Below are positions 1 to 64,000 of a DNA stretch of 64,000 nt, in pieces. The stretch is from positions 620,001-684,000 of the forward strand of contig NZ_OY782767.1 in NCBI RefSeq assembly GCF_963678245.1, in the 5' to 3' direction. The first letter of the stretch is position 1; every line of letters starts with the position of its first letter. The position numbers and the translations under genes are program-made. The notes below the pieces were generated by a model. That model did not search any database. It saw only the letters and a program-made list of their open reading frames with translations, and was not told the DNA's origin. This DNA comes from an uncultured Sunxiuqinia sp. Its GTDB lineage: Bacteria; Bacteroidota; Bacteroidia; Bacteroidales; Prolixibacteraceae.

Positions 1-313
1 CCATTTTTCCGGCAGGGCTTCCGTTTAGTTGCCAAGGAGTTGTTATCGAAAGGTTATCGGGTAAAAGTTCAATTTCCTTTCCTTCAACTACCCATTTGTA
101 TTTTCCACTGTTCACGAAATGAATCTCAATGCCGTCATTTAAGTGAGGTAACATGGTTGCGTCCATTCTTACCTTTGAAAATTTCATACTCCCATATTGC
201 CTGATATAAGGAGTTGCATTTAACGGACCTGGATTGTCTTTGTGCCACCAAATTCCCTGGTTTCCAATTTTCTTTTTCGGGTTGAATGTATTGGGTGATG
301 TTAATTTTTTCAT
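1..313 (-). CDS. AraC-type regulator, cupin N-terminus (partial)
   Basis: The reading frame is open from an ATG at 311-313 to the window edge, so only about the first 104 residues are visible. They look like the cupin sensor domain of an AraC-family regulator: a GIEIHFVNSGKY-like strand, then WVVEGKEIEL and a proline/glycine-rich turn typical of ligand-binding cupins in front of AraC DNA-binding domains. The helix-turn-helix part would lie outside the window, so the family call rests on the sensor half only. The gene is divergent from the long sugar locus starting at 612, which makes it the best local candidate for controlling that locus. This link is inferred from position. Confidence 0.6.
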   Translation of the reverse strand, partial: MKKLTSPNTFNPKKKIGNQGIWWHKDNPGPLNATPYIRQYGSMKFSKVRMDATMLPHLNDGIEIHFVNSGKYKWVVEGKEIELLPDNLSITTPWQLNGSPAGKM

Positions 314-368
314 GTGAAAGCGATTAGGGATTGGGTCTTTTAAGCCTCCTGTTTTCAGGCCGATCATT

Positions 369-376
369 CAAAAATA
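369..376 (-). promoter_or_regulatory. Bacteroidota -7 box for the AraC-type gene
   Basis: On the - strand this reads TATTTTTG, an exact match to TAnnTTTG, the known Bacteroidota -7 consensus. It lies about 55 bases before the start codon at 313. No clear -33 TTTG element was seen. The rest of the 314-611 gap is AT-rich, and I found no matching box on the + strand in front of the gene at 612. Confidence 0.5.
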
Positions 377-611
377 AGAAAAAGAATTTATAGAATCGAC
401 CGCCGATTGAAAATGGCATTTTATTTTTATTAAAATTCAGATATTTGATTTCGGATTACAATTATTATTGATCTGGTATTTAGAGAAATAGAATCGGATG
501 GATTGTGATTTGAATAGCAAAAGCTAACTAATGATTAAAATGATAGGATTGAACTGATGATTTTGACAATAATTTACTGCTGTCATTTATTCGTTAAAGA
601 AATAATTTTTG

Positions 612-2876
612 ATGAAACAAACCAACTATCAACTTTTTGATTTTATGGATTTCGATCCGGCAATGTCTGGAAGGGAGATTTTATGGAAGGCTTGTGCTCC
701 GGTATCATTGGAGGTTGATGGAACAGATGTGGTGTTCGAAATTCCATTTCAGAAACAAAAAGTTTCGAATGATATTGAACCCGATAAAGAAACTCCACGA
801 AAAATTTATTCGCTTCGAATCCGTGCCTACGGATCAAAGATCGTTCGGTTAGCTATTGGTTTTGAAACAGCTGCCATGCCCGATTCAGTGATGTTGGATA
901 TGCATCCGGAACTCCAGCTTAATCCGCTTCATGTCGAAAAAACGGACAAAGAATGGCTAATTAAGGATGCTCGCGGAGTTTTGAAAGCTTCGTTAAATCG
1001 TCAGCCGATAGAATTGGACTTTTGGAGCGATTTGGTTCCGGCACCGGAAGAAACTCTTGATTTGAAGCTGTATCCTGATGGAATAAAGGAAGTTAAATTA
1101 AGTGCTTACGATCAGTTCTTTCCGGCGCGCCACGATGCCTATGCATTAGCCGTTGTTGAAGATAATGGTAAGTTCGATCGAACAACCCTGTCTTTTCTCG
1201 CGCAGCCTGATGAGAAATTTGTTGGTTCAGGTGAACGGTTCTCCAAATTGGATTTGTCAGGACAAACATTTCAGCTAAAAAATCAGGACGGGCAGGGAGT
1301 CAATAACCGACGGACTTATAAGAATGTACCCTTTCTGATGTCCAGTCGGATGTATGGAATATTTATGCACACTTCGGCTCACGGGAAATTATCAGTAACC
1401 GATCATTCTACTCGCTCGGTGCAATTGCTGGTAGAAGAGCCGGCGATTGATGTTTTTCTGATTGGGGGAGATGAGCCCGAAGAAATTTTAAAAGGCTATC
1501 GTCAACTAACAGGTTTTCCGACCATGCTTCCAAAATGGAGTTTCGGTACCTGGATGAGCCGGATGACCTATTTTTCGGAAGAGGAAGTAACTGAAATTTG
1601 TAATCGCCTACGGAAGGAAGACTTCCCCTGCGATGTCATTCATTTGGATACGGGGTGGTTTAGAACTGATTGGTTGTGTGAGTGGAAATTTAATCCGGAA
1701 CGTTTTCCTGATCCGAAACGATTTGTACAGAATTTGCGCAACGATGGTTACAAGGTAAGTTTGTGGCAAATGCCCTATATTGCTGCCGAAGCGGAACAAC
1801 TTGAAGAGGCACACGACAATAATTACATGTGTAAAGTGAACGAAGTTAAGCAGCAGGGTGGCTCAAATTTCAGCGCATTAGATTATGCGGGCACTATCGA
1901 TTTTACCTACCCCAAAGCTGTTGAATGGTATAAAGAATTGCTGAAGGAGCTACTCGAAATGGGAGTGGTTTGTATTAAAACTGACTTTGGCGAAGACATT
2001 CATATGGACGCAGATTACCATGCCATGTCGCCCGATAAGTTGAACAATTTATATGCATTGTTTTATCAAAAAGCAGCGTATGAAATAACCAAAGAAGTAA
2101 CTGGCGATGGCATTGTTTGGGCGCGTTCCGGTTGGGCTGGTTGTCAGCGTTATCCGTTACATTGGGGTGGCGATTCGGCTTGCTCGTGGGATGGCTTGGC
2201 CGGTTCGTTAAAGGGAGGTTTGCATATTGGCCTCTCCGGATTTGGCTTTTGGAGTCACGATGTTCCCGGTTTTCATGGTGTGCCGAATTTTATGAACTCA
2301 GTGGTTCCTGACGATTTATACGTGCGTTGGACTCAGTTCGGCGTATTCTCGTCGCACCTGCGTTATCATGGAACGTCCAAGCGTGAGCCATACGAATATC
2401 CGGCAATTTCAGGAATTGTTCGCAAGTGGCTGAAACTTCGTTACGCCTTAATTCCATACTTGCTGGAGCAAAGTGAAAAAACAACACAAACCGGTTTCCC
2501 TGTGCTTCGAGCTTTGATCTTTCATCACCCAAAAGACAAAATGTGCTGGCATATTGATGATCAGTATTATTTCGGAGATGATTTTATGGTTGCTCCGGTT
2601 ATGAATCGTGAGAATAAGAGAGATGTGTATGTGCCTGAAGGAGAATGGGTTAATCTGTTTTCGGGCGAACTTACTCAAGGTAATCGTTGGTTGAATGATT
2701 TTGAGTGCCCATTGGATGAAATGCCGGTGTGGGTGAAAAAAGGAGCACAGATTTCAGTTTATCCACACCATGTATCCAACACCGATGAAATTGATTTAGC
2801 AAAGACCAAAAAACTCGTTTTTGCTGAAACTTATACCGGAATTGTGAATAGTATCCTGGCGGATTTATTGAAATAG
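612..2876 (+). CDS. GH31 alpha-xylosidase-like glycosidase (YicI type)
   Basis: A 754-residue glycoside hydrolase family 31 enzyme. It carries the family nucleophile motif KTDFGE with Asp458 and the acid/base motif HWGGD with Asp521, followed by FGFWSHDVPGF and the SSHLRYHG segment seen in YicI-type alpha-xylosidases. Length is close to E. coli YicI (772 residues). No signal peptide is visible, so it probably acts in the cytoplasm on short oligosaccharides. The ATG at 612 is preferred; the frame extends three bases to a TTG. It opens the 17-gene + strand run, with a 113-base gap to the next gene. Exact substrate specificity within GH31 (xylose, glucose or another sugar) cannot be read from the motifs. 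Confidence 0.85.
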   Translation: MKQTNYQLFDFMDFDPAMSGREILWKACAPVSLEVDGTDVVFEIPFQKQKVSNDIEPDKETPRKIYSLRIRAYGSKIVRLAIGFETAAMPDSVMLDMHPELQLNPLHVEKTDKEWLIKDARGVLKASLNRQPIELDFWSDLVPAPEETLDLKLYPDGIKEVKLSAYDQFFPARHDAYALAVVEDNGKFDRTTLSFLAQPDEKFVGSGERFSKLDLSGQTFQLKNQDGQGVNNRRTYKNVPFLMSSRMYGIFMHTSAHGKLSVTDHSTRSVQLLVEEPAIDVFLIGGDEPEEILKGYRQLTGFPTMLPKWSFGTWMSRMTYFSEEEVTEICNRLRKEDFPCDVIHLDTGWFRTDWLCEWKFNPERFPDPKRFVQNLRNDGYKVSLWQMPYIAAEAEQLEEAHDNNYMCKVNEVKQQGGSNFSALDYAGTIDFTYPKAVEWYKELLKELLEMGVVCIKTDFGEDIHMDADYHAMSPDKLNNLYALFYQKAAYEITKEVTGDGIVWARSGWAGCQRYPLHWGGDSACSWDGLAGSLKGGLHIGLSGFGFWSHDVPGFHGVPNFMNSVVPDDLYVRWTQFGVFSSHLRYHGTSKREPYEYPAISGIVRKWLKLRYALIPYLLEQSEKTTQTGFPVLRALIFHHPKDKMCWHIDDQYYFGDDFMVAPVMNRENKRDVYVPEGEWVNLFSGELTQGNRWLNDFECPLDEMPVWVKKGAQISVYPHHVSNTDEIDLAKTKKLVFAETYTGIVNSILADLLK

Positions 2877-2989
2877 AATATGGATTGCGAAGAAAAAAAT
2901 AGAAATAAAAAACAACCAATAACCGATTTCCAGAGGCACTTGAATTTATAGATACATCTGGAAATTGAAACTTAGAACTCGAAACTAAA

Positions 2990-4054
2990 ATGAATACCTG
3001 GAAAGAAAACATAGATGAATCAAAGCAGAATTTCCTCAATTGGTGGGACCAAAAGGGAATTATTCTGAATATGTGGGAGCACCTGCAAAAAGACGGAGCA
3101 CCACACGCTGACATTCCAAAACCGGCTGATGCCAAGGATTTGAAACAATACTGGTTCGATCCGGTTTGGCGTGCTGAAAATCTCAATTACCAACTGTCAC
3201 GGAGTTCTTTTAAGGCTGATATTATGCCCATTGCCAATACCCACCTAGGGCCGGGTTCGTTGGCCGCACTAATGGGAGCAGAGCTGGAAGGTGGAGATGA
3301 TACCATCTGGATTAGGCACAAAGAAGGTATTGATATGAACCTGATGTTTGATGAAACTGCACCGGCTTGGAAACTGCACATGGATCTGCTGAACGAGTGC
3401 AAAAAGCGTTCAAATGGAAACTATTACGTTGGGTGCCCCGACTTGGTTGAAGGGCTGGATGTGTTGGCCAGTATTAAGGGAACACAAGACCTGCTGATGG
3501 ATATGATTATGCAGCCGGAGGAATTGGAAGTGCAACTTCAGCAGGTGAACGATGTCTATTTTCAGGCTTTCAACAAAATTTACGATGTTATTCAGGAAGA
3601 TGGAGAAATGGCTTATTGCTACTTTTCGATTTGGGCCCCGGGAACGGTCTCAAAAGTACAGTCCGATATCTCGATCATGATTTCGGAGGAAGACTACATT
3701 CGTTTTGTATTGCCTTACATCAAAGAGCAATGTCAGAATATTGATTACACGTTGTATCATTTGGATGGAGTGGGAGCACAACGACACCTGGATGCCATTT
3801 TGAGCATTGACGAATTGAATGCCATTCAGTGGACTCCCGGGGTGGGCGAACCACAAGGTGGCGATCCTTGCTGGTACGATTTGTACAAGCGAATTCTTGC
3901 CGGCGGAAAATCAATTATGGCCAACTGGGTGACTTTGGACGAATTGGAGCCTCTGATTGATAATATTGGAACAGATGGTTTGCACATCAATGTTGATTTC
4001 AAATCAGAGAAGGATATTGATGCAGCCTTAAAAATTGTAGATAAATATAGATAG
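2990..4054 (+). CDS. UroD-fold protein, putative methyltransferase-like
   Basis: A 354-residue protein of the uroporphyrinogen decarboxylase/MtaA/MetE superfamily, the group often labelled 'UroD/cobalamin-independent methionine synthase family'. Recognisable features are the YHLDG motif at residues 256-260, then HLDAILSI and IQWTPGVG (about 266-286), and a tryptophan- and aspartate-rich N-terminus. In zinc-dependent methylcobamide:thiol methyltransferases this position reads HxCG; here the Cys is Asp (H257-L-D259-G), so a canonical zinc-thiolate site is absent. Its function is unknown. Its place beside sugar enzymes and, further down, a complete corrinoid module suggests it might bind a methylated substrate or be a non-methyltransferase sugar enzyme of the same fold. 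It is not a haem-pathway HemE. Confidence 0.65.
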   Translation: MNTWKENIDESKQNFLNWWDQKGIILNMWEHLQKDGAPHADIPKPADAKDLKQYWFDPVWRAENLNYQLSRSSFKADIMPIANTHLGPGSLAALMGAELEGGDDTIWIRHKEGIDMNLMFDETAPAWKLHMDLLNECKKRSNGNYYVGCPDLVEGLDVLASIKGTQDLLMDMIMQPEELEVQLQQVNDVYFQAFNKIYDVIQEDGEMAYCYFSIWAPGTVSKVQSDISIMISEEDYIRFVLPYIKEQCQNIDYTLYHLDGVGAQRHLDAILSIDELNAIQWTPGVGEPQGGDPCWYDLYKRILAGGKSIMANWVTLDELEPLIDNIGTDGLHINVDFKSEKDIDAALKIVDKYR

Positions 4055-4119
4055 AATAGGATTGGCTATTTGTTGTGGCTAACACGTATTTGGTTTATTA
4101 AACTTGAAATATTACGAAG

Positions 4120-5199
4120 ATGTTGAAGATAGGAATTTTAGGATTGGGGGAAGGACGGAGTACAATGTCTGCTGTCCTGAATAGCGCAAAATGGGAGTTG
4201 AAAACTGTTTGCGACTTAAACATAGATCTGTGTAAACAGCGGGCTAAAGAGTTCGATTTTCATAATTACACGACTAATTTAGAAGAGATGTTGAGTGATC
4301 CTGAGATTGATGTTGTTGGTATTTATACTCCTGATCATTTACATGCCACGCACATAAAAATGGCGCTTTCTCATGGGAAGCATGTGGTTTGCACAAAACC
4401 ATTGCTCGATGATTTGGTGGAAGCGGTGAGCTTACTGGAGCTGAGCTATAAAGTTGGCAAACGAGTATTTGTGGGACAAAGCTCCCGCTTTTTTGAGCCG
4501 ATGAAAAAGCAGCGACTTGATTTTGAAAATGGAGCGATAGGAGAGCTTGTTACCGTTGAGGCACACTATAATGCTGACCACCGCTGGTTTTTAGGCAAAG
4601 GTTGGTCGTTGCAGGATAGTTTCAAGTGGTTGTTTGGTGGACTGAGTCACCCGGTAGATTTTATACGCTGGTACATGCCCGAAATTGAGGAAGTTATGGG
4701 TTATGGCATGTTAAGTCCGAATGGGGTAGCAGGAGGATTGAAAAACCAAGATACCATGCACTTTATTTTTAAAGCCAAAGATGGACGTATCGCACGAGTA
4801 AGTGGATCGTATTCAGGACCGGTTCAACCGGCAATTCGCGAGAGTGAAATGAGCTGTGTCCTTCGTGGAACGGAAGGTTGCAGCCAAGGCGACTACATGG
4901 ATTTACGATACACTATTGCTAATAAAAATGGGGAGGACAAGCAAATCACATTTGATGATCAGCTGAAATACTACTTCCGGTTTGAAGGGAAGAGCCACCA
5001 CGCTGGTGAATACAATAATTATTTGGAGCATTTTGCCGACAGCATTGAAAAAGGTTTCGTCGCCTATCCGGATTTAAGAGAAGGAATTGGTACGGTGGCT
5101 TTGCTAAAAACAATGGAGAAAACACTGGCTTCGGGAAAACCAGAGAAAGTACAAGATACCATTGACGAATACGGCCTTGCGTCATTTCTGAATCCATAA
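4120..5199 (+). CDS. Gfo/Idh/MocA family oxidoreductase
   Basis: A 359-residue NAD(P)-dependent sugar/polyol dehydrogenase-like protein. The N-terminal Rossmann motif GILGLGEG (residues 4-11) is followed by the IYTPDHLHATH segment and CTKPLL, the family's catalytic-lysine motif (usually EKP, here TKP). The conserved histidine/aspartate region is present as GLSHPVDFIRW. These enzymes oxidise or reduce sugar hydroxyls or open glycosidic bonds through a keto intermediate. It lies 65 bases after the UroD-fold gene and 31 before a PhyH-type oxygenase, and probably shares their transcript. The substrate is not known. Confidence 0.85.
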   Translation: MLKIGILGLGEGRSTMSAVLNSAKWELKTVCDLNIDLCKQRAKEFDFHNYTTNLEEMLSDPEIDVVGIYTPDHLHATHIKMALSHGKHVVCTKPLLDDLVEAVSLLELSYKVGKRVFVGQSSRFFEPMKKQRLDFENGAIGELVTVEAHYNADHRWFLGKGWSLQDSFKWLFGGLSHPVDFIRWYMPEIEEVMGYGMLSPNGVAGGLKNQDTMHFIFKAKDGRIARVSGSYSGPVQPAIRESEMSCVLRGTEGCSQGDYMDLRYTIANKNGEDKQITFDDQLKYYFRFEGKSHHAGEYNNYLEHFADSIEKGFVAYPDLREGIGTVALLKTMEKTLASGKPEKVQDTIDEYGLASFLNP

Positions 5200-5230
5200 C
5201 ATTTCTAATAATAATCTAAAAATAAACACA

Positions 5231-5974
5231 ATGAGTACAATTATTACCAAAGAACAGGTTGAGCAGTATAAGCGCGACGGCTTCGTGATTTTGCGTAACG
5301 TAATTTCACAGGAGATGATTCAAAAGATCCAGGGTGAATGCGAACGTTTCATCAAGGAGAAACATGCTGAGATGGACGCCAAAGGGGTCGAAGTTGATGA
5401 GATCAACCACAAAGGGAAAAGGTATTTCATTGCGATGAAAAACAAATCAAGCCAACCGATGCAGGAGCTTTTGTTTGGAAAAGAAATGGAAGAAATTACC
5501 CGAAGTATTCTGGGTGATGATGTGTATCTGTTTTTAGAACAATATGTGGTAAAAGCTGCCGATAAGGGGATGAAATTTGCCTGGCATCAGGATTCAGGCT
5601 ATGTGAAAGAAAAGCATAATCCGTATTTGTCGTGCTGGTTGCCATTGGACGATGTAAACGAAGAGAATGGAACCGTATATTTATTAACTTACGACGAAGC
5701 TGGAACAAGAGAACGGATTGATCATTTTCTTGAGGAAGGAACAAACGATATGATCGGATACGCGGGTGATAACCCTGGAACTTCGGCAATTCTGGAAAAG
5801 GGTGATATTGCACTTTTCTCAAGTGTTTGCTTTCACCGAAGTGGATCGAACAACACCGATAAGTCCAGAAGAGTGCTGCTGATGCAATATTCTGATCAGC
5901 CCATTTTAAAGGATGATGGAAGTCCGTTATACTTGGCTGATCCATTCCTGGTAAATGGTAAATTACAAAAGTAG
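5231..5974 (+). CDS. PhyH-type Fe(II)/2-oxoglutarate dioxygenase
   Basis: A 247-residue phytanoyl-CoA dioxygenase-family protein. The iron-binding facial triad is visible as H119-x-D121 (in AWHQDSGY) and H202 (in CFHRSGSN), and the 2-oxoglutarate-binding arginine is Arg213 or Arg214. The family hydroxylates small molecules, consuming O2 and 2-oxoglutarate. In this locus it could hydroxylate a sugar or remove an O-methyl group oxidatively as formaldehyde; both are inferences. It ends four bases before the ATG chosen for the next gene, which points to one operon. Confidence 0.8.
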   Translation: MSTIITKEQVEQYKRDGFVILRNVISQEMIQKIQGECERFIKEKHAEMDAKGVEVDEINHKGKRYFIAMKNKSSQPMQELLFGKEMEEITRSILGDDVYLFLEQYVVKAADKGMKFAWHQDSGYVKEKHNPYLSCWLPLDDVNEENGTVYLLTYDEAGTRERIDHFLEEGTNDMIGYAGDNPGTSAILEKGDIALFSSVCFHRSGSNNTDKSRRVLLMQYSDQPILKDDGSPLYLADPFLVNGKLQK

Positions 5975-5978
5975 AAGT

Positions 5979-6854
5979 ATGATGATTAAAAATACAAATG
6001 ATGGAACTCAAAAACAGCCTTATTTAAGGCTGGATATAAACTATGGAAATTGTAGCGATTTGCCTTCTTTTTCGGCAGGTCCTCGCGGCAACGATGAGGA
6101 AAAACACAATGCCATTAAAGCAGCCGGATACGCAGGTGTGCAAGATGGCGATCCTGATTTATGTAAGAAACTGGGGTTGGAACTAACCGCACATGCTCGG
6201 ATTAACAAGGTAGGTGAGCTGGATGATCTGCTTCCTAAGTGGAAAAAGGAAAACTTCAATTGCGCCACCCTGCATGTTGGTTGGGGAATGGAAAGTGATA
6301 AGGAGATCGATGAGCTGGTTCAATATGTATTGGATATGTCAGAAAAAAACGATTTTCCAATTTATTTTGAAACCCATCGGTCGACCATTACTCAGGATAT
6401 GCAGCGAACGGTTGAACTCATTAAGCGGTTTCCCGAAATTCGTTTTAATGGGGATTTCTCGCATTGGTACACCGGGCAGGAAATGGTGTACGGCGGAATT
6501 GAAAACAAATGGGATTTTATAGCTTCGGTTTTCGATCGTGTTCGATTTATGCATGGTCGTATTGGAAACCCTGGTAGTATTCAGGTTGATATTGCCGATG
6601 GTAAAAATCAGATTTATGTCGACCATTTCAAAGAGATGTGGACACGTGCTTTCGCCGGATTTCTGAAAACGGCGAAACCTGGCGACTACCTCTGCTTTAC
6701 GGTTGAATTGTTGCAAGCTGATATCTTTTACGCTCGGCAAATTCAAAATGCGCAGGGAGAACGGGTTGAAGAGGGTGACCGTTGGCAACAAGCATTGCTT
6801 TACGGACAAATTGCCAAAGAGTGCTGGGAAGAAGCTCAAAAAAGAATTGGATAA
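5979..6854 (+). CDS. Sugar phosphate isomerase/epimerase-like TIM barrel
   Basis: A 291-residue protein of the xylose isomerase-like TIM-barrel family. Candidate metal ligands occur in the usual order: Glu in YFETHR, Asp/His in GDFSHW, His in FMHGRIG and Glu in FTVELLQ. No signal peptide is present. I place the start at the ATG at 5979, just after the upstream stop at 5974; a longer ATG at 5955 would overlap the dioxygenase gene by 20 bases. These enzymes isomerise or epimerise ketoses, often without phosphate. The substrate cannot be told from sequence. Confidence 0.75.
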   Translation: MMIKNTNDGTQKQPYLRLDINYGNCSDLPSFSAGPRGNDEEKHNAIKAAGYAGVQDGDPDLCKKLGLELTAHARINKVGELDDLLPKWKKENFNCATLHVGWGMESDKEIDELVQYVLDMSEKNDFPIYFETHRSTITQDMQRTVELIKRFPEIRFNGDFSHWYTGQEMVYGGIENKWDFIASVFDRVRFMHGRIGNPGSIQVDIADGKNQIYVDHFKEMWTRAFAGFLKTAKPGDYLCFTVELLQADIFYARQIQNAQGERVEEGDRWQQALLYGQIAKECWEEAQKRIG

Positions 6855-6899
6855 CTAAACAAATAAAATAACTACGAGCAAAAAACTAATCAAACTACT

Positions 6900-8489
6900 A
6901 TGGACAATATCAATAGTTTCCTAAACCCTCTTGATTTTATCATTGTCGGCCTTTATCTGGTCGTTTTAATCGGAATTGGGTATTGGGTAAGTTTTGTGAA
7001 AAAAGAAGAAGGAGGAAGTGACGAGAACTTGTTTTTGGCCGGTCACTCATTGGGTTGGCCAAGTATCGGTTTAACCATGTGGGGAACCAATGTTGGTCCT
7101 TCGATGTTGATTGCTTCTGCAAGTATCGGTTATACCACCGGTTTAGTTGCCGGTAATTTTGCATGGTACGCATTTGTTTTCATCTTTTTGCTGGCCACCG
7201 TTTTTGCACCACGCTATCTTGGTGCCAATGTGCAAACGCTCCCCGAATTTATGGGTCGGCGTTTTGGCCAGTCTACCCGAAGTATCCTGGCTTGGTACAC
7301 ACTGGTCACCATCCTTATTTCGTGGCTGGCACTCACCTTGTTTGCCGGCGGAATTTTAGTAGGACAAATCTTAGCCCTCCCATTGTGGCTATCGGTTGTT
7401 ATTTTAGTAGTAATTGCTGCTTTCTTCACAATTGCCGGTGGTTTGAAGGCCATTGCATACACCAATGTTTTTCAGATGATTTTGCTAATTGCCGTTTCGC
7501 TGATTTTGACAGTGGTTGGTGTTGTCAAAGCAGGTGGGCCGATGGAGATTTTTCACAATACCCCGGGCAGCTACTGGAACTTGCTTCTGCCCATGGATGA
7601 TGAGAACTACCCATGGCTCGCTATTGTGCTCGGATATCCCATTATGGGAGTTTGGTTTTGGTGTACTGATCAATCGATGGTACAATCGGTGCTTGGTGCT
7701 AAAAGTTTAAAGCATGGACAGCTCGGTGCTAACTTTACAGGGTGGTTGAAAATATTGGATGTCGCACTGTTTATTATTCCCGGTATTACTTGTTTTGTGC
7801 TATTCCCCGGCTTGAAAAATCCGGACGAGGCTTATATGACTATGGTAACACGATTGCTGCCATCGGGAATGATTGGAATGGTGATGGCCGTGTTAATTGC
7901 TGCTTTGGTAAGTACCATCGACTCGGCATTGAACTCATTGAGTACTGTTTTCACCATGGATATTTATGTGAAAAATTACAAGCCTCAGGCAACACAAAAG
8001 GAGATTGTATCGATTGGACGTATCGTTACCGTTTTAGGTGCTTTTATAGCCGTTTTCCTGGCTGTGGCCATCGATAGCATAAAAGGATTGAACCTTTTTG
8101 ATGTTTTCCAGGCCATATTAGGATTCATTGCACCTCCAATGTCAGTCGTGTTTTTATTCGGAGTACTTTGGAAGAAAGCCACCCGAAGAGCGGCAAACTT
8201 TACACTTTCAGTTGGTACTTTACTTAGTCTGGGGACTGGTGTTACGTATTTATGGATTTTCCCTAAAGACAAATATGATTTCTGGCCTCACTTTTTGTTA
8301 TTGTCCTTCTTTATTTTTATTGTACTGGCCTTTCTGGCTTTCCTGATTTCTTACTTCGATAAAAAATCAGAAGATCAAAATGTGTTGGACTATGGTGAAT
8401 TACACACACCTTCAAAGAAAGTATGGATTTTGTGGGGTGCCTTAATTGTAGTGATGGTTGGTTTGTACATCTTATTCAACGGACATTAA
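6900..8489 (+). CDS. Sodium:solute symporter (SSS family)
   Basis: A 529-residue inner-membrane protein with a dozen or more hydrophobic segments and the SSS-family pattern: DFIIVGLYL in the first helix, the NLFLAGHSLGWPSIGLTM stretch, and a later ALVSTIDSALNS segment that matches the sodium-site helix. Members import sugars, myo-inositol, sialic acid or similar solutes with Na+. It is the only transporter in the locus, and no SusC/SusD pair is present within the window, so the imported substrate is probably a monosaccharide or small glycoside. Confidence 0.88.
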   Translation: MDNINSFLNPLDFIIVGLYLVVLIGIGYWVSFVKKEEGGSDENLFLAGHSLGWPSIGLTMWGTNVGPSMLIASASIGYTTGLVAGNFAWYAFVFIFLLATVFAPRYLGANVQTLPEFMGRRFGQSTRSILAWYTLVTILISWLALTLFAGGILVGQILALPLWLSVVILVVIAAFFTIAGGLKAIAYTNVFQMILLIAVSLILTVVGVVKAGGPMEIFHNTPGSYWNLLLPMDDENYPWLAIVLGYPIMGVWFWCTDQSMVQSVLGAKSLKHGQLGANFTGWLKILDVALFIIPGITCFVLFPGLKNPDEAYMTMVTRLLPSGMIGMVMAVLIAALVSTIDSALNSLSTVFTMDIYVKNYKPQATQKEIVSIGRIVTVLGAFIAVFLAVAIDSIKGLNLFDVFQAILGFIAPPMSVVFLFGVLWKKATRRAANFTLSVGTLLSLGTGVTYLWIFPKDKYDFWPHFLLLSFFIFIVLAFLAFLISYFDKKSEDQNVLDYGELHTPSKKVWILWGALIVVMVGLYILFNGH

Positions 8490-8503
8490 AATTTAATGAA
8501 CAG

Positions 8504-9412
8504 ATGACTGGAGAACCTAAAAAAAGATTAAATAAATTTTCAATTTGGCTGATGGCAGGCATGCTGTTGATTTCAATTGTTGGACATTCATGCAAACCAG
8601 TTCTGAAAGTAAAAAAGGAGATTCAGTATAAAGTTGGGGTTGTGGATTTGATGATCCTGAAACGCCAAAAAATTAGTGCATTGCCTTTGGCAAAAGAAAT
8701 TGGAGCTGATGGAGTGGAAGTGGATATGGGAGGATTGGGAAATCGTCCGACCTTTAATAATAAACTGATTGATCCGGTGATTCGAAAACAATATTTGGAC
8801 ACGGCTCGTCAGCTGGGTATCGAGATTAGCTCATTAGCCATGACTGGCTTTTATTCGCAGTCGCTTCCTGAAAGGGAAGGTGCTGTGGAAACGATTCAGG
8901 ACTGCATCAATACAATGGTATTGATGCAGGTGAAGGTTGGATTTTTACCTCTAGGTGTTGAGGGCGATTTGATTCAATATCCTGAACGGAGGGCTGCAAT
9001 TGTTGAACGGTTAAAAGAGGTTGGAAAAAAAGCTGAAGCCGCTGGAGTGGTTATTGGCATAGAAACTGCATTGGATGCAAAGGGAGAGGTGGAACTTCTG
9101 AATGATATTGGATCTCCCGCAATTCAGATATGCTTCAATTTTGCCAATCCTTTAAAAAATGGTCGGGATATTAATGAGGAGTTGAAAATATTAGGTAAAG
9201 ACAGAATCTGCGAGATTCATGCTACCAATAAAGATAGTGTGTGGTTGGAAAACGATCCGCAAATCGATATGCACCAAATTAAAACCACCCTTGACGAATT
9301 GGGATGGAGTGGCTGGTTGTTGGTAGAGAGATCGCGTGATGCGAATAACACTCGGGATGTCCGAGGTAATTTTGGAGCCAACGTAGCATATCTAAAATCT
9401 GTTTTTCAGTAA
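8504..9412 (+). CDS. Exported lipoprotein, sugar isomerase-like TIM barrel
   Basis: A 302-residue protein of the sugar phosphate isomerase/epimerase (AP-endonuclease-2-like) family with an N-terminal hydrophobic segment (about residues 14-28) ending in GHSC, which reads as a lipoprotein signal with a candidate lipidated cysteine. Metal-ligand candidates are seen in GVEVDMGG, GIETALDA, ICFNFAN and EIHATN. The open frame extends upstream to 8423 inside the symporter gene; the ATG at 8504 gives a sensible signal peptide and lies 14 bases after the symporter stop. It would work in the periplasm or on the outer membrane. Whether it is catalytic or a binding protein is unknown. Confidence 0.7.
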   Translation: MTGEPKKRLNKFSIWLMAGMLLISIVGHSCKPVLKVKKEIQYKVGVVDLMILKRQKISALPLAKEIGADGVEVDMGGLGNRPTFNNKLIDPVIRKQYLDTARQLGIEISSLAMTGFYSQSLPEREGAVETIQDCINTMVLMQVKVGFLPLGVEGDLIQYPERRAAIVERLKEVGKKAEAAGVVIGIETALDAKGEVELLNDIGSPAIQICFNFANPLKNGRDINEELKILGKDRICEIHATNKDSVWLENDPQIDMHQIKTTLDELGWSGWLLVERSRDANNTRDVRGNFGANVAYLKSVFQ

Positions 9413-9447
9413 ATTAAATGGGACGAAATATTTAAAAAACATAAAAA

Positions 9448-10110
9448 ATGAGACAAATTTCAATCGTTATTTTATTCGTATTTGGATTCGGAGCGTACGG
9501 AGCTACTAATTTACCACAAAAGCACGAAGATGAAGCTTATTGGGAAGTTGTTAGCAAACGCGCCGAAAAGATTGTAGAAACACTGGACATTGATGTTGAA
9601 GAAAAATTCAATCGGGTACGCGATCGAATTGCTCAACAGTATTATGATTTAAATGGTGTTCACGATCAGTTAGATGCTACTGTAAAAACCTTGAAAGAAG
9701 AAGCAAAGGATGAGGAACAGGTGAAAGAGAAAATTGAAGAACTGACAGAAAAGGCTGATCAGAAATTGGACAGTTTGCACAACAGCTATTTGAAAAACCT
9801 GGCCAAAGATCTGAAGCCAGAGCAAATCGAGAAAGTCAAGGACGGAATGACATATAGTGTTTTCCCTCGTACCTATCAAGCTTTTCAGGAAATGATTCCT
9901 CAGCTTACCGAAGATCAAAAGAAATTTATTTATCAGGCTCTTTATGATGCCCGGGAAAAAGCCATGGATGCGGGATCTTCAAAAGCAAAACATGCTTGGT
10001 TTGGAAAATATAAAGGACGCATCAATAATTACCTTTCAAAAGAAGGCTACGACTTGAATAAAGAGAGTAAAGATTGGCACAAACGCATGGAAGATGCTAA
10101 AAAGAAGTGA
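9448..10110 (+). CDS. DUF3826-like exported helical protein
   Basis: A 220-residue protein with a clear signal peptide (residues 1 to about 19, ending near GAYGA), then a charged, mostly helical sequence including a long lysine/glutamate-rich coiled stretch around residues 60-110 and a C-terminal WHKRMEDAKKK. It resembles the DUF3826 family of secreted Bacteroidota proteins found in polysaccharide loci; I assign that from memory of the pattern, not from a search. No catalytic motif is visible. It is probably periplasmic. It sits between the lipoprotein TIM barrel and the corrinoid module. Confidence 0.55.
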   Translation: MRQISIVILFVFGFGAYGATNLPQKHEDEAYWEVVSKRAEKIVETLDIDVEEKFNRVRDRIAQQYYDLNGVHDQLDATVKTLKEEAKDEEQVKEKIEELTEKADQKLDSLHNSYLKNLAKDLKPEQIEKVKDGMTYSVFPRTYQAFQEMIPQLTEDQKKFIYQALYDAREKAMDAGSSKAKHAWFGKYKGRINNYLSKEGYDLNKESKDWHKRMEDAKKK

Positions 10111-10165
10111 GCTTATAGATCAAGATTTCTGCTGATAAAACCAAAACATAAAATCAACTTAAATT

Positions 10166-10834
10166 ATGAATGAACTACTAAATAAACTATCCAACTGTAT
10201 TGAGTTTGGAAAAATAAACAAGGCCGCACCATTTCCTCCGCAAATGAAAGGGGAAGACGGTGCCGATGAAATTACCCGTCGGGCGTTGGACGAGGGATTG
10301 AGTGCACAGGATGTGTTAACCGAAGGATTGATGCCCGGCATGGAACGTGTTGGTGTAAAGTTTCGCGAGAACAAAGTGTTTGTCCCTCAGGTTTTAATGT
10401 CGGCTAAAGCCATGAGTACCGCTATGGTTCACTTGAAACCCTACTTCGATTCGGGTGCCGCAAAGCAAAAAGGAACTTTTATTATTGGAACTGTTTTAGG
10501 CGATTTGCATGATATTGGTAAAAACCTGGTTGCTATGATGGTTGAAGGGAATGGCTATAAAGTAATTGATTTGGGAACCGATGTTGATACCGAGAAATAC
10601 TTGAATGCCTTGAATGAAAATCCGGGAGCAGTTGTTGGTTTGTCTGCCTTGCTGACAACCACGATGGCTAATATGGAACGGATTACGAAGGAAATAAAGG
10701 CAGCGGTTCCTAATACCTTAGTGGCTGTTGGTGGCGCTCCGGTAAACGAAGAGTTCAGTAAGAAAATTGGAGCCGATAATTATTCTTCGGATCCTCAGGC
10801 AATTGTTGAGTTTTTAAATAGCAAAACAGCTTAA
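10166..10834 (+). CDS. Corrinoid (B12-binding) methyl-carrier protein
   Basis: A 222-residue two-domain corrinoid protein like MtaC/MtbC/MtvC and the B12 region of MetH. Residues 30-95 form the helical cap (GLMPGMERVGVKFRENK, then VPQVLMSAKAM). Residues 103-220 are the Rossmann-like B12 domain with D113-x-H115-x-x-G118 in GDLHDIG, where His115 would be the lower cobalt ligand, plus the SALLTTTM and GGAPV loops that hold the nucleotide tail. It carries a methyl group on cobalt between two methyltransferases. It ends two bases before the UroD-thioredoxin gene, so translation is probably coupled. The methyl donor is not known. Confidence 0.92.
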   Translation: MNELLNKLSNCIEFGKINKAAPFPPQMKGEDGADEITRRALDEGLSAQDVLTEGLMPGMERVGVKFRENKVFVPQVLMSAKAMSTAMVHLKPYFDSGAAKQKGTFIIGTVLGDLHDIGKNLVAMMVEGNGYKVIDLGTDVDTEKYLNALNENPGAVVGLSALLTTTMANMERITKEIKAAVPNTLVAVGGAPVNEEFSKKIGADNYSSDPQAIVEFLNSKTA

Positions 10835-10836
10835 GC

Positions 10837-12183
10837 ATGAACGGATTAAAATTGTTGGAAAAAGCATTTCGGATTGAAGAGGTAGAGAGAATTCCATGGG
10901 TTCCTTTTGTTGGGGTGCACGCTGGAAATTTAATTGGTGTTGATGCTGAAGCCTTCCTGCGCAGTTCGAAGCATATTGTAGATGGAATTGATAAGGCTAT
11001 TAAATTGTATAAGCCCGATGGAATTCCGGTGGTTTTTGATTTACAGATTGAAGCAGAAATCCTTGGATGTAAATTGGCTTGGAGCAAAGAGAATCCTCCG
11101 GCAGTTATTTCACATCCGTTGAACGAAGGAGTTGAACTTAGTTTGTTAAAATTGCCAACCGAAAACGACGGAAGAATACCAGTTGTTTTAGAGGCCACAA
11201 GAGAACTACGGAAAAAGCATCCCGAGTTGGCTTTGTATGGTTTAATTACCGGGCCTTTTACATTGGCGCTTCACTTGTTGGGGACCGATATTTTTATGAA
11301 GCTTTTCGAAGATCCTGACTATGTGAATGAACTGATGGAGTTTTGTGCACTGGTTGGTATTAAACATGCCGAATTGTTGCTGGATGCCGGGTGCGATGTG
11401 ATTGCCGTTGTCGATCCAATGACGAGCCAGATTGATCCGATGTCATTCGAGACTTTTGTAAGTCCATTCGTTACGAAAATATTTGATTTTGTTCGTTCAA
11501 AGAAAAAATATAGTTCGTTCTTTGTTTGTGGTCATGCACAACAAAATATTGAAATAATGTGCGACTGTAAACCAGATAATATTTCGATTGATGAGAATAT
11601 TCCGTTAGATTTTGTCAAAGAAACAGCGTTGGCTAAAGGAATTAGTTTTGGTGGAAATATGAAACTGACCAGCGTGCTTTTGCTTGGAAACGAAATGGAC
11701 TCGAAAAAGGAAGCGGTTAATTGTTTGGACCTGGGAGGAAAGAAAGGTTTCATTTTGGCTCCGGGATGTGATTTGCCAATGGATACGCCGGTTGCGAACT
11801 TACAAGCGGTTACAGAATTGGTTTATGACGACTATGTCCAGCAGGTGGCGCGTGAAATGGAACACAGTTCCTCCTTGCAACCACTGAGCTTGGACGGTCA
11901 CTTCGAAGAAGGCAAAGTAGTGGTTGACATTATCACACTCGACTCTGCTTCGTGCGCTCCTTGCCAATATATGGTAGAGGCAGTAAAACAGGCTTCGATC
12001 GATTTTGGAGACAAGGTGATTGTCAACGAGCATAAAATTAAGGATGTAGAAGGAATTCAGATGATGATGGCCTTAGGTGTACAAAATGTGCCGACGACCT
12101 GTATCAACGGAAACGTGGAATTTATCAGTCAAATTCCAAGAAAAACTGAAATTGAAAAAGCAATTAAAAAGGCGATGAATTAA
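10837..12183 (+). CDS. UroD/MtaA-type methyltransferase fused to thioredoxin domain
   Basis: A 448-residue fusion. Residues 1 to about 340 match the MtaA/MtbA/CmuA branch of the UroD superfamily, which moves methyl groups between a corrinoid protein and a thiol or other acceptor at a zinc site. The usual HxC...C ligands appear as F229-V-C231-G-H233 and Cys311 (in APGCDLP), so both cysteines are kept but the first histidine is replaced by Phe, with a His two residues later. Residues about 355-448 form a thioredoxin-like domain with C373-A-P-C376 and a cis-Pro loop NVPTTC near Pro419. The last A of its TAA stop is the first base of the next ATG. The acceptor (a thiol or tetrahydrofolate) is unknown. 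Confidence 0.85.
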   Translation: MNGLKLLEKAFRIEEVERIPWVPFVGVHAGNLIGVDAEAFLRSSKHIVDGIDKAIKLYKPDGIPVVFDLQIEAEILGCKLAWSKENPPAVISHPLNEGVELSLLKLPTENDGRIPVVLEATRELRKKHPELALYGLITGPFTLALHLLGTDIFMKLFEDPDYVNELMEFCALVGIKHAELLLDAGCDVIAVVDPMTSQIDPMSFETFVSPFVTKIFDFVRSKKKYSSFFVCGHAQQNIEIMCDCKPDNISIDENIPLDFVKETALAKGISFGGNMKLTSVLLLGNEMDSKKEAVNCLDLGGKKGFILAPGCDLPMDTPVANLQAVTELVYDDYVQQVAREMEHSSSLQPLSLDGHFEEGKVVVDIITLDSASCAPCQYMVEAVKQASIDFGDKVIVNEHKIKDVEGIQMMMALGVQNVPTTCINGNVEFISQIPRKTEIEKAIKKAMN

Positions 12184-13088
12184 TGAGCATTCCATTGCAC
12201 TTAATAACCGGTTTTTTAGGAAGTGGCAAAACATCATTTCTCGATCATTTTCTGAAAAAGACCGGCACAAAAGAAAGTATAGCGATTATTCAAAATGAAT
12301 TTTCTCCTGTCAATATTGACGGGAGAAAGTTTTATGAAGACGCAAATTTTCAGGTGCTAGAAATTAATAATGGTTCGGTGTTTTGTGTGTGTCTGCTTGG
12401 TTCGTTTATTCAATCGCTAAATGAATTTGTTGAAAAATATAAGCCGGATCTGTTGCTCATGGAAGCATCGGGTTTGTCTGATCCCATTGGTGTTGGGCAA
12501 ATTTTTCAGTCATCCCAATTAAAGGGTAAAGTTTATTTAGAACATGTTTGGTGTTTGGTTGATTCTTTCAATTTTAACCGGATACCGGCTCTAAAAGTAC
12601 GAATGGATCACCAGCTGCGGAGTGCAGATACCATTATCCTAAATAAAACAGACTTGCTAAAAGGAAGTACCGACGATCTCTTAACGAAAATTAAGGCGAT
12701 CAATCCGTTTGCAAAGATAGTTGAGGGTAAGTACGGGCAAGTTGATATTATCGATTACAAAAGAGCACTCAATTTATTTCCTGAAGATCAAGCTTCGGCT
12801 TTAGGGCGACCGGATATTGGATCTGTTGTAATTCGTTCAACTCGTTCTATCGCTCCCGAAAACTTAACTCAGTTCTTGAATCAGCTAAAGGCAGATTGCC
12901 TCCGATGCAAGGGTTTTGTCAAGTTGAAAACTGGCAAGTCAGCTTTCGTTCAAGGGGTTTTAGATTCGGTTACGATACACGAAGTCGATAATTTCTCGGG
13001 CGCTGGAGATCTTGTTTTAATTGGTAATTTTGAGGATGAAAAGAACCTTCAGCTTATGTTTGACGAATTTTGTAAAGATGAACATTGA
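12183..13088 (+). CDS. G3E-family (CobW/COG0523) GTPase
   Basis: A 301-residue P-loop GTPase. Walker A is GFLGSGKT (residues 10-17), a QNEF motif follows at 37-40, the switch region EASGLSDP is at 94-101 and the guanine-specificity motif NKTD is at 154-157. The metal-binding motif, commonly CxCC in metallochaperone COG0523 proteins, is C68-V-C70-L here. Members deliver or guard metals (Zn, Co, Ni) for client enzymes. The gene overlaps its upstream neighbour by one base and its downstream neighbour by 11 bases, so it belongs to the corrinoid module. It may load zinc into the fused methyltransferase or cobalt/corrinoid into the carrier; this is inference. Confidence 0.85.
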   Translation: MSIPLHLITGFLGSGKTSFLDHFLKKTGTKESIAIIQNEFSPVNIDGRKFYEDANFQVLEINNGSVFCVCLLGSFIQSLNEFVEKYKPDLLLMEASGLSDPIGVGQIFQSSQLKGKVYLEHVWCLVDSFNFNRIPALKVRMDHQLRSADTIILNKTDLLKGSTDDLLTKIKAINPFAKIVEGKYGQVDIIDYKRALNLFPEDQASALGRPDIGSVVIRSTRSIAPENLTQFLNQLKADCLRCKGFVKLKTGKSAFVQGVLDSVTIHEVDNFSGAGDLVLIGNFEDEKNLQLMFDEFCKDEH

Positions 13089-13764
13089 AAGAAGTTTTAC
13101 ATTTGACGAGCTGGAAATTGATCCGAAGGAGATTATAACAACTTTAGGATACACCGAGGAGTCGTTTTTTGAACCATTCCCAACTTATTTGGCTCAGGCG
13201 TTTGAGTGTTGTAAACAACTGAATGATATAAAAGGGGCGTACCGAATTCTCAAGTTAGATGAGTCTTGCTCTGATGAAAAAAAAGTATGCGTTCGGGATT
13301 TGCAATTTCACGTTGGACGAACGATTCGGAAAGAGCTAAACGGCGCGGAAAATATTGCATTCTTTGTATGTACTGCCGGAGCGGAGATTAGTCAGCTTGC
13401 TGATAAGTTGCTGAAGGGCGAAGACCCCGTTCTTGGCTACGTGTACGATGTAATTGGAAGTGCCATTGCGGAGGCTGTTGGCGATAAAATACAAGAAGCT
13501 ATCAGCCTGAGTGAACATGAAGCAGGGAAAAGAATTACAAATAGATATAGTCCGGGATATTGTCATTGGAATGTGACCGATCAGCATAAATTATTTTCCC
13601 TTTTCGGAGAAGCTGTGTGCGGTGTAAAGCTGACACCATCGGCTTTAATGCATCCCGTGAAATCAATTAGCGGGCTAATTGGGATTGGTGAAAATGTTGA
13701 GTTTAACGATTATCAATGCAATCTTTGTCAACTTGAAAATTGTGTTTATCGAGATAAACATTAG
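13078..13764 (+). CDS. MetH activation-domain-like corrinoid reactivator
   Basis: A 228-residue protein related to the S-adenosylmethionine-binding reactivation domain of B12-dependent methionine synthase. The hallmark RYSPGY (156-161, MetH RPAPGY) is followed by DQHKLFSLF and HPVKSISGLIGIG (192-204). The C-terminus has C214-x-x-C217-x4-C222-x-YR, a small cysteine cluster common in stand-alone versions. It would repair oxidised cob(II)alamin by reductive methylation with SAM, needing an external electron donor such as flavodoxin. I chose the ATG at 13078, which overlaps the GTPase gene by 11 bases; a longer frame from 13021 lies inside that gene. Confidence 0.85.
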   Translation: MNIERSFTFDELEIDPKEIITTLGYTEESFFEPFPTYLAQAFECCKQLNDIKGAYRILKLDESCSDEKKVCVRDLQFHVGRTIRKELNGAENIAFFVCTAGAEISQLADKLLKGEDPVLGYVYDVIGSAIAEAVGDKIQEAISLSEHEAGKRITNRYSPGYCHWNVTDQHKLFSLFGEAVCGVKLTPSALMHPVKSISGLIGIGENVEFNDYQCNLCQLENCVYRDKH

Positions 13765-13815
13765 CTTGTTCTAAAAAAGCAAGGTTAATTTTTTGCAATC
13801 TAAAATTTGAAAAAT

Positions 13816-14751
13816 ATGAAAAAAGGATATTGGATATTGGCAATGCTGTTTATCGCGTTAGTGGCCTTCAAACAAGAAAAAGAATATTACGTATTTAGCA
13901 CCTTCAGAGAGCCGGCAACCGATGGTTTGTTTTTAGCTTACAGCGAAGATGGTTATCATTGGAATGATTTGGGAGGACCATACTTGGCGCCAGAAGTTGG
14001 GACTCAAAAAGTCATGCGCGACCCTTCTATTGTGCAAGGGCCTGACGGTACTTTTCATTTTGTATGGACTTCATCATGGCGAGATGATTTAGGAATTGGT
14101 TATGCAAGCTCAAAAGACTTGATCAACTGGTCGGAGCAAAAACATATTTTGCTGATGGATCATGATACTTCTACTGTAAACGTTTGGGCTCCCGAGCTTT
14201 TTTATGACGACGAAAAGGAAGAATATATTATTGTTTGGGCATCAACAGTGCCCTACAAATTCGAAAAGGGAATTGAAGATGAGAGAAATAATCATCGACA
14301 ATACTATGTCACAACCAAAGATTTTAAAACGTTTTCAGAAACTAAACTATTTCTCGATCCCGGTTTTAGCGCAATTGATGGGACGATTGTGAAGCGCGCT
14401 CCAAACGACTATGTGTTGGTGTTTAAAGACAATACGCGTCCAATGCGAAATATAAAGGTTGCCTTTGCTGATTCTCCGGTTGGACCTTTTCATGATATCT
14501 CCGGCCCATTTACGAAGTTTAAAACTGAAGGACCAACTGTCGCAAAAGTGGGCGATCAGTACTTGATTTATTTCGATTCGTATGGCGACTATGAATATGG
14601 AGCAGTGAGTACAACCGATTTTGAAACGTTTAAGAATATTTCGGATCAAGTTTCGCTTCCCGAAGGGCATAAGCATGGAACCATTTTTAAAGTAAAGCAG
14701 CAAATTATTGATCAGCTTTTGGCGAATCAGCCTAATTTGAAAAAGGAATAA
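13816..14751 (+). CDS. GH43-type glycosidase, exported or membrane-tethered
   Basis: A 311-residue five-bladed propeller glycosidase of the GH43 type, with an N-terminal hydrophobic segment (residues about 5-18) that is a signal peptide or anchor. Family landmarks are DGLFLAYSEDGYHW, RDPSI (68-72), WAPEL (around Glu127), AIDGTIV and the acid motif TEGP with Glu238. GH43 enzymes release arabinose, xylose or galactose side chains. The upstream in-frame TTG at 13807 is rejected in favour of the ATG at 13816. It lies 51 bases after the reactivator gene and 12 before the mutarotase gene. Substrate is not predictable. Confidence 0.75.
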   Translation: MKKGYWILAMLFIALVAFKQEKEYYVFSTFREPATDGLFLAYSEDGYHWNDLGGPYLAPEVGTQKVMRDPSIVQGPDGTFHFVWTSSWRDDLGIGYASSKDLINWSEQKHILLMDHDTSTVNVWAPELFYDDEKEEYIIVWASTVPYKFEKGIEDERNNHRQYYVTTKDFKTFSETKLFLDPGFSAIDGTIVKRAPNDYVLVFKDNTRPMRNIKVAFADSPVGPFHDISGPFTKFKTEGPTVAKVGDQYLIYFDSYGDYEYGAVSTTDFETFKNISDQVSLPEGHKHGTIFKVKQQIIDQLLANQPNLKKE

Positions 14752-14763
14752 AGAAGTAATAGA

Positions 14764-15165
14764 ATGAAATTTAAGAGATACTGCAAAACATTGGCTTTAG
14801 AAGATAATTTTCGGTTAATTGAAGACTATAAAAAGATTCATGCTCCGGGCGCTTGCTGGACTGAAATTACAGAAGGCATGAAAGAAGTGGGGATTCTGGA
14901 TATGGAAATCTATATACACGGAAGCCAGTTGTTCATGATTATGGATACGATTGCTGATTTTGATCATGAACAGGCGATGGCCGACTTGGCCAAAAAACCA
15001 CGACAAGGTGAATGGGAGGCTTATGTTTCCCAATTTCAGCAAACATCAGAGGATGCCTCAGCTGATGAGAAGTGGCAATTGATGGAACGAATTTTTGAGA
15101 TCGATCAGGAGAACAGTTATCCGGCAATTGAAGGACAGCTAAAAGAAACATATTCCAATGAGTAA
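14764..15165 (+). CDS. L-rhamnose mutarotase family protein
   Basis: A 133-residue single-domain protein of the RhaM/COG3254 family, with KRYCKTLAL, the IHAPGACW histidine motif, GILDMEIYIHG, FMIMDT and PRQGEWEAYV. RhaM interconverts alpha and beta anomers of L-rhamnose, and relatives act on L-fucose. The last 8 bases overlap the start of the aldo/keto reductase gene, so the two are translated together. In context it would supply the right anomer of a 6-deoxy sugar to the dehydrogenase that follows. Confidence 0.85.
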   Translation: MKFKRYCKTLALEDNFRLIEDYKKIHAPGACWTEITEGMKEVGILDMEIYIHGSQLFMIMDTIADFDHEQAMADLAKKPRQGEWEAYVSQFQQTSEDASADEKWQLMERIFEIDQENSYPAIEGQLKETYSNE

Positions 15166-16201
15166 AAATAAGCAACTAGGAAATACGGGAATTGAATGCC
15201 CATCAATTATATATGGCACCAGTTTTTTAGGAAATCTTTACCGAGAACTTTCTGATGATGAGAAACTTAGCTTGATGAAAGAGTGGTTTCGAGTTAGCGA
15301 GGGGAAGGTGATGATTGACAGTGCTGGTAAGTATGGTGCAGGGTTGGCTTTGGAAGTGATTGGAAAGGGACTTGAAAAACTTGGTATCGATCCATCAACG
15401 ATTACAATCAGTAATAAATTGGGTTGGTACCGCATTCCGTTAACGACTGACGAGCCCACTTTTGAAAAGGGAGCCTGGGCGAACTTAAAATTTGATGCGG
15501 TACAAAAAATAAGCTATTCCGGAATACTGGAGTGTTGGGAGCAGGGCTGCGAACTTTTAGGAAAAACCTATAAATCGGAAGTTGTTTCCGTACACGATCC
15601 TGACGAATATTTGGCCGCTGCAAGTAGCAACGAAGATCGTCAAGTCAGAGTAAACGATATTTTGGAAGCTTACAAAGCACTGTTCGAATTGAAAGAAAAA
15701 GGTGAAGTAAAAGCTGTTGGAATTGGCTCTAAAGATTGGTTGGTTATTAAAGAGCTGTACCAGAATGTGAAGTTTGATTGGGTCATGTTTGCTAATAAAT
15801 TTACACTTTATCATCATCCAAAAGAGATTGTAGATTTCATTGAACAACTGGATCAGGATGGAGTTGGAATTATTAATTCGGCTATTTTTAATGCCGGGTT
15901 CATTACTGGGGGCGAATATTTTGACTATCGAGTTCTTGACCCTAGCGATCCGGCAGATAGGCATTTGTTTAAATGGCGCGAGAGGTTCTTTGCAATTTGC
16001 GACAAACACAACATTCAGCCTGGCGATGCTTGTTTGAAGTTCGCTTTATCGGCACCGCAAATTAGTGCCGTGGCACTTAATCCAAGTAAGCCCAAGCGTA
16101 TGGCAAACAACAAAGAAGTGCTGAAACGAGAATTTCCCAATGAGTTTTGGGAGGAACTAAAGAAAGAAGGAATTATTGATTCAGATTACAAATATTTGTA
16201 A
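15158..16201 (+). CDS. Aldo/keto reductase, L-fucose dehydrogenase-like
   Basis: A 347-residue aldo/keto reductase. The catalytic tetrad is visible in order: Asp in MIDSAGKYG with its Tyr, Lys in ISNKLGW and His in VSVHDPDE. The pattern IECPSIIYGTSFLGNLY near the N-terminus and LEVIGKGL match the branch that includes bacterial L-fucose/D-arabinose 1-dehydrogenases. It would oxidise a free sugar at C1 to the lactone. Overlap with the mutarotase gene and an 11-base gap to a fuconolactonase-type gene support that role. The exact sugar remains inferred. Confidence 0.8.
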   Translation: MSKNKQLGNTGIECPSIIYGTSFLGNLYRELSDDEKLSLMKEWFRVSEGKVMIDSAGKYGAGLALEVIGKGLEKLGIDPSTITISNKLGWYRIPLTTDEPTFEKGAWANLKFDAVQKISYSGILECWEQGCELLGKTYKSEVVSVHDPDEYLAAASSNEDRQVRVNDILEAYKALFELKEKGEVKAVGIGSKDWLVIKELYQNVKFDWVMFANKFTLYHHPKEIVDFIEQLDQDGVGIINSAIFNAGFITGGEYFDYRVLDPSDPADRHLFKWRERFFAICDKHNIQPGDACLKFALSAPQISAVALNPSKPKRMANNKEVLKREFPNEFWEELKKEGIIDSDYKYL

Positions 16202-16212
16202 AAGATCTATTC

Positions 16213-17040
16213 ATGATTATCGATACACATCATCATTTATGGAATTACGATCCGGTTGAATTTGACTGGATTGATGATGACATGGCAACAATTCGCCGGA
16301 GCTTTTTGCCTGAAGATTTGAAAGCTACAATAGATTCGACCGGAGTAAGCGGCGTTGTAACAGTGCAAGCTCGGCAAATTGTTGAGGAAACCGAATGGTT
16401 ACTTTCGTTGGCTGCCCAAAATGATTTTATGAAAGGGATAGTGGGATGGTTGCCACTGGCGGCTGATAATGTTAGTGAGCTGCTTCAGAAATACTCTGAA
16501 AATAAATGGCTGAAAGGAGTTCGTCACGTAGTTCAGGGTGAACCAGATCCAGAGTTTATTTTAGGGGAGGCATTTAACCGAGGAATTTCATTACTGAAGG
16601 ATTACCAGTTGGTGTACGATATTTTGATATTGGAACATCAGTTGCCAAATACAATCAAGTTTGTCGATCAACATCCTGATCAGGTTTTTGTGTTAGATCA
16701 CATCGCCAAGCCTAAAATCAAACTGAATGAGATTGAACCCTGGGCTAAAAATATGAAGGAGTTGGCAAAGCGGGAGAATGTTTCTTGCAAGATCAGTGGA
16801 ATGGTTACCGAAGCTGATTTTAAGAAATGGAACCCAGAGCAGCTGCAGCCCTATTTTGCTGTAGTATTAGATGCTTTTGGCCCCTCTCGATTAATGTATG
16901 GATCGGACTGGCCGGTTTGTTTGGTGGCTACAAAATATTCAGATTGGCTGCAATTGGTTAAGCAGGTTCTATTGAGCTGTAGTGATACCGAAAAAGAGCA
17001 GATTTATTATAAAAATGCAGTGGAAACATATCAACTTTAA
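16213..17040 (+). CDS. L-fuconolactonase-type amidohydrolase
   Basis: A 275-residue amidohydrolase-superfamily protein of the COG3618 group. It begins with IDTHHHLWNY, carrying the HxH metal/substrate motif, followed by FDWIDDDM, GVRHVVQGE, LDHIAKP and the catalytic Asp in YGSDWPVC. Members hydrolyse sugar lactones such as L-fucono-1,5-lactone and L-rhamnono-lactone. The gene follows the predicted sugar 1-dehydrogenase by 11 bases, so the two could run sugar to lactone to aldonate. No sugar-acid dehydratase was found downstream. Confidence 0.82.
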   Translation: MIIDTHHHLWNYDPVEFDWIDDDMATIRRSFLPEDLKATIDSTGVSGVVTVQARQIVEETEWLLSLAAQNDFMKGIVGWLPLAADNVSELLQKYSENKWLKGVRHVVQGEPDPEFILGEAFNRGISLLKDYQLVYDILILEHQLPNTIKFVDQHPDQVFVLDHIAKPKIKLNEIEPWAKNMKELAKRENVSCKISGMVTEADFKKWNPEQLQPYFAVVLDAFGPSRLMYGSDWPVCLVATKYSDWLQLVKQVLLSCSDTEKEQIYYKNAVETYQL

Positions 17041-17133
17041 ATAGAAAAAATGACCGTAAAAAAAACTCATATTCTTTTAAAGAAAGCATAATGAGAAATA
17101 TACAGATTCGCATAACATAAACAATATAAAAGA

Positions 17134-18165
17134 ATGAAAGCAATTGAAATAGTAAAACCCGGCGAGATGCAAGTCGTTGATCGCAATATGCCGCAGGTGG
17201 GTAACGAAGATATTTTGTTGAAAATAAAATATGTAGGATTTTGTGGATCAGATTTGAGCACCTATCTCGGAAAAAATCCGTTGGTGCAATATCCACGAAT
17301 TCCGGGGCACGAAATATCAGCCATTATTCAGAAAGTTGGGAAAGATGCTCCTGCGAAATTTAAAGCTGGTCAAAAGGTAACGGTTGTTCCTTATACCAAT
17401 TGTGGGCAATGTTCTTCATGCAAACAGAAACGTTTTAATGCATGCCGTTACAACGAAACTCTGGGTGTGCAGCGCGATGGCGCGATGGCTGACTATATTG
17501 TAGTACCTTGGCAAAAAGTGTTGGTGGATGATCAATTGACTGATATTCAACTTGGATTGGTAGAACCGTTGACTGTTGGCTTTCACGCCATTGATAACGC
17601 ACAGGTAACCGATATTGATACTGTTATGGTATTTGGTTGTGGAATGATTGGAAGCGGTGCGATTGTTCGTGCTCACTTGCGTGGAGCAACCGTTATTGCT
17701 GTTGATATTGATGATCAGAAATTGCAAGTTGCGAAGAAACTCGGTGCGACTCATCTGATCAATTCGGTGAAACAAAATCTGCACGACGAGCTTGTCAGAA
17801 TTACAAATGACAATGGCCCAACAGTTGTTATTGAAGCAGCTGGCAGTCCAGTTACTTATCGTTCGGCTATTGAGGAAGTAGCTTTTGCCGGACGCGTGGT
17901 TTGTATCGGTTATGCCAAGGAAGATGTGGATTTCCCAACTAAACTCTGGGTGCAGAAGGAATTACAGATTTTTGGTTCCCGAAATGCAAATCCTTCCGAT
18001 TTCGAGGCTGTAATTAGGTATCTAAAAAATAGTCAACTCGATAGCCAATTGCTGATTTCAAAAACCGTTCAGCCAGATGAAGCTTCACAGGCGATGAGAG
18101 AATGGTCGGAAGCTCCGGGCGCTATCCTAAAGATTTTGGTTGAATTTGGAGGATTGAAAAGCTAA
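17134..18165 (+). CDS. Zinc-dependent medium-chain alcohol dehydrogenase
   Basis: A 343-residue MDR-family dehydrogenase. Catalytic zinc ligands are Cys37 (FCGSD) and GHE at 58-60; the four structural-zinc cysteines are Cys90, Cys93, Cys96 and Cys104 in the NCGQCSSC region. The nucleotide-binding motif is VFGCGMIGSGA. Such enzymes oxidise polyols or keto-deoxy sugar acids. In L-fucose-type pathways a similar dehydrogenase acts late, on the 2-keto-3-deoxy acid, so it may complete the route here. It is the last gene of the + strand locus, and the next gene runs the other way. Confidence 0.85.
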   Translation: MKAIEIVKPGEMQVVDRNMPQVGNEDILLKIKYVGFCGSDLSTYLGKNPLVQYPRIPGHEISAIIQKVGKDAPAKFKAGQKVTVVPYTNCGQCSSCKQKRFNACRYNETLGVQRDGAMADYIVVPWQKVLVDDQLTDIQLGLVEPLTVGFHAIDNAQVTDIDTVMVFGCGMIGSGAIVRAHLRGATVIAVDIDDQKLQVAKKLGATHLINSVKQNLHDELVRITNDNGPTVVIEAAGSPVTYRSAIEEVAFAGRVVCIGYAKEDVDFPTKLWVQKELQIFGSRNANPSDFEAVIRYLKNSQLDSQLLISKTVQPDEASQAMREWSEAPGAILKILVEFGGLKS

Positions 18166-18184
18166 AAGCATAATGCTCTCAGCT

Positions 18185-18214
18185 ATGGGAAATCAGGCAT
18201 TCCAGATTTCCCAT
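18185..18214. repeat. Inverted repeat across the aroE stop codon
   Basis: Perfect 10-base arms, ATGGGAAATC at 18185-18194 and GATTTCCCAT at 18205-18214, are separated by 10 bases. The hairpin spans the stop codon of aroE and lies between two convergent genes (stops at 18165 and 18193). It could end transcription from either side, but no T-run follows on either strand, so a classical terminator is uncertain. Confidence 0.5.
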
Positions 18215-18942
18215 GCTTTGATTGCTTGTAAGTGAAGCATCTCCAATCCGTTTTTTATTGAAGCTCCTTTTTCTAGCCCCTTTTTTAAAAACAGCGTCAA
18301 TTCGGGGTTGTACACCAAGTCAAAAAGAACATGGTCTGAAGTGATATGCTCGTATGGAACTGATGGACAATTGTCAATTTTGGGAAATGTGCCAAGCGGG
18401 GTTGCATGAATAATAATCAGATGTTCTTTAAGTAAAGATTCATCAATCTGCTCATAGCGAATTTCCTTTTCGAACAATTCCTCTTCAATAGAAGCTGAAA
18501 GGTAATCGATGTTATTTTTATCCAAAATGTGTTTGATTGCTTTAGAAGCTCCACCAGTTCCTAAAATCAGAGCCTTTTTATGTTTTTTGTTCAACATGGG
18601 CATCAATGAATTTTCAAATCCATAAATGTCAGTATTGAATCCTTTTAGTTTTGTTTGATCCGCCGAGCGAATAATTTTTACGGTATTGATGGCTCCTACT
18701 TGAGTTGCCTCCTCATCAACTTCATCCAAATAAGGCATGATTTCCTGCTTATAAGGAATTGTGCAGTTCAGTCCGGCAATGTGATCGTTTTTCTTAAAAA
18801 TTGAAGGAAACTCACTAATCGTATTCAATTCAAAGTTGACATATTCATGCTCTTTCAATCCTTCTCTTTCAAATTTGTCGGTAAAGAATCCTTTTGAGAA
18901 AGAGTAACCTAGTCGATATCCTATTAATCCGTATGTCTTCAT
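18193..18942 (-). CDS. aroE: Shikimate dehydrogenase
   Basis: A 249-residue shikimate dehydrogenase, which reduces 3-dehydroshikimate with NADPH in aromatic amino acid synthesis. The substrate site is seen in LGYSFSKGFF and NCTIPYKQEIMPYLD (catalytic Lys), the catalytic Asp in GFNTDIYGF and the nucleotide loop in LILGTGGASKA. The length is usual for Bacteroidota. Its ATG overlaps the stop of the upstream DUF368 gene in an ATGA arrangement, so the two are co-translated. A second pathway gene, aroQ, lies separately at 48018. Confidence 0.92.
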   Translation of the reverse strand: MKTYGLIGYRLGYSFSKGFFTDKFEREGLKEHEYVNFELNTISEFPSIFKKNDHIAGLNCTIPYKQEIMPYLDEVDEEATQVGAINTVKIIRSADQTKLKGFNTDIYGFENSLMPMLNKKHKKALILGTGGASKAIKHILDKNNIDYLSASIEEELFEKEIRYEQIDESLLKEHLIIIHATPLGTFPKIDNCPSVPYEHITSDHVLFDLVYNPELTLFLKKGLEKGASIKNGLEMLHLQAIKAWEIWNA

Positions 18943-19874
18943 TTGCTTAATTTTTTTGATATTCCTTCGATTATGAAAATAAGAGCGAACCCCAATGTCG
19001 CAAGCCCAATAGCACCCGCTAACTGTGGTTGGATTCCGGAGATGGTTTCGTAGCTTGTTGGCAGTATATTTTCTTCAATTAATGGTTTTACTTCCCCATG
19101 CCGGTCAATAAACGTTTCCACGGTTTCTTTCCATGGCCATACTTTGTTTAACGATCCGATCATAAAACCGACTAACAGCGCAATTGTTAGATCATAATAG
19201 CGCTTTAATAACCAACTCAATAGGTTTGAAAATAAGATGATTCCGAGAGCTGCTCCCACCAAAAACACAGCTATTACCGGTAAATTAAAGCTTGATACGG
19301 CCCCCAGTATGAACTTATACATGCCAAGTAGTACCAGTATGAAACTTCCAGAAATTCCTGGTAGTATCATGGCGCAGATGGCGATGGAACCTGATAAAAA
19401 TACAAATGCGTAACTACTATGAGCTTCGGCTGGTGTTACGATGGTAATAAAATAGGCAATAACTGCACCCGCAATCATCGATACAATAGTTCCAATTTTC
19501 CATTGTTTAATGTCTTTCCCAACGTAAATAGCCGAAGCGATGATCAATCCAAAGAAGAATGACCAAATTAGGATGGGATGATTTTCAAGCAAGTATTTTA
19601 ATCCTTTTGCCAGCGACAAAACGCTGATGCCAATTCCGAAGACAACTGCCAATAGAAAGTTGCCATTAATTTCGATCCAGAACTCCTTGAACTTGCCGGT
19701 GAAAAATAATTTCAAAGAGTGTAAATTGACTGATTTTATTGAGTCGATTAGCTCCTGATAAATTCCGGTAATGAAAGCAATTGTTCCTCCTGAAACTCCG
19801 GGGACAACATCAGCTGCTCCCATTCCCATACCCTTTAGCGTAATCAAAAGATATTCTTTTAGCGATCGGTTCAT
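18939..19874 (-). CDS. DUF368 membrane protein (polyprenyl-phosphate transporter family)
   Basis: A 311-residue polytopic inner-membrane protein of the DUF368 family. The family motif GMGMGAADVVPGVSGGTIAFITGIY is near the N-terminus, and a second copy-like motif (MILPGISGSFILVLLGMY) occurs mid-protein, consistent with an internal repeat. DUF368 proteins (PopT) have been reported to return undecaprenyl phosphate across the membrane. The ATG at 19874 is chosen because the -7 promoter box at 19896-19903 overlaps the longer TTG start. It overlaps aroE by four bases. Confidence 0.85.
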   Translation of the reverse strand: MNRSLKEYLLITLKGMGMGAADVVPGVSGGTIAFITGIYQELIDSIKSVNLHSLKLFFTGKFKEFWIEINGNFLLAVVFGIGISVLSLAKGLKYLLENHPILIWSFFFGLIIASAIYVGKDIKQWKIGTIVSMIAGAVIAYFITIVTPAEAHSSYAFVFLSGSIAICAMILPGISGSFILVLLGMYKFILGAVSSFNLPVIAVFLVGAALGIILFSNLLSWLLKRYYDLTIALLVGFMIGSLNKVWPWKETVETFIDRHGEVKPLIEENILPTSYETISGIQPQLAGAIGLATLGFALIFIIEGISKKLSK

Positions 19875-19895
19875 GTGTGTGTGTTTGATGACAAG

Positions 19896-19903
19896 CAAAA
19901 ATA
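19896..19903 (-). promoter_or_regulatory. -7 box for the DUF368-aroE operon
   Basis: Reads TATTTTTG on the - strand (TAnnTTTG). It is 21 bases before the ATG at 19874 and excludes the in-frame TTG at 19898 as a start. Confidence 0.6.
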
Positions 19904-19986
19904 GGTGAGTAAATATGAAAAAGAAAGCCTTGGTGAAAAATTTTATGTGAATTTGACTTTAATAAAATATAATGAAGTCTGTTTTT

Positions 19987-20688
19987 TTATGATTTTAGCA
20001 AGTTTACCGTGTGGCATGCAACAACTGCCGCAGTTTCTGTGCGGAGTCTACTTTCTCCTAAACTAACCGGAATAAATTGTTTGTCGATTGCCAAAGTAAC
20101 TTCATTTTCGGAGAAATCTCCTTCGGGGCCAATTAATATTAGATTTGAGTCGCTGGACTCCAATTCATTCTTGAGAATATGCTTGTCCCTTTCGTAACAA
20201 TGTGCAATAAACTTTTTCGACTCGCTACTTGAGTTAATTAAATCTTTGATAGGGGTGAGGTGGTTTAATCTCGGCAAATAAGCTTTTAGCGATTGTTTCA
20301 TAGCCGAAACGATTACCTTTTCCAATCGTTCATGTTTAATCACTTTACGTTCTGAATGCTCACAAAGAATTGGCGTTATTTCATCGACTCCAATTTCTGT
20401 CGCTTTTTCGAGAAACCATTCGAATCGATCAATATTTTTTGTGGGAGCTACTGCCAGATGCAGATAATTATTTCTTTTACCGACCCCATTCACCTTTTTT
20501 ATGACATGTACTTGGCATTTTTTAGGATGAGCATCAGTTATTTGTGCTTCGTAGAAGTTTCCTTTTCCGTCGATTAACTGAATGGAGTCGCCTACATTTA
20601 GTCGAAGTACTCGAACGGCATGTTTCGATTCGGTTTCATTTAAACAGTAGTCATCTGCGTTGATGTCTGGCGTATAAAAAAGCTGCAT
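19987..20688 (-). CDS. rsmE: 16S rRNA (uracil-1498-N3)-methyltransferase
   Basis: A 233-residue SPOUT-class methyltransferase that methylates U1498 of 16S rRNA. Landmarks are SKHAVRVLRL with the PUA-like N-terminal domain, the FLEKATEIGVDEI segment, and the C-terminal knot motifs LIGPEGDFSENEV and LGESRLRTETAA that bind SAM. The open frame continues upstream by 48 codons, but those residues do not fit the family and precede the promoter box at 20704, so the ATG at 20688 (MQLFYTPD) is the start. Confidence 0.93.
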   Translation of the reverse strand: MQLFYTPDINADDYCLNETESKHAVRVLRLNVGDSIQLIDGKGNFYEAQITDAHPKKCQVHVIKKVNGVGKRNNYLHLAVAPTKNIDRFEWFLEKATEIGVDEITPILCEHSERKVIKHERLEKVIVSAMKQSLKAYLPRLNHLTPIKDLINSSSESKKFIAHCYERDKHILKNELESSDSNLILIGPEGDFSENEVTLAIDKQFIPVSLGESRLRTETAAVVACHTVNLLKS

Positions 20689-20703
20689 AGTTTTCTTTTT
20701 TTG

Positions 20704-20711
20704 CAAAAATA
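20704..20711 (-). promoter_or_regulatory. -7 box for rsmE
   Basis: Reads TATTTTTG on the - strand, 15 bases before the chosen start at 20688. It lies inside the longer open frame and so supports the shorter protein. Confidence 0.6.
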
Positions 20712-20765
20712 GAGAAAGGAATTGTTCTTCAAAGTTAAATTGCTTTGTAGGTACTTTATTTATAG

Positions 20766-21260
20766 CTAACTGAACATTCTGGGCATAAGATGGAATGATA
20801 CATTTCCATTTCTTGCGTCCACTTCGCTCCATTTATCTACTTCAAAATCAATCCCTACAGTTGAACAGGTTGGCATGTCGCTGTTAAAAGACTTGGATAA
20901 ATTGTAACTCATTTGGTGCATCATCGGATTATGCCCGAATATATATACAGACTGAATATCGTCAGAAAGATCATTTATCAAATCTAAAAATTCCTGAGTA
21001 GTCAATCCGTGGTATAAATCGTTAATTGTTATAATTATATCGATTGGATAGTGAAAGTTGTCGGCATATATTTTAGCAGTTTTAAATGCCCTTTTGGCCG
21101 GACTGGAAATAATTAAATCTGCTTTTTTCCCTTCGGCCATTAGAGTCGAGCTAATTTGGTTAGCATCTTTTTTCCCCCGGTCTCTAAGTTTTCGATTAAA
21201 ATCATCTTCGTAACCATAAGGAACTGCTTTTGCATGACGAACAATAACAACTCTTTTCAT
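20766..21260 (-). CDS. SixA-like histidine phosphatase
   Basis: A 164-residue histidine-phosphatase superfamily protein. The RHG-type motif is VRHAK with catalytic His9, followed by SPAKRAFKTA and a second catalytic His in IFGHNPMMH. It resembles SixA, which removes phosphate from phosphohistidine proteins, though small family members also act on metabolites. It reads on the - strand upstream of rsmE, with a 77-base gap that contains the rsmE promoter, so the two may be transcribed separately. Confidence 0.82.
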   Translation of the reverse strand: MKRVVIVRHAKAVPYGYEDDFNRKLRDRGKKDANQISSTLMAEGKKADLIISSPAKRAFKTAKIYADNFHYPIDIIITINDLYHGLTTQEFLDLINDLSDDIQSVYIFGHNPMMHQMSYNLSKSFNSDMPTCSTVGIDFEVDKWSEVDARNGNVSFHLMPRMFS

Positions 21261-21331
21261 TTTATTGGATTTAAAATATTTGCAAATTGCTAAATGTGAC
21301 CACTAAATTAATTGTTCTTTCAAAATTAGCT

Positions 21332-21339
21332 TAATTTTG
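21332..21339 (+). promoter_or_regulatory. -7 box for the YfcE-like phosphoesterase gene
   Basis: Reads TAATTTTG, an exact TAnnTTTG match, with a TTG 17 bases upstream as a possible -33 element. The ATG at 21367 follows by 27 bases; the longer frame beginning at 21337 overlaps the box and is rejected. Confidence 0.6.
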
Positions 21340-21366
21340 CTTTCCATTAAAGTTTATAGCCCTTTT

Positions 21367-21867
21367 ATGAAGAAGATAGGATTGATTTCTGATACTCACG
21401 GAGAATTAAGTAGAAGAGTAGTGCGGTTTTTAGAAAACGTGGATGAGATATGGCATGCCGGAGACATCGGAAATGAACAACTGGCAGACAAGCTATCTGC
21501 ACTAAAACCTTTACGAGCGGTGTATGGAAATATTGACGGACATGTTTTGCGTAGAATGTTTCCAGAGACTTTACGTTTTTTTTGTGAAGATGTTGACGTA
21601 TTAATTACCCACATAGGAGGTTATCCAGGGCGGTATGATTCCAGAATTAGAAAGCAAGTCTATGCGAATCCGCCACAGCTGTTTATCGCAGGCCATTCGC
21701 ACATTTTAAAGGTGATAAATGATAAGAAAATTAATTGCTTGCACATGAATCCGGGAGCGGCTGGTAATAAAGGATTTCATAAAGTTTGTACCGCCATTCG
21801 ATTTACAATTGACGGTAAAAATATTCAGGACCTGGAAGTGCTTGAATTTGAAAGAACTAAATTTTGA
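21367..21867 (+). CDS. YfcE/MJ0936-type metallophosphoesterase
   Basis: A 166-residue calcineurin-like phosphoesterase. The metal-binding motifs appear in order: SDTHG near residue 8, HAGDIGN, YGNIDGH, a lone His in LITHIGG, and GHSH, followed by MNPGAAG. Relatives hydrolyse phosphodiesters with Mn2+ or Ni2+; the natural substrate is usually unknown. It is divergent from the SixA-like gene and stands alone before an 87-base AT-rich gap. Confidence 0.88.
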   Translation: MKKIGLISDTHGELSRRVVRFLENVDEIWHAGDIGNEQLADKLSALKPLRAVYGNIDGHVLRRMFPETLRFFCEDVDVLITHIGGYPGRYDSRIRKQVYANPPQLFIAGHSHILKVINDKKINCLHMNPGAAGNKGFHKVCTAIRFTIDGKNIQDLEVLEFERTKF

Positions 21868-21954
21868 TGTATAACTAATTTAGTCTATAATGTAAAAATA
21901 TAGATTTATTGATCTAATAATTGTAAATATAGTTTATTTTAGCTATATTTAAGT

Positions 21955-22605
21955 ATGCAAAGGATCGCAGTAATATCAGCAGATGTCATTAATTCTTCAA
22001 AGTTTGAAGAATCCGTATTTATGCAAACCATGGATGTACTGGAAGAACCGGCAAGTAATTACTTGGTTAAGGGCGCCGAACCAATTCTTTCTAGTCGAGG
22101 AGATAGCTTCCAACTAATGACTGAAGAAACTCAACAAGCTTTTCGAAAGTGTATTTATTTAAAATCTTTCTTTAAACAGAAAGAAATAGGGGTGAAGAAC
22201 AAGAATGCAAACGAAGCAATGGATGTCAGGATATCGTTGGCTGTTGGACAAGTTACTGAGGTTCCGAAGCATATTGGGAAGTCGATGGAACGCCCATTCG
22301 TGCTGTCAGGACGAGCTCTTGATGCTATGAAAAAGAAGAAACAAACCTTAATTATTACAACTACGAATGAGGAATATAATAAGGAGTTTGAGTTAGCATG
22401 CGCATTTTTAGATCAGATCTTTGCAGGCTGGACATTGGCGCAAGCTGAAGTTATTTATTATCTTGTTCAGGGATACAAACAAACTGAAATTGCCAAGATA
22501 TTGAATTTGTCTCAACCGTCGGTTAGCAATAGAGTTCATCTAGCCAATTGGACTCTGATAGAAAAAATGAATGAACGGTATCTTGATATTTTGGAGAAAA
22601 TATAA
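21955..22605 (+). CDS. SatD-family protein with C-terminal HTH
   Basis: A 216-residue protein resembling the SatD family. The N-terminal part has ISADVINSS (residues 7-15) and RGDSFQL (48-54), a spacing that recalls the two metal-binding aspartate positions of class III nucleotide-cyclase folds, though this similarity is my own reading. The C-terminal third contains a helix-turn-helix, QTEIAKILNLSQPSVSNRV, at about 177-195. It is followed after six bases by a DUF3307 gene; SatD-DUF3307 pairs recur in other bacteria. A regulatory or nucleotide-sensing role is plausible but unproven. Confidence 0.65.
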   Translation: MQRIAVISADVINSSKFEESVFMQTMDVLEEPASNYLVKGAEPILSSRGDSFQLMTEETQQAFRKCIYLKSFFKQKEIGVKNKNANEAMDVRISLAVGQVTEVPKHIGKSMERPFVLSGRALDAMKKKKQTLIITTTNEEYNKEFELACAFLDQIFAGWTLAQAEVIYYLVQGYKQTEIAKILNLSQPSVSNRVHLANWTLIEKMNERYLDILEKI

Positions 22606-22611
22606 GTAGTA

Positions 22612-23334
22612 ATGATTTTATTTCTTCGATTATTAATTGCACATCTAATTGCTGATTTTTTATTACAGCCAAATTCGTGGGTGGAACATAAAAACAAGAA
22701 TGGAGTTAAGTCACGAAAATTGTTCTATCATATTCTTGTTGTAACAAGTATTTCTGTTTTGTTTTCTCTTGATTATTTTGCCTGGCAAATACCGCTATTT
22801 ATATTTACGATCCACTATCTGATAGATTTAGCAAAGATTTACATAAAACCGTCAAAGGCAGGGAGCTTGACATGGTTTTTAGGTGATCAGATTTTACATG
22901 TATTGTCAATAGCAGGTGTTGTATTTATTATAAATGGTGTGCCTTCAAATATAGCGTCGCAGTTTTCAGATTTAATTTCGAACGAGAGAAATTTGATAGT
23001 CGGACTTGCTTATATTTTTGTCATCTGGCCATCAATGATTATTATCAATCTGGCCACTAAACACTGGCAGAATCAAATTCATCAGACGATGGGGCCAAGT
23101 TTGCAAAATGCAGGAAAATGGATCGGAGTTTTAGAACGCATTCTAGTACTGACATTTGTTTTGGGTGCTCAATTTCAGGCAATTGGTTTTCTGATTGCTG
23201 CAAAATCAATTTTGCGAATATCGGTTAAAAACGAAGATGGCACACGTCTCTTGTCTGAATACGTTTTGGTAGGTACTTTTATAAGTTTTACAATTGCTAT
23301 AATGACCGGTTTATTGGCAAATTCAATGTTGTAG
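22612..23334 (+). CDS. DUF3307 membrane protein
   Basis: A 240-residue polytopic membrane protein with about six hydrophobic segments. The N-terminal LLIAHLIADFLLQP motif, HILVV, and HYLIDLAKIY with a later LGDQILHVLSI match the DUF3307 family, whose conserved histidines and aspartates lie in the first helices. The function is unknown. It follows the SatD-like gene by six bases, and the two probably act together. The C-terminal part (after about residue 115) has further membrane spans beyond the DUF. Confidence 0.7.
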   Translation: MILFLRLLIAHLIADFLLQPNSWVEHKNKNGVKSRKLFYHILVVTSISVLFSLDYFAWQIPLFIFTIHYLIDLAKIYIKPSKAGSLTWFLGDQILHVLSIAGVVFIINGVPSNIASQFSDLISNERNLIVGLAYIFVIWPSMIIINLATKHWQNQIHQTMGPSLQNAGKWIGVLERILVLTFVLGAQFQAIGFLIAAKSILRISVKNEDGTRLLSEYVLVGTFISFTIAIMTGLLANSML

Positions 23335-23341
23335 ATTGTTT

Positions 23342-24172
23342 CTATTTCTGAAATGAAACAGCTATCCAATCATTTTGCTCCTTGATATCAACTTTATGCA
23401 GCGTTAATTCGGCAGCTTTTCCAATAATATCTTCTAAATCATTTTTATAGAATCCACTTACAACAAGTAATCCATCTTCATTTAAAACTGAAACATACTT
23501 CTCAATATCCTGAAGGATGATGTTTTTCTGGATGTTTGCCAATACGATGTCAAATTTTTTCTCGCTTAGCAGTTGTGCATCGCCGATAAATGCTTGCAGA
23601 TTGCCGACTTTGTTTAATCTTGAATTTTCGACAGTAGCTTCAAACGACCAACTATCAATATCAATTGCTGTTACGTCTTTTGCTCCAAGCATCGATGCAT
23701 AAATGCCAAGAATTCCGGTTCCGCACCCCATATCTAAAACGGCCTGACCTTCCAAGTTAATATCGGAAAGATGATTCATCATTAAACTAGTTGTTTCATG
23801 ATTACCAGTTCCAAAAGCCATATTCGGATCAATGATAATCTCGTATGTTGCTTCCGGATATTCGGAATGAAAGGGAGCTCGTATTAATACTTTTTTATCG
23901 AGTAGCAGTGGTTCAAAATAGTTTTTTTCCCATTCTTCGTTCCAATTAATATCGGGCATTTCTTCAAGTTTAAAACTAGCTTTGAAGGGAACTGATTCCA
24001 GGCAATTTTCTATCTCACTAGAAGTAACCTTCCTAATTGGGAAAAAAGCATGAACTTCATCATCTACTTCATCGAAGCTTTCGAAATCAAGTTCAGATAG
24101 GTAGGCAATTAATATTTCGCGGTTGGTTTCACTGTCAGGATTTATTGCAAAACTAGCTTTTGTGTATTTCAT
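23342..24172 (-). CDS. prmA: Ribosomal protein L11 methyltransferase
   Basis: A 276-residue SAM-dependent methyltransferase that trimethylates ribosomal protein L11. The family's N-terminal substrate-recognition domain (residues 1-95) precedes PNMAFGTGNHETT, the SAM-binding motif LDMGCGTGILGIYAS and the catalytic-loop motif VLANIQKN. Length fits PrmA. The gene is convergent with DUF3307, with 7 bases between the stops. Confidence 0.93.
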   Translation of the reverse strand: MKYTKASFAINPDSETNREILIAYLSELDFESFDEVDDEVHAFFPIRKVTSSEIENCLESVPFKASFKLEEMPDINWNEEWEKNYFEPLLLDKKVLIRAPFHSEYPEATYEIIIDPNMAFGTGNHETTSLMMNHLSDINLEGQAVLDMGCGTGILGIYASMLGAKDVTAIDIDSWSFEATVENSRLNKVGNLQAFIGDAQLLSEKKFDIVLANIQKNIILQDIEKYVSVLNEDGLLVVSGFYKNDLEDIIGKAAELTLHKVDIKEQNDWIAVSFQK

Positions 24173-24275
24173 ATTTGTCGGCTATCAAAATTTTTGGCGA
24201 AGATAGAAAAGAATAGTTTATAAAGGGTCTTTTACCCAAGTAGAATGATACTTTCACAACAACAGACGTTTGCAC

Positions 24276-24746
24276 TTATTCTTTTTCAATTTTCATTTGC
24301 TGAAAGCCCGACCAAAACTGATAACTGTGGTATTGAGCTTTTTTCTCGTGCAGTCGATAGCCAAACGAAGTGAACTCGTATATGGTAGGATAATGATTTA
24401 TAACGACATCATTTAGCGTCTGCTTAATTTTTCTAATTTCTTCTTCATATGATTCAAGTATTTGAAGCTTGGCTAGTAAATCATCCATTGCTTTCAATTC
24501 CTCTTCTTTTCTATATTCCGAAAATGATCGATCCTTCTCAATGATCGACTCCGTATAGCTGATCGTTTGTTGAGCCATGATCGTCAAAGCTTCATTCATC
24601 TTCTCATCTTTCTCCAATTGATACAGATTATACAATAATGAAGTAAAAACTTTTATAAAATCATTCCTGAACTGATTTCGAAATTCATCTACTTTTTTGA
24701 ATTCCTTAAGCAGTTCTTCCATCAATTTATCGGTATTTAATTTCAT
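24276..24746 (-). CDS. Uncharacterised helical protein
   Basis: A 156-residue soluble protein, rich in Lys, Glu and aromatic residues, predicted by eye to be almost all helix with heptad-like leucines at about 85-115. No signal peptide, membrane segment or catalytic motif was recognised. It lies between prmA and tpiA on the same strand, about 100 bases from prmA and 130 from tpiA. The clean frame with a sensible start makes it a probable real gene, but I do not recognise its family. Confidence 0.55.
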   Translation of the reverse strand: MKLNTDKLMEELLKEFKKVDEFRNQFRNDFIKVFTSLLYNLYQLEKDEKMNEALTIMAQQTISYTESIIEKDRSFSEYRKEEELKAMDDLLAKLQILESYEEEIRKIKQTLNDVVINHYPTIYEFTSFGYRLHEKKAQYHSYQFWSGFQQMKIEKE

Positions 24747-24810
24747 TGGTACTCTTGTATTAAGATTTATTTTTTTAGAAGGAAGTATTAATTTATACCA
24801 TAATTACTGA

Positions 24811-24848
24811 TAAAAATAAAAAAAGCCATCTGTTTTTCCAGATGGCTT
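24811..24848 (-). terminator. Rho-independent terminator after tpiA
   Basis: Perfect 10-base arms at 24823-24832 and 24839-24848 (AAGCCATCTG / CAGATGGCTT) with a six-base loop. On the - strand a T-rich run follows, 30 bases past the tpiA stop. Confidence 0.85.
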
Positions 24849-24878
24849 CATTATTTAGTTGAGTATTTTCTCTTTTAA

Positions 24879-25637
24879 TTAATAAGCATTGATAATGCCT
24901 AAGAAATCTTCAGCTTTCAACGAAGCTCCACCAATCAAACCTCCGTCTACATCTGGGTTGGCAAATAACTCGGGAGCATTGCTTGGTTTTGCGCTACCAC
25001 CATAAAGAATTGAAATTTCATTAGCAACTTCCTGGCTGTATTTGGCAGCAATAGCATCACGAATATCTTTGTGCATTTCTTGTGCTTGCTCTGTTGTTGC
25101 AGTTTTTCCTGTTCCAATAGCCCAAATTGGTTCGTACGCTATAATTACCTTTTTGAAATCTTCAGCACTCAAGTTAAAGATAGTTTCTTCCAATTGGTTG
25201 ATCACATATTCCTTTTGAGTACCAGCTTCGCGAATATCCAAAGCTTCACCACAACAATAAATAGGTGTTAAACCATTTTCCAAAGTCAAAGCAAGTTTTT
25301 TATTCAGAATTTCACTGGTTTCGCCATAATATTCACGTCTTTCAGAGTGACCTAAAATGACATATTCTGCACCAGTTGACTTTACCATAGCAGCAGAAAC
25401 TTCACCGGTGTACGCGCCGTTGGCTTCAGCAGCACAGTTTTGAGCAGATACACCAACACGGCTGGTATCAACTGCATCAACTACACTTGTAATATGTGTG
25501 AATGGAGTTCCAAGAACAACAACAACGTCTTCAGCGCCTTCTTTGGCAACTAGTTCATTAACAGCTTTTGCTAACTCAACACCTTCTTGAACTGAAGTGT
25601 TACATTTCCAGTTACCGGCAACTACTTTTTTTCTCAT
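24879..25637 (-). CDS. tpiA: Triosephosphate isomerase
   Basis: A 252-residue glycolytic TIM barrel that interconverts dihydroxyacetone phosphate and glyceraldehyde 3-phosphate. Active-site residues are visible: Asn/Lys in GNWKCN, His in LGHSERR, Glu in [11 protein letters not shown], and the phosphate loops YGGSAKP and GLIGGASL. A -7 box lies at 25685-25692 and a strong terminator follows the gene, so it is a single-gene unit. Confidence 0.97.
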
Positions 25638-25684
25638 GTTATTTTATTTTTCGGGATAGTGATTATTATTTGAATAATATCGCC

Positions 25685-25692
25685 CAAAAATA
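25685..25692 (-). promoter_or_regulatory. -7 box for tpiA
   Basis: Reads TATTTTTG on the - strand, about 47 bases upstream of the tpiA ATG at 25637. Confidence 0.55.
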
Positions 25693-25765
25693 GAAAAAGC
25701 GTCGATAACCACCTAACTATAACAAGACCACTTTCTTGATTTAACCTAAGATTAAACCCTGAAAA

Positions 25766-26188
25766 TTAAAAGGTGAGTGTATGCCAACCTTCTTTCAAAT
25801 AGTTGCTTAATGGAACGCCCATCCCTTTGACATCAATATCCATTTTCTTGAGGTCTTCCACTACGCCGTACATATCAGCACAGTAATAGCAAGCTTCCAC
25901 TTTAACACCATTCTCCTGCATTATTTTAATGTAATCCTGAAGCATTTCATTTTCAGCTAATAGTTTTGATGAAGGTCCCCACACAATCAAAACCACTTCA
26001 TCGAACCAAGCTTGCTTTTTTGCATTATTGGTATACATAAAACACACCTTTTCAGCAACTTCAGGATCGCCGCTTGTCCAGAGTACCGCCAGTTTGTTAT
26101 TGTTATCTTCCATTGTTTTGTTTTTTGCAGCAAAGCTATTTATTGTAAATAGCAGAGCAGCGATTGTTATAAGAAAAAATGGTTTCAT
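25766..26188 (-). CDS. Exported DsrE-like protein
   Basis: A 140-residue protein with a signal peptide (residues 1 to about 21, ending FAA) and a DsrE/DsrF-like core: LAVLWTSGDPEVAEKV, VVLIVWGPSSKLL and VEACYYCADMYGV with Cys100 and Cys103. The family handles sulfur transfer or small thiols; exported members are poorly known. An internal ATG (MEDNNNKLA, residue 26) would make a cytosolic form, but the signal-like N-terminus is convincing. The promoter was not identified in the 219-base gap before it. Confidence 0.7.
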   Translation of the reverse strand: MKPFFLITIAALLFTINSFAAKNKTMEDNNNKLAVLWTSGDPEVAEKVCFMYTNNAKKQAWFDEVVLIVWGPSSKLLAENEMLQDYIKIMQENGVKVEACYYCADMYGVVEDLKKMDIDVKGMGVPLSNYLKEGWHTLTF

Positions 26189-26340
26189 AATTTGGATGAG
26201 TTTGAGTTAGAAAAGAAAATTAAGATTATTCTTTTCTAAAACAAAATCGACGAATGAACTCACCGCTTTTGGCTGAAAATTAATTTGTTCGTTGGTGTCA
26301 AAATATATTTAGTCAGATCGAAACGGGTCTGAAATCAGAT

Positions 26341-26392
26341 TAAAAAAAAGAAAAGGGTATTTCTTTTTTACCAAGAGAAATACTCTTTTCTT
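26341..26392 (-). terminator. Terminator after the GH2 gene
   Basis: Arms of 17 bases (26348-26364 and 26376-26392) pair with one mismatch around an 11-base loop; a T-run follows on the - strand. It lies 16 bases past the stop of the GH2 gene. Confidence 0.75.
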
Positions 26393-26407
26393 AATCTTAA
26401 TGGCGGA

Positions 26408-29167
26408 TTAACTGAAATCGAAGGTTAATTTCATAAATAATTTACCACCATGAATTTTAGTCGGGTTAAACCGATATGGACTTGATTGTGGTCCAAAGCT
26501 AGTAGCATTTTTAAATTTAGAACCGATAGCATTTATCCCATGCAGAAATGAAATGTCTCCCGCAGGATAGTCAATTTTTGTTCTCGCTGGAGCGGCGGGG
26601 GCATCGGGTGTTAGCATCCGGAGGAAGATATCATTAGTTTCTACATAGACCGTAAATCCAGGAGCATTTTTCCCTTTTATCTCTGCCCAATAGGTGTTGG
26701 CGTGATAACCTTTAAATTCAGGGTAAATGAAACCAGATTCTCCGGTTATCGTGTTGTTATATTCTTTTTCCCACAAGCCAAAATTTACACCTTTCATGCG
26801 ATTTTTGTAAACGCGATACGGACCATCCCCTAGCCATTTCATCCCAGCTACGTTTTTCTCAGGAAAATCGAAGGAAATTCCGGCAAACTGACAATTATTT
26901 GCTGGTTGATAAGCGACAGCCAGATCGACTTGCCCATTACCGTTAATAGTCCATTTAAAATGATCATCATTTTCAAAAGTAGCAGTGATGATTAACTCAT
27001 TACCATTAAAATAATGCTTAACATGTTTTACCTGCTTTTCCTTGCTCATAAAAACAGGCCCGTTGGAAAGTGGTATTGTCAGCCCATTGTTTTTTAATTC
27101 AGCAATCGTTCCATTATTTTTTTTAATTGAAATCTCCAATTGCCCGGCTTTCACTTTCAGTTCGCTCTGGGTTTCTTCGAGTTCTGGTTTTAAGCCCGAA
27201 TTTTTGACAAGTAGTTCCCGGGCCTTAATGGCGGCTTTTTTTACAGGCCAGCTCCATGTATTAATATTTTTTCCATATTGATCAGTGGCAGTTATGCTAA
27301 GGGCGTCAAATTGTCGCCAATTATCGGGAAGCGAAACTTGTAGTTGACCATTTTGTCCGGGCTTTAGATGAATGTTGATATGCTCCGGTTTACTGATTGT
27401 CTCTTTTCCCTTTTCGGAAGGGGAAGAAAATTTTAGCCAACCTGCTTTTATAGCACACTGGTCGAGATTGGTGTAAAGAAACCTATTCTCAATGTTGAAT
27501 TTGCCGTTAAAATCGGGGGTGATGTATCGTTTCTCAAAAAAGATTGGCGACCAAATTTCCTTAATGGTGAAGAAGCTTCCTTCTTTTTCGTTATAAGGTC
27601 CAACAATTCCGTCTGGAGCATGATTACCGTCGGTATCAAATTCATTATTTCGATCGGTTCGTTCAATGGCTTCATCAGCAAAAACCCAGAGGAACGCTCC
27701 TGCGCAGAGCGGATCACTCCACATTCTCAACCAGAAATCGTCCAAGCCTGCGCCATGGCCTCCGTCATAAAGCCCATGTATAATTTCGGTAGGAAATAAT
27801 ATCTTTCGTTTGCTAAATCCATCGTTTGACAAATAGTTATAGTCGAAATAGTGAAGGGTATTTGTCATTTCATAATCTTGCCAAGGATGGATTACAATTC
27901 GTTTTTGGATATCCAGTTTAGCAAAGTCATCATTTAAACTATTGTTTTCACCACCTTCATTCCCATTGGCCCAAATAATAATGCTGGGATGATTAACGTC
28001 GTGCGCAATCATTTCCTCCAATAATTCTCTTCCGACAGCATCGTCATAAGACGGTTTTTGCCAGGCAGTAAGCTCATCTAGCACAAACAACCCCAAAGAG
28101 TCGCAAACATCCAGAAAGTGCTTGTCGGGCGGATAGTGTGACATTCGCACTGCGTTCATATTCATGTCTTTCATTAAGTTGACAGCGGTAATGCTAAGTT
28201 CTTTTGAAGATGTTCTTCCATATTTGGGATGAAAGGTGTGGCGGTCAACACCTTTCATTTTAATGTGGACACCATTTACATAAATACCATCACTTTCTCT
28301 GACTTCAATGGTTCTGAATCCAAATCGCTCGGTATATTGATGAATTGTTTTACCGCTTTTGTCCAGCAACGAAAACACAGCGTTGTATAAATTTGGATAC
28401 TCCGGATTCCATTTTAATGGGTTTCTGAGATTCCCTTGAACTCGGTTGGTGTTGGCTGTTATCGGCTGCTTGAATGATGTTTGAACTTCACCGTCCAGCG
28501 TTTGAATATCGACATGAATAGTTGAGGCAGTTTTTGAGTTTTTCAGGTGAACATCAGCCGTAAAATCGCCACTATGTTTTGCATTAATTGCAACGCGTTG
28601 GATATTGGTTTTTGGCTTGACTTCAAGAAAGACAGGTCGGAAAATTCCACCAAAAATCCAGAAGTCAGCTTTTCTTTCCGCTTGATTCACAGATAGATTT
28701 TCAGAATGTTTTTTTACCAAAACTTCCAGTTGATTTTCATTACCGGCTTTTACCAATTTGCTAATGTCATATCTAAATTGGTAAAAAGCGCCTTGATGGA
28801 CAGGTCCAGCCAGCTTGTCATTTATTTTAACTTCTGCATCAGTCATTACCCCATCAAAAACAATCGTTATCTCTTTGTTCTTCCAGCTTTTCGGAACAGT
28901 GAAGTTGTATCGATAAAGTCCGGTTTCATTCAAACGTTCTTCAAATGGATCGTGTCCATAATTATAATCGCCAAATCCTTGTTGTTCCCAGCAGGAAGGA
29001 ACTGCGATGGTTGACCATTCTCCGGACTTTCTTCCATCAGAACAGTAAAACTCCCATTCGACGGCATCTTCGGCTCCGGTCCCGGATAGGTAGATTGTTT
29101 CGGTTTCTTGGGCAAATAAAAAACTTGTAAAAAGCACTAATAGGTTTAGTGTAAGTAATTTCATCAT
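26408..29167 (-). CDS. Exported GH2 glycosidase (beta-galactosidase-like)
   Basis: A 919-residue glycoside hydrolase family 2 enzyme with a signal peptide (first ~19 residues, ending FLFAQ). A sugar-binding jelly roll (about 25-185) with the motif VPSCWEQQGFG is followed by an immunoglobulin-like domain and the TIM barrel. The acid/base is Glu404 in WANGNEGG and the nucleophile is probably Glu461 in FPTEIIHG. The C-terminal 300 residues resemble the beta-sandwich (domain 5-like) of LacZ-type enzymes. It is probably periplasmic. Two in-frame ATGs stand at 29167 and 29164. It is divergent from the membrane-anchored regulator at 29341, its likely controller. Confidence 0.88.
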   Translation of the reverse strand: MMKLLTLNLLVLFTSFLFAQETETIYLSGTGAEDAVEWEFYCSDGRKSGEWSTIAVPSCWEQQGFGDYNYGHDPFEERLNETGLYRYNFTVPKSWKNKEITIVFDGVMTDAEVKINDKLAGPVHQGAFYQFRYDISKLVKAGNENQLEVLVKKHSENLSVNQAERKADFWIFGGIFRPVFLEVKPKTNIQRVAINAKHSGDFTADVHLKNSKTASTIHVDIQTLDGEVQTSFKQPITANTNRVQGNLRNPLKWNPEYPNLYNAVFSLLDKSGKTIHQYTERFGFRTIEVRESDGIYVNGVHIKMKGVDRHTFHPKYGRTSSKELSITAVNLMKDMNMNAVRMSHYPPDKHFLDVCDSLGLFVLDELTAWQKPSYDDAVGRELLEEMIAHDVNHPSIIIWANGNEGGENNSLNDDFAKLDIQKRIVIHPWQDYEMTNTLHYFDYNYLSNDGFSKRKILFPTEIIHGLYDGGHGAGLDDFWLRMWSDPLCAGAFLWVFADEAIERTDRNNEFDTDGNHAPDGIVGPYNEKEGSFFTIKEIWSPIFFEKRYITPDFNGKFNIENRFLYTNLDQCAIKAGWLKFSSPSEKGKETISKPEHINIHLKPGQNGQLQVSLPDNWRQFDALSITATDQYGKNINTWSWPVKKAAIKARELLVKNSGLKPELEETQSELKVKAGQLEISIKKNNGTIAELKNNGLTIPLSNGPVFMSKEKQVKHVKHYFNGNELIITATFENDDHFKWTINGNGQVDLAVAYQPANNCQFAGISFDFPEKNVAGMKWLGDGPYRVYKNRMKGVNFGLWEKEYNNTITGESGFIYPEFKGYHANTYWAEIKGKNAPGFTVYVETNDIFLRMLTPDAPAAPARTKIDYPAGDISFLHGINAIGSKFKNATSFGPQSSPYRFNPTKIHGGKLFMKLTFDFS

Positions 29168-29316
29168 TTTTTTGTTTTGATTTTTTACTAAGGTAATCGT
29201 AAGAGATGTTTGTTGACGCTATTTTTAACTTAAATCACGTTTCTTTAACCGTTAAAAGCTTACGTTTTTCATCTTTAATCTTTTTGATAATCAGTCTGTA
29301 TCACACAGTTTTTAAT

Positions 29317-29324
29317 TATATTTG
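29317..29324 (+). promoter_or_regulatory. -7 box for the membrane winged-helix regulator
   Basis: Reads TATATTTG (TAnnTTTG), 17 bases upstream of the ATG at 29341, implying a leader of only about ten bases. No clear -33 element was seen. Confidence 0.5.
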
Positions 29325-29340
29325 AAGCTTTTCAAAAATC

Positions 29341-30486
29341 ATGGTGGCTGAAAGACAAAATCTCGAATATCAATTAAAAAAGATACTTGAAAGTGATCAG
29401 TTTTCACGTTCAAATGTGAATAAGGTGCTACTTTCTCTATTGTTTCGTGCAACTATAGAAGGACGAAAGTTGAAGGAAGCCACAATTGGATCAGAGATTT
29501 TTGGTAATAGCTACGACCCTGTAAAAAATGACAATAAGGTTCGGGTTTATATTCATAATCTGCGAAGAAAACTATCTGCCTATTATGAAACGGAAGGACA
29601 AAATGACAAAGTTATTTTTCAGATTGAAAAAGGAGAGTACCGGGTCGTTTTTAAAGATGTTGAAGAGAAAAAATCATTATTCTCTAACTCTGGAAGCATT
29701 GTCGGTTTGTCAGTTTTACTTCTCTTTTTTATTGGAGCTTTTTTTTTCTTTAGAAAAAAAACATCAAGTGATTTCTGGGAAGGTTTTTTAGATGAAAAAT
29801 TCTCAATAACAGTATTGATTGGTGATCATTTTACCATTGAATCAAACGTGCCAACCGGAGGTTTCGGAACATTCAGGGATTTTTCAATAAACTCAGAGCA
29901 AGACTTTACGCAACATTTGCAGCAACATCCGGAACAAGCTTCTCAAATGGTTCCCAATCAATATCCATACGTGACGAAAATGGGACCTTATAGCGCGAAG
30001 ATGTTGAGTCAGTATTTTGGAGATCACGGAACATCTTTTGATTTGTTGTTAAACTCAGAATGGGATAAGTCAAAAATTAATACTGAGAACCTGGTTTATG
30101 TTGGCCAGTTCAAGACGATGGGGTTTTTGAAAAATGTCTTTACAGATTACTTCCCAAATTATGAGATTATTGGTGAAAAAATAACCCGAAGAGATTTCAC
30201 CAACAACGATAAAGAAACTTTTCGGTCAAGATCAGGGAATCAGATTATTGATTATACAATTGTGTCTAAAATGCATGGTCCTGTTGATAATGATATTGTG
30301 ATGTTTCTTTCGGATAACGATATTGGAGTGATTCGGATGGTTGAGTATTTCACAGACAAGGATTCTATCGCAGCCTTTTATAATCGACAACAGTTACTTG
30401 GAAAAGATTTTGCGGCTCTTTTTAAAGTCAGTGGCTGGGAACGGACGGGTTATACCATGGAGTTAATCAAGTTGGATATAAAATAA
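29341..30486 (+). CDS. Membrane-anchored winged-helix regulator
   Basis: A 381-residue one-component regulator candidate. Residues ~1-105 form an OmpR/CadC-like winged helix: LLFRATIEGRKLKEATIG, then the recognition segment YDPVKNDNKVRVYIHNLRRK and the wing FQIEKGEYRVVF. Residues 117-138 are one transmembrane helix. The C-terminal ~240 residues (ITVLIGDHFTIES, NLVYVGQFKT, DNDIVMFLSDND) have no family I can name; the pattern of hydrophobic strands suggests a Rossmann-like sensor. The gene is divergent from the GH2 glycosidase at 29167, with a 173-base shared region, so it probably senses a sugar or envelope signal and controls that gene. Confidence 0.6.
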   Translation: MVAERQNLEYQLKKILESDQFSRSNVNKVLLSLLFRATIEGRKLKEATIGSEIFGNSYDPVKNDNKVRVYIHNLRRKLSAYYETEGQNDKVIFQIEKGEYRVVFKDVEEKKSLFSNSGSIVGLSVLLLFFIGAFFFFRKKTSSDFWEGFLDEKFSITVLIGDHFTIESNVPTGGFGTFRDFSINSEQDFTQHLQQHPEQASQMVPNQYPYVTKMGPYSAKMLSQYFGDHGTSFDLLLNSEWDKSKINTENLVYVGQFKTMGFLKNVFTDYFPNYEIIGEKITRRDFTNNDKETFRSRSGNQIIDYTIVSKMHGPVDNDIVMFLSDNDIGVIRMVEYFTDKDSIAAFYNRQQLLGKDFAALFKVSGWERTGYTMELIKLDIK

Positions 30487-30489
30487 GTT

Positions 30490-30987
30490 TCAGTCGCGTA
30501 GTTTATTTAGTGGAATCAGATCAAATTCGGAATGTTGCAGATTATTTTCTTTGATGTAATTTTTATTAATAATGAATAGTTCGCTATTGAATTTGTCTTG
30601 AGGAAACGTATTTTCTGCAGAAAAATCCTCATCATCAAAATCTGTAAAATTTAATTCGCAAGCTGATAATTCCCACTGCTCATCATTCATAAAGAGTAGC
30701 GGTAAGCCGTGGGTGCGACATATAATTGGTCGATGTTTATAGATTTGACAGGCGTGATCCTTCAGGAAAATACAACTTCCATCAGTAGATTCTTGAAAGT
30801 CTATTGACTCATTTTCAATCTTCTTTTTTATTGAATTGTATTCAACAGGGAAAACATCATAATCCATGCAGCACAAGTCACAGCCTTTTTTGCAGACCAT
30901 GTGATTTGTGTGTTTGTCAGATAATTTCTCTGTCAACAGATCAATTTTATCTCTTAGCTCGTGATAATTGTCAAATTCCTTTTTCAT
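30490..30987 (-). CDS. YkgJ-type cysteine-cluster protein
   Basis: A 165-residue protein of the YkgJ family (Fe/Zn-binding cysteine cluster). The cysteines lie in VCKKGCDLCC and GSCIFLKDHACQIYKHRPIICRTHG, the typical pattern. The role is not established; family members are thought to bind a metal cluster. The ATG at 30987 is preferred: the upstream TTG at 30996 overlaps the -7 box at 30994-31001. It is convergent with the regulator, with only three bases between stops. Confidence 0.78.
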   Translation of the reverse strand: MKKEFDNYHELRDKIDLLTEKLSDKHTNHMVCKKGCDLCCMDYDVFPVEYNSIKKKIENESIDFQESTDGSCIFLKDHACQIYKHRPIICRTHGLPLLFMNDEQWELSACELNFTDFDDEDFSAENTFPQDKFNSELFIINKNYIKENNLQHSEFDLIPLNKLRD

Positions 30988-30993
30988 GAATGG

Positions 30994-31001
30994 CAAAAGT
31001 A
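30994..31001 (-). promoter_or_regulatory. -7 box for the YkgJ-type gene
   Basis: Reads TACTTTTG on the - strand, only six bases before the ATG at 30987, so the transcript would have almost no leader. Confidence 0.5.
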
Positions 31002-31129
31002 GTTGATTTAATTAGAAGCAGTGAAATAAAGAATCTTGCTAAGTCGTTAAATCTATTAACAATCGCTTCTTATTATTCACATTCAAGCGGTTTTCGACAG
31101 GTTTAGACTATTTCTTCTGAAGTAATTTT

Positions 31130-31137
31130 TATCTTTG
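31130..31137 (+). promoter_or_regulatory. -7 box for purL
   Basis: Reads TATCTTTG, an exact TAnnTTTG match. It stands four bases before the possible GTG at 31142, so that codon would be untranscribed or at the very 5' end. It supports the ATG at 31181 (or 31154). Confidence 0.55.
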
Positions 31138-31180
31138 TGCCGTGTTTTACAACATGTCATTTAATATTAACCGATTCAAC

Positions 31181-34100
31181 ATGATTTTATTCTTTAAAAC
31201 CCTCCAAAACAGCATTGTTGCTGTTCAAACATCCGTTTCATTTTCGAACGAAGACGTACAAAAACTGAGCTGGTTGTTTGGCGATGCAACCTTGGTTGAC
31301 CACGATTTTTTAGAAGGGTATTTTGTAGGCCCACGAAAAGAAATGATTACTCCATGGAGTACCAATGCTGTTGAAATTACCCAAAACATGGGACTCAATG
31401 GCATTTTGCGTTTGGAAGAATTTATTGAAGTTCCTGATCGTTCTGCCGGATATGATCCTATGCTTAAAGCGTTGTATGAATCTTTGGGACAAAACATTTT
31501 TACGATCGACAAGGAGCCGGATCCGATCATTGAAATTGATGATATAGCAGCGTATAATGAGCAAGAAGGTTTGGCATTGAGCGAAGATGAAATCAAATAT
31601 TTGGAGTCGGTTTCAGAAAAGATGGATCGCAAGTTGACCGATGGTGAAGTATTCGGTTTTTCTCAGGTAAACTCGGAGCACTGTCGTCATAAAATTTTCA
31701 ACGGATCGTTTATCATTGATGGGGTTGAGCAAGAAATGTCGCTTTTCCAGATGATTAAAAAAACATCAAAAGAAAATCCAAATAAAATTATTTCTGCATA
31801 TAAAGATAATTGCTCCTTTGTACAAGGACCAGTTGTTGAGCAATTTGCTCCAAAAACGCAGGATAAACCTGATTATTTTGAAGTAAAAGATATTGAAACA
31901 GTGCTCTCGTTGAAAGCCGAAACTCATAATTTTCCAACTACAGTAGAGCCTTTTAATGGAGCTGCGACGGGTACTGGTGGTGAAATTCGCGACCGAATTG
32001 CCGGAGGAAAAGGTAGTTTGCCAATTGCCGGAACTGCCGTTTATATGACTTCTTATCCGCGAACAGAAGAAGCCCGCAATTGGGAGGAAGCTACAGAGGA
32101 GCGTCCGTGGTTGTATCAAACACCTGAAGAAATATTGATTAAGGCATCTAATGGAGCCAGTGATTTTGGGAACAAATTTGGGCAGCCGTTGATTACCGGT
32201 TCTGTATTGACTTTTGAGCATTTTGAAGACCATAAAAAATATGGTTACGACAAAGTAATCATGCTTGCCGGAGGTATTGGGTTTGGAGCTAAAAAAGATA
32301 GCTTAAAAGATAAGCCAGGAGTAGGCGACAAGGTAGTATTGCTTGGCGGTGATAATTATCGCATTGGAATGGGTGGTGGAGCTGTTTCTTCAGTAGCTAC
32401 TGGTGAGTTTGAAAATGCAATTGAGTTAAACGCTGTTCAGCGGGCAAACCCGGAAATGCAAAAACGTGCCTACAATGCTATTCGTGCATTGGCCGAGTCA
32501 GATGACAACCCAATTATCTCTATTCACGATCATGGTGCTGGTGGTCACCTGAATTGCCTTTCGGAACTTGTAGAGGAAACTGGCGGAAAAATTGATACAA
32601 GCAAATTGCCTGTTGGTGACCCAACACTTTCTCAAAAGGAAATTATTGGTAATGAGTCGCAAGAGCGCATGGGATTGGTTATGAGTGAAAAGCATGTTGA
32701 TTTGTTGAAGAAGATTGCAGACCGTGAGCGCTCGCCAATGTACGTGATTGGCGATACTACTGGCGATATGCAATTTACGTTCGAGAATTCAAAGACAGGT
32801 GAAAAGTCAATCGACTGGCAACTGGCTTATATGTTTGGTAATCCACCAAAAACAGTTTTAACAGATACAATAGAGAAAGCTAATTATGCTGAATTGGCTT
32901 ACGATCAGGATAAAATAGAATCGTACCTCGAAGATGTTCTGCAATTGGAGTCGGTAGCTTGTAAAGACTGGTTGACCAATAAAGTTGACCGCTCGGTAAC
33001 CGGCCGGATTGCAAAGCAGCAAGGCGCAGGCAAATTACATCTTCCATTAAATAATGTAGGTGTCATAACTCTCGACTACCAAGGCAAAAGCGGCCTGGCA
33101 ACGACTATTGGTCATGCGCCTGTTGCGGCAATGGTCAATGCTGAAAGTGGTTCGATCCTTTCAATTGCTGAGTCGCTAACCAATATTATCTGGGCTCCAA
33201 TGCCCGATAAAATGAGGAGCGTTTCGTTGAGTGCTAACTGGATGTGGCCTGCAAAAAATCCCGGCGAAAATGCACGTATTTACAAGGCGGTAAAAGCAGC
33301 CAGTGATTTTGCATGCGCTTTAGGAGTAAATATCCCAACCGGAAAGGACTCCATGTCAATGACTCAGAAGTATAAAGATGATGTGGTTTATTCTCCGGGA
33401 ACTGTAATAATTTCAGCTTCGGGTGAAGTAACCGACGTGAAAAAAGTTGTGGAGCCAGTTACTGTGAACGATGCCAGCAAGCCGCTTTATTATATCGATT
33501 TCTCATCAACTTCATTGGTTTTAGGAGGAAGTGCTTTTGGGCAAATCGTAAACAAACTTGGACAAGAAGCTCCAACTGTTGCTGATCCAGCTTATTTCGT
33601 GAAAGCATTCAATGCGATTCAATACTTGATTGAAAATGAATTAATTCTTGCTGGGCACGATGTGGCTTCCGGTGGATTAATCACAACGCTGCTCGAAATG
33701 TGTTTCAGCGATAATGAAACGGGCTTAAACTTGGATTTAACCGGTTTGGGTGAAAAAGACAGTGCAAAAGTTTTCTTTAACGAAAACCCGGGAATTATAA
33801 TTCAGGCTGCCGATTCTGAAATCGTGGAAACAAAATTGACTGACGCGAGAGTGAAGTTTTTAAAAATAGGTCAACCTGCAGGGAAACGTGTTTTCACAGT
33901 TAAAAACTTTGACGCAGAATTCGATTTAGATATTGATTCTCTGCGTGAGCTGTGGTTCAAATCTTCCTATTTAATGGATCGCAAACAAAGTGGCGAGAAA
34001 CTGGCACTGGAGCGTTTCAAAAATTATAAAAACAACGAGCTGGACTATGACTTCAAAGGCTTTACGGGTAAAGCTGCTGATTATGGTATTGATTTAAACC

Positions 34101-34870
34101 GCCGAGTTGCAAGTGGAGTAAAAGCTGCTATTATTCGAGAGAAAGGAGTGAATGGCGATCGCGAAATGGCATATATGATGTATCTGGCTGGGCTGGATGT
34201 GAAAGATGTTCATATGACCGACCTTATTTCTGGGCGTGAAAACTTAGAGGATATCAACATGATTGTATTTGTTGGGGGGTTCTCTAATTCCGATGTTCTT
34301 GGATCAGCAAAAGGTTGGGCAGGTGCTTTTAAATATAACGAGAAAGCTCGACAGACTTTAGAGAATTTCTACAAGCGAAAAGATACTTTAAGCTTGGGCG
34401 TTTGTAATGGTTGCCAGCTGATGGTGGAACTTGGCTTGCTCTATCCTGAACACGAAAAAATGCCAAAGATGCTACATAATGAATCACATAAATTCGAATC
34501 GGCATTTTTGAATATAGAAATTGCTAAGAACGACTCTGTCATGCTGAACTCAATGGCCGGAATGAAACTTGGTGTTTGGATTGCTCATGGTGAAGGAAAA
34601 TTTAGTTTGCCTTATGCAGAAGATCAATACCATATTCCTTATAAATATAGCTATGACTTCTATCCCGGGAATCCTAATGGATCAGATCTCAATACGGCTT
34701 CTCTTTGCTCGAAAGATGGCCGCCATTTAGCGATGATGCCTCACTTGGAAAGAGCCTTTAAACCTTGGCATTGGCCTTATTACCCGGCCGATCGTAAAAA
34801 GGATGAGGTAGCTCCATGGATTGAAGCATTTGTAAATGCTCGGGAATGGATTAAGAAGCATTCAAAATAG
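31181..34870 (+). CDS. purL: Phosphoribosylformylglycinamidine synthase
   Basis: A 1229-residue, single-chain FGAM synthase, the fourth step of purine synthesis: ATP and glutamine convert FGAR to FGAM. The central ATP-binding halves show SEVNSEHCRHKIF-like SQVNSEHCRHKIF, LKAETHNFPTTVEP, ATGTGGEIRD and GGGAVSS; the C-terminal glutaminase domain has GVCNGCQLM with the catalytic Cys and later the histidine in MMPHLERAF. Large fused PurL is the usual Bacteroidota form. I prefer the ATG at 31181 (MILFFKT), matching family N-termini, over the GTG at 31142. A hairpin terminator follows the stop. Confidence 0.96.
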   Translation: MILFFKTLQNSIVAVQTSVSFSNEDVQKLSWLFGDATLVDHDFLEGYFVGPRKEMITPWSTNAVEITQNMGLNGILRLEEFIEVPDRSAGYDPMLKALYESLGQNIFTIDKEPDPIIEIDDIAAYNEQEGLALSEDEIKYLESVSEKMDRKLTDGEVFGFSQVNSEHCRHKIFNGSFIIDGVEQEMSLFQMIKKTSKENPNKIISAYKDNCSFVQGPVVEQFAPKTQDKPDYFEVKDIETVLSLKAETHNFPTTVEPFNGAATGTGGEIRDRIAGGKGSLPIAGTAVYMTSYPRTEEARNWEEATEERPWLYQTPEEILIKASNGASDFGNKFGQPLITGSVLTFEHFEDHKKYGYDKVIMLAGGIGFGAKKDSLKDKPGVGDKVVLLGGDNYRIGMGGGAVSSVATGEFENAIELNAVQRANPEMQKRAYNAIRALAESDDNPIISIHDHGAGGHLNCLSELVEETGGKIDTSKLPVGDPTLSQKEIIGNESQERMGLVMSEKHVDLLKKIADRERSPMYVIGDTTGDMQFTFENSKTGEKSIDWQLAYMFGNPPKTVLTDTIEKANYAELAYDQDKIESYLEDVLQLESVACKDWLTNKVDRSVTGRIAKQQGAGKLHLPLNNVGVITLDYQGKSGLATTIGHAPVAAMVNAESGSILSIAESLTNIIWAPMPDKMRSVSLSANWMWPAKNPGENARIYKAVKAASDFACALGVNIPTGKDSMSMTQKYKDDVVYSPGTVIISASGEVTDVKKVVEPVTVNDASKPLYYIDFSSTSLVLGGSAFGQIVNKLGQEAPTVADPAYFVKAFNAIQYLIENELILAGHDVASGGLITTLLEMCFSDNETGLNLDLTGLGEKDSAKVFFNENPGIIIQAADSEIVETKLTDARVKFLKIGQPAGKRVFTVKNFDAEFDLDIDSLRELWFKSSYLMDRKQSGEKLALERFKNYKNNELDYDFKGFTGKAADYGIDLNRRVASGVKAAIIREKGVNGDREMAYMMYLAGLDVKDVHMTDLISGRENLEDINMIVFVGGFSNSDVLGSAKGWAGAFKYNEKARQTLENFYKRKDTLSLGVCNGCQLMVELGLLYPEHEKMPKMLHNESHKFESAFLNIEIAKNDSVMLNSMAGMKLGVWIAHGEGKFSLPYAEDQYHIPYKYSYDFYPGNPNGSDLNTASLCSKDGRHLAMMPHLERAFKPWHWPYYPADRKKDEVAPWIEAFVNAREWIKKHSK

Positions 34871-34876
34871 ATTATC

Positions 34877-34909
34877 AAAGGGCTCTTGTATAAAGAGTCC
34901 TTTTTTTTT
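34877..34909 (+). terminator. Rho-independent terminator after purL
   Basis: Eleven-base arms (34877-34887 and 34893-34903, one G-U pair) with a five-base loop, running into nine T's, directly after the purL stop. Confidence 0.85.
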
Positions 34910-35011
34910 GCCTAACATGTTTTCACCCAATTGCTGTTTATTCAATTCATACTCTTTTTTGAACGATGATTCAATAAAAATTGACATATTTGCACTAGTC
35001 ACCTTGTGCGA

Positions 35012-37045
35012 ATGTTTAAGAAAAATGGGCTTCATATTATTTTCCTTTTTATTATTCACCTTGCTTTTTGTCAAGATGATGTGGATAGCCTTTTGTCTTT
35101 TCCAACAGATGTGAGCGATGAAGAGAAGCTGGCTCATATGTTGGATTTCTCCCAGCACTATGTGCGTGAAGATAGCGCCAAATGTTTAAAGGTCGCGAAT
35201 AAAGCGATTGCTATTAGTGAATCGATTGATGCTCCTTTGTTTGAGTCGCAGTTTTTATACTTGAAAGGAGAGTGCTGCTACTACCATAATAACTACCCGG
35301 AGGCAGTAGGAAATTATTCAGCAGCCTTGGAAATATTCCGTCAAATAAATGATGTGCAGAACATGGCTGAGACATTAAATTCTATTGGCTTGGTTTATTA
35401 TTACCTAGGGGAATACAATCAGGCTGCAGAAAATTTATATCAGGCATTAGATCTTTTTTCAAAGCAAAATTTAATAGAAGATAAAGCTCGGGTATATTCA
35501 AACTTAGCCATGGTTTTTACACGGACTGGTGACTTTAAAGAGTCGATACGTCATTATGAACTAGCAGCAGAAATTAATGCAGGGGGTGGTAAAAAAACAA
35601 GTTTGGCTGTTAATTACAATGGTGTTGGGGTCGGTTACTATAATCTGGAGCAATACGATTCTTCGAAGGTGTATTACAATAAAGCCCTATTTTTATTTCG
35701 GGAATTGAAAAATAAGAAAAGAGAGGCCATTGCACTTAATAATATTGCAAACATCTATCTTAATACAAAAGATAGTATGGAGTTAGCGCTGGATTTTTAC
35801 AAGAGGGCAGTTGACGTATTTGGTGAGTTAGGTGATAATCGAAGCGAGGCTTTTGCGCTTGAAGGATTGGGTGGCGTTTATCGCGAACTTGGTCAGTATG
35901 GAAGTGCGATCAATACATTTTATAAAAGTTTGCAACTAGCTGATGATTACGAATATTATTTAAAACAACTTAATTATTTGGACCTGGCTCTTACCTACGA
36001 AAAACAGGGACGAATTGATGAGGCATATCATGCGTTTAAGATATATGATCGGTATCAAGATACTTTACGCCAGGAAGAACGTCATAATCAGGTCGCTGAG
36101 CTTGAAAAGCAATATGAAACCCAGCAAAAAGAGGCAGAAATTGAGCGATTAAGCGTATCAAGAGAAATTGATCAACTGCAAATAGAGAGAGATAAAGAAC
36201 TTCGGGCTTTTGGGATTATTTTGATTTTGGTATTGGTGGCTGCGATATTTTTTGTTTCAGTTGCATACTTAAATAAAAGAAGAATAAATGATCTGTTAAG
36301 TTTGAAGAATTTGAAGATTGAAGAACAGCGAAAAGAGCTTGAATTACTAAATGCTTCTAAGAATAAATTCTTTTCAATAATTGCACACGACCTCAAAAAT
36401 CCATTCCACACTGTTATGGGGTATTCTTATTTGATACACAAGCAATATGATCGTTTTTCAGACATTGAAAGAAAGCAATATGCCTCAGATATTTACAAGT
36501 CAAGCAATTCTATTTTCCGATTGCTGCAAAATTTATTGGATTGGTCTCGTTCCCAAACGGGCCGATTGGAGTATACTCCACGGGAATTCAATTTTTGCGA
36601 TATTTATGAAAGTATTGAACGCTTGCTATTGCCAGCTGCTGCCGATAAAAATATTCAGCTGATTGCAGAAATGCCTGAGCAAGTCACTGTTTATTCTGAT
36701 CCAATGATGGTTGAAACAGTTATGAGAAACTTGCTGAATAACGCTATTAAGTTTACAAATGAAAAAGGACAGGTAAAAACAGTTTTGAAATCAGAGAAGG
36801 AAACCGTTACTGTTTGTGTTGAAGATACTGGAGTGGGAATTAATCCTGACGATCTGAATAAACTATTTCAAATTGATTCAAAAGTAAAACGGAAGGGAAC
36901 CAATGAGGAAGACGGCACCGGTCTGGGGCTGGTTATTTGTAACGAATTTGTCAGGAAGAATGGAGGCCACATTTGGGGTGAAAGCGTGCTTGGCCAAGGT
37001 AGCCGTTTCTATTTTACACTTCCGAGAACTAACGGCCATTCCTGA
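35012..37045 (+). CDS. TPR-linked sensor histidine kinase
   Basis: A 677-residue orphan sensor kinase. A signal sequence or first helix (residues ~5-17, ending AFCQ) is followed by tandem tetratricopeptide repeats to about residue 355, a coiled segment, one transmembrane helix near 390-412, then a HisKA domain with the phosphoacceptor His459 in HDLKNPFH, and a HATPase domain with NLLNNAIKFT, DTGVGI and GTGLGL. The TPR part is therefore probably periplasmic and the kinase cytosolic. The ATG at 35012 is preferred over a GTG six bases earlier. No response regulator gene is next to it. Confidence 0.85.
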   Translation: MFKKNGLHIIFLFIIHLAFCQDDVDSLLSFPTDVSDEEKLAHMLDFSQHYVREDSAKCLKVANKAIAISESIDAPLFESQFLYLKGECCYYHNNYPEAVGNYSAALEIFRQINDVQNMAETLNSIGLVYYYLGEYNQAAENLYQALDLFSKQNLIEDKARVYSNLAMVFTRTGDFKESIRHYELAAEINAGGGKKTSLAVNYNGVGVGYYNLEQYDSSKVYYNKALFLFRELKNKKREAIALNNIANIYLNTKDSMELALDFYKRAVDVFGELGDNRSEAFALEGLGGVYRELGQYGSAINTFYKSLQLADDYEYYLKQLNYLDLALTYEKQGRIDEAYHAFKIYDRYQDTLRQEERHNQVAELEKQYETQQKEAEIERLSVSREIDQLQIERDKELRAFGIILILVLVAAIFFVSVAYLNKRRINDLLSLKNLKIEEQRKELELLNASKNKFFSIIAHDLKNPFHTVMGYSYLIHKQYDRFSDIERKQYASDIYKSSNSIFRLLQNLLDWSRSQTGRLEYTPREFNFCDIYESIERLLLPAAADKNIQLIAEMPEQVTVYSDPMMVETVMRNLLNNAIKFTNEKGQVKTVLKSEKETVTVCVEDTGVGINPDDLNKLFQIDSKVKRKGTNEEDGTGLGLVICNEFVRKNGGHIWGESVLGQGSRFYFTLPRTNGHS

Positions 37046-37047
37046 TT

Positions 37048-37599
37048 CTAATATTCCACTAACATGGACTTGGACAATTCTTCTGCTTTTTCGGCACCAA
37101 TTATTTCTTCAACAAGCTTAAGTCCAAATTTTAACGCAACGCCAATTCCGCGAGCCGTGACGATGTTGTCAGAAACGGTTGTCGGGTCTCTTAAAACTTC
37201 AGCTCCATGGAGTTCTTTCTCAAAACCAGGATAGCAAACAGCCTTCTGTCTCTTCAATATTCCTAAATGCCCGAGCACAAGTGGTGCAGCACATATCGCA
37301 CCCAATAGTTTTTTTTCGTTATTGAATTTTAGGATTTGTTCCCGCAAGCCCTTATGATTATCCAGATTTGTCGCTCCAGGCATTCCTCCGGGCAATACAA
37401 TGACGTCAATAGTTGAATAATCGAGCTCATGAAATAGGGTGTCGGTAACGATTGGGATCTGATGGCCTCCTACAACTGTTTTTGTATCGGTCATGGAAAC
37501 CATAATAACATCCAGCTCTGCTCTTCTTAATACATCAACAATGCTTATTGCTTCAACTTCTTCAAATCCGGTTGCAAGATGTACAGCTATTTTTGTCAT
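37048..37599 (-). CDS. DJ-1/PfpI family protein (YajL-like)
   Basis: A 183-residue DJ-1 superfamily protein. The nucleophile-elbow cysteine is Cys103 in GAICAAP, paired with the conserved Glu near residue 15 (GFEEVEA) and the LPGGMPGA loop. YajL/DJ-1 proteins have been described as oxidative-stress or glyoxal-handling proteins, though the activity is debated. It is convergent with the histidine kinase, with two bases between the stops. Confidence 0.88.
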   Translation of the reverse strand: MTKIAVHLATGFEEVEAISIVDVLRRAELDVIMVSMTDTKTVVGGHQIPIVTDTLFHELDYSTIDVIVLPGGMPGATNLDNHKGLREQILKFNNEKKLLGAICAAPLVLGHLGILKRQKAVCYPGFEKELHGAEVLRDPTTVSDNIVTARGIGVALKFGLKLVEEIIGAEKAEELSKSMLVEY

Positions 37600-37646
37600 G
37601 TCAGTTTCTGTTTTTCGTGATTCGTATTTTACTTTCGATTAAAAAT

Positions 37647-37682
37647 AAAAAAAATGATCCGCAATTGCGAACCATTTTTTTT
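37647..37682 (-). terminator. Terminator after the ECF sigma gene
   Basis: Sixteen-base arms (37647-37662 and 37667-37682) that pair on the - strand with two G-U wobbles around AATT, ending in eight T's. It lies 30 bases past the sigma factor stop. Confidence 0.75.
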
Positions 37683-37711
37683 AACTGATCTAATCATTTT
37701 ATAGCGATCAA

Positions 37712-38218
37712 CTAGATAGCATATTCTTTTAAAGCTTTTTCCAATTTTTTTCTGGTGAAGAAAATACGGCTTTTCACTGTTCCTAACGGAAGGCTGAGTT
37801 TGTCTGCAATTTCTTTGTATTTATAACCATCCAAAAACATTTTAAATGGAACTTTATATTCCTTTTCAAGGGCGTTGATATTTTTAATGATTTCTTTAGA
37901 GCTGTAAAATGAATCCGGAGACGGATAAATTTTGTCTTTTGAAAACTTTAAATGAAAATCGTTATTTGCTCCATCAAAGGTGCTTTTGGCTTTTACATTC
38001 CTTCTATAGTTATTAATGAAGGTGTTTTTCATTATTGTATAAATCCACGCTTTAAAGTTTGTGTTCTGCGTAAATTTATCACGGTAAGTAAGTGCTTTTA
38101 AAAAGGTCTCTTGCAAAAGATCTTGAGCTTTTTCCTGATCTGCAGTTAAACTAAGTGCATAATACAAGAGTTTGTCTTGCAATCCTAAAAGTGCGTTGTT
38201 AAATTGAACTTGTGTCAT
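37712..38218 (-). CDS. ECF-type RNA polymerase sigma factor
   Basis: A 168-residue sigma-70-family factor with only regions 2 and 4. Region 2 includes DQEKAQDLLQETFLKAL and FKAWIYTIMKNTFINNYRR; region 4 includes YKEIADKLSLPLGTVKSRIFFTRKKL, a clear helix-turn-helix. No anti-sigma gene is adjacent on either side, which is common for stand-alone Bacteroidota ECF factors. A -7 box at 38252 and an inverted repeat over its -33 region suggest regulated transcription. Confidence 0.9.
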   Translation of the reverse strand: MTQVQFNNALLGLQDKLLYYALSLTADQEKAQDLLQETFLKALTYRDKFTQNTNFKAWIYTIMKNTFINNYRRNVKAKSTFDGANNDFHLKFSKDKIYPSPDSFYSSKEIIKNINALEKEYKVPFKMFLDGYKYKEIADKLSLPLGTVKSRIFFTRKKLEKALKEYAI

Positions 38219-38251
38219 GGCAGCGTGTTTTTAATGAGTTATTGTTTAGAA

Positions 38252-38259
38252 CAAATATA
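38252..38259 (-). promoter_or_regulatory. -7 box for the ECF sigma gene
   Basis: Reads TATATTTG on the - strand, 33 bases before the start at 38218. Confidence 0.55.
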
Positions 38260-38267
38260 AATAAACA

Positions 38268-38294
38268 ACCCCTTTCCTTAAAGGATTTAGGGGT
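38268..38294. repeat. Nested inverted repeat over the sigma -33 region
   Basis: Outer arms ACCCCT (38268-38273) and AGGGGT (38289-38294) enclose a second palindrome, CCTTAAAGG (38276-38284). It sits 8 bases upstream of the sigma gene's -7 box, where the -33 element should be, so it may be an operator. Confidence 0.45.
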
Positions 38295-38846
38295 CTTTTA
38301 TTATTCGATTTTATTTATTTGAGATAAAGAAAATTGATACATGCTGATTATAAGCAGTTAGTGTTTATATACGATATTTACATAAAAATGTTTGACGTTT
38401 TAAAGCTGTCGTAAAACAATCTGTTTTTATTTGGATTAACTATGAATTATTCTTTTCGTTTTGTATTTTAAAATCATTTCTCAGGATTCTTCCTTGTAAT
38501 TATTTAAGGAAACTGTTATTGTGAATTTTCCATAGTATGTTTTTGCGCATCATTTGTTTATCAAAGAACTACCTTCCCATACTCAACGATCATGCAGAAC
38601 CTGTGACAATTGTTTGTTTTGGACGTATTGGATCGCATATTTTGCTGTTTGTTAGTTTATTGTATTTCATTGAGTGGTTTTGTTTGCGTATACATGCCAC
38701 TAACTATTTTGTTTCAATATATCTACAGTCGGGGTGAGTATTCTACAAAAGGATCGTTTCAGTTTTTTTGTACCATAGTGCATAAAATGCTTGCTGCTTT
38801 TCAAAATGGCTCTGGAAAACGACTTTCGGATGTAGTCATATATTTC

Positions 38847-38854
38847 TACATTTG
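38847..38854 (+). promoter_or_regulatory. -7 box for the TonB receptor gene
   Basis: Reads TACATTTG, an exact TAnnTTTG match, 34 bases before the ATG at 38889. The short leader leaves no room for a riboswitch. Confidence 0.55.
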
Positions 38855-38888
38855 CGGCTTCTGATTACTTATTCGAGAACAAATTCAA

Positions 38889-40991
38889 ATGAAAAAGTTA
38901 AGTTTTAAACACAGTTGGGCAACCAGACTTGTTTTTAAACGATGGGGAGGTCAAAAGTATTCGTTGTTTCAGGCATTAAACAGGCAAGTGCGTATTGGCG
39001 TATTGGCCGTTGCTTATTTTATGGTGTCTGGAATTAATGATGCAATTGCACAACCTGATAGTTTGGAAGTAAAGATGGAATATGATCTTGATGAGATCGA
39101 GGTCAGCGCCCAACGAGCACCTGTGACATATTCGCAGGTGGCACGGATTATTTCCGTGATTGAGAAAGATCAAACTGATGCGGCTCCGGTCAATAGTATT
39201 CAAGACCTTCTGGAGTATGCACTGAGTGTTGACATTCGGCAACGAGGAACGCACGGCGTTCAAGCCGACGTTTCAGTCCGGGGAGGTTCTTTCGATCAAA
39301 CACTCATCCTTTTAAATGGAATCAATCTTTCCGACCCCCAAACCGGCCACCATAGCCTCAACTTGCCGGTTAGTTTTAAAAACATCAAACGTATTGAAAT
39401 ATTGGAAGGTCCCGGAGCCCGGATTTATGGTCCGAACGCATTTTCGGGTGCTATCAATATTGTTACGGAGCCTGATGATAATGATCAAGCCACTTTGGAT
39501 GTGACTTATGGGGAACACCAGTTGAGAGATATTAATGTATCGGCAAATAAGCAAATTGGGAAACTGCAAAGTTTTGTTGCTTTCAATGACAAAGCATCCG
39601 ATGGATACATTGATAACACCGATTTTAAAAGTTCCAATATCTTCTATCATGGAGCGTTGAATAGCGATGCCGGAAGGTTGGAACTACAGGCTGGATTCTC
39701 AAACAAACAATTTGGCGCTAACAGCTTTTACACGCCCAAATACCCCAATCAGTTTGAAGAAACCAAAACCACTTTTGCGTCATTAAAATTTGAAACAGGA
39801 GAGAAACTGCATTTTACTCCAGCACTGTACTGGCGTCGTCATCAGGATCGGTTTGAACTATTTCGAGAAGATGTTTATGAAAAGACCGCAGATGGGTATC
39901 GGGTTTGGAATGGTGATACGATCCCTTCGTGGCACACTGGCAACAATTACCACATGACAGATATTTTAGGAACATCGATTAATAGTTGGTTCGCCAGCGA
40001 TTTAGGAAAAACGGCATTTGGAGCTGAGTTTCGTTCTGAAAATATTTGGAGCAATGTGCTGGGTGAAGATCTGGATGAGCCGATTGATGTGCCGGGCGAG
40101 GATGGACAACAGTTTACGAAATCACATTCAAGAACTACAGCATCTTTTTTTGCTGAGCACACATTCTATTTGGGAAGATTCACGGCTTCGGGACGAGCAA
40201 TGGCTAACTGGATTTCGGATCTTAATTTTGACTGGAATATTTATCCCGGCATTGACTTGAGTTACATGCTCACTGAAAAACTGAAGCTGTATGGTTCATT
40301 CAACAAATCGTTGCGAATGCCCACATTTACTGATTTATATTACAGTGGTCCTACCAACCAAGGAAATCCGAATTTGAAGCCGGAGCGATCAACAACCATC
40401 GAAGGTGGTGTAAAACTGAATAATCGTTATTTGCATTTGCAGACAGGCTACTATCATCGAGTTGGAACGGATTTAATCGACTGGGTTCGCGAAAGTGAGG
40501 AGTTCATTTGGGAAACCCGAAATCTAACAGAAATTAAAAGTGATGGTTTTGAATTTACTGGCGCTTTGTTTGTGCCTGAACTTATTGATGCTTCTTTCTT
40601 TGTTAGAAAGATCAACGTTAACTATTCGTACAACTCGCTAAATAGAAGTCAAAGCGAGTTTTTATCGAATTATGCTTTGGACAATTTAAAACACAAGCTG
40701 GTTATTTCAATCGACCATAAAATATGGAAGAACCTTTTTGCTTCGTGGAACTATCGATTTCAGGAAAGAAATGGAACGTTTACCAAGTTTGAAAATAAGG
40801 AGCCTGTTGGTGAAGCAAACTATGAGGCATTTGGGTTGACTGATCTGAAAGTGTATTGGAAAACGCCCAGATTAATGTTATCAGCATCGGCAACAAATTT
40901 ATTTGACAAGGAATATGTTGATTTAGGTAATATTTTTCAGCCGGGACGTTGGATTAGTTTTGGCGTTAAATATCAAATTAGATTAAACTAG
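38889..40991 (+). CDS. BtuB-like TonB-dependent receptor
   Basis: A 700-residue outer-membrane receptor. The signal peptide is long, with its hydrophobic core at about residues 35-50 ending AIAQ. A TonB box-like DEIEVSA (around 69-75) leads into the plug domain (about 75-190: RGGSFDQTLILLNGI, RIEILEGPGARIYGPNAFSGAINIV), and the rest is a 22-strand barrel ending with an aromatic C-terminal strand. It lacks the carboxypeptidase-like N-terminal domain of SusC proteins and has no SusD partner, so it more likely imports a cofactor such as a corrinoid or a siderophore than a glycan. This matters for the corrinoid module at 10166, but the ligand is not proven. Confidence 0.82.
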   Translation: MKKLSFKHSWATRLVFKRWGGQKYSLFQALNRQVRIGVLAVAYFMVSGINDAIAQPDSLEVKMEYDLDEIEVSAQRAPVTYSQVARIISVIEKDQTDAAPVNSIQDLLEYALSVDIRQRGTHGVQADVSVRGGSFDQTLILLNGINLSDPQTGHHSLNLPVSFKNIKRIEILEGPGARIYGPNAFSGAINIVTEPDDNDQATLDVTYGEHQLRDINVSANKQIGKLQSFVAFNDKASDGYIDNTDFKSSNIFYHGALNSDAGRLELQAGFSNKQFGANSFYTPKYPNQFEETKTTFASLKFETGEKLHFTPALYWRRHQDRFELFREDVYEKTADGYRVWNGDTIPSWHTGNNYHMTDILGTSINSWFASDLGKTAFGAEFRSENIWSNVLGEDLDEPIDVPGEDGQQFTKSHSRTTASFFAEHTFYLGRFTASGRAMANWISDLNFDWNIYPGIDLSYMLTEKLKLYGSFNKSLRMPTFTDLYYSGPTNQGNPNLKPERSTTIEGGVKLNNRYLHLQTGYYHRVGTDLIDWVRESEEFIWETRNLTEIKSDGFEFTGALFVPELIDASFFVRKINVNYSYNSLNRSQSEFLSNYALDNLKHKLVISIDHKIWKNLFASWNYRFQERNGTFTKFENKEPVGEANYEAFGLTDLKVYWKTPRLMLSASATNLFDKEYVDLGNIFQPGRWISFGVKYQIRLN

Positions 40992-41019
40992 TAGTAATAA
41001 TATAAAAGTAATCAGAAAG

Positions 41020-41045
41020 AAGGGCACTCGTTTTGGGTGCCCTTT
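41020..41045. terminator. Shared hairpin between convergent TonB receptor and OTCase genes
   Basis: Eight-base arms AAGGGCAC (41020-41027) and GTGCCCTT (41037-41044) with a nine-base loop. T-runs are short on both sides, so termination may be partial. Confidence 0.6.
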
Positions 41046-41055
41046 GCTATTCCGT

Positions 41056-42054
41056 TCAGGCCAGCGTAGCAACCATTACTGCTTTAATGGTGTGCATACG
41101 GTTTTCTGCCTGATCAAACACAATGGACGCCGGACTTTCAAAAACTTCATCAGTCACTTCCATTGACTGAAGTCCAAATTTTTCAAAAATTTCCTGACCA
41201 ACTTTGGTTTCCTGGTTGTGAAAGGCCGGAAGACAGTGCATAAATTTTACATCAACATTACCTGTGAGTTTCATTACCTCAAGGTTTATTTGATAGGGGA
41301 GAAGAAGTTTTATTCTTTCCTCCCAAACTTCTTGTGGTTCACCCATCGACACCCAAACATCAGAATAAAGAAAATCGCACCCTGCTACTGCTTCCTGCAC
41401 GTTATCGGTAACTGTAATTTTGGCACCACTTTTTTCAGCAATGCTTTTGCTTAGCTCAATTAGCTCTTCGTTAGGTTGACAGCTTTTGGGAGCTGCAGCC
41501 CGAAAATCCATACCCATTATTGCAGCTCCAACCATGAGCGAATTTCCCATATTGTTACGGGTATCGCCCAGATAGCAAAATGAAATATTGCCGAGTGGTT
41601 TATCCGCATGCTCTTTCATGGTCAGGAAATCAGCTAAAATCTGAGTTGGATGAAATTCGTCGGTGAGCCCATTCCAAACTGGAACACCGGCGTAGTTTCC
41701 AAGTTCTTCGACAATCCGTTGCTCAAACCCACGGTATTGAATACCATCGTACATTCTCCCCAAAACCCGGGCGGTATCTTTCATCGATTCTTTATGTCCG
41801 ATTTGTGAACCTCCCGGACCAAGAAATGTAACGTGCGCCCCTTGATCGAATGCGGCCACTTCGAAAGCGCAACGTGTACGGGTTGATGTTTTTTCAAAAA
41901 TCAGGGCGATATTTTTTCCCTGTAACATTTGTTCCTCAGTACGATTATATTTTGCGAGTTTTAGTTTCTCGGCCAATTCAAGTAGTTGATTGATTTCTTC
42001 GGCTGTGTAGTCTAAAAGTTTAAGAAAATTTCGGTTTTTAAGATTTAGTATCAT
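41056..42054 (-). CDS. arcB: Ornithine carbamoyltransferase
   Basis: A 332-residue ornithine transcarbamylase. The carbamoyl-phosphate loop is STRTR, the ornithine site is HCLPAFH with the reactive cysteine, and [13 protein letters not shown] and [11 protein letters not shown] are typical. This is the ordinary ornithine enzyme; the acetyl- or succinylornithine transcarbamylase used by many Bacteroidota for arginine synthesis has a different pattern. Pairing with carbamate kinase points to the catabolic arginine deiminase-type direction (citrulline to ornithine and carbamoyl phosphate). It overlaps the carbamate kinase gene by 17 bases. Confidence 0.88.
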
Positions 42055-43027
42055 GATTTTGTTTTTTGTTGCCGTAATTCAATGTTATTTTCGATCCATA
42101 GGATTTGTCTGATAATTTGGTTGCTTCGGTAATAACGCTTTTTTGTCCTCCGTTTTCAATAAAACTTAGGCAAGCTCTTATTTTGGGAGCCATACTTCCT
42201 TCTCCAAAAATACCATTGTTGAGATATTCCAATGTGTCTTTGTAATCAAGAAATTCTAGTTTCTTTTGTGTTGGCAATCCATAATCTTTAAAAATGTATG
42301 GGACGTCAGTTAAAATGTAAAATTCATCAGCGTTAATGGTTGACGCCAGCAATGCCGAGCTCATATCTTTATCGATTACTGCATCTACAGTTCGAATATT
42401 ATTTTTAGTGTCCAGATATACAGGAATACCGCCTCCTCCGGCAGTAATAACAATATTACCTTCGCGAACCATCCGTTCAATAATTTCTTTGTTGAGTATG
42501 TCAATTGGAGTGGGAGAGGGAACAACCCGCTGAAAACTTCCCTGGTGTTTCGAACTTGGTTTGAATTGCCAGCCCTTTAATTTTGTGAGCTGATTGGCTT
42601 CCCTCTTGCTGTATATTTTACCAATCCGTTTTGTCGGATTCTGAAAAGCATGATCATTTGGATTAACAGCAACCATACTGATTACTGATATAATATTTTT
42701 GTCAATTTTGTGTTGGTTTAATACGTTGCGCATCATGCGTTCAATCATATAACCAATTCCACCCTGCGAATCAGCAACGCAAACATCGAGTGGCATTGGC
42801 GCAATATTGTACATTGCTTCTCCCGAATCATTTCGCATCATAATATTGCCAACTTGCGGACCGTTTCCATGTGTGATAACTAAGTTGTATCCTTCCCGAA
42901 CTAAATGCACCAAATTTTCGAGAGTTGCAGTGGTGTTTTGCTCCTGTTCGTCTATTGTTCCAGCTTCATTATCACGTAGCAAGGCATTTCCACCCAGTGC
43001 AATTACTGCCAACTTTTGTTTGTTCAT
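42038..43027 (-). CDS. arcC: Carbamate kinase
   Basis: A 329-residue carbamate kinase that makes ATP from carbamoyl phosphate. Motifs are [19 protein letters not shown], the [10 protein letters not shown] segment, and [10 protein letters not shown] followed by [12 protein letters not shown]. It is translationally coupled to the OTCase gene (17-base overlap), and the pair has its own promoter box at 43054. No arginine deiminase gene is present in the window, so citrulline may come from elsewhere. Confidence 0.93.
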
Positions 43028-43053
43028 CGTTTTTTTAATTAACGGGCTTTACA

Positions 43054-43061
43054 CAAACATA
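43054..43061 (-). promoter_or_regulatory. -7 box for the arcC-arcB operon
   Basis: Reads TATGTTTG on the - strand, 26 bases before the carbamate kinase ATG. Confidence 0.55.
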
Positions 43062-43332
43062 GAAAAATAGGTGTAATAAAAAGGTGACGAAACTGCTAGT
43101 TATTTCTTTATTTGTCTGTTGTAGAGCAGAGATTTTTTGATCATTTTATTCTGATTGTAAGCGTGGTTTTTCTCTTTCAAATTTAGGAGGTCAGAATTCT
43201 GTTTCTAAAAAATAAATTCAACCAACAATGCATAGAGATGAAAAAAGTTGGCTTTTTTGAAATGACCATCTAATATGATTTTTTTCAATATTTAAGCAGC
43301 CCAAAAGGCACGATATGCTGTCCAAATTTCGT

Positions 43333-43340
43333 TAACTTTG
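43333..43340 (+). promoter_or_regulatory. -7 box for ftsK
   Basis: Reads TAACTTTG, an exact TAnnTTTG match. It overlaps the longer frame's TTG start at 43338, so the ATG at 43365 is the start. Confidence 0.6.
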
Positions 43341-43364
43341 CAATCGAAATTTCAAAAATACCTC

Positions 43365-45779
43365 ATGGCTAAAAAGACCAAAAGAAAACCTATGAAGAAG
43401 AAAAACAATAGTTTGAAAGCACTAATTTCTTTTTTTCAGGGGGATAAGTTTAAGTATACCGTTGGTTTATTTCTATTTGTGTTTGCGCTTTATTTATTAA
43501 TTGCATTCATTTCTTTCTTGTTTACAGGTCATGCTGATCATAGTAAATTAGATCTTTCGTGGCGTGAATTGTTGGCGAATACCGAAATAAAAGTTAGAAA
43601 TAAGGCTGGAAAAACTGGCGCATTTTTGAGTGAAGCAATCATTAATCGTGGGTTTGGAATTTCAAGTTTTCTATTGATTTTCATGTTGGTTATAACAGCG
43701 TTCCATTTTTTTAAGCGTCCGCTGGTCAGGTACTGGAATTCAATAATACTTGCGTTTGTGAGTATGCTTTGGCTCTCACTGTTTCTTGGGCTTTTACTAA
43801 CGGATGTGAATACGGATAGCTTTCTATATCTTGGGGGGGAGAATGGTTATTTTCTGGCTGTTTGGCTAAGCTCGCTTGTCGGATATATTGGCACCTTTTT
43901 TATTCTGGTTTTTAGTTTGTTCTTGATCGTGCTTTTCAGTTTTAAAAACTTTATTCCCTGGTTGCAAAAGCTATTTGGTAAAAAGGAGATGGGAGAGAAT
44001 GACGAGCAGCCAAGTTCTGTTGAGCAAAGTCAGGATGTTGAGATGGAGGATAGCATTTCAAAAGTTATCGACGATAATGATACCATCGAAACCATTTTTG
44101 ATCCCGATGAAAATGATCTCGAATTGGATGAATCGATCGATACGAAAAAGATTCAAACGAATGTGCGGGAACAGCTTTCAGAAAAAAGCGGGAACGAGGA
44201 AAATGAAGATGACCTCGAGATGAGTGTTGAGAAGGTGGAAGAGGAGACAGATGAGAATTATGAGCATGAAGCGATGGTTGATTATGATCCAACGCTGGAT
44301 TTGTCAAACTACCAGTTCCCTTCGATTGATTTGCTGGATGATCACTCTTCAGGTAATGCTGAAGTAAGTAATGAAGAGCTAATTTCGAATAAGAATAAAA
44401 TTGTTGAAACACTTCGCCATTACAAAATTGAGATTACTAAAATTCGTGCAACCATTGGCCCAACAATTACCTTATACGAAATTGTGCCGGCTCCGGGAAT
44501 TCGAATAGCTAAAATCAAGAACCTGGAGGATGATATCGCCTTGAGTTTAGCTGCTCTTGGAATTCGGATTATCGCGCCAATTCCCGGACGCGGAACAATT
44601 GGTATTGAAGTGCCTAATCAAAATCCTGAGATTGTCTCGATGCGATCGATCATAGCCTCCAAAAAGTTTCAGGAAAGTACAGCCGAATTGCCTGTTGTGC
44701 TTGGTAAAACAATTTCGAACGAAACTTTTTTGATTGACTTAGCAAAAATGCCTCACATTTTGGTAGCCGGTGCTACCGGACAAGGAAAATCAGTCGGATT
44801 GAATGCGATTATTGCTTCGTTGCTTTACAAAAAGCATCCGGCACAATTAAAGTTGGTTTTAATTGATCCGAAAAAGGTGGAGCTGAGCTTGTATTCGACT
44901 ATTGAAAAGCATTTTCTGGCCAAACTTCCAGACGAGGAGGAAGCCATTATTACTGATATTCAGAAAGTGAAACATACGCTGAATTCAGTCAATATTGAGA
45001 TGGACACCCGATATGATTTATTGAAGAAAGCACATACCCGAAATATTAAAGAATACAACAAGAAGTTTATTAGTCGGCGTTTAAATCCTGACAAAGGTCA
45101 CCGATATCTGCCATATATTGTAGTTGTGATTGACGAATTTGCCGATTTAATTATGACCGCCGGAAAAGAAGTGGAATTGCCGATCGCCCGTATTGCACAA
45201 TTGGCTCGTGCGGTGGGAATCCATATGATTATAGCAACTCAGCGGCCATCTGTAAGTATTATTACCGGAGTAATCAAGGCGAATTTCCCGACACGTATTG
45301 CTTTTAAAGTTGCGTCGATGATTGATTCACGTACTATCTTAGATACTTCGGGAGCCAACCAGCTAATTGGTAAAGGTGATATGTTGATTGCAATGGGTAG
45401 CAGTATTACGCGTTTGCAATGTGCATTCCTTGATACTCCGGAGGTCGACCGCATTTGTTCGCACATCTCGGAACAACAAGGATATCCAACGGCTTTTTTA
45501 TTGCCTGAATATGAAGGGGAAGATGCTGGCGGAGTTCAGGGAACAGACTTAGCTAATCGGGATGAAATATTCGATGATGCCGCGCGTATCGTTGTGGTTA
45601 ATCAAATGGGTTCAACCTCAATGATTCAGCGTAAATTTTCGATTGGTTATAATCGGGCTGGACGGATTATGGATCAACTGGAAGCTGCTGGTGTAGTTGG
45701 CCCGAGTGAAGGAAGTAAGGCTCGTCAGGTGCTTATTCAGGATGAATATAGTTTGGAACAGTTATTGAATAGCATGTAA
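43365..45779 (+). CDS. ftsK: FtsK/SpoIIIE DNA translocase
   Basis: An 804-residue septal DNA pump that moves chromosome ends during division. Four membrane helices occupy roughly residues 25-195, followed by an acidic linker (about 205-320, rich in Asp/Glu) and the motor: Walker A GATGQGKS with Lys475, Walker B VVVIDEFADL, ATQRPSVSIITG, and a C-terminal gamma winged helix (last ~65 residues, with FSIGYNRAGRIMDQLEAAGVVG) that would read polar chromosome motifs. It probably shares a transcript with lolA, 16 bases downstream. Confidence 0.95.
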   Translation: MAKKTKRKPMKKKNNSLKALISFFQGDKFKYTVGLFLFVFALYLLIAFISFLFTGHADHSKLDLSWRELLANTEIKVRNKAGKTGAFLSEAIINRGFGISSFLLIFMLVITAFHFFKRPLVRYWNSIILAFVSMLWLSLFLGLLLTDVNTDSFLYLGGENGYFLAVWLSSLVGYIGTFFILVFSLFLIVLFSFKNFIPWLQKLFGKKEMGENDEQPSSVEQSQDVEMEDSISKVIDDNDTIETIFDPDENDLELDESIDTKKIQTNVREQLSEKSGNEENEDDLEMSVEKVEEETDENYEHEAMVDYDPTLDLSNYQFPSIDLLDDHSSGNAEVSNEELISNKNKIVETLRHYKIEITKIRATIGPTITLYEIVPAPGIRIAKIKNLEDDIALSLAALGIRIIAPIPGRGTIGIEVPNQNPEIVSMRSIIASKKFQESTAELPVVLGKTISNETFLIDLAKMPHILVAGATGQGKSVGLNAIIASLLYKKHPAQLKLVLIDPKKVELSLYSTIEKHFLAKLPDEEEAIITDIQKVKHTLNSVNIEMDTRYDLLKKAHTRNIKEYNKKFISRRLNPDKGHRYLPYIVVVIDEFADLIMTAGKEVELPIARIAQLARAVGIHMIIATQRPSVSIITGVIKANFPTRIAFKVASMIDSRTILDTSGANQLIGKGDMLIAMGSSITRLQCAFLDTPEVDRICSHISEQQGYPTAFLLPEYEGEDAGGVQGTDLANRDEIFDDAARIVVVNQMGSTSMIQRKFSIGYNRAGRIMDQLEAAGVVGPSEGSKARQVLIQDEYSLEQLLNSM

Positions 45780-45795
45780 AAATTCAAATATAGAA

Positions 45796-46446
45796 ATGAA
45801 GAAACTAGTAATTTTATTGACCGTTGCGTTGTACTGGAGTATTGGCTTTGCCCAGCAAGATCAAAAAGCCAAAAACATTTTAAAAAAAGTAACCGAAACC
45901 ACACAAGGATATTCGACCATTCAAGCCACCTTTAATTACATCATGGAAAATAAAGCAGAAGGAATCCATGAAGAAAATAATGGCCAGATTTTATTAAAGG
46001 GAGATCAATTTCACTTAAGTTTAGATGAACTGGGTATGGAGATTTTCAACAATGGGGAAACCGTTTGGACTTATATGAAAGATGCCGGAGAGGTAACTAT
46101 TGCAGACGCTGATGATGAGATGAATGAAATGATGGATCCTTCGAAATTATTTACCATTTATGAAGAAGGGTTTGCCTATAAATTTGTGGAAGAAAAAACA
46201 GTTGGTGGACAGGAGGCTTATGTGATCGATTTATTTCCTGACGATAAGGAAATAGAGTATACAAAAATCAGGATTCAGATTGATAAAAAGCGCATGTTGA
46301 TCATGAAAGCTGAAATGATTGGTAGTGAAGGAAACAACTATATTGTGGAGGTTAAGAACATAGAGACAGATGTTCCGGCAACTACAGCCGATTTCAAATT
46401 TGATCCGTTAAAACACCCCGATGTTGAGAAAATTGATTTACGATAA
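45796..46446 (+). CDS. lolA: Outer-membrane lipoprotein carrier protein LolA-like
   Basis: A 216-residue periplasmic protein with a signal peptide ending near GFAQ (residue 19). The remaining sequence fits the half-barrel LolA fold that shuttles lipoproteins from LolCDE to the outer membrane: KAKNILKKVTETTQGYSTIQATF at the start, GQILLKGDQFHL, and a late TADFKFDP motif. It follows ftsK by 16 bases, an arrangement also found in other Bacteroidota. A long palindromic terminator follows. Confidence 0.85.
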   Translation: MKKLVILLTVALYWSIGFAQQDQKAKNILKKVTETTQGYSTIQATFNYIMENKAEGIHEENNGQILLKGDQFHLSLDELGMEIFNNGETVWTYMKDAGEVTIADADDEMNEMMDPSKLFTIYEEGFAYKFVEEKTVGGQEAYVIDLFPDDKEIEYTKIRIQIDKKRMLIMKAEMIGSEGNNYIVEVKNIETDVPATTADFKFDPLKHPDVEKIDLR

Positions 46447-46487
46447 CATACAAAAAAAGGAGCTTGAAGCTCCTTTTTTTGTATGTT
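46445..46487. terminator. 43-base perfect palindrome, bidirectional terminator
   Basis: Two perfect 21-base arms (46445-46465 and 46467-46487) surround one base. The GGAGCTT/AAGCTCC stem is flanked by seven A's and seven T's, so it works as an intrinsic terminator for both convergent genes, lolA (+) and pyruvate kinase (-). Confidence 0.88.
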
Positions 46488-46500
46488 ATATAATTTGTAA

Positions 46501-47931
46501 CTATTCTTTTTCTTTGTAGGTTAAACGTTCAACGGTTGAAATTTCCATGAAGGTTGATCCACCTCCGATACCAAAGCTTCCACCAACGTATACCACGTTA
46601 TCAGCGTTAACGACTTTTCCTTTATTTACAAGTTCTTTTAAAGAAGAACGAACCATTTTAAATTTGTTCTTTTTAGGCTCAACTAAAAAAGGACGGACAC
46701 CGTATGAAAGTGCTAATTGACGAACAACTGGCATTTCGTAGCAGCTGGCGTAAACTGGGTTCTTTCCGCGGAAAGCAGCCAGGTAACGAGCCGTTTTCCC
46801 AGTAAGGGTGTTAGTTACAATTGCTCTAGTTTTTAATTCATCTGATGCTAAAATGGCAGCTTCAGCCAAATAGGCAACAACTTCGTTATTTACAGCAGGA
46901 ATTGTAATATCGTTACGTTTATCTTTGCTGCTTTCAACTTGCTGTGCAATGCGGCTCATGTATTCAACCGACTCAACCGGATATTGTCCGTAAGCAGTCT
47001 CTCCACTAAGCATGATAGCATCAGTTCTTGAGTAAATCGCATTTGCAACATCGCTTACTTCAGCTCTGGTCGGACGTGGGTTGTCGATCATACTATGCAG
47101 CATTTGAGTAGCAATGATTACCGGCTTTTTTCTCTGAACGGCTTTTTTGATCAGCATTCTCTGGATGCCAGGTATTTTTTCGGCCGGAATTTCAATTCCA
47201 AGGTCTCCGCGAGCCACCATGATTCCATATGCGTGATCCAGAATTTCATCGATATTATTTACGCCATCCCAGTTTTCTATTTTAGCAATAATCTTGATCG
47301 GACTATTGAGTTTGTCTAACTGCTCTTGCACTTGAATAACATCTTCTTTATTACGAACGAAAGAATGTGCGATAAAGTCAAGTTTGTTTTTAGCAGCAAA
47401 TTCGATAAATGTTTTATCTTTTTTAGAAATAGATGGAAGTTTTACGCTAAATCCCGGCGTGTTTATGCTTTTTTTGTTCTTGATTTTTCCCGGATTTTCA
47501 ACAAGACACAAAACATAGTCTTCAAATTTTTCCTGAACAGATAGTTCTAACTCTCCATCGTCAATTAATAATGTTCCGTCGGCTGGTATTTCTACATGAA
47601 AATTATTGTACGACACCATCATGGTAGGGCGGCCTTTTTCACTTTTACGGTCGAGTCCCGAAACTTCAATAAGATCCCCTTTTTCAATCTCAATTGGACT
47701 TTCCATGTTTACCGTTCTAATTTCAGGCCCCTTCGTGTCAATCAGTAGTGCTATCGAATCTGATACTGATCGTATATTGTTTACCATTGTCAAGGCTGTT
47801 TCCTCGGTAATATGTGCCGTATTTAGCCGGGCGACATTCATCCCCGCTTGATATAAGGCTTTGACAAACTCCGGTTCGCACTTTAGGTCTGAAATCGAAG
47901 CAACAATTTTGGTATGTTTCATTACATTCAT
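46501..47931 (-). CDS. pyk: Pyruvate kinase
   Basis: A 476-residue pyruvate kinase, the last step of glycolysis. Motifs include KIVASISDLKC, MNVARLNTAH, LIDTKGPEIRT, IIAKIENWDGVNN (catalytic lysine region), MVARGDLGIEIP and IIATQMLHSMIDNPRPTRAEVSDVANAI with SGETAYGQYP. The C-terminal allosteric domain is present but short. ATGs at 47931 and 47922 are both possible. A -7 box lies at 47951-47958. Confidence 0.96.
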   Translation of the reverse strand: MNVMKHTKIVASISDLKCEPEFVKALYQAGMNVARLNTAHITEETALTMVNNIRSVSDSIALLIDTKGPEIRTVNMESPIEIEKGDLIEVSGLDRKSEKGRPTMMVSYNNFHVEIPADGTLLIDDGELELSVQEKFEDYVLCLVENPGKIKNKKSINTPGFSVKLPSISKKDKTFIEFAAKNKLDFIAHSFVRNKEDVIQVQEQLDKLNSPIKIIAKIENWDGVNNIDEILDHAYGIMVARGDLGIEIPAEKIPGIQRMLIKKAVQRKKPVIIATQMLHSMIDNPRPTRAEVSDVANAIYSRTDAIMLSGETAYGQYPVESVEYMSRIAQQVESSKDKRNDITIPAVNNEVVAYLAEAAILASDELKTRAIVTNTLTGKTARYLAAFRGKNPVYASCYEMPVVRQLALSYGVRPFLVEPKKNKFKMVRSSLKELVNKGKVVNADNVVYVGGSFGIGGGSTFMEISTVERLTYKEKE

Positions 47932-47950
47932 TTATTACATTATCGGCCGG

Positions 47951-47958
47951 CAAAATTA
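47951..47958 (-). promoter_or_regulatory. -7 box for pyruvate kinase
   Basis: Reads TAATTTTG on the - strand, 19 bases before the ATG at 47931. Confidence 0.6.
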
Positions 47959-48017
47959 GACTTTTTTCTTATAGTGTAAACAAAAGGACCTTTTGAGATC
48001 GTTAAATGATTTTAAAG

Positions 48018-48437
48018 TTAACGTTGTAGAAAACTTTCAATTCCTAAACGGTATGAGTCGAGGCCAAACCCCATAATACTACCCTTACAGGCGGGCCCTA
48101 TGATTGATTCGTGTCTGAATTTCTCTCGGGTTAAGATGTTCGATATATGAACCTCAACAACTGGCGTTTGTATGCCGGAGATGGCATCTCTAATAGCAAC
48201 CGAAGTATGCGTATAAGCTCCAGCATTAAAGACAACGCCGTCATAGTCAAAGCCAACTTCGTGTATCTTATTTATTAATTCGCCTTCAACATTCGATTGA
48301 TAATATGTTAGTTCATGTTGAGTAAACTGACTCTGAAGTTGTTTAAAATAATCCTCAAAGGAGGAATTACCATAAATATTCTTTTCTCTTTTCCCTAGTA
48401 GGTTTAGGTTGGGGCCGTTGATTAACAATATTTTCAT
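48018..48437 (-). CDS. aroQ: 3-Dehydroquinate dehydratase, type II
   Basis: A 139-residue type II dehydroquinase of the shikimate pathway. NGPNLNLLGKRE and IYGN carry the catalytic tyrosine region; FNAGAYTHTSVAIRDAI and VEVHISN with its catalytic histidine follow. Length is normal. It is divergent from the xerD-like gene, with 155 bases between the starts; a TAACTTTA sequence near 48467 is a possible + strand promoter. Confidence 0.94.
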   Translation of the reverse strand: MKILLINGPNLNLLGKREKNIYGNSSFEDYFKQLQSQFTQHELTYYQSNVEGELINKIHEVGFDYDGVVFNAGAYTHTSVAIRDAISGIQTPVVEVHISNILTREKFRHESIIGPACKGSIMGFGLDSYRLGIESFLQR

Positions 48438-48592
48438 TTTTATTGTGCTTTAATTTAAAATTTTAGTAACTTTAGCCGATCTAACGACGTATTGATAATT
48501 ATGTATTCTTGGGGAAGAAGCTATTGTTATCAATTTTGTTGAGAAGTGTTACAGAACCAAAATTACGAAAATTGATTTGAGAACAAATTTAA

Positions 48593-49504
48593 ATGCTTTT
48601 AATTATGAAATGGGAAGATAGTAAAAAAGGATTTGAAAATTTCTTAAGACTGGAGAAGTCTTTGTCTCAAAACTCCATCGCCGCTTATGTGAATGATATT
48701 AACAAGCTGATGGTTTTTTTAGAAGAAAATTTCAAGCGCTTAGCACCGGAAAAGGTTAAATTAAATCATCTGCGGAGTTTTGTTGAACACCTGAACGATA
48801 GGGGTGTTTCTCCTCGTACTCAAGCACGTACTATTTCTGGAATTAAATCCTTTTTTAAGTACTTGTTGATCGAAGGAAAAATTCAGGGAGATCCAACAAC
48901 ATTGTTGGAGTCGCCAAAAATTGGGCGTAAGCTTCCAGATGTATTAACAATGGAAGAGATTGATACGATTATTGATGCTGTTGATGTTGAGAAGCCTGAG
49001 GGACAGCGCAATAAGGCAATGCTGGAGACACTTTACAGTTGCGGATTGCGAGTGTCTGAATTAGTGAATTTAAAGGTGACAAACTTATTTTTTGAACAAG
49101 GCTTTATAAAAGTTGAAGGCAAAGCTGAAAAAGAGAGACTTGTTCCGGTGAGCGAAAAAGCTGTTGTTGAAATTAATAAATACCTCAGTGGATACCGGAA
49201 GACATTGAAAATTAACCCTGAAAGTGAAAATGTTCTTTTTCTGAATAGAAGAGGAAAGAAACTAAGCCGGGTTATGATTTTTACAATCATTAAGAATTTG
49301 GCTGAAAAGGTGGGGATGGATAAAAAGATTAGTCCACATACTTTCCGTCATTCATTTGCGACTCACCTAATTTCTGGAGGAGCTGATTTAAGAGCTGTTC
49401 AGGAAATGTTAGGACATGAGTCTATTTTGACAACTGAAATATATACCCACCTTGATCGTGATTATTTGAAATCAACAATTAGTCAATTTCATCCACGATC
49501 ATAA
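48593..49504 (+). CDS. xerD: XerD-type tyrosine recombinase
   Basis: A 303-residue site-specific recombinase. The N-terminal SAM-like DNA-binding domain spans about residues 5-95. The catalytic residues are all present: Arg153 (CGLRVSEL), Lys177, His249 and Arg252 (HTFRHSFATHL), His275 (LGHESILTTEIY) and Tyr284. Size and sequence fit the housekeeping XerC/XerD pair that resolves chromosome dimers. No repeats or mobile genes surround it. ATGs at 48593 and 48605 are both possible. Confidence 0.9.
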   Translation: MLLIMKWEDSKKGFENFLRLEKSLSQNSIAAYVNDINKLMVFLEENFKRLAPEKVKLNHLRSFVEHLNDRGVSPRTQARTISGIKSFFKYLLIEGKIQGDPTTLLESPKIGRKLPDVLTMEEIDTIIDAVDVEKPEGQRNKAMLETLYSCGLRVSELVNLKVTNLFFEQGFIKVEGKAEKERLVPVSEKAVVEINKYLSGYRKTLKINPESENVLFLNRRGKKLSRVMIFTIIKNLAEKVGMDKKISPHTFRHSFATHLISGGADLRAVQEMLGHESILTTEIYTHLDRDYLKSTISQFHPRS

Positions 49505-49578
49505 GAAATTACCTGGTTCTGTTTTAATGATTTCTTAACATTGTAAATTAGTCGAATAAATTGGATATGAAGTTGCGA

Positions 49579-49612
49579 GACAGTACGTTAGTTAACGTGC
49601 TGTCTTTTTTTT
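49579..49612 (+). terminator. Rho-independent terminator after xerD
   Basis: Twelve-base arms (49579-49590 and 49593-49604, one G-U pair), followed by eight T's. It sits 75 bases past the xerD stop and upstream of pckA. Confidence 0.85.
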
Positions 49613-49738
49613 GTTTAGCTTAGTTTCAAATTAGGATTAAATTGATTTTGACCTCTCAAAAAGAGGGAAAAAAATATTATTTTCGTCTGCCGAGAAAAAA
49701 ATGGTTTTGTTGGAAATATTAAATTTTAATTGTTTTTT

Positions 49739-51340
49739 ATGAAAAATTTAGATTTATCGAAGTACGGTATTGTTGATGTAAAAGAAATCGTACATAACCC
49801 ATCTTACGAAGTATTATTTAAGGAAGAAACGAAGCCTGAGTTGGAAGGCTTTGAAAAAGGTCAGTTGACAGAGTTGGACGCAGTCAACGTAATGACTGGC
49901 GTTTTTACTGGTCGTTCGCCAAAAGATAAATATATCGTTGAAGATGATACGACAAAAGACACCATATGGTGGAATTCACCAGAATCTCCAAATGATAACA
50001 AACCAATTACCAAGGAAGTTTGGAATGACCTTAAAGCAAACACAGTAGAACAGCTTTCAGGTAAAAAGCTTTACGTGATGGATACTTTCTGTGGGGCGAA
50101 TGAAGATTCTCGTTTGAAAGTACGTTTCATCATGGAAGTTGCTTGGCAGGCACACTTTGTGAAAAATATGTTCCTCCGTCCAACTGAAGAAGAATTAGCA
50201 AACTATGGTGAGCCTGATTTTGTTGTGATGAATGGTTCAAAAACCACAAACGAGAAATATAAAGAACACGGATTGAACTCAGAAGTGTACACGGTATTTA
50301 ACCTGACTGAAAAAATGCAGGTTATTGGTGGTACTTGGTATGGTGGTGAAATGAAAAAAGGTATGTTCGCCATGATGAACTACTACTTGCCCTTACGTGG
50401 TATGGCTTCAATGCACTGTTCTGCCAATGTTGGTAAAGAAGGCGATGTAGCTATTTTCTTCGGTTTATCAGGAACTGGAAAAACAACTTTGTCAACTGAC
50501 TCAAGCCGCCAATTAATTGGTGATGATGAGCACGGTTGGGATGATGATGGTGTATTCAACTTTGAAGGTGGATGCTATGCAAAAACTATCAACCTAGATA
50601 AAGAAGCGGAACCAGAAATTTTTGGTGCTATTAAGCGTAATGCACTGTTGGAAAATGTTACCGTGGACGAAAATGGTAAAATTGATTTCACTGATGGCTC
50701 TGTAACACAAAATACACGTGTTTCATATCCTATTAACCACATTGAAAATATTGCAGTTCCTTCAAAAGCTGGACACGCTAAAAAAGTAATCTTCCTTTCG
50801 GCTGATGCATTCGGAGTGTTGCCTCCTGTTTCAAAGTTAACTCCGGAACAGACAAAATATCATTTCCTTTCAGGATTTACTGCAAAGTTAGCCGGAACTG
50901 AGCGTGGAGTTACTGCTCCTCAGCCTACTTTCTCAGCTTGTTTTGGTGCAGCTTTCTTAACACTTCACCCAACTCAGTATGGGGCAGAGTTAGTGAAAAA
51001 GATGGAGGAGCACGGAGCGGAAGCATACTTGGTAAATACAGGATGGAATGGTACCGGTAAACGTATCTCAATTAAAGATACTCGTGGAATTATCAATGCA
51101 ATTTTGGATGGTTCTATCGAAAAGGCAGATACAAAAACAGTTCCTGTATTCAACTTGGAAGTGCCTACTGCATTGCCAGGGGTTGATCCTAACATTCTTG
51201 ATCCACGCGATACTTATGCTGATGTTAAAGATTGGGAAGCAAAAGCACAGGATTTAGGTGGCCGTTTTATCAAAAACTTCGAAAAATATACTGATAACGA
51301 AGAAGGTAAAGCATTGGTTGCTGCTGGTCCACAACTATAG
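49739..51340 (+). CDS. pckA: Phosphoenolpyruvate carboxykinase (ATP)
   Basis: A 533-residue ATP-dependent PEP carboxykinase, interconverting oxaloacetate and PEP. The P-loop is [11 protein letters not shown] with Lys248, the PEPCK-specific motif [22 protein letters not shown] follows, and [10 protein letters not shown] and the [17 protein letters not shown] region complete the active site. The upstream TTG at 49730 is rejected in favour of the ATG at 49739. It is flanked by terminators on both sides, so it is transcribed alone. Confidence 0.97.
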
Positions 51341-51366
51341 GAAATAGCTTTTTACTCTTATAATGG

Positions 51367-51396
51367 AAGCCCTGTCATCCAGACGGGGCTTTTTTT
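51367..51396 (+). terminator. Rho-independent terminator after pckA
   Basis: Eight-base arms (51368-51375 and 51383-51390, with one G-U pair) with a seven-base loop, then a run of T's, 27 bases after the stop. Confidence 0.8.
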
Positions 51397-51490
51397 GCTG
51401 TAATTTCACGAGTTAGGAATACCTAGCTTTTTAAGTGGCGAAACCTGTTTTCTGGTGGAGAGTATTCTGAATGCATTAGATTTATTCTTA

Positions 51491-52360
51491 TCAGTTTTTT
51501 TTGTTCAAAATCTCTTTGAGAGAACCCTCAATTGAGGGATAGATGAATTTGAAATTTTGCTTTTTCAACCGCTGAGGAATAACTACTGGGCTTTTGATTA
51601 TCAGGTTCGCTGCTTTTCCATAAAGCGCACGCAGGGCAATTGCCGGAACATGAAAAAATGCCGGACGATTTAATTTCTTTGCAAATATTTTTGTGAATTC
51701 CTGATTCGAGATTTGTTCGGGCGCTACTAGGTTGTATATGCCCGAATAAGAATTTTCTGAAATCGCCGCTTCGAAAGCTTGTGCCACATCATCAATATGA
51801 ATAAAAGGGAAGGCTTGTTTGCCGTCACCTATTTTTCCACCAATCCCTAGTTTGAAAACAGGCAGCAGACGGTTCATAAACGGTGAGTTCTTGCCAATTA
51901 CAATGCCTGATCTGAAAATAATGCGTCGGATATCTTCTGGTAGCTCAACCAAAGCATCTTCCCAATTATCAATTACGCGAGCTGCAAAATGATTTGCGTA
52001 TCTGGTACTTGTTTCATCATGAACTAATTCGTCCCGGTAAATACCAATAGCCGATATAGACACAACTACTCTTGGCCTATAAGTATGTTTTATTGCGTTA
52101 ATGGCCTTAACCAGATTTTGGGTTGTTTGCACGCGACTGTTGTATATAACGGATCTGTTTTTTCTGGTCCAGCGTTGAATAACTGGAGCTCCAGCCAAAT
52201 TAATTATTGCATCTGTTCCTTTTAGCTTTTCAGCGAATGATTGATAATCTCCATATAACAGTTCGCGGTCAATCCTGCTCATTTGAAAATTTCGTTGATC
52301 TAGCTTTTCAATTATGTTTGTTCCAATATATCCTCCTGATCCGGTAATTGCAATTTTCAT
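51491..52360 (-). CDS. TIGR01777-family NAD(P)-dependent epimerase-like protein
   Basis: A 289-residue extended short-chain dehydrogenase of the TIGR01777/YfcH group. The dinucleotide-binding motif is ITGSGGYIGTNI at the N-terminus, followed by INLAGAPVIQRWT, SISAIGIYRD and IIFRSGIVIGKNS. The C-terminal NLVAPEQISNQEFTK segment is typical of the group. Function in vivo is unknown; some relatives are associated with cell division or heme-related loci. The neighbouring pbp1A-like gene is divergent. Confidence 0.85.
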   Translation of the reverse strand: MKIAITGSGGYIGTNIIEKLDQRNFQMSRIDRELLYGDYQSFAEKLKGTDAIINLAGAPVIQRWTRKNRSVIYNSRVQTTQNLVKAINAIKHTYRPRVVVSISAIGIYRDELVHDETSTRYANHFAARVIDNWEDALVELPEDIRRIIFRSGIVIGKNSPFMNRLLPVFKLGIGGKIGDGKQAFPFIHIDDVAQAFEAAISENSYSGIYNLVAPEQISNQEFTKIFAKKLNRPAFFHVPAIALRALYGKAANLIIKSPVVIPQRLKKQNFKFIYPSIEGSLKEILNKKN

Positions 52361-52460
52361 ACTTTAGTTTAATCTAATTGTTAGTTTTAAGACAATCTCA
52401 GTGACTGAAAAGTTTTTAAATGTAAGTACAACATACGGCTATTGAATCGTTTTATTTATC

Positions 52461-52468
52461 TAATTTTG
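52461..52468 (+). promoter_or_regulatory. -7 box for the PBP1A-type gene
   Basis: Reads TAATTTTG, an exact TAnnTTTG match, 19 bases before the ATG at 52487. A TTG lies at 52442-52444. Confidence 0.55.
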
Positions 52469-52486
52469 TGTTTAAAATAGATTTTT

Positions 52487-54877
52487 ATGGCAACAAAAAG
52501 GTCAAAAACGATACCATCAAAAAAGAGAAATCCAATACGAAAAAGACACAAACGATCATCGAAAGCAAAAAAGAGAAGTGTCTGGATGTTTCTGCTTAAG
52601 CTTTCCGCTGTTTGTATTATTCTCTTTTTTTTATTTTTTATGGCTGTTTATTTGGGATTTACAGGGCATGTTCCGAGTTCCAATCAGTTGAATGATATCA
52701 AAAACCCACAGGCTTCGGAAGTATTCTCAGAGGATGGTCGGTTACTTGGTCGCTATTATATTGAGAATCGGAGCAACGTTCAATTTGATGAAATATCACC
52801 TAATGTAATCAATGCACTGATTGCTACAGAGGATGCTCGTTTTTATGAACACCGGGGGATTGATGAGATTGCGTTGATGCGCGTACTCTTCAAAACGATC
52901 CTACTACAGGATAAAAGTGCTGGTGGCGGAAGTACTTTGAGCCAGCAGGTTGCTAAAAACTTATTTCCGAGAAATGATTTGTGGGTGTTTAGTATGCCGG
53001 TTAATAAATTGCGCGAGGCAATTATCGCCTATCGTTTGGAGCGTATTTATACCAAGGAAGAAATTCTGACACTATATCTGAATACGGTTCCGTTTGGAGA
53101 AAATATTTTTGGTATTGAAGTTGCTGCGGAACGATTCTTCAGCAAAAGTCCTAAAAACCTTACCGTAGATGAATCTGCAGTGTTGGTTGGCATGCTCAAA
53201 GCCAACTACAGTTACAATCCCCGAATTAATCCTGAACGTTCGAAAGAACGGCGCAATGTGGTTATCAATCAAATGATCGCAAACGGATTTCTGGAGGAAG
53301 CACAAGGAGAAGTTTTTAAGGAAAAACCACTGGGGGTAAAATACAGACGAATTTCATACAATGAAGGCCCCGCACCGTATTTTGTAGAGATGCTAAAGCC
53401 GGAGTTGATGGATTGGTGCGCAAACAATACTAAAGAGAACGGTGAGCCATATAATTTATTTACTGATGGTCTGCGGGTTAAGACAACCTTAAATTACGAT
53501 TTCCAGTATTTTGCACAACAGGCAGTGAAAGAGTATATGGAAAACTTGCAAAATGTATTTGATAACCACTGGGGAAAAACAGAGCCTTGGAGAGGAAAAC
53601 AGAACATTTTGAAGAGTGCAATACATCGCTCGGAACGCTATAAGAAGATGAATAAAGCTGGCAAAACGCAAGAGCAGATTGATCAGGCTTTCAATTCGAA
53701 GATAAAAACAACCTTTTTTACCCACCAAGGATTAAAGCAGGTAGAAACAACTCCCTTAGATTCAGTTAAACACTATTTACGCTTACTTAATGCCGGTTTT
53801 TTAGCAATCGAACCATCAACCGGAGCCCTAAAAGCATGGGTTGGGGGAATTGATTTTCGCTTTTTTAAATACGATCATGTTTTGTCAGCGCGTCAGGTTG
53901 GTTCTACCTTTAAGCCGTTTGTTTACTTAGCAGCTCTTGAAGACGGACAGAGCCCATTTGAGTATTACCCAAATGAAAAGAAAGTCTATGAAGATTATCA
54001 GGATTGGTCTCCGAGTAATTCACACGGAGAGTATACGGGGTATTATTCGATGGAAGGAGCGCTGAGTCAGTCGTTAAACACAGTTGCAGTTGATGTAATG
54101 ATGAAAACAGGCATTGAGAAAACAATTGAAACTTGTCGGGAATTGGGACTAGAAGCTGACTTGCCCGAATTTCCCTCTTTATCGCTTGGTGTAGCTTCAA
54201 TTAGTTTGAAGGACTTGCTTTTTGCTTATGCAACCATGTTAAATCAAGGAACTCGTGTTGAGCCCAATTACCTCGTTTCAATCAGTGATAACAAAGGCAA
54301 CACGCTAGTTGAATATAAACGAGAACCAGCCACACGAACTTCGTTGAATGGTGTCAATTGTCAGATTGTTACCCACATGCTCGAATCAGTTGTGAATGAT
54401 GGTACGGGGAGCTCGATCCGAAATACCTATCAGATTTCTGGCGATTTCGCAGGTAAAACAGGGACAACGCAAAATCAGTCGGATGGATGGTTTATTGGTC
54501 TCACACCTGAATTAGTAGCTGGTTGCTGGGTAGGAGCTGAAGATCCTGGAGTTCATTTCCGCACAATAAAATATGGACAAGGAGCATACATGGCTTTACC
54601 AATTGTAGGTAAGTTTTACAGTAAGCTTTATCGCGATGCTCGATATAAAACGATGCAGTATGCTGATTTTCCAAGTTTGGATGATGGGCTATTGGCCGAT
54701 CTAGCAATTCCTCACTATCGGGAGTTTTATGAGTTGGATGATAAAGACAATTTGATTGAACGAATATTTGCCGGAAAATCGAAAGAAGAGAAATTGAAAG
54801 AGGTTAAAAATCCTGAGAAGAAAGAGAAGAAAAAAGTATGGGAAGTAATCAAAGGAATTTTCAAAAAGAAAAAATAG
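52487..54877 (+). CDS. Bifunctional penicillin-binding protein 1A-type
   Basis: A 796-residue class A penicillin-binding protein that polymerises and cross-links peptidoglycan. A basic cytosolic tail (1-30) and one transmembrane helix (33-57) precede the GT51 glycosyltransferase domain with catalytic Glu115 in ATEDARFYEHRG and GGSTLSQQVAKNLF. The transpeptidase domain has Ser473 in GSTFKP, the SxN motif in QSLN and KTGTT with Lys657. The C-terminus is very lysine-rich. It is followed by a CLC gene after 44 bases that contain a promoter box. Confidence 0.93.
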   Translation: MATKRSKTIPSKKRNPIRKRHKRSSKAKKRSVWMFLLKLSAVCIILFFLFFMAVYLGFTGHVPSSNQLNDIKNPQASEVFSEDGRLLGRYYIENRSNVQFDEISPNVINALIATEDARFYEHRGIDEIALMRVLFKTILLQDKSAGGGSTLSQQVAKNLFPRNDLWVFSMPVNKLREAIIAYRLERIYTKEEILTLYLNTVPFGENIFGIEVAAERFFSKSPKNLTVDESAVLVGMLKANYSYNPRINPERSKERRNVVINQMIANGFLEEAQGEVFKEKPLGVKYRRISYNEGPAPYFVEMLKPELMDWCANNTKENGEPYNLFTDGLRVKTTLNYDFQYFAQQAVKEYMENLQNVFDNHWGKTEPWRGKQNILKSAIHRSERYKKMNKAGKTQEQIDQAFNSKIKTTFFTHQGLKQVETTPLDSVKHYLRLLNAGFLAIEPSTGALKAWVGGIDFRFFKYDHVLSARQVGSTFKPFVYLAALEDGQSPFEYYPNEKKVYEDYQDWSPSNSHGEYTGYYSMEGALSQSLNTVAVDVMMKTGIEKTIETCRELGLEADLPEFPSLSLGVASISLKDLLFAYATMLNQGTRVEPNYLVSISDNKGNTLVEYKREPATRTSLNGVNCQIVTHMLESVVNDGTGSSIRNTYQISGDFAGKTGTTQNQSDGWFIGLTPELVAGCWVGAEDPGVHFRTIKYGQGAYMALPIVGKFYSKLYRDARYKTMQYADFPSLDDGLLADLAIPHYREFYELDDKDNLIERIFAGKSKEEKLKEVKNPEKKEKKKVWEVIKGIFKKKK

Positions 54878-54906
54878 TTTCTCCCCGATTTTAGACTGCC
54901 TTTTAT

Positions 54907-54914
54907 TATTTTTG
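54907..54914 (+). promoter_or_regulatory. -7 box for the first CLC gene
   Basis: Reads TATTTTTG, seven bases before the ATG at 54922. If active, the transcript would be almost leaderless. Confidence 0.5.
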
Positions 54915-54921
54915 CGAACAA

Positions 54922-56703
54922 ATGGAGAATAAGCAGTCTTTAATTGTTCGTTTTCACCGTTGGCGTTTACGGCACTTAAGTGAACGCCACTTCGTAGTGA
55001 TTTTGAGTGTAGTTGTTGGTATTATTGCTGGAATTGCAGCAACGATAATTAAAAATGCTGTTTGGCTGACTCAACGATTAGTGCACAATATATCGCTGGG
55101 TCACTATGTTGAAAATTACATTTACCTAATTCTTCCAATAACAGGGATTTTTATTACTGTTTTGTTTATTACCTATATTATAAAAAAACCGGTTCGTCAT
55201 GGTATTCCCAATGTGTTGCACAGTATTTCAATGCGGCAAGGCGAACTTAGTAGACACAACCTGTTTTCATCGGTGATAACTTCTGCGTTTACTGTAGGCT
55301 TTGGTGGTTCAGTTGGGTTAGAGGGACCTACGGTTGCTACAGGAGCAGCATACGGATCTTGGATTTCAAAACTATTCAGACTTAATTATAAGAATACCAT
55401 ACTGATGCTTGCCTGTGCTTCAGCCGGAGCAATGGCAGCTATTTTTAAAGCACCCATTGCTGCCATTGTTTTTGCGGTTGAAGTTATTATGATCGACCTG
55501 ACTACCTTTAGTTTGGTTCCTCTTTTATTGGCATCTTCTTCAGCGGTATTGACTTCTTACTTTTTTATGGGGCAAGACGTACTTTATCCATTTAATGTCG
55601 AAACCAGTTTCGAACTGTCAGATCTTCCATACTATATTGTTCTAGGAATATTTGCCGGATTGATTTCGGCATATTTCACCAAAATGTATTTATACATTGA
55701 AAAACTTTTTGAGGGTTTTAGTACAAAGCGAATACGACTTACGGTTGGTGGATTGAGCTTAGGAATTTTGATTTTCTTTTTCCCCGCACTTTACGGAGAG
55801 GGATATGAAGCCATCAATATGTGTTTAGAAGGTGATCTGGGGTATTTGTATGATGATTCGATCTTTTACAGCTTTAAAGGAGAAATCTGGAGTATGTTTG
55901 TACTGATTATTGCTGTAATTCTTTTAAAAATTGTTGCCACCTCAATAACCTTTGGTAGTGGTGGAATTGGTGGAATTTTTGCTCCAACACTTTTTATGGG
56001 TGTTAATTCTGGAATGCTTTTCGCACAATTTATAAACATGATTGGGTTAAAACAACTAAATGTAAATAACTTCGCACTTATTGGAATGTCCGGATTAATA
56101 GGCGGAGTTTTGCAAGCTCCATTAACCGGTATTTTTTTGATTGCTGATATTTCCGGAGGCTATAAACTGTTTGTACCATTAATGATCGTGTCAACTTTTG
56201 CATATCTTACGGTTAAAGCTTTTACGGCAAATTCTGTATACCATATTCAGCTTGCAAAACGGAAAGAACTAATGACTCATGATAAAGATCTCAATGTAAT
56301 TCGAATGATGGAAGTGAAAAAGTTGGTTGAAACTGATTTTCTTGTGCTGCGGCCAAACTCAAGTTTAGGCGATCTGGCTGAAGCAATTTCCAAGGCTCAC
56401 CGGAATTTATTTCCCATTGTGGACGAGGAAGGTTATTTGAAGGGAATGGTGAAAATGGACGACGTGAGACATTTGATTTTTCGTCAGGAGCTATACAATA
56501 AGGTGCACGTTAGTCATTTGATGTATTTGCCCGAACATTCAATCTCAACTTCCGATTCAATGGAACAAGTTGTTGAGAAATTTGAATCAAGCGAACGTTA
56601 TAATCTGGCAGTAATTGATAAGGGGAAATACATCGGTTTTATATCCAGAGCTCGTGTTTTTTCGACATACAGAAAGAGAATGGCACATTTATCACACGAT
56701 TAA
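54922..56703 (+). CDS. CLC-family chloride channel/transporter with CBS pair
   Basis: A 593-residue CLC protein: about ten hydrophobic helices up to residue ~440, then two CBS domains (about 460-590). The anion-path motifs are GGSVGLEGP with the gating glutamate, FKAPIAAIVFAVEV, FGSGGIGGIFAPTLFMG, and ALIGMSGLIGGVLQAPLTGIF. CLC proteins move chloride, either by channel or by H+ exchange; the presence of the gating Glu is compatible with exchange. The CBS pair may bind adenine nucleotides. A paralogue follows 13 bases downstream. Confidence 0.9.
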   Translation: MENKQSLIVRFHRWRLRHLSERHFVVILSVVVGIIAGIAATIIKNAVWLTQRLVHNISLGHYVENYIYLILPITGIFITVLFITYIIKKPVRHGIPNVLHSISMRQGELSRHNLFSSVITSAFTVGFGGSVGLEGPTVATGAAYGSWISKLFRLNYKNTILMLACASAGAMAAIFKAPIAAIVFAVEVIMIDLTTFSLVPLLLASSSAVLTSYFFMGQDVLYPFNVETSFELSDLPYYIVLGIFAGLISAYFTKMYLYIEKLFEGFSTKRIRLTVGGLSLGILIFFFPALYGEGYEAINMCLEGDLGYLYDDSIFYSFKGEIWSMFVLIIAVILLKIVATSITFGSGGIGGIFAPTLFMGVNSGMLFAQFINMIGLKQLNVNNFALIGMSGLIGGVLQAPLTGIFLIADISGGYKLFVPLMIVSTFAYLTVKAFTANSVYHIQLAKRKELMTHDKDLNVIRMMEVKKLVETDFLVLRPNSSLGDLAEAISKAHRNLFPIVDEEGYLKGMVKMDDVRHLIFRQELYNKVHVSHLMYLPEHSISTSDSMEQVVEKFESSERYNLAVIDKGKYIGFISRARVFSTYRKRMAHLSHD

Positions 56704-56716
56704 GTAAAATTAAATA

Positions 56717-58486
56717 ATGTTGGGTATTGACAAGATTGATTTGAAATCATTGGCGAAACAGCTAATGGGCAAGAAAAAGCTCTACTGGATAAGCTTCATA
56801 ATTGGAGTTGTTAGTGGATTGGCGGCGTTAATCTTAAAAAAATTAATTCACTTTATTGGAGAACAGCTAGTTGGTCACTTTGTTACGACCGATGAAAATT
56901 TTCTGTACCTGGCCTTTCCCTTAATCGGAATTACGATCACGGTACTGATTATTCGGTATTTTATTAAAGATGATATTGGACACGGTGTCGCTAAAATTTT
57001 GTCTTCAATTTCAAATAATAAAGGAAAGATTAAGTCGCACAATTCTTTTTCTTCCATGATCACCAGTAGTTTCACGATTGGGTTTGGTGGATCAGTAGGA
57101 GCTGAGGCACCCGTGGTATTGACGGGGGCTTCGATTGGAGCAAACCTGGCCCGCTTCTTTAAACTCGGACATGCCGATGTCATTTTAATGATTGGATGTG
57201 GGGCTACCGGAGCTATTGCCGGAATTTTTAAAGCACCAATTGCTGGCATCGTTTTTACCTTGGAGGTATTAATGCTCGATTTAACAATGGCTTCACTGGT
57301 TCCTTTGTTAATCTCGGGGATTACTGCGGCGGTAATTAGCGTTTATTTTATGGGCGATGTTTCACTATTCAAGTTCAACCTTATCCATGCTTTTCAGGCC
57401 GACCAGGTTCCTTTTTATATCGCGTTGGGTATTTTTGCAGGCTTTGTATCCTTGTATTTTACCAGGGTCGCAATGTGGGTAGAACAAGTTATGAAAGGCA
57501 TAGAAAAGCAGTGGCTTCGTATGGTTTATGGTGGAATAGCTCTTGGAGTTTTGATCTTTCTCTTTCCGCCACTTTGGGGAGAAGGCTATACCTCCATAAA
57601 TAAAGTGTTTAACGAACTTGGTCTCGAATTGTTGGACAATTCCTTATTTTACGGTTTACGCGATAATCCTTGGTTTTTTGTTGTTTTTTTAGTGCTCTTG
57701 TTAGGCTTTAAAGTAATTGCAATGGCGGTTACCACGGCTAGTGGAGGAATCGGTGGAATTTTTGCCCCAACACTTTTTGTAGGAGCTATTGGTGGTTATT
57801 TTATGGCTTTCTTTATGAATCTTGTCTTTGGGTTAAATTTACCACTCGATAACTTTGCATTGGCAGGTATGGGGGCGATGATGGCGGGTGTTATGCATGC
57901 GCCTTTGTTGGGTATTTTTCTAACTGCTGAAATTACAGGAGGCTATGAACTTTTCTTTCCCTTAATCATTGCATCGTTGGTCGCTTATATCACAATAATC
58001 CGATTCGAACAACACTCGATATACACAAAGCGATTAGCTCACGATGGAAAGTTAGTAACGCACCATAAAGATAAAGCAGTTCTTCATTTTATGGAAGTTC
58101 AGGATTTGATTGAAACTGATTTTGAAATTATTTCTCCCGAAGCAACTTTGGGAGATCTCACCAAGTCTATTTCCAAGTCGAAGCGGGATCTTTTTCCAGT
58201 AGTTGATACCAATGGAGTTATGTGTGGAATGATTAAAATGAATGATATAAGAGATATCGTTTTTAATCAGGATTTGTACGAGAAAGTCTTTGTAAAGGAT
58301 TTGATGTACATGCCTGAGTATTTTATTTCTCCGAAAGATACGATGCATGTGGTTGCCGAGAAATTTGAAACAAGTGGACGGTTTAATTTGGCAGTGATTG
58401 ACGAAGGCAAGTATATTGGCTTTATTTCTCGAGCTAAAGTGTTTTCAAATTATCGTAAAACAGTTCGGATATTCTCTCAGGATTAG
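56717..58486 (+). CDS. Second CLC-family transporter with CBS pair
   Basis: A 589-residue paralogue of the preceding gene, with the same order of motifs: GGSVGAEAP, FKAPIAGIVFTLEV, ASGGIGGIFAPTLFVG and two C-terminal CBS domains. The motif after the gating Glu differs: GAEAP here against GLEGP in the first copy. The 13-base gap from its neighbour suggests one transcript and possibly a heterodimer, since CLC proteins work as dimers. The pair probably arose by tandem duplication. Confidence 0.9.
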   Translation: MLGIDKIDLKSLAKQLMGKKKLYWISFIIGVVSGLAALILKKLIHFIGEQLVGHFVTTDENFLYLAFPLIGITITVLIIRYFIKDDIGHGVAKILSSISNNKGKIKSHNSFSSMITSSFTIGFGGSVGAEAPVVLTGASIGANLARFFKLGHADVILMIGCGATGAIAGIFKAPIAGIVFTLEVLMLDLTMASLVPLLISGITAAVISVYFMGDVSLFKFNLIHAFQADQVPFYIALGIFAGFVSLYFTRVAMWVEQVMKGIEKQWLRMVYGGIALGVLIFLFPPLWGEGYTSINKVFNELGLELLDNSLFYGLRDNPWFFVVFLVLLLGFKVIAMAVTTASGGIGGIFAPTLFVGAIGGYFMAFFMNLVFGLNLPLDNFALAGMGAMMAGVMHAPLLGIFLTAEITGGYELFFPLIIASLVAYITIIRFEQHSIYTKRLAHDGKLVTHHKDKAVLHFMEVQDLIETDFEIISPEATLGDLTKSISKSKRDLFPVVDTNGVMCGMIKMNDIRDIVFNQDLYEKVFVKDLMYMPEYFISPKDTMHVVAEKFETSGRFNLAVIDEGKYIGFISRAKVFSNYRKTVRIFSQD

Positions 58487-58590
58487 TGATTAGACGTACA
58501 CCGTGTTCTTTTGTGCGTTTTCTTCTTTTTAATTGAATAGGAGTTAACGGCTAATGAGTGTGGTATTTCAACTATTAACACGATGAAGGC

Positions 58591-59001
58591 TTAGCTCATT
58601 TTTGGAATAAAGGAAAGGTAAATCAAGATAAACAAAGCTGAAAATAAACCGTTCGTTACCGAAAAAGCATTCCAGTCAATCCAGATAGCCGGGAGAAAAA
58701 GAATGGCAAGTTGGGCGATTGTATAAATATAGAATCCCGATTTTTGCCAGCGTTTCATTTTTAAAACACCAATAAGCGAGACAACACAAAATCCGACAAA
58801 TAGCAAAAGATACAAGGGAGTAACATGATCCATACTTGTAAGGTTGGTTACGCCGACAACTAGTTCCTTGGTTTTAGTAAAATACAAAGCGGCAATACTG
58901 AAAAGCAATATTCCCAAAACACCTCCCAATAAACTCAAATAAATAGCAGATGTAAATAGTAACGGTTGGTCGTTTTTATTTGGATGATTGCTTGTCTTCA
59001 T
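58591..59001 (-). CDS. Small four-helix membrane protein
   Basis: A 136-residue protein with about four hydrophobic segments (roughly residues 18-42, 60-80, 87-107 and 112-133) and no recognised domain. The short N-terminus is polar with many Asn and Lys. I do not recognise its family; it is probably an inner-membrane protein of unknown role. A TATTTTCG sequence near 59034-59041 on the - strand is a weak promoter candidate. Confidence 0.6.
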   Translation of the reverse strand: MKTSNHPNKNDQPLLFTSAIYLSLLGGVLGILLFSIAALYFTKTKELVVGVTNLTSMDHVTPLYLLLFVGFCVVSLIGVLKMKRWQKSGFYIYTIAQLAILFLPAIWIDWNAFSVTNGLFSALFILIYLSFIPKMS

Positions 59002-59116
59002 TTTACATTGATTTCTGATCTACTGACTCGCCATCGAAAATACAAGGGCTAAATGAGATAATGAGTGGCTTGAAAATGCAAATTAAAAATGAAACGACCA
59101 TCAATTTTCAGAAGAC

Positions 59117-59154
59117 AAAAAAAAAGAAACCTCCAAAATGGGAGATTTCTTTTT
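59117..59154 (-). terminator. Terminator after the YbaK-family gene
   Basis: Eleven-base arms (59124-59134 and 59141-59151, one G-U pair on the - strand) with a six-base loop, then a T-run on the - strand. Confidence 0.75.
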
Positions 59155-59176
59155 CGTTGATTACCCAATAGACTGC

Positions 59177-59650
59177 TTATGCAGTTTTTGCTTTCGAAAA
59201 TCTCAGAACGAATGGCTGTACCAGTCGTTCAAAATCAGCATACGCCATGCGTATTAATTCGACGTGAGTTCCGGCGTTGAACGCTATTTCTTTGTCTTCG
59301 GCTAAACTTTCGCCCACATAAACCGGCATGTCGTATAAGTTGCCAAACGGTGGCATTGCTCCAATTTCGCATTCAGGAAAAAATCGTTTAAATTCCATTT
59401 CGTTGGCTAACTCAATTGTTTTGGCAACGATTTGCTCTTTCAGAAGGTCGAGGTTTACCATGTACGAAGCCGGTAATACAGCCATGGCCATCTTCTCATC
59501 AACTTTTACGATTACGGTTTTAGCCATTTCTTTTCCGGGAATGTGTGTTGTTGCGGCAACTCGTTGGGCATTAAATGCCAGCGAATGACGAATGGTGATG
59601 TACTCAATGTTGTAGTGATCCAGATACTTTTTTAGTTTTTTTATTGGCAT
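59177..59650 (-). CDS. YbaK/prolyl-tRNA synthetase-associated domain protein
   Basis: A 157-residue single-domain protein of the YbaK/EbsC family, which hydrolyses mischarged aminoacyl-tRNAs in trans. The fold is seen in AKTVIVKVDEKMAMAVLPA with the conserved lysine, EIGAMPPFG with the GxxxPxG-type loop, and FNAGTHVELIRMAYADF near the C-terminus. Which tRNA it edits (Ala-tRNAPro, Cys-tRNAPro or another) cannot be told from sequence. Confidence 0.85.
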   Translation of the reverse strand: MPIKKLKKYLDHYNIEYITIRHSLAFNAQRVAATTHIPGKEMAKTVIVKVDEKMAMAVLPASYMVNLDLLKEQIVAKTIELANEMEFKRFFPECEIGAMPPFGNLYDMPVYVGESLAEDKEIAFNAGTHVELIRMAYADFERLVQPFVLRFSKAKTA

Positions 59651-60072
59651 AACGGTCGTTTCAAATCATTCAGTAAAAACAGTCAATAAATCAAGGCATA
59701 AAATCAAAGTACGCAGTCCAAGGCAATATCATAAAGCACGCAGTAGCTTAAATGACAACCCACTCTAATATTTTATACTCAGCAATCCTGAAGAAGGTTA
59801 CTACTCGAAAAAGTATGATATGATCGAACTCTCTGGCGAAAGTTTTCTCAATGTTAAACGTTCAAAAAAACAGGTATTTGTTAATTTCTAATCGTTTCGG
59901 CACGACATAAAAAGTTTTACCTTTGCACTTTAAATTCGTTATCGAAATAATTATCAAATGAAACGATCGCAAATTTTGGTGTTCTGTTCCCCTTGTTGTT
60001 GGGACGAAAAAAGAATGACAGGATTTTCCGGAAGTTCCATCTTATACCCATAAAGTAAACATTTTTAATACG
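59651..60072. other. 422-base intergenic region upstream of glyA
   Basis: The only clear signal is the glyA -7 box at 59918-59925. A short hairpin GTTCCCC/GGGAC near 59987-60003 lies in the predicted leader of glyA. No gene or RNA family was recognised in the remainder. Confidence 0.5.
59918..59925 (+). promoter_or_regulatory. -7 box for glyA
   Basis: Reads TACCTTTG, an exact TAnnTTTG match. The ATG at 60073 follows by about 147 bases, so glyA would have a long leader. Confidence 0.5.
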
Positions 60073-61353
60073 ATGAAAAGAGATCAAATTGTATTTGACA
60101 TTATTGAAAAAGAACGCCAGCGTCAGTTGAGCGGAATTGAATTGATTGCGTCTGAAAACTTTGTTAGCGAGCAAGTCATGGAAGCGATGGGTTCGGTGAT
60201 GACCAATAAATATGCTGAAGGATATCCGGGCAAACGTTATTATGGTGGCTGTCAGTGTGTTGATATGACTGAGCAATTGGCTATCGACCGTTTGAAAGAA
60301 GTATTTGGAGCAGCATATGCCAACGTGCAGCCACACTCCGGAGCGCAGGCCAATGCGGCTGTGTTAAGCGTTATTCTTAAGCCGGGCGATAAATTTTTAG
60401 GTCTTGATCTCTCTCATGGAGGCCATCTCTCTCACGGTTCTCCGGTTAATTCATCGGGTATTTTATACGAGCCAATTGCATACCATGTAAAAGAAGAAAC
60501 CGGTTTGGTTGATTATGATGAAATGGAAGCTTTGGCTCGCGAACACAAACCAAAACTAATTATTGGTGGAGCATCGGCCTATTCGCGCGAATGGGACTAT
60601 GCCCGCATGCGTAAAATTGCTGATGAAGTTGGCGCGATGTTTATGGTTGATATGGCTCACCCGGCTGGTTTAATCGCTGCCGGTTTGCTGGAAAACCCTG
60701 TCAAATACGCCCACATTGTAACATCAACAACTCATAAAACATTACGTGGTCCCCGAGGTGGTATCATTTTGATGGGTGAAGATTTTGAGAATCCATTTGG
60801 CTTTAAAACTCCGAAAGGGGTAACAAAAATGATGTCGGCAGTTATCGATTTTGCTGTTTTCCCCGGACAACAAGGTGGACCACTTGAGCACGTTATTGCA
60901 TCAAAGGCTATTTCTTTTGGCGAAGCGTTAGATCCTTCCTATAAAGAATACCAGAGCCAGGTGAAAAAGAATGCGGCTGTTATGGCTCAGGCTTTTGTTA
61001 ATAAAGGCTACAAAGTAATTTCAGGAGGTACCGATAATCACAGTATGTTAATTGATTTACGTACCAAATTTCCTGAATTGACCGGGAAAGTTGCTGAAAA
61101 CACCTTGGTGAAAGCTGATATCACCATCAATAAAAACATGGTTCCTTTCGACAGTCGTTCGCCATTTACAACTTCTGGATTGCGTGTGGGAACTCCTGCA
61201 ATTACAACTCGTGGGTTGAAAGAAGAGCAAATGCCTATGATTGTTGATTTGATTGATGAAGTGTTGAGTGACGTTGAAAATGAAGCTGTAATCACATCAG
61301 TTCGCGAAAAAGTAAATAAAATGATGAAAGACCTGCCTTTGTTTGCTTGGTAG
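60073..61353 (+). CDS. glyA: Serine hydroxymethyltransferase
   Basis: A 426-residue PLP enzyme that converts serine and tetrahydrofolate to glycine and methylene-tetrahydrofolate. The PLP-binding lysine is Lys222 in [13 protein letters not shown]. Other motifs include [36 protein letters not shown] and [14 protein letters not shown]. The C-terminal [17 protein letters not shown] is typical. It makes one-carbon units and so touches the same pool a corrinoid methyl-transfer system would feed, though it is 47 kb away from it. Confidence 0.97.
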
Positions 61354-61381
61354 ATCACTTTCTGATTGAAATATATTGAGA

Positions 61382-61410
61382 GGGCGCTCCAAATGGAGTG
61401 CCCTTTTTTT
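61382..61410 (+). terminator. Rho-independent terminator after glyA
   Basis: Nine-base arms (61382-61390 and 61395-61403, one G-U pair) with a four-base loop, running into seven T's. Confidence 0.85.
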
Positions 61411-61460
61411 GCGCTTTTCTATAGCAGTTTCGTCATTACGTTTTAGCCGTTTTAAGATTT

Positions 61461-61540
61461 CTCAAAAGCGGAAAACATGCTCCCGGGAAATTTTTTTGTT
61501 CTCAAAAGCAGACGAAAAGCTTCCGGAAAATTATTTTTGT
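61461..61540. repeat. Imperfect 40-base tandem repeat
   Basis: Two consecutive 40-base units, 61461-61500 and 61501-61540, share about 30 of 40 bases, starting CTCAAAAGC and carrying a CCGG core followed by an A- and T-rich tail. The repeat lies in the gap between glyA and the queA-like gene. No function is apparent. Confidence 0.55.
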
Positions 61541-61630
61541 CCAAATGACTGATGAGAACGTCGTAGAATTTGCATTGTAAGCAAACTGCGGACTGCAGAA
61601 CTTCGGTTTAGATTGTGCGTTACAGCTTGT

Positions 61631-62866
61631 TTACTTTAAATACAAATTGCTATCGCCGTAGCTGAGGAAACGGTAGTTGTTGTCGAGTGCGTGCTGATAC
61701 ACCCGTTTCCAGTCGTCACCCAGATAGGCTGAAATAAGCAAAAGCAAGGTGCTTTGTGGTTGATGAAAGTTTGTAATCATACCGTCAACCAAACGAAACT
61801 GATAGCCCGGCAAAATAATGATTTGGGTAGAAGCGATCACCACCGGCAGTTCGTTTTTGTCCATATAATCGAGCAAGGCCTGTAGAACATCGGCGGTAGA
61901 TTCATGGTTGGTAGCTTCGTAGGGCGACCACTGCTTTACATGTAATTTATTGGGTGCCTGATGCGGATTGTTCAGGATTGATTTGCCCAACCAATAAAGG
62001 CTTTCCAGCGTGCGAATTGACGTTGTCCCCACAGCGATGAGCTTAGCTTTATGTGGGATGAGTTTTTCAATGAGCTGGCGCGAAACAACAATTGTTTCCG
62101 AGTGCATCTCGTGCTCGGCAATGGTGGCAGACTTAACCGGTTTAAAAGTTCCGGCACCAACGTGCAGCGTCACTTCTGCCAGCGATATTGATTTTTCCTT
62201 CAACGATTGAAACACTGCATCGGTAAAATGCAAGCCGGCTGTTGGAGCGGCCACCGAACCTTCTATTTTCGAATAAATCGTTTGATACCGTTCGTGGTCG
62301 CTGGCTTCTGTCTCGCGATGTAGGTAGGGTGGTATCGGTAATATTCCGCAGGCTTCAATCAGCGAGGCAAAGTCAACCGCCGGATTGTTCCAGCTAAATT
62401 GAACAACCACGTTGCCATTTTCCTGATTCAATTTTTTTGCCACCAGGGTAATCGCTTTTCCATTTACGTCCACTTGCCGCTCCAGAGGTTCCTTTTTCCA
62501 TTTTTTTAAATTGCCGACCATGCAATTCCAACTACATTGTTGGGTTTGCTGAAACGCAAGTTGATAGTCGGCAGGCGAATCCGGATCAAGACAGAAAATC
62601 TCTATTTGTGCCCCCGTTTTTTTCTGAAATGGAAGTCGCGCACGAATAACTTTGGTATTATTCGAGACCAGTAAACTCTTTTCGGGCAAATAATCAGTAA
62701 TTGAGCGAAAGATGGCATCTGATATCTGACCATTTTCCCAAACGAGTAATTTCGACGCATCGCGTTCGGTGAGTGGATATTTCGCAATACGTTCGTCCGG
62801 CAAATTGTAGTTCAATGCCTGTGCACTTTGATTAAAAACCGGTTTTATAGAAGTTTTTTCGCTCAT
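61631..62866 (-). CDS. QueA-like tRNA ribosyltransferase-isomerase
   Basis: A 411-residue S-adenosylmethionine:tRNA ribosyltransferase-isomerase-type enzyme, which moves the ribosyl group of SAM onto preQ1 in tRNA (queuosine pathway). Recognisable motifs are NNTKVIRARLPF, PIPPYLHR, SVAAPTAGLHFT, VTLHVGAGTFKPV and the late FQLVDGMITNFHQPQSTLLLLISA-like FRLVDGMITNFH. It is about 55 residues longer than E. coli QueA (356), matching a longer form seen in Bacteroidota. The start at 62866 is supported by a -7 box at 62873; the longer frame extends 53 codons past the promoter. Confidence 0.85.
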   Translation of the reverse strand: MSEKTSIKPVFNQSAQALNYNLPDERIAKYPLTERDASKLLVWENGQISDAIFRSITDYLPEKSLLVSNNTKVIRARLPFQKKTGAQIEIFCLDPDSPADYQLAFQQTQQCSWNCMVGNLKKWKKEPLERQVDVNGKAITLVAKKLNQENGNVVVQFSWNNPAVDFASLIEACGILPIPPYLHRETEASDHERYQTIYSKIEGSVAAPTAGLHFTDAVFQSLKEKSISLAEVTLHVGAGTFKPVKSATIAEHEMHSETIVVSRQLIEKLIPHKAKLIAVGTTSIRTLESLYWLGKSILNNPHQAPNKLHVKQWSPYEATNHESTADVLQALLDYMDKNELPVVIASTQIIILPGYQFRLVDGMITNFHQPQSTLLLLISAYLGDDWKRVYQHALDNNYRFLSYGDSNLYLK

Positions 62867-62872
62867 GAGCGG

Positions 62873-62880
62873 CAAAAGTA
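62873..62880 (-). promoter_or_regulatory. -7 box for the queA-like gene
   Basis: Reads TACTTTTG on the - strand, six bases before the ATG at 62866, implying a near-leaderless transcript. Confidence 0.5.
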
Positions 62881-62911
62881 CTGAAATATTATTTTCAGTT
62901 AAAATTGTTCT

Positions 62912-62919
62912 TAGTTTTG
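62912..62919 (+). promoter_or_regulatory. -7 box for the DUF2027-Smr gene
   Basis: Reads TAGTTTTG, an exact TAnnTTTG match, 19 bases before the ATG at 62939. It faces the queA-like promoter 31 bases away. Confidence 0.55.
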
Positions 62920-62938
62920 TGGTAAAATATAGTGAACT

Positions 62939-63976
62939 ATGATAAAAGTAGGAGATCGGGTAAAGTTTATGAATGATGTCGGTGGCGGCGTTGTTACCAA
63001 AGTAGTTAGTAAGTCTTTGGTTCATGTTGAAAATGAAGACGGTTTCGAGATTCCGACTTTAGTGTCTGACTTAGTAGTTATTGCCGACGAACAGTATGCT
63101 GAAAAACCAAGTGTAGAACAATTTGCAGCACAAGCTAATCCGAAAAAGCCGGAACCGGTTAGTGAACCGGTAAAGGAGGAAGTGGTGCTGATTAAAGGAA
63201 ATGACAAACCCAATTTTCAGTTGGCCTTTGTGCCTGAGAATAGTCAAAATCCGCTGGAAGGAACTATCAAACTGTATTTAATCAACGACAGTAACTTTTC
63301 CGTTTTATATCATTTTTCTGAGTTGAAAGGAAGCGAATACACCAGTAAGGAAGCGGGGGAGTTGGAGCCGAATACGAAATTGTGGTTGGATTCAATTGCC
63401 CAGGTTGACATTGCTGAGCTGCCGGAGTATTTCTTTCAGTTAATCTGCTATCGCGAAAAAGCAAGTCAGTTGGAACGTCCTGTAGAAGCTTCAGTGAAAA
63501 TTAACCCGGTGAAGTTTTATAAGTCGGGTAGTTTTGTGTCCAACGAGTTTTTCAATGAAAAAGCGATGGTCATGAGACTAAACCCAAACCCGATGGAAAA
63601 GGTGGTTGAAGCCTTGACCGAAAAGGAGGTAAAGAAAGCGGTAAGTGCAAAAGAGCCTGCCCGTAAACGAAGGCGAGTTGTCGAAAATACGGATATGCTG
63701 GAGGTGGATTTACATATTCACGAGTTGATTGATGATACCGCCGGACTCTCGAACAAGGAAATGTTGGATTTACAAATGAAACATTTTCATGAGAAAATGG
63801 ATGAGGCGATTAAAAAGCGGATAAAGAAAGCCGTTTTTATTCATGGCCTTGGAAACGGAACACTGAAACAGGAAATTCGTCGGGAGCTAACGCATAAGTA
63901 TAGAAAATACAACTTTCAGGATGCCAGCTTTCAGGAATATGGCTATGGGGCAACCATGGTTATTCTGCATAAATAA
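62939..63976 (+). CDS. DUF2027 and Smr domain protein
   Basis: A 345-residue protein. The N-terminus (KVGDRVKFMNDVGGGVVTKV) is an SH3-like barrel as in MutS2-related proteins, the middle is DUF2027-like with IKLYLINDSNFSVLYHFSELKG, and residues about 250-345 form an Smr domain with LEVDLHIHELID, FIHGLGNGTLKQEIR and a late YGYGATMVIL. Smr domains bind or nick nucleic acids; in related proteins they act on RNA or branched DNA. It lacks MutS2's ATPase. This architecture is widespread in Bacteroidota, and the role is unknown. Confidence 0.85.
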   Translation: MIKVGDRVKFMNDVGGGVVTKVVSKSLVHVENEDGFEIPTLVSDLVVIADEQYAEKPSVEQFAAQANPKKPEPVSEPVKEEVVLIKGNDKPNFQLAFVPENSQNPLEGTIKLYLINDSNFSVLYHFSELKGSEYTSKEAGELEPNTKLWLDSIAQVDIAELPEYFFQLICYREKASQLERPVEASVKINPVKFYKSGSFVSNEFFNEKAMVMRLNPNPMEKVVEALTEKEVKKAVSAKEPARKRRRVVENTDMLEVDLHIHELIDDTAGLSNKEMLDLQMKHFHEKMDEAIKKRIKKAVFIHGLGNGTLKQEIRRELTHKYRKYNFQDASFQEYGYGATMVILHK

Positions 63977-64000
63977 ATTGAGCTGATTAGAATAGTTCAG

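Follow-up and report, generated by a model that had tools for sequence, protein, structure and literature searches.

Why should a complete corrinoid methyl-transfer set lie inside a glycan-degradation operon of an uncultured Sunxiuqinia sp.? The window (the whole stretch of DNA that was analysed, 64,000 nucleotides) carries 17 plus-strand open reading frames from 609/612 to 18165, with intergenic gaps of at most 113 bases, and an AraC-type regulator gene divergent from them. ORF positions and Pfam/NCBIfam searches bear out the first-pass annotation, which described 17 co-directional genes for glycan catabolism and corrinoid chemistry, and the corrinoid quartet lies at 10166-13764 as given there. 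Assignments below rest on Pfam/NCBIfam profiles unless another basis is named.

1..367, minus: AraC-type regulator, gene end, by eye (whole gene G000:C1:619381-620367, also L019:9381-10367)
612..2876, plus: GH31 glycosidase, alpha-xylosidase-like (Pfam GH31 domains; PRK10658 480.6 bits, cut-off 606)
2990..4054, plus: U354, UroD-fold protein (no Pfam/NCBIfam match; AlphaFold model)
4120..5199, plus: GFO/IDH/MocA oxidoreductase (GFO), inositol/levoglucosan/3-keto-glycoside dehydrogenase-like
5231..5974, plus: PhyH-type Fe(II)/2-oxoglutarate dioxygenase
5979..6854 (ORF from 5955), plus: candidate TIM-barrel-like sugar isomerase/epimerase, by eye
6900..8489, plus: SSF sodium:solute symporter, probable importer
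8504..9412 (ORF from 8423), plus: xylose-isomerase-like TIM barrel (Pfam AP_endonuc_2; lipoprotein-like signal by eye)
9448..10110, plus: DUF3826 protein (Pfam)
10166..10834, plus: CorP, corrinoid (B12) methyl-carrier protein (Pfam B12-binding, B12-binding_2; DxHxxG as GDLHDIGKN)
10837..12183, plus: UroDTrx, MtaA/CmuA-like UroD methyltransferase with thioredoxin domain, CAPC (Pfam URO-D and Thioredoxin_3)
12183..13088, plus: G3E (CobW) GTPase, proposed metallochaperone (Pfam cobW and CobW_C)
13078..13764 (ORF from 13021; start chosen by reading), plus: MetH activation-domain protein, proposed reactivator (Pfam Met_synt_B12)
13807..14751, plus: GH43/GH32-like glycosidase, BT_3657-like
14764..15165, plus: RhaM-family L-rhamnose mutarotase homologue (Pfam rhaM)
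15158..16201, plus: aldo/keto reductase, proposed sugar dehydrogenase (Pfam)
16213..17040, plus: Amidohydro_2 protein, fuconolactonase-like (Pfam; fucono-1,5-lactonase model NF052480 254.2 bits, cut-off 400)
17134..18165, plus: Zn-dependent polyol/sugar dehydrogenase (Zn-ADH)

Pfam and NCBIfam gave no match for the 5955-6854 ORF, and no dehydratase or aldolase to finish a deoxy-sugar acid route among the 17 genes. A cobalamin riboswitch is without support, because Rfam returned no match in the window (at gathering threshold) or in six related loci; the window also has no tRNAs. Homologues of the xylose-isomerase-like barrel and the DUF3826 protein lie near the core in Gaoshiqia L021 and in L124, and a 47% homologue of the symporter lies near a U354-like gene in a planctomycete (L049).

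Relatives of CorP in the PDB include 1y80, TMA/MMA corrinoid proteins and MetH. UroDTrx matches 4ay7 (E=1e-27) and carries the motif FVCG...C; it is of the URO-D family, as the first-pass annotation had it, with a fused thioredoxin domain that was then missed. The reactivator, previously called SAM-type, belongs to the MetH activation-domain family and not to the ATP-dependent RACE/RACo type; no such ATP-dependent activase is found among the 17 genes, and a RACo-like protein occurs only in the MtaB-type relatives described below. The quartet is kept across many Bacteroidota, and a GH31-U354-GFO-SSF cassette is kept separately, so the grouping of these genes is not due to chance.

The quartet's UroD protein had been taken as the sole one, but the AlphaFold model of 2990-4054 (U354), with its PDB matches, shows a UroD fold there as well. 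By sequence, U354 has no match in Pfam, NCBIfam or a phmmer search of the PDB. The best of five models reached pLDDT 85 (others 81 to 64), and its first four PDB matches are UROD, with a high rmsd of 6-10 A. A conserved H-L-D-G stands where the Cys ligand is expected and the zinc-site Cys is absent; zinc is dispensable in some relatives, CdmB and a Moorella enzyme (PMC13222342, in excerpt). GH31 homologues (64-78%) lie beside U354 in 11/11 other U354 loci read, GFO does so in 7/11, and SSF is present in 8/11. U354 is a likelier substrate:corrinoid methyltransferase than UroDTrx.

A second UroD methyltransferase gene, MtR (URO-D, 83.5 bits; no phmmer match in the PDB), was found in the same genome about 410 kb from the operon. 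It sits between GH106 and GH78 rhamnosidases in the order GH2-GH106-SASA-DUF5703-MtR-RhaM-RhaT-unassigned-GH78-GH127. Of 23 places with MtR at a minimum of 60% identity, 19 were read; 16 of these have RhaT, 8 RhaM and 8 GH106. The two UroD genes meet in three relatives (G348, G380, G357), where GH31-U354-GFO-SSF-MtR is contiguous on one strand with RhaT within 9 kb; in L100, one ?309 ORF interrupts this run. The link to rhamnose, drawn earlier from this operon, owes its signal mainly to the distant MtR locus instead. The best-supported substrate class in this organism would be an O-methyl-6-deoxyhexose of methyl-rhamnose type.

We consider it likely that the quartet is a shared corrinoid methyl-transfer hub demethylating O-methylated sugars from polysaccharides. 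Comparative genomics favours the corrinoid route for O-methylated (deoxy-)sugars first suggested for this locus, but not the quartet's own UroD protein as the likely substrate enzyme. We propose that this part is played by variable UroD proteins, U354 in the operon and MtR elsewhere in the genome, and that UroDTrx is probably an acceptor-side or shared enzyme. U354 or MtR would demethylate a sugar methyl ether, with Co(I)-CorP receiving the methyl group, and the freed sugar would enter ordinary catabolism. UroDTrx would then transfer the methyl of the resulting CH3-Co(III)-CorP to a thiol, homocysteine being the likeliest acceptor; gene exchange suggests that in relatives a homocysteine S-methyltransferase dedicated to this step may act in place of UroDTrx or beside it. 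Judging from their families, the MetH-activation protein would rescue oxidised Co(II)-CorP using SAM and the G3E GTPase would probably load metal. The module would thus resemble a methionine synthase whose folate module has been swapped for exchangeable sugar-ether demethylases. Substrate, direction and acceptor are all read from genes, and the reverse reaction, sugar methylation, is unlikely because the surroundings are catabolic. In a tree of UroD proteins, UroDTrx groups with UroD33, UroD_man and HemE, apart from MtR, UroD11, UroD28 and U354, which we take as a hint alone given the long branches.

The closest known systems are the corrinoid O-demethylases of acetogens (OdmB, VdmB, MtvB), MtoB and CdmB, which likewise combine a UroD-superfamily methyltransferase, a separate corrinoid protein and an acceptor enzyme. 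The UroD likeness holds at the level of fold (U354) or family (MtR and UroDTrx, Pfam URO-D), and CorP is a separate corrinoid protein with DxHxxG. In contrast to the aromatic or haloalkane substrates of the known enzymes, the context here is sugar; a MetH-type activation domain takes the place of their ATP-dependent activase, and relatives' loci carry a homocysteine methyltransferase (HMT). No methyl-corrinoid:tetrahydrofolate methyltransferase is found among the 17 genes or, by BLAST with the enzyme of Clostridia locus L060, which has one, in 20 phylum loci. As in MetH, a B12 domain and an activation domain are present (CorP and the Met_synt_B12 protein). Pfam/NCBIfam found no folate-binding (pterin) module among the 17 genes; the homocysteine-binding (PF02574) subunit is absent from the operon, present at relatives' loci, and matched in the own genome only by a 1232-aa MetH-sized frame. 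A split methionine synthase joined to glycine betaine demethylation (MtgBCDE; PMC12478193, in excerpt) similarly has one corrinoid protein linking a donor system to methionine formation, but here a UroD-type donor enzyme replaces pfam06253, the loci are glycan loci, and a pterin subunit was not found.

Co-occurrence was examined in 140 genomes of the family; class-wide sampling was too sparse for this purpose (295 genomes each at thresholds 1e-80 and 1e-40, where UroDTrx and MtR matched the own genome only). CorP is present in 94 genomes, UroDTrx in 55, MtR (at least 60%) in 21 and U354 (at least 60%) in 14. By Fisher tests uncorrected for relatedness, MtR occurs with CorP in 21/21 (1e-4) and with UroDTrx in 20/21 (9e-9), and U354 with CorP in 13/14 (0.02), with UroDTrx in 12/14 (3e-4) and with MtR in 12/14 (3e-10), three in one cluster. 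CorP was found in 66/71 genomes with any UroD match (MtR query, 1e-20) and in 28/69 without one (1e-11, relatedness again uncorrected). Exceptions are U354 without a close CorP in G347 (86% complete), UroD matches without CorP in five genomes (G335, G390, G399, G401, G412), UroDTrx without CorP at threshold in G394 and G401, and the 28 genomes with CorP and no UroD match. HMT adjoins CorP without UroDTrx in G316 and G437. Taken over whole genomes, the co-occurrence fits one module that serves distant loci.

Neighbourhoods vary in content. Among 42 UroDTrx loci, an extra UroD gene is present in only 14 and a recognised glycan gene in 19; the glycan query set was drawn partly from these loci, and several of the 23/42 without a recognised glycan gene are on short contigs. 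What the first-pass annotation held to speak against a sugar role, modules in many genomes lacking nearby sugar genes, is thus partly observed. A hub would explain this frequent distance, without being proved by it. HMT (18 loci) and the extra UroD gene (14) are almost exclusive, with both in 3; UroDTrx may therefore not have a single role throughout. A GntP permease lies near the module in ten loci, mostly in Draconibacterium and Mariniphaga relatives and often with succinate dehydrogenase. UroD genes stand with GH38 and AGE (L012, L036), as RhaT-UroD-RhaM with sulfatases (L022, L023), or, for UroD11, beside P450, ferredoxin-reductase-like, ADH and esterase genes (L044, L046, L047, L056, L058; profile-checked for L044).

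A search with CorP only in 395 phylum genomes gave 32 matches, one being the own genome. In the best 20 other loci, UroD is present in 17/20, MetH-activation genes in 16/20 and HMT in 11/20, compared with 1/18 (two UroD in that window), 0/18 and 0/18 in control windows elsewhere on the same contigs. UroD is absent from L197, L203 and L206; L191 is counted among the 20 and was not part of the 86-protein scan. GH115, GH43, CorP, HMT and UroD form a single run in L199, L204 and L205, where a SusC label for the 951-994 aa genes was rejected in favour of GH115 (Pfam). In other lineages, CorP with HMT and MetH-activation genes may represent a methionine-synthase core in which UroD enzymes replace the folate module.

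Four other explanations were weighed. The module could scavenge methanol from pectic methyl esters, the UroD proteins being MtaA-like acceptor enzymes. Indeed, six relatives (G002, G341, G345, G340, G398, G407) have CorP with an MtaB-like methanol:corrinoid methyltransferase (L154 profile 412 bits, cut-off 720; the others 83-93% BLAST identity to the L154 protein) together with an activator resembling AcsV/RamA (294 bits against a cut-off of 800); GH78 is present in two of these loci. MtaB is, however, absent from the 17 genes, the 42 UroDTrx loci and the best 20 phylum CorP loci; the UroD proteins are numerous, diverse and locus-specific, and the GH115 and GH38 loci are unrelated to pectin esters, which makes methanol scavenging improbable.

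We find it still harder to credit that the quartet is a mere alternative methionine synthase or methyl-cycle module in an accidental sugar setting. Met_synt_B12 in the quartet, homocysteine methyltransferase subunits in relatives, CorP-MetHact-HMT runs without nearby UroD (L197, L206) and the published split MetH of marine bacteria (PMC12478193, in excerpt) are all consistent with it. Against this, the own genome already has the MetH-sized gene, the single-query BLAST for the L060 enzyme gave 0/20, and the module's distribution tracks the UroD enzymes of sugar loci.

Slightly more doubtful again is oxidative demethylation by the PhyH dioxygenase (5231-5974), with the corrinoid part serving another methyl donor. 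PhyH occurs in the operon and in 4/20 phylum CorP loci (0/18 controls), and the module is accompanied by P450 genes in Lutibacter and Mariniflexile (Lutibacter ferredoxin parts named by eye). Known sugar demethylation is also oxidative: the P450 6-O-methyl-D-galactose demethylase (Reisky 2018, cited in PMC12316285; route also in PMC10033563; both in excerpt) likewise strips sugar methyl ethers in marine Bacteroidota, but is a monooxygenase with formaldehyde as product, and Pfam/NCBIfam found no P450, ferredoxin or ferredoxin reductase among the 17 genes. Homologues of PhyH are missing from the 36 MtR, U354 and core loci L094-L129 and from 41/42 UroDTrx loci, S. indica being the sole exception. 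Least credible is salvage of methyl-S/Se, the role put forward for type 1 mlp clusters (PMC10418091, in excerpt), which share UroD methyltransferases (there of the Mlp2 and Mlp3 types) and a corrinoid protein but use a RACE activase and come from genera named as obligate anaerobes (73% Firmicutes). Against it, the 17 genes include no RACE and no recognised selenium/sulfur genes, and the neighbours are glycan genes.

The published sugar demethylation we found is monooxygenase-based and yields formaldehyde (PMC12316285, PMC10033563, in excerpt); in literature mostly outside subscription journals, neither an anaerobic mechanism for it nor, among the matches listed, a description of such a system was found. 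Returning to the corrinoid hub, we lean slightly towards a general, O2-independent O-demethylation of polysaccharide sugars, in which glycan-specific UroD-fold families (for methyl-rhamnose, methyl-mannose, 6-O-methyl-galactose and 4-O-methyl-glucuronate) would feed one methionine-synthase-like hub, through which ether-linked methyl groups on glycans from algae and plants would end up in methionine. Candidate enzyme-substrate pairs are MtR with methyl-rhamnose, the GH115-locus UroD with 4-O-methylglucuronate and UroD11 with 6-O-methylgalactose. If true, numerous glycan-locus UroD proteins not yet characterised would gain a function, anaerobes would gain access to methylated sugars, and the methyl group would be conserved as methionine, tying glycan use to vitamin B12 supply.

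As the first-pass annotation had stated, 17 co-directional genes lie between positions 612 and 18165. They are on the + strand, with intergenic gaps of at most 113 bases. Family scans give, in order, GH31, U354 (a protein without family), GFO/IDH, PhyH, a TIM-barrel-like protein without family, an SSF symporter, a xylose-isomerase-like TIM barrel and DUF3826, followed by the corrinoid methyl-carrier CorP, UroDTrx (a URO-D and thioredoxin fusion), a G3E GTPase, a MetH-activation-domain protein, a GH43-like protein, RhaM, an aldo/keto reductase, a fuconolactonase-like amidohydrolase and a Zn-dehydrogenase. Since genes named by eye as SusC-like, SusD-like, GH2-like, another glycosidase-like, beta-helix and AraC regulator lie 5′ of it, the operon looks like the continuation of a polysaccharide-utilization locus. 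The host genome (4.87 Mb) is Sunxiuqinia-type, Prolixibacteraceae, and its UroDTrx is 97% identical to that of Sunxiuqinia indica. PhyH-type dioxygenase genes, here at 5231-5974, recur near CorP in four loci of the phylum (L191, L196, L198, L200). Three features with their coordinates:

12183-13088, + strand: G3E GTPase, with C-V-C-L at the place of the classic CxCC motif
2990-4054, + strand: U354, with a UroD fold from predicted structure, a component overlooked in the first-pass annotation
G000:C1:218421-219467 (same genome, same contig): MtR, a second UroD methyltransferase

U354 had no match among Pfam models, NCBIfam models or PDB sequences. An alignment of 12 rows was used to predict its structure; the best model has a mean pLDDT of 85, and its first four PDB matches are all human uroporphyrinogen decarboxylase (E 2e-6 to 8e-6, TM about 0.5-0.6, rmsd 6-10 Å). 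At the position of the MtaA zinc motif it carries H-L-D-G, without cysteine. By analogy this does not exclude catalysis, because the UroD-superfamily methyltransferases CdmB and Moorella O-demethylase act without zinc, according to PMC13222342. GH31 is adjacent to or near U354 in all 11 further U354 loci read, SSF in 8 and GFO in 7.

MtR, whose motif is H-S-C-G...H, lies in a run of GH2, GH106 alpha-L-rhamnosidase, SASA esterase, DUF5703, MtR, RhaM, RhaT, a gene without family, GH78 alpha-L-rhamnosidase and GH127. The single close CorP and single UroDTrx of the genome are about 410 kb away, and we propose that the MtR locus is a second ‘customer’ of this CorP module. Of the 23 places with MtR at ≥60% identity, 19 were read, covering 17 of the 21 genomes; three of the remaining four places are fragments. 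RhaT is a neighbour in 16, RhaM in 8 and GH106 in 8. In G348, G380 and G357 the order GH31-U354-GFO-SSF-MtR is found on one strand, with one extra ORF intervening in locus L100, and RhaT is at most 9 kb from MtR. The GH31, U354, GFO and SSF genes of the window therefore belong with MtR, and in the window the hub genes sit downstream of them.

Co-occurrence was examined across the family in 140 genomes (CorP E≤1e-45, UroDTrx E≤1e-80, MtR and U354 ≥60% identity), with statistics that ignore kinship of the genomes, MtR spanning eight genera. CorP was present in 94, UroDTrx in 55, MtR in 21 and U354 in 14. CorP accompanies MtR in every one of its 21 genomes and UroDTrx does so in 20; the sole exception, G341, has its CorP with an MtaB/RACo set. 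U354 accompanies MtR in 12 genomes; of the two where it does not, G437 has CorP and a homocysteine S-methyltransferase (HMT), and G347 has no close CorP. More broadly, a UroD hit of any kind at 1e-20 was present in 71 genomes, 66 of which have CorP; of the 69 genomes without such a hit, 28 have it.

A UroDTrx scan of one genome per species (84,980 species) gave 42 loci, mostly in Bacteroidota with outliers in, for example, Planctomycetota and Bacillota. CorP, UroDTrx, G3E and the activation protein are kept together in many of them, and the whole sugar set of the window is common only to S. indica. Occurrence of the module in many genomes without sugar genes nearby had been named as refuting the sugar reading: by a query set to which these same loci contributed, 19 of the 42 carry a glycan gene and the rest carry none. 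Contexts include GH38 with an epimerase (L036, L041 and the separately obtained L012) and RhaT-UroD-RhaM with sulfatases (L022, L023; GH29 additionally in L022). Many Draconibacterium and Mariniphaga relatives have HMT, an AraC regulator, GntP permease (10/42 loci overall) and succinate dehydrogenase, and glycan genes are scarce there; in a Clostridia locus (L060) a methyl-THF:corrinoid methyltransferase adjoins UroDTrx and G3E. In Lutibacter and Mariniflexile (L044, L046, L047, L056, L058), the module with the UroD protein UroD11 adjoins genes for a cytochrome P450, a ferredoxin-reductase-like protein, an ADH and an esterase; the four Lutibacter loci also have GH2/GH105, and Mariniflexile has sulfatases. 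This P450 set resembles the 6-O-methyl-galactose demethylase; an oxidative and a corrinoid system lie next to each other here, perhaps for oxic and anoxic use respectively.

Across loci, the UroD substrate enzymes differ with the glycan, CorP stays and the disposal partner changes: UroDTrx alone, UroDTrx with HMT, HMT alone (G316, G437 and many loci of the phylum), or MtaB with a RACo-like activase. The variable UroD proteins would pass the sugar methyl to CorP, with UroDTrx and HMT acting on the acceptor side. Of the ligands of the MtaA zinc site, UroDTrx keeps both cysteines and lacks the histidine; in a tree with long-branch warnings it clusters with UroD33, UroD_man and HemE. An extra UroD-family gene is present in 14 of the 42 loci, HMT in 18 and both in 3. 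Among 17 UroDTrx proteins inspected, long forms (539 aa or more, with a second thioredoxin-like domain judged by eye) were found in 6/6 HMT loci and 4/11 others, and short forms (448-458 aa, one thioredoxin domain) in 7/11 non-HMT loci. This near-exclusion and the two forms may reflect two roles for UroDTrx. The sole PF02574 match of the genome lies within a 1232-aa, MetH-sized frame, so any methyl acceptor in the organism itself is putative. G316 (L151, 7689-8593) has CorP and HMT next to a G3E gene that is broken into two ORFs, and it lacks UroDTrx there; this module is possibly decaying or simplified.

The alternative module of six relatives (L153-L158; G002, G341, G345, G340, G398, G407) combines CorP, an MtaB-like methanol:corrinoid methyltransferase, a G3E GTPase (with CICC in L154 and L157; unlike in the others, not seen in L156) and an AcsV/RamA-like reductive activase. 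GH78 rhamnosidase genes lie nearby in L157 and L158. The product of this module may be methanol made from the sugar methyl, or its substrate may be methanol from pectin.

CorP as only query gave 32 matches in 395 genomes of the phylum, one being the genome itself. For the 20 with the best scores among the other 31, the surrounding genes were compared with those of 18 control windows taken from other parts of these contigs, two contigs being too short to supply one. UroD genes were present in 17/20 versus 1/18, MetH-activation genes in 16/20 versus 0/18, HMT in 11/20 versus 0/18 and PhyH in 4/20 versus 0/18. A set like that of the window, UroDTrx and G3E included, was found only in L188, and a homologue of the L060 folate methyltransferase in none of the 20 loci or 18 controls. 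In one control (L217, G512:C9:5000-24900), which lies about 36 kb from the CorP of G512, an SSF symporter gene accompanies two UroD genes. Among 86 proteins from co-directional runs of 19 CorP loci (core genes excluded), Pfam tallies were URO-D 20, GH115 3, GH43 3 and GH10 2; 86 random control proteins gave GH2 in 2, with URO-D and GH115 absent among the first 25 of 173 families. GH115 enzymes free (4-O-methyl)-glucuronic acid from xylan. L199, L204 and L205 carry a run GH115-GH43-CorP-HMT and then UroD (GH43 by profile in L204, by 58-59% identity in L199 and L205); L204 and L205 also have the activation gene. These runs are a candidate route for 4-O-methylglucuronate from xylan. Because the sample found with CorP was not picked for sugar genes, no other single line of evidence argues as strongly for methylated sugars as the substrate class.

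PMC12316285 describes sugar demethylation by a P450 route and terms an anaerobic route undiscovered; a corrinoid counterpart for sugars was not found in the literature searched. Marine bacteria with a split methionine synthase have a comparable hub, with glycine betaine as methyl donor (PMC12478193), and UroD and corrinoid proteins are also found in type 1 mlp clusters, there for methyl-S/Se (PMC10418091). The O-demethylases of acetogens, and likewise MtoB/CdmB, pair a UroD enzyme with a corrinoid protein, but their activase is ATP-dependent and their methyl acceptor is folate. The proposed system would act like a corrinoid O-demethylase yet lacks two defining features of that family.
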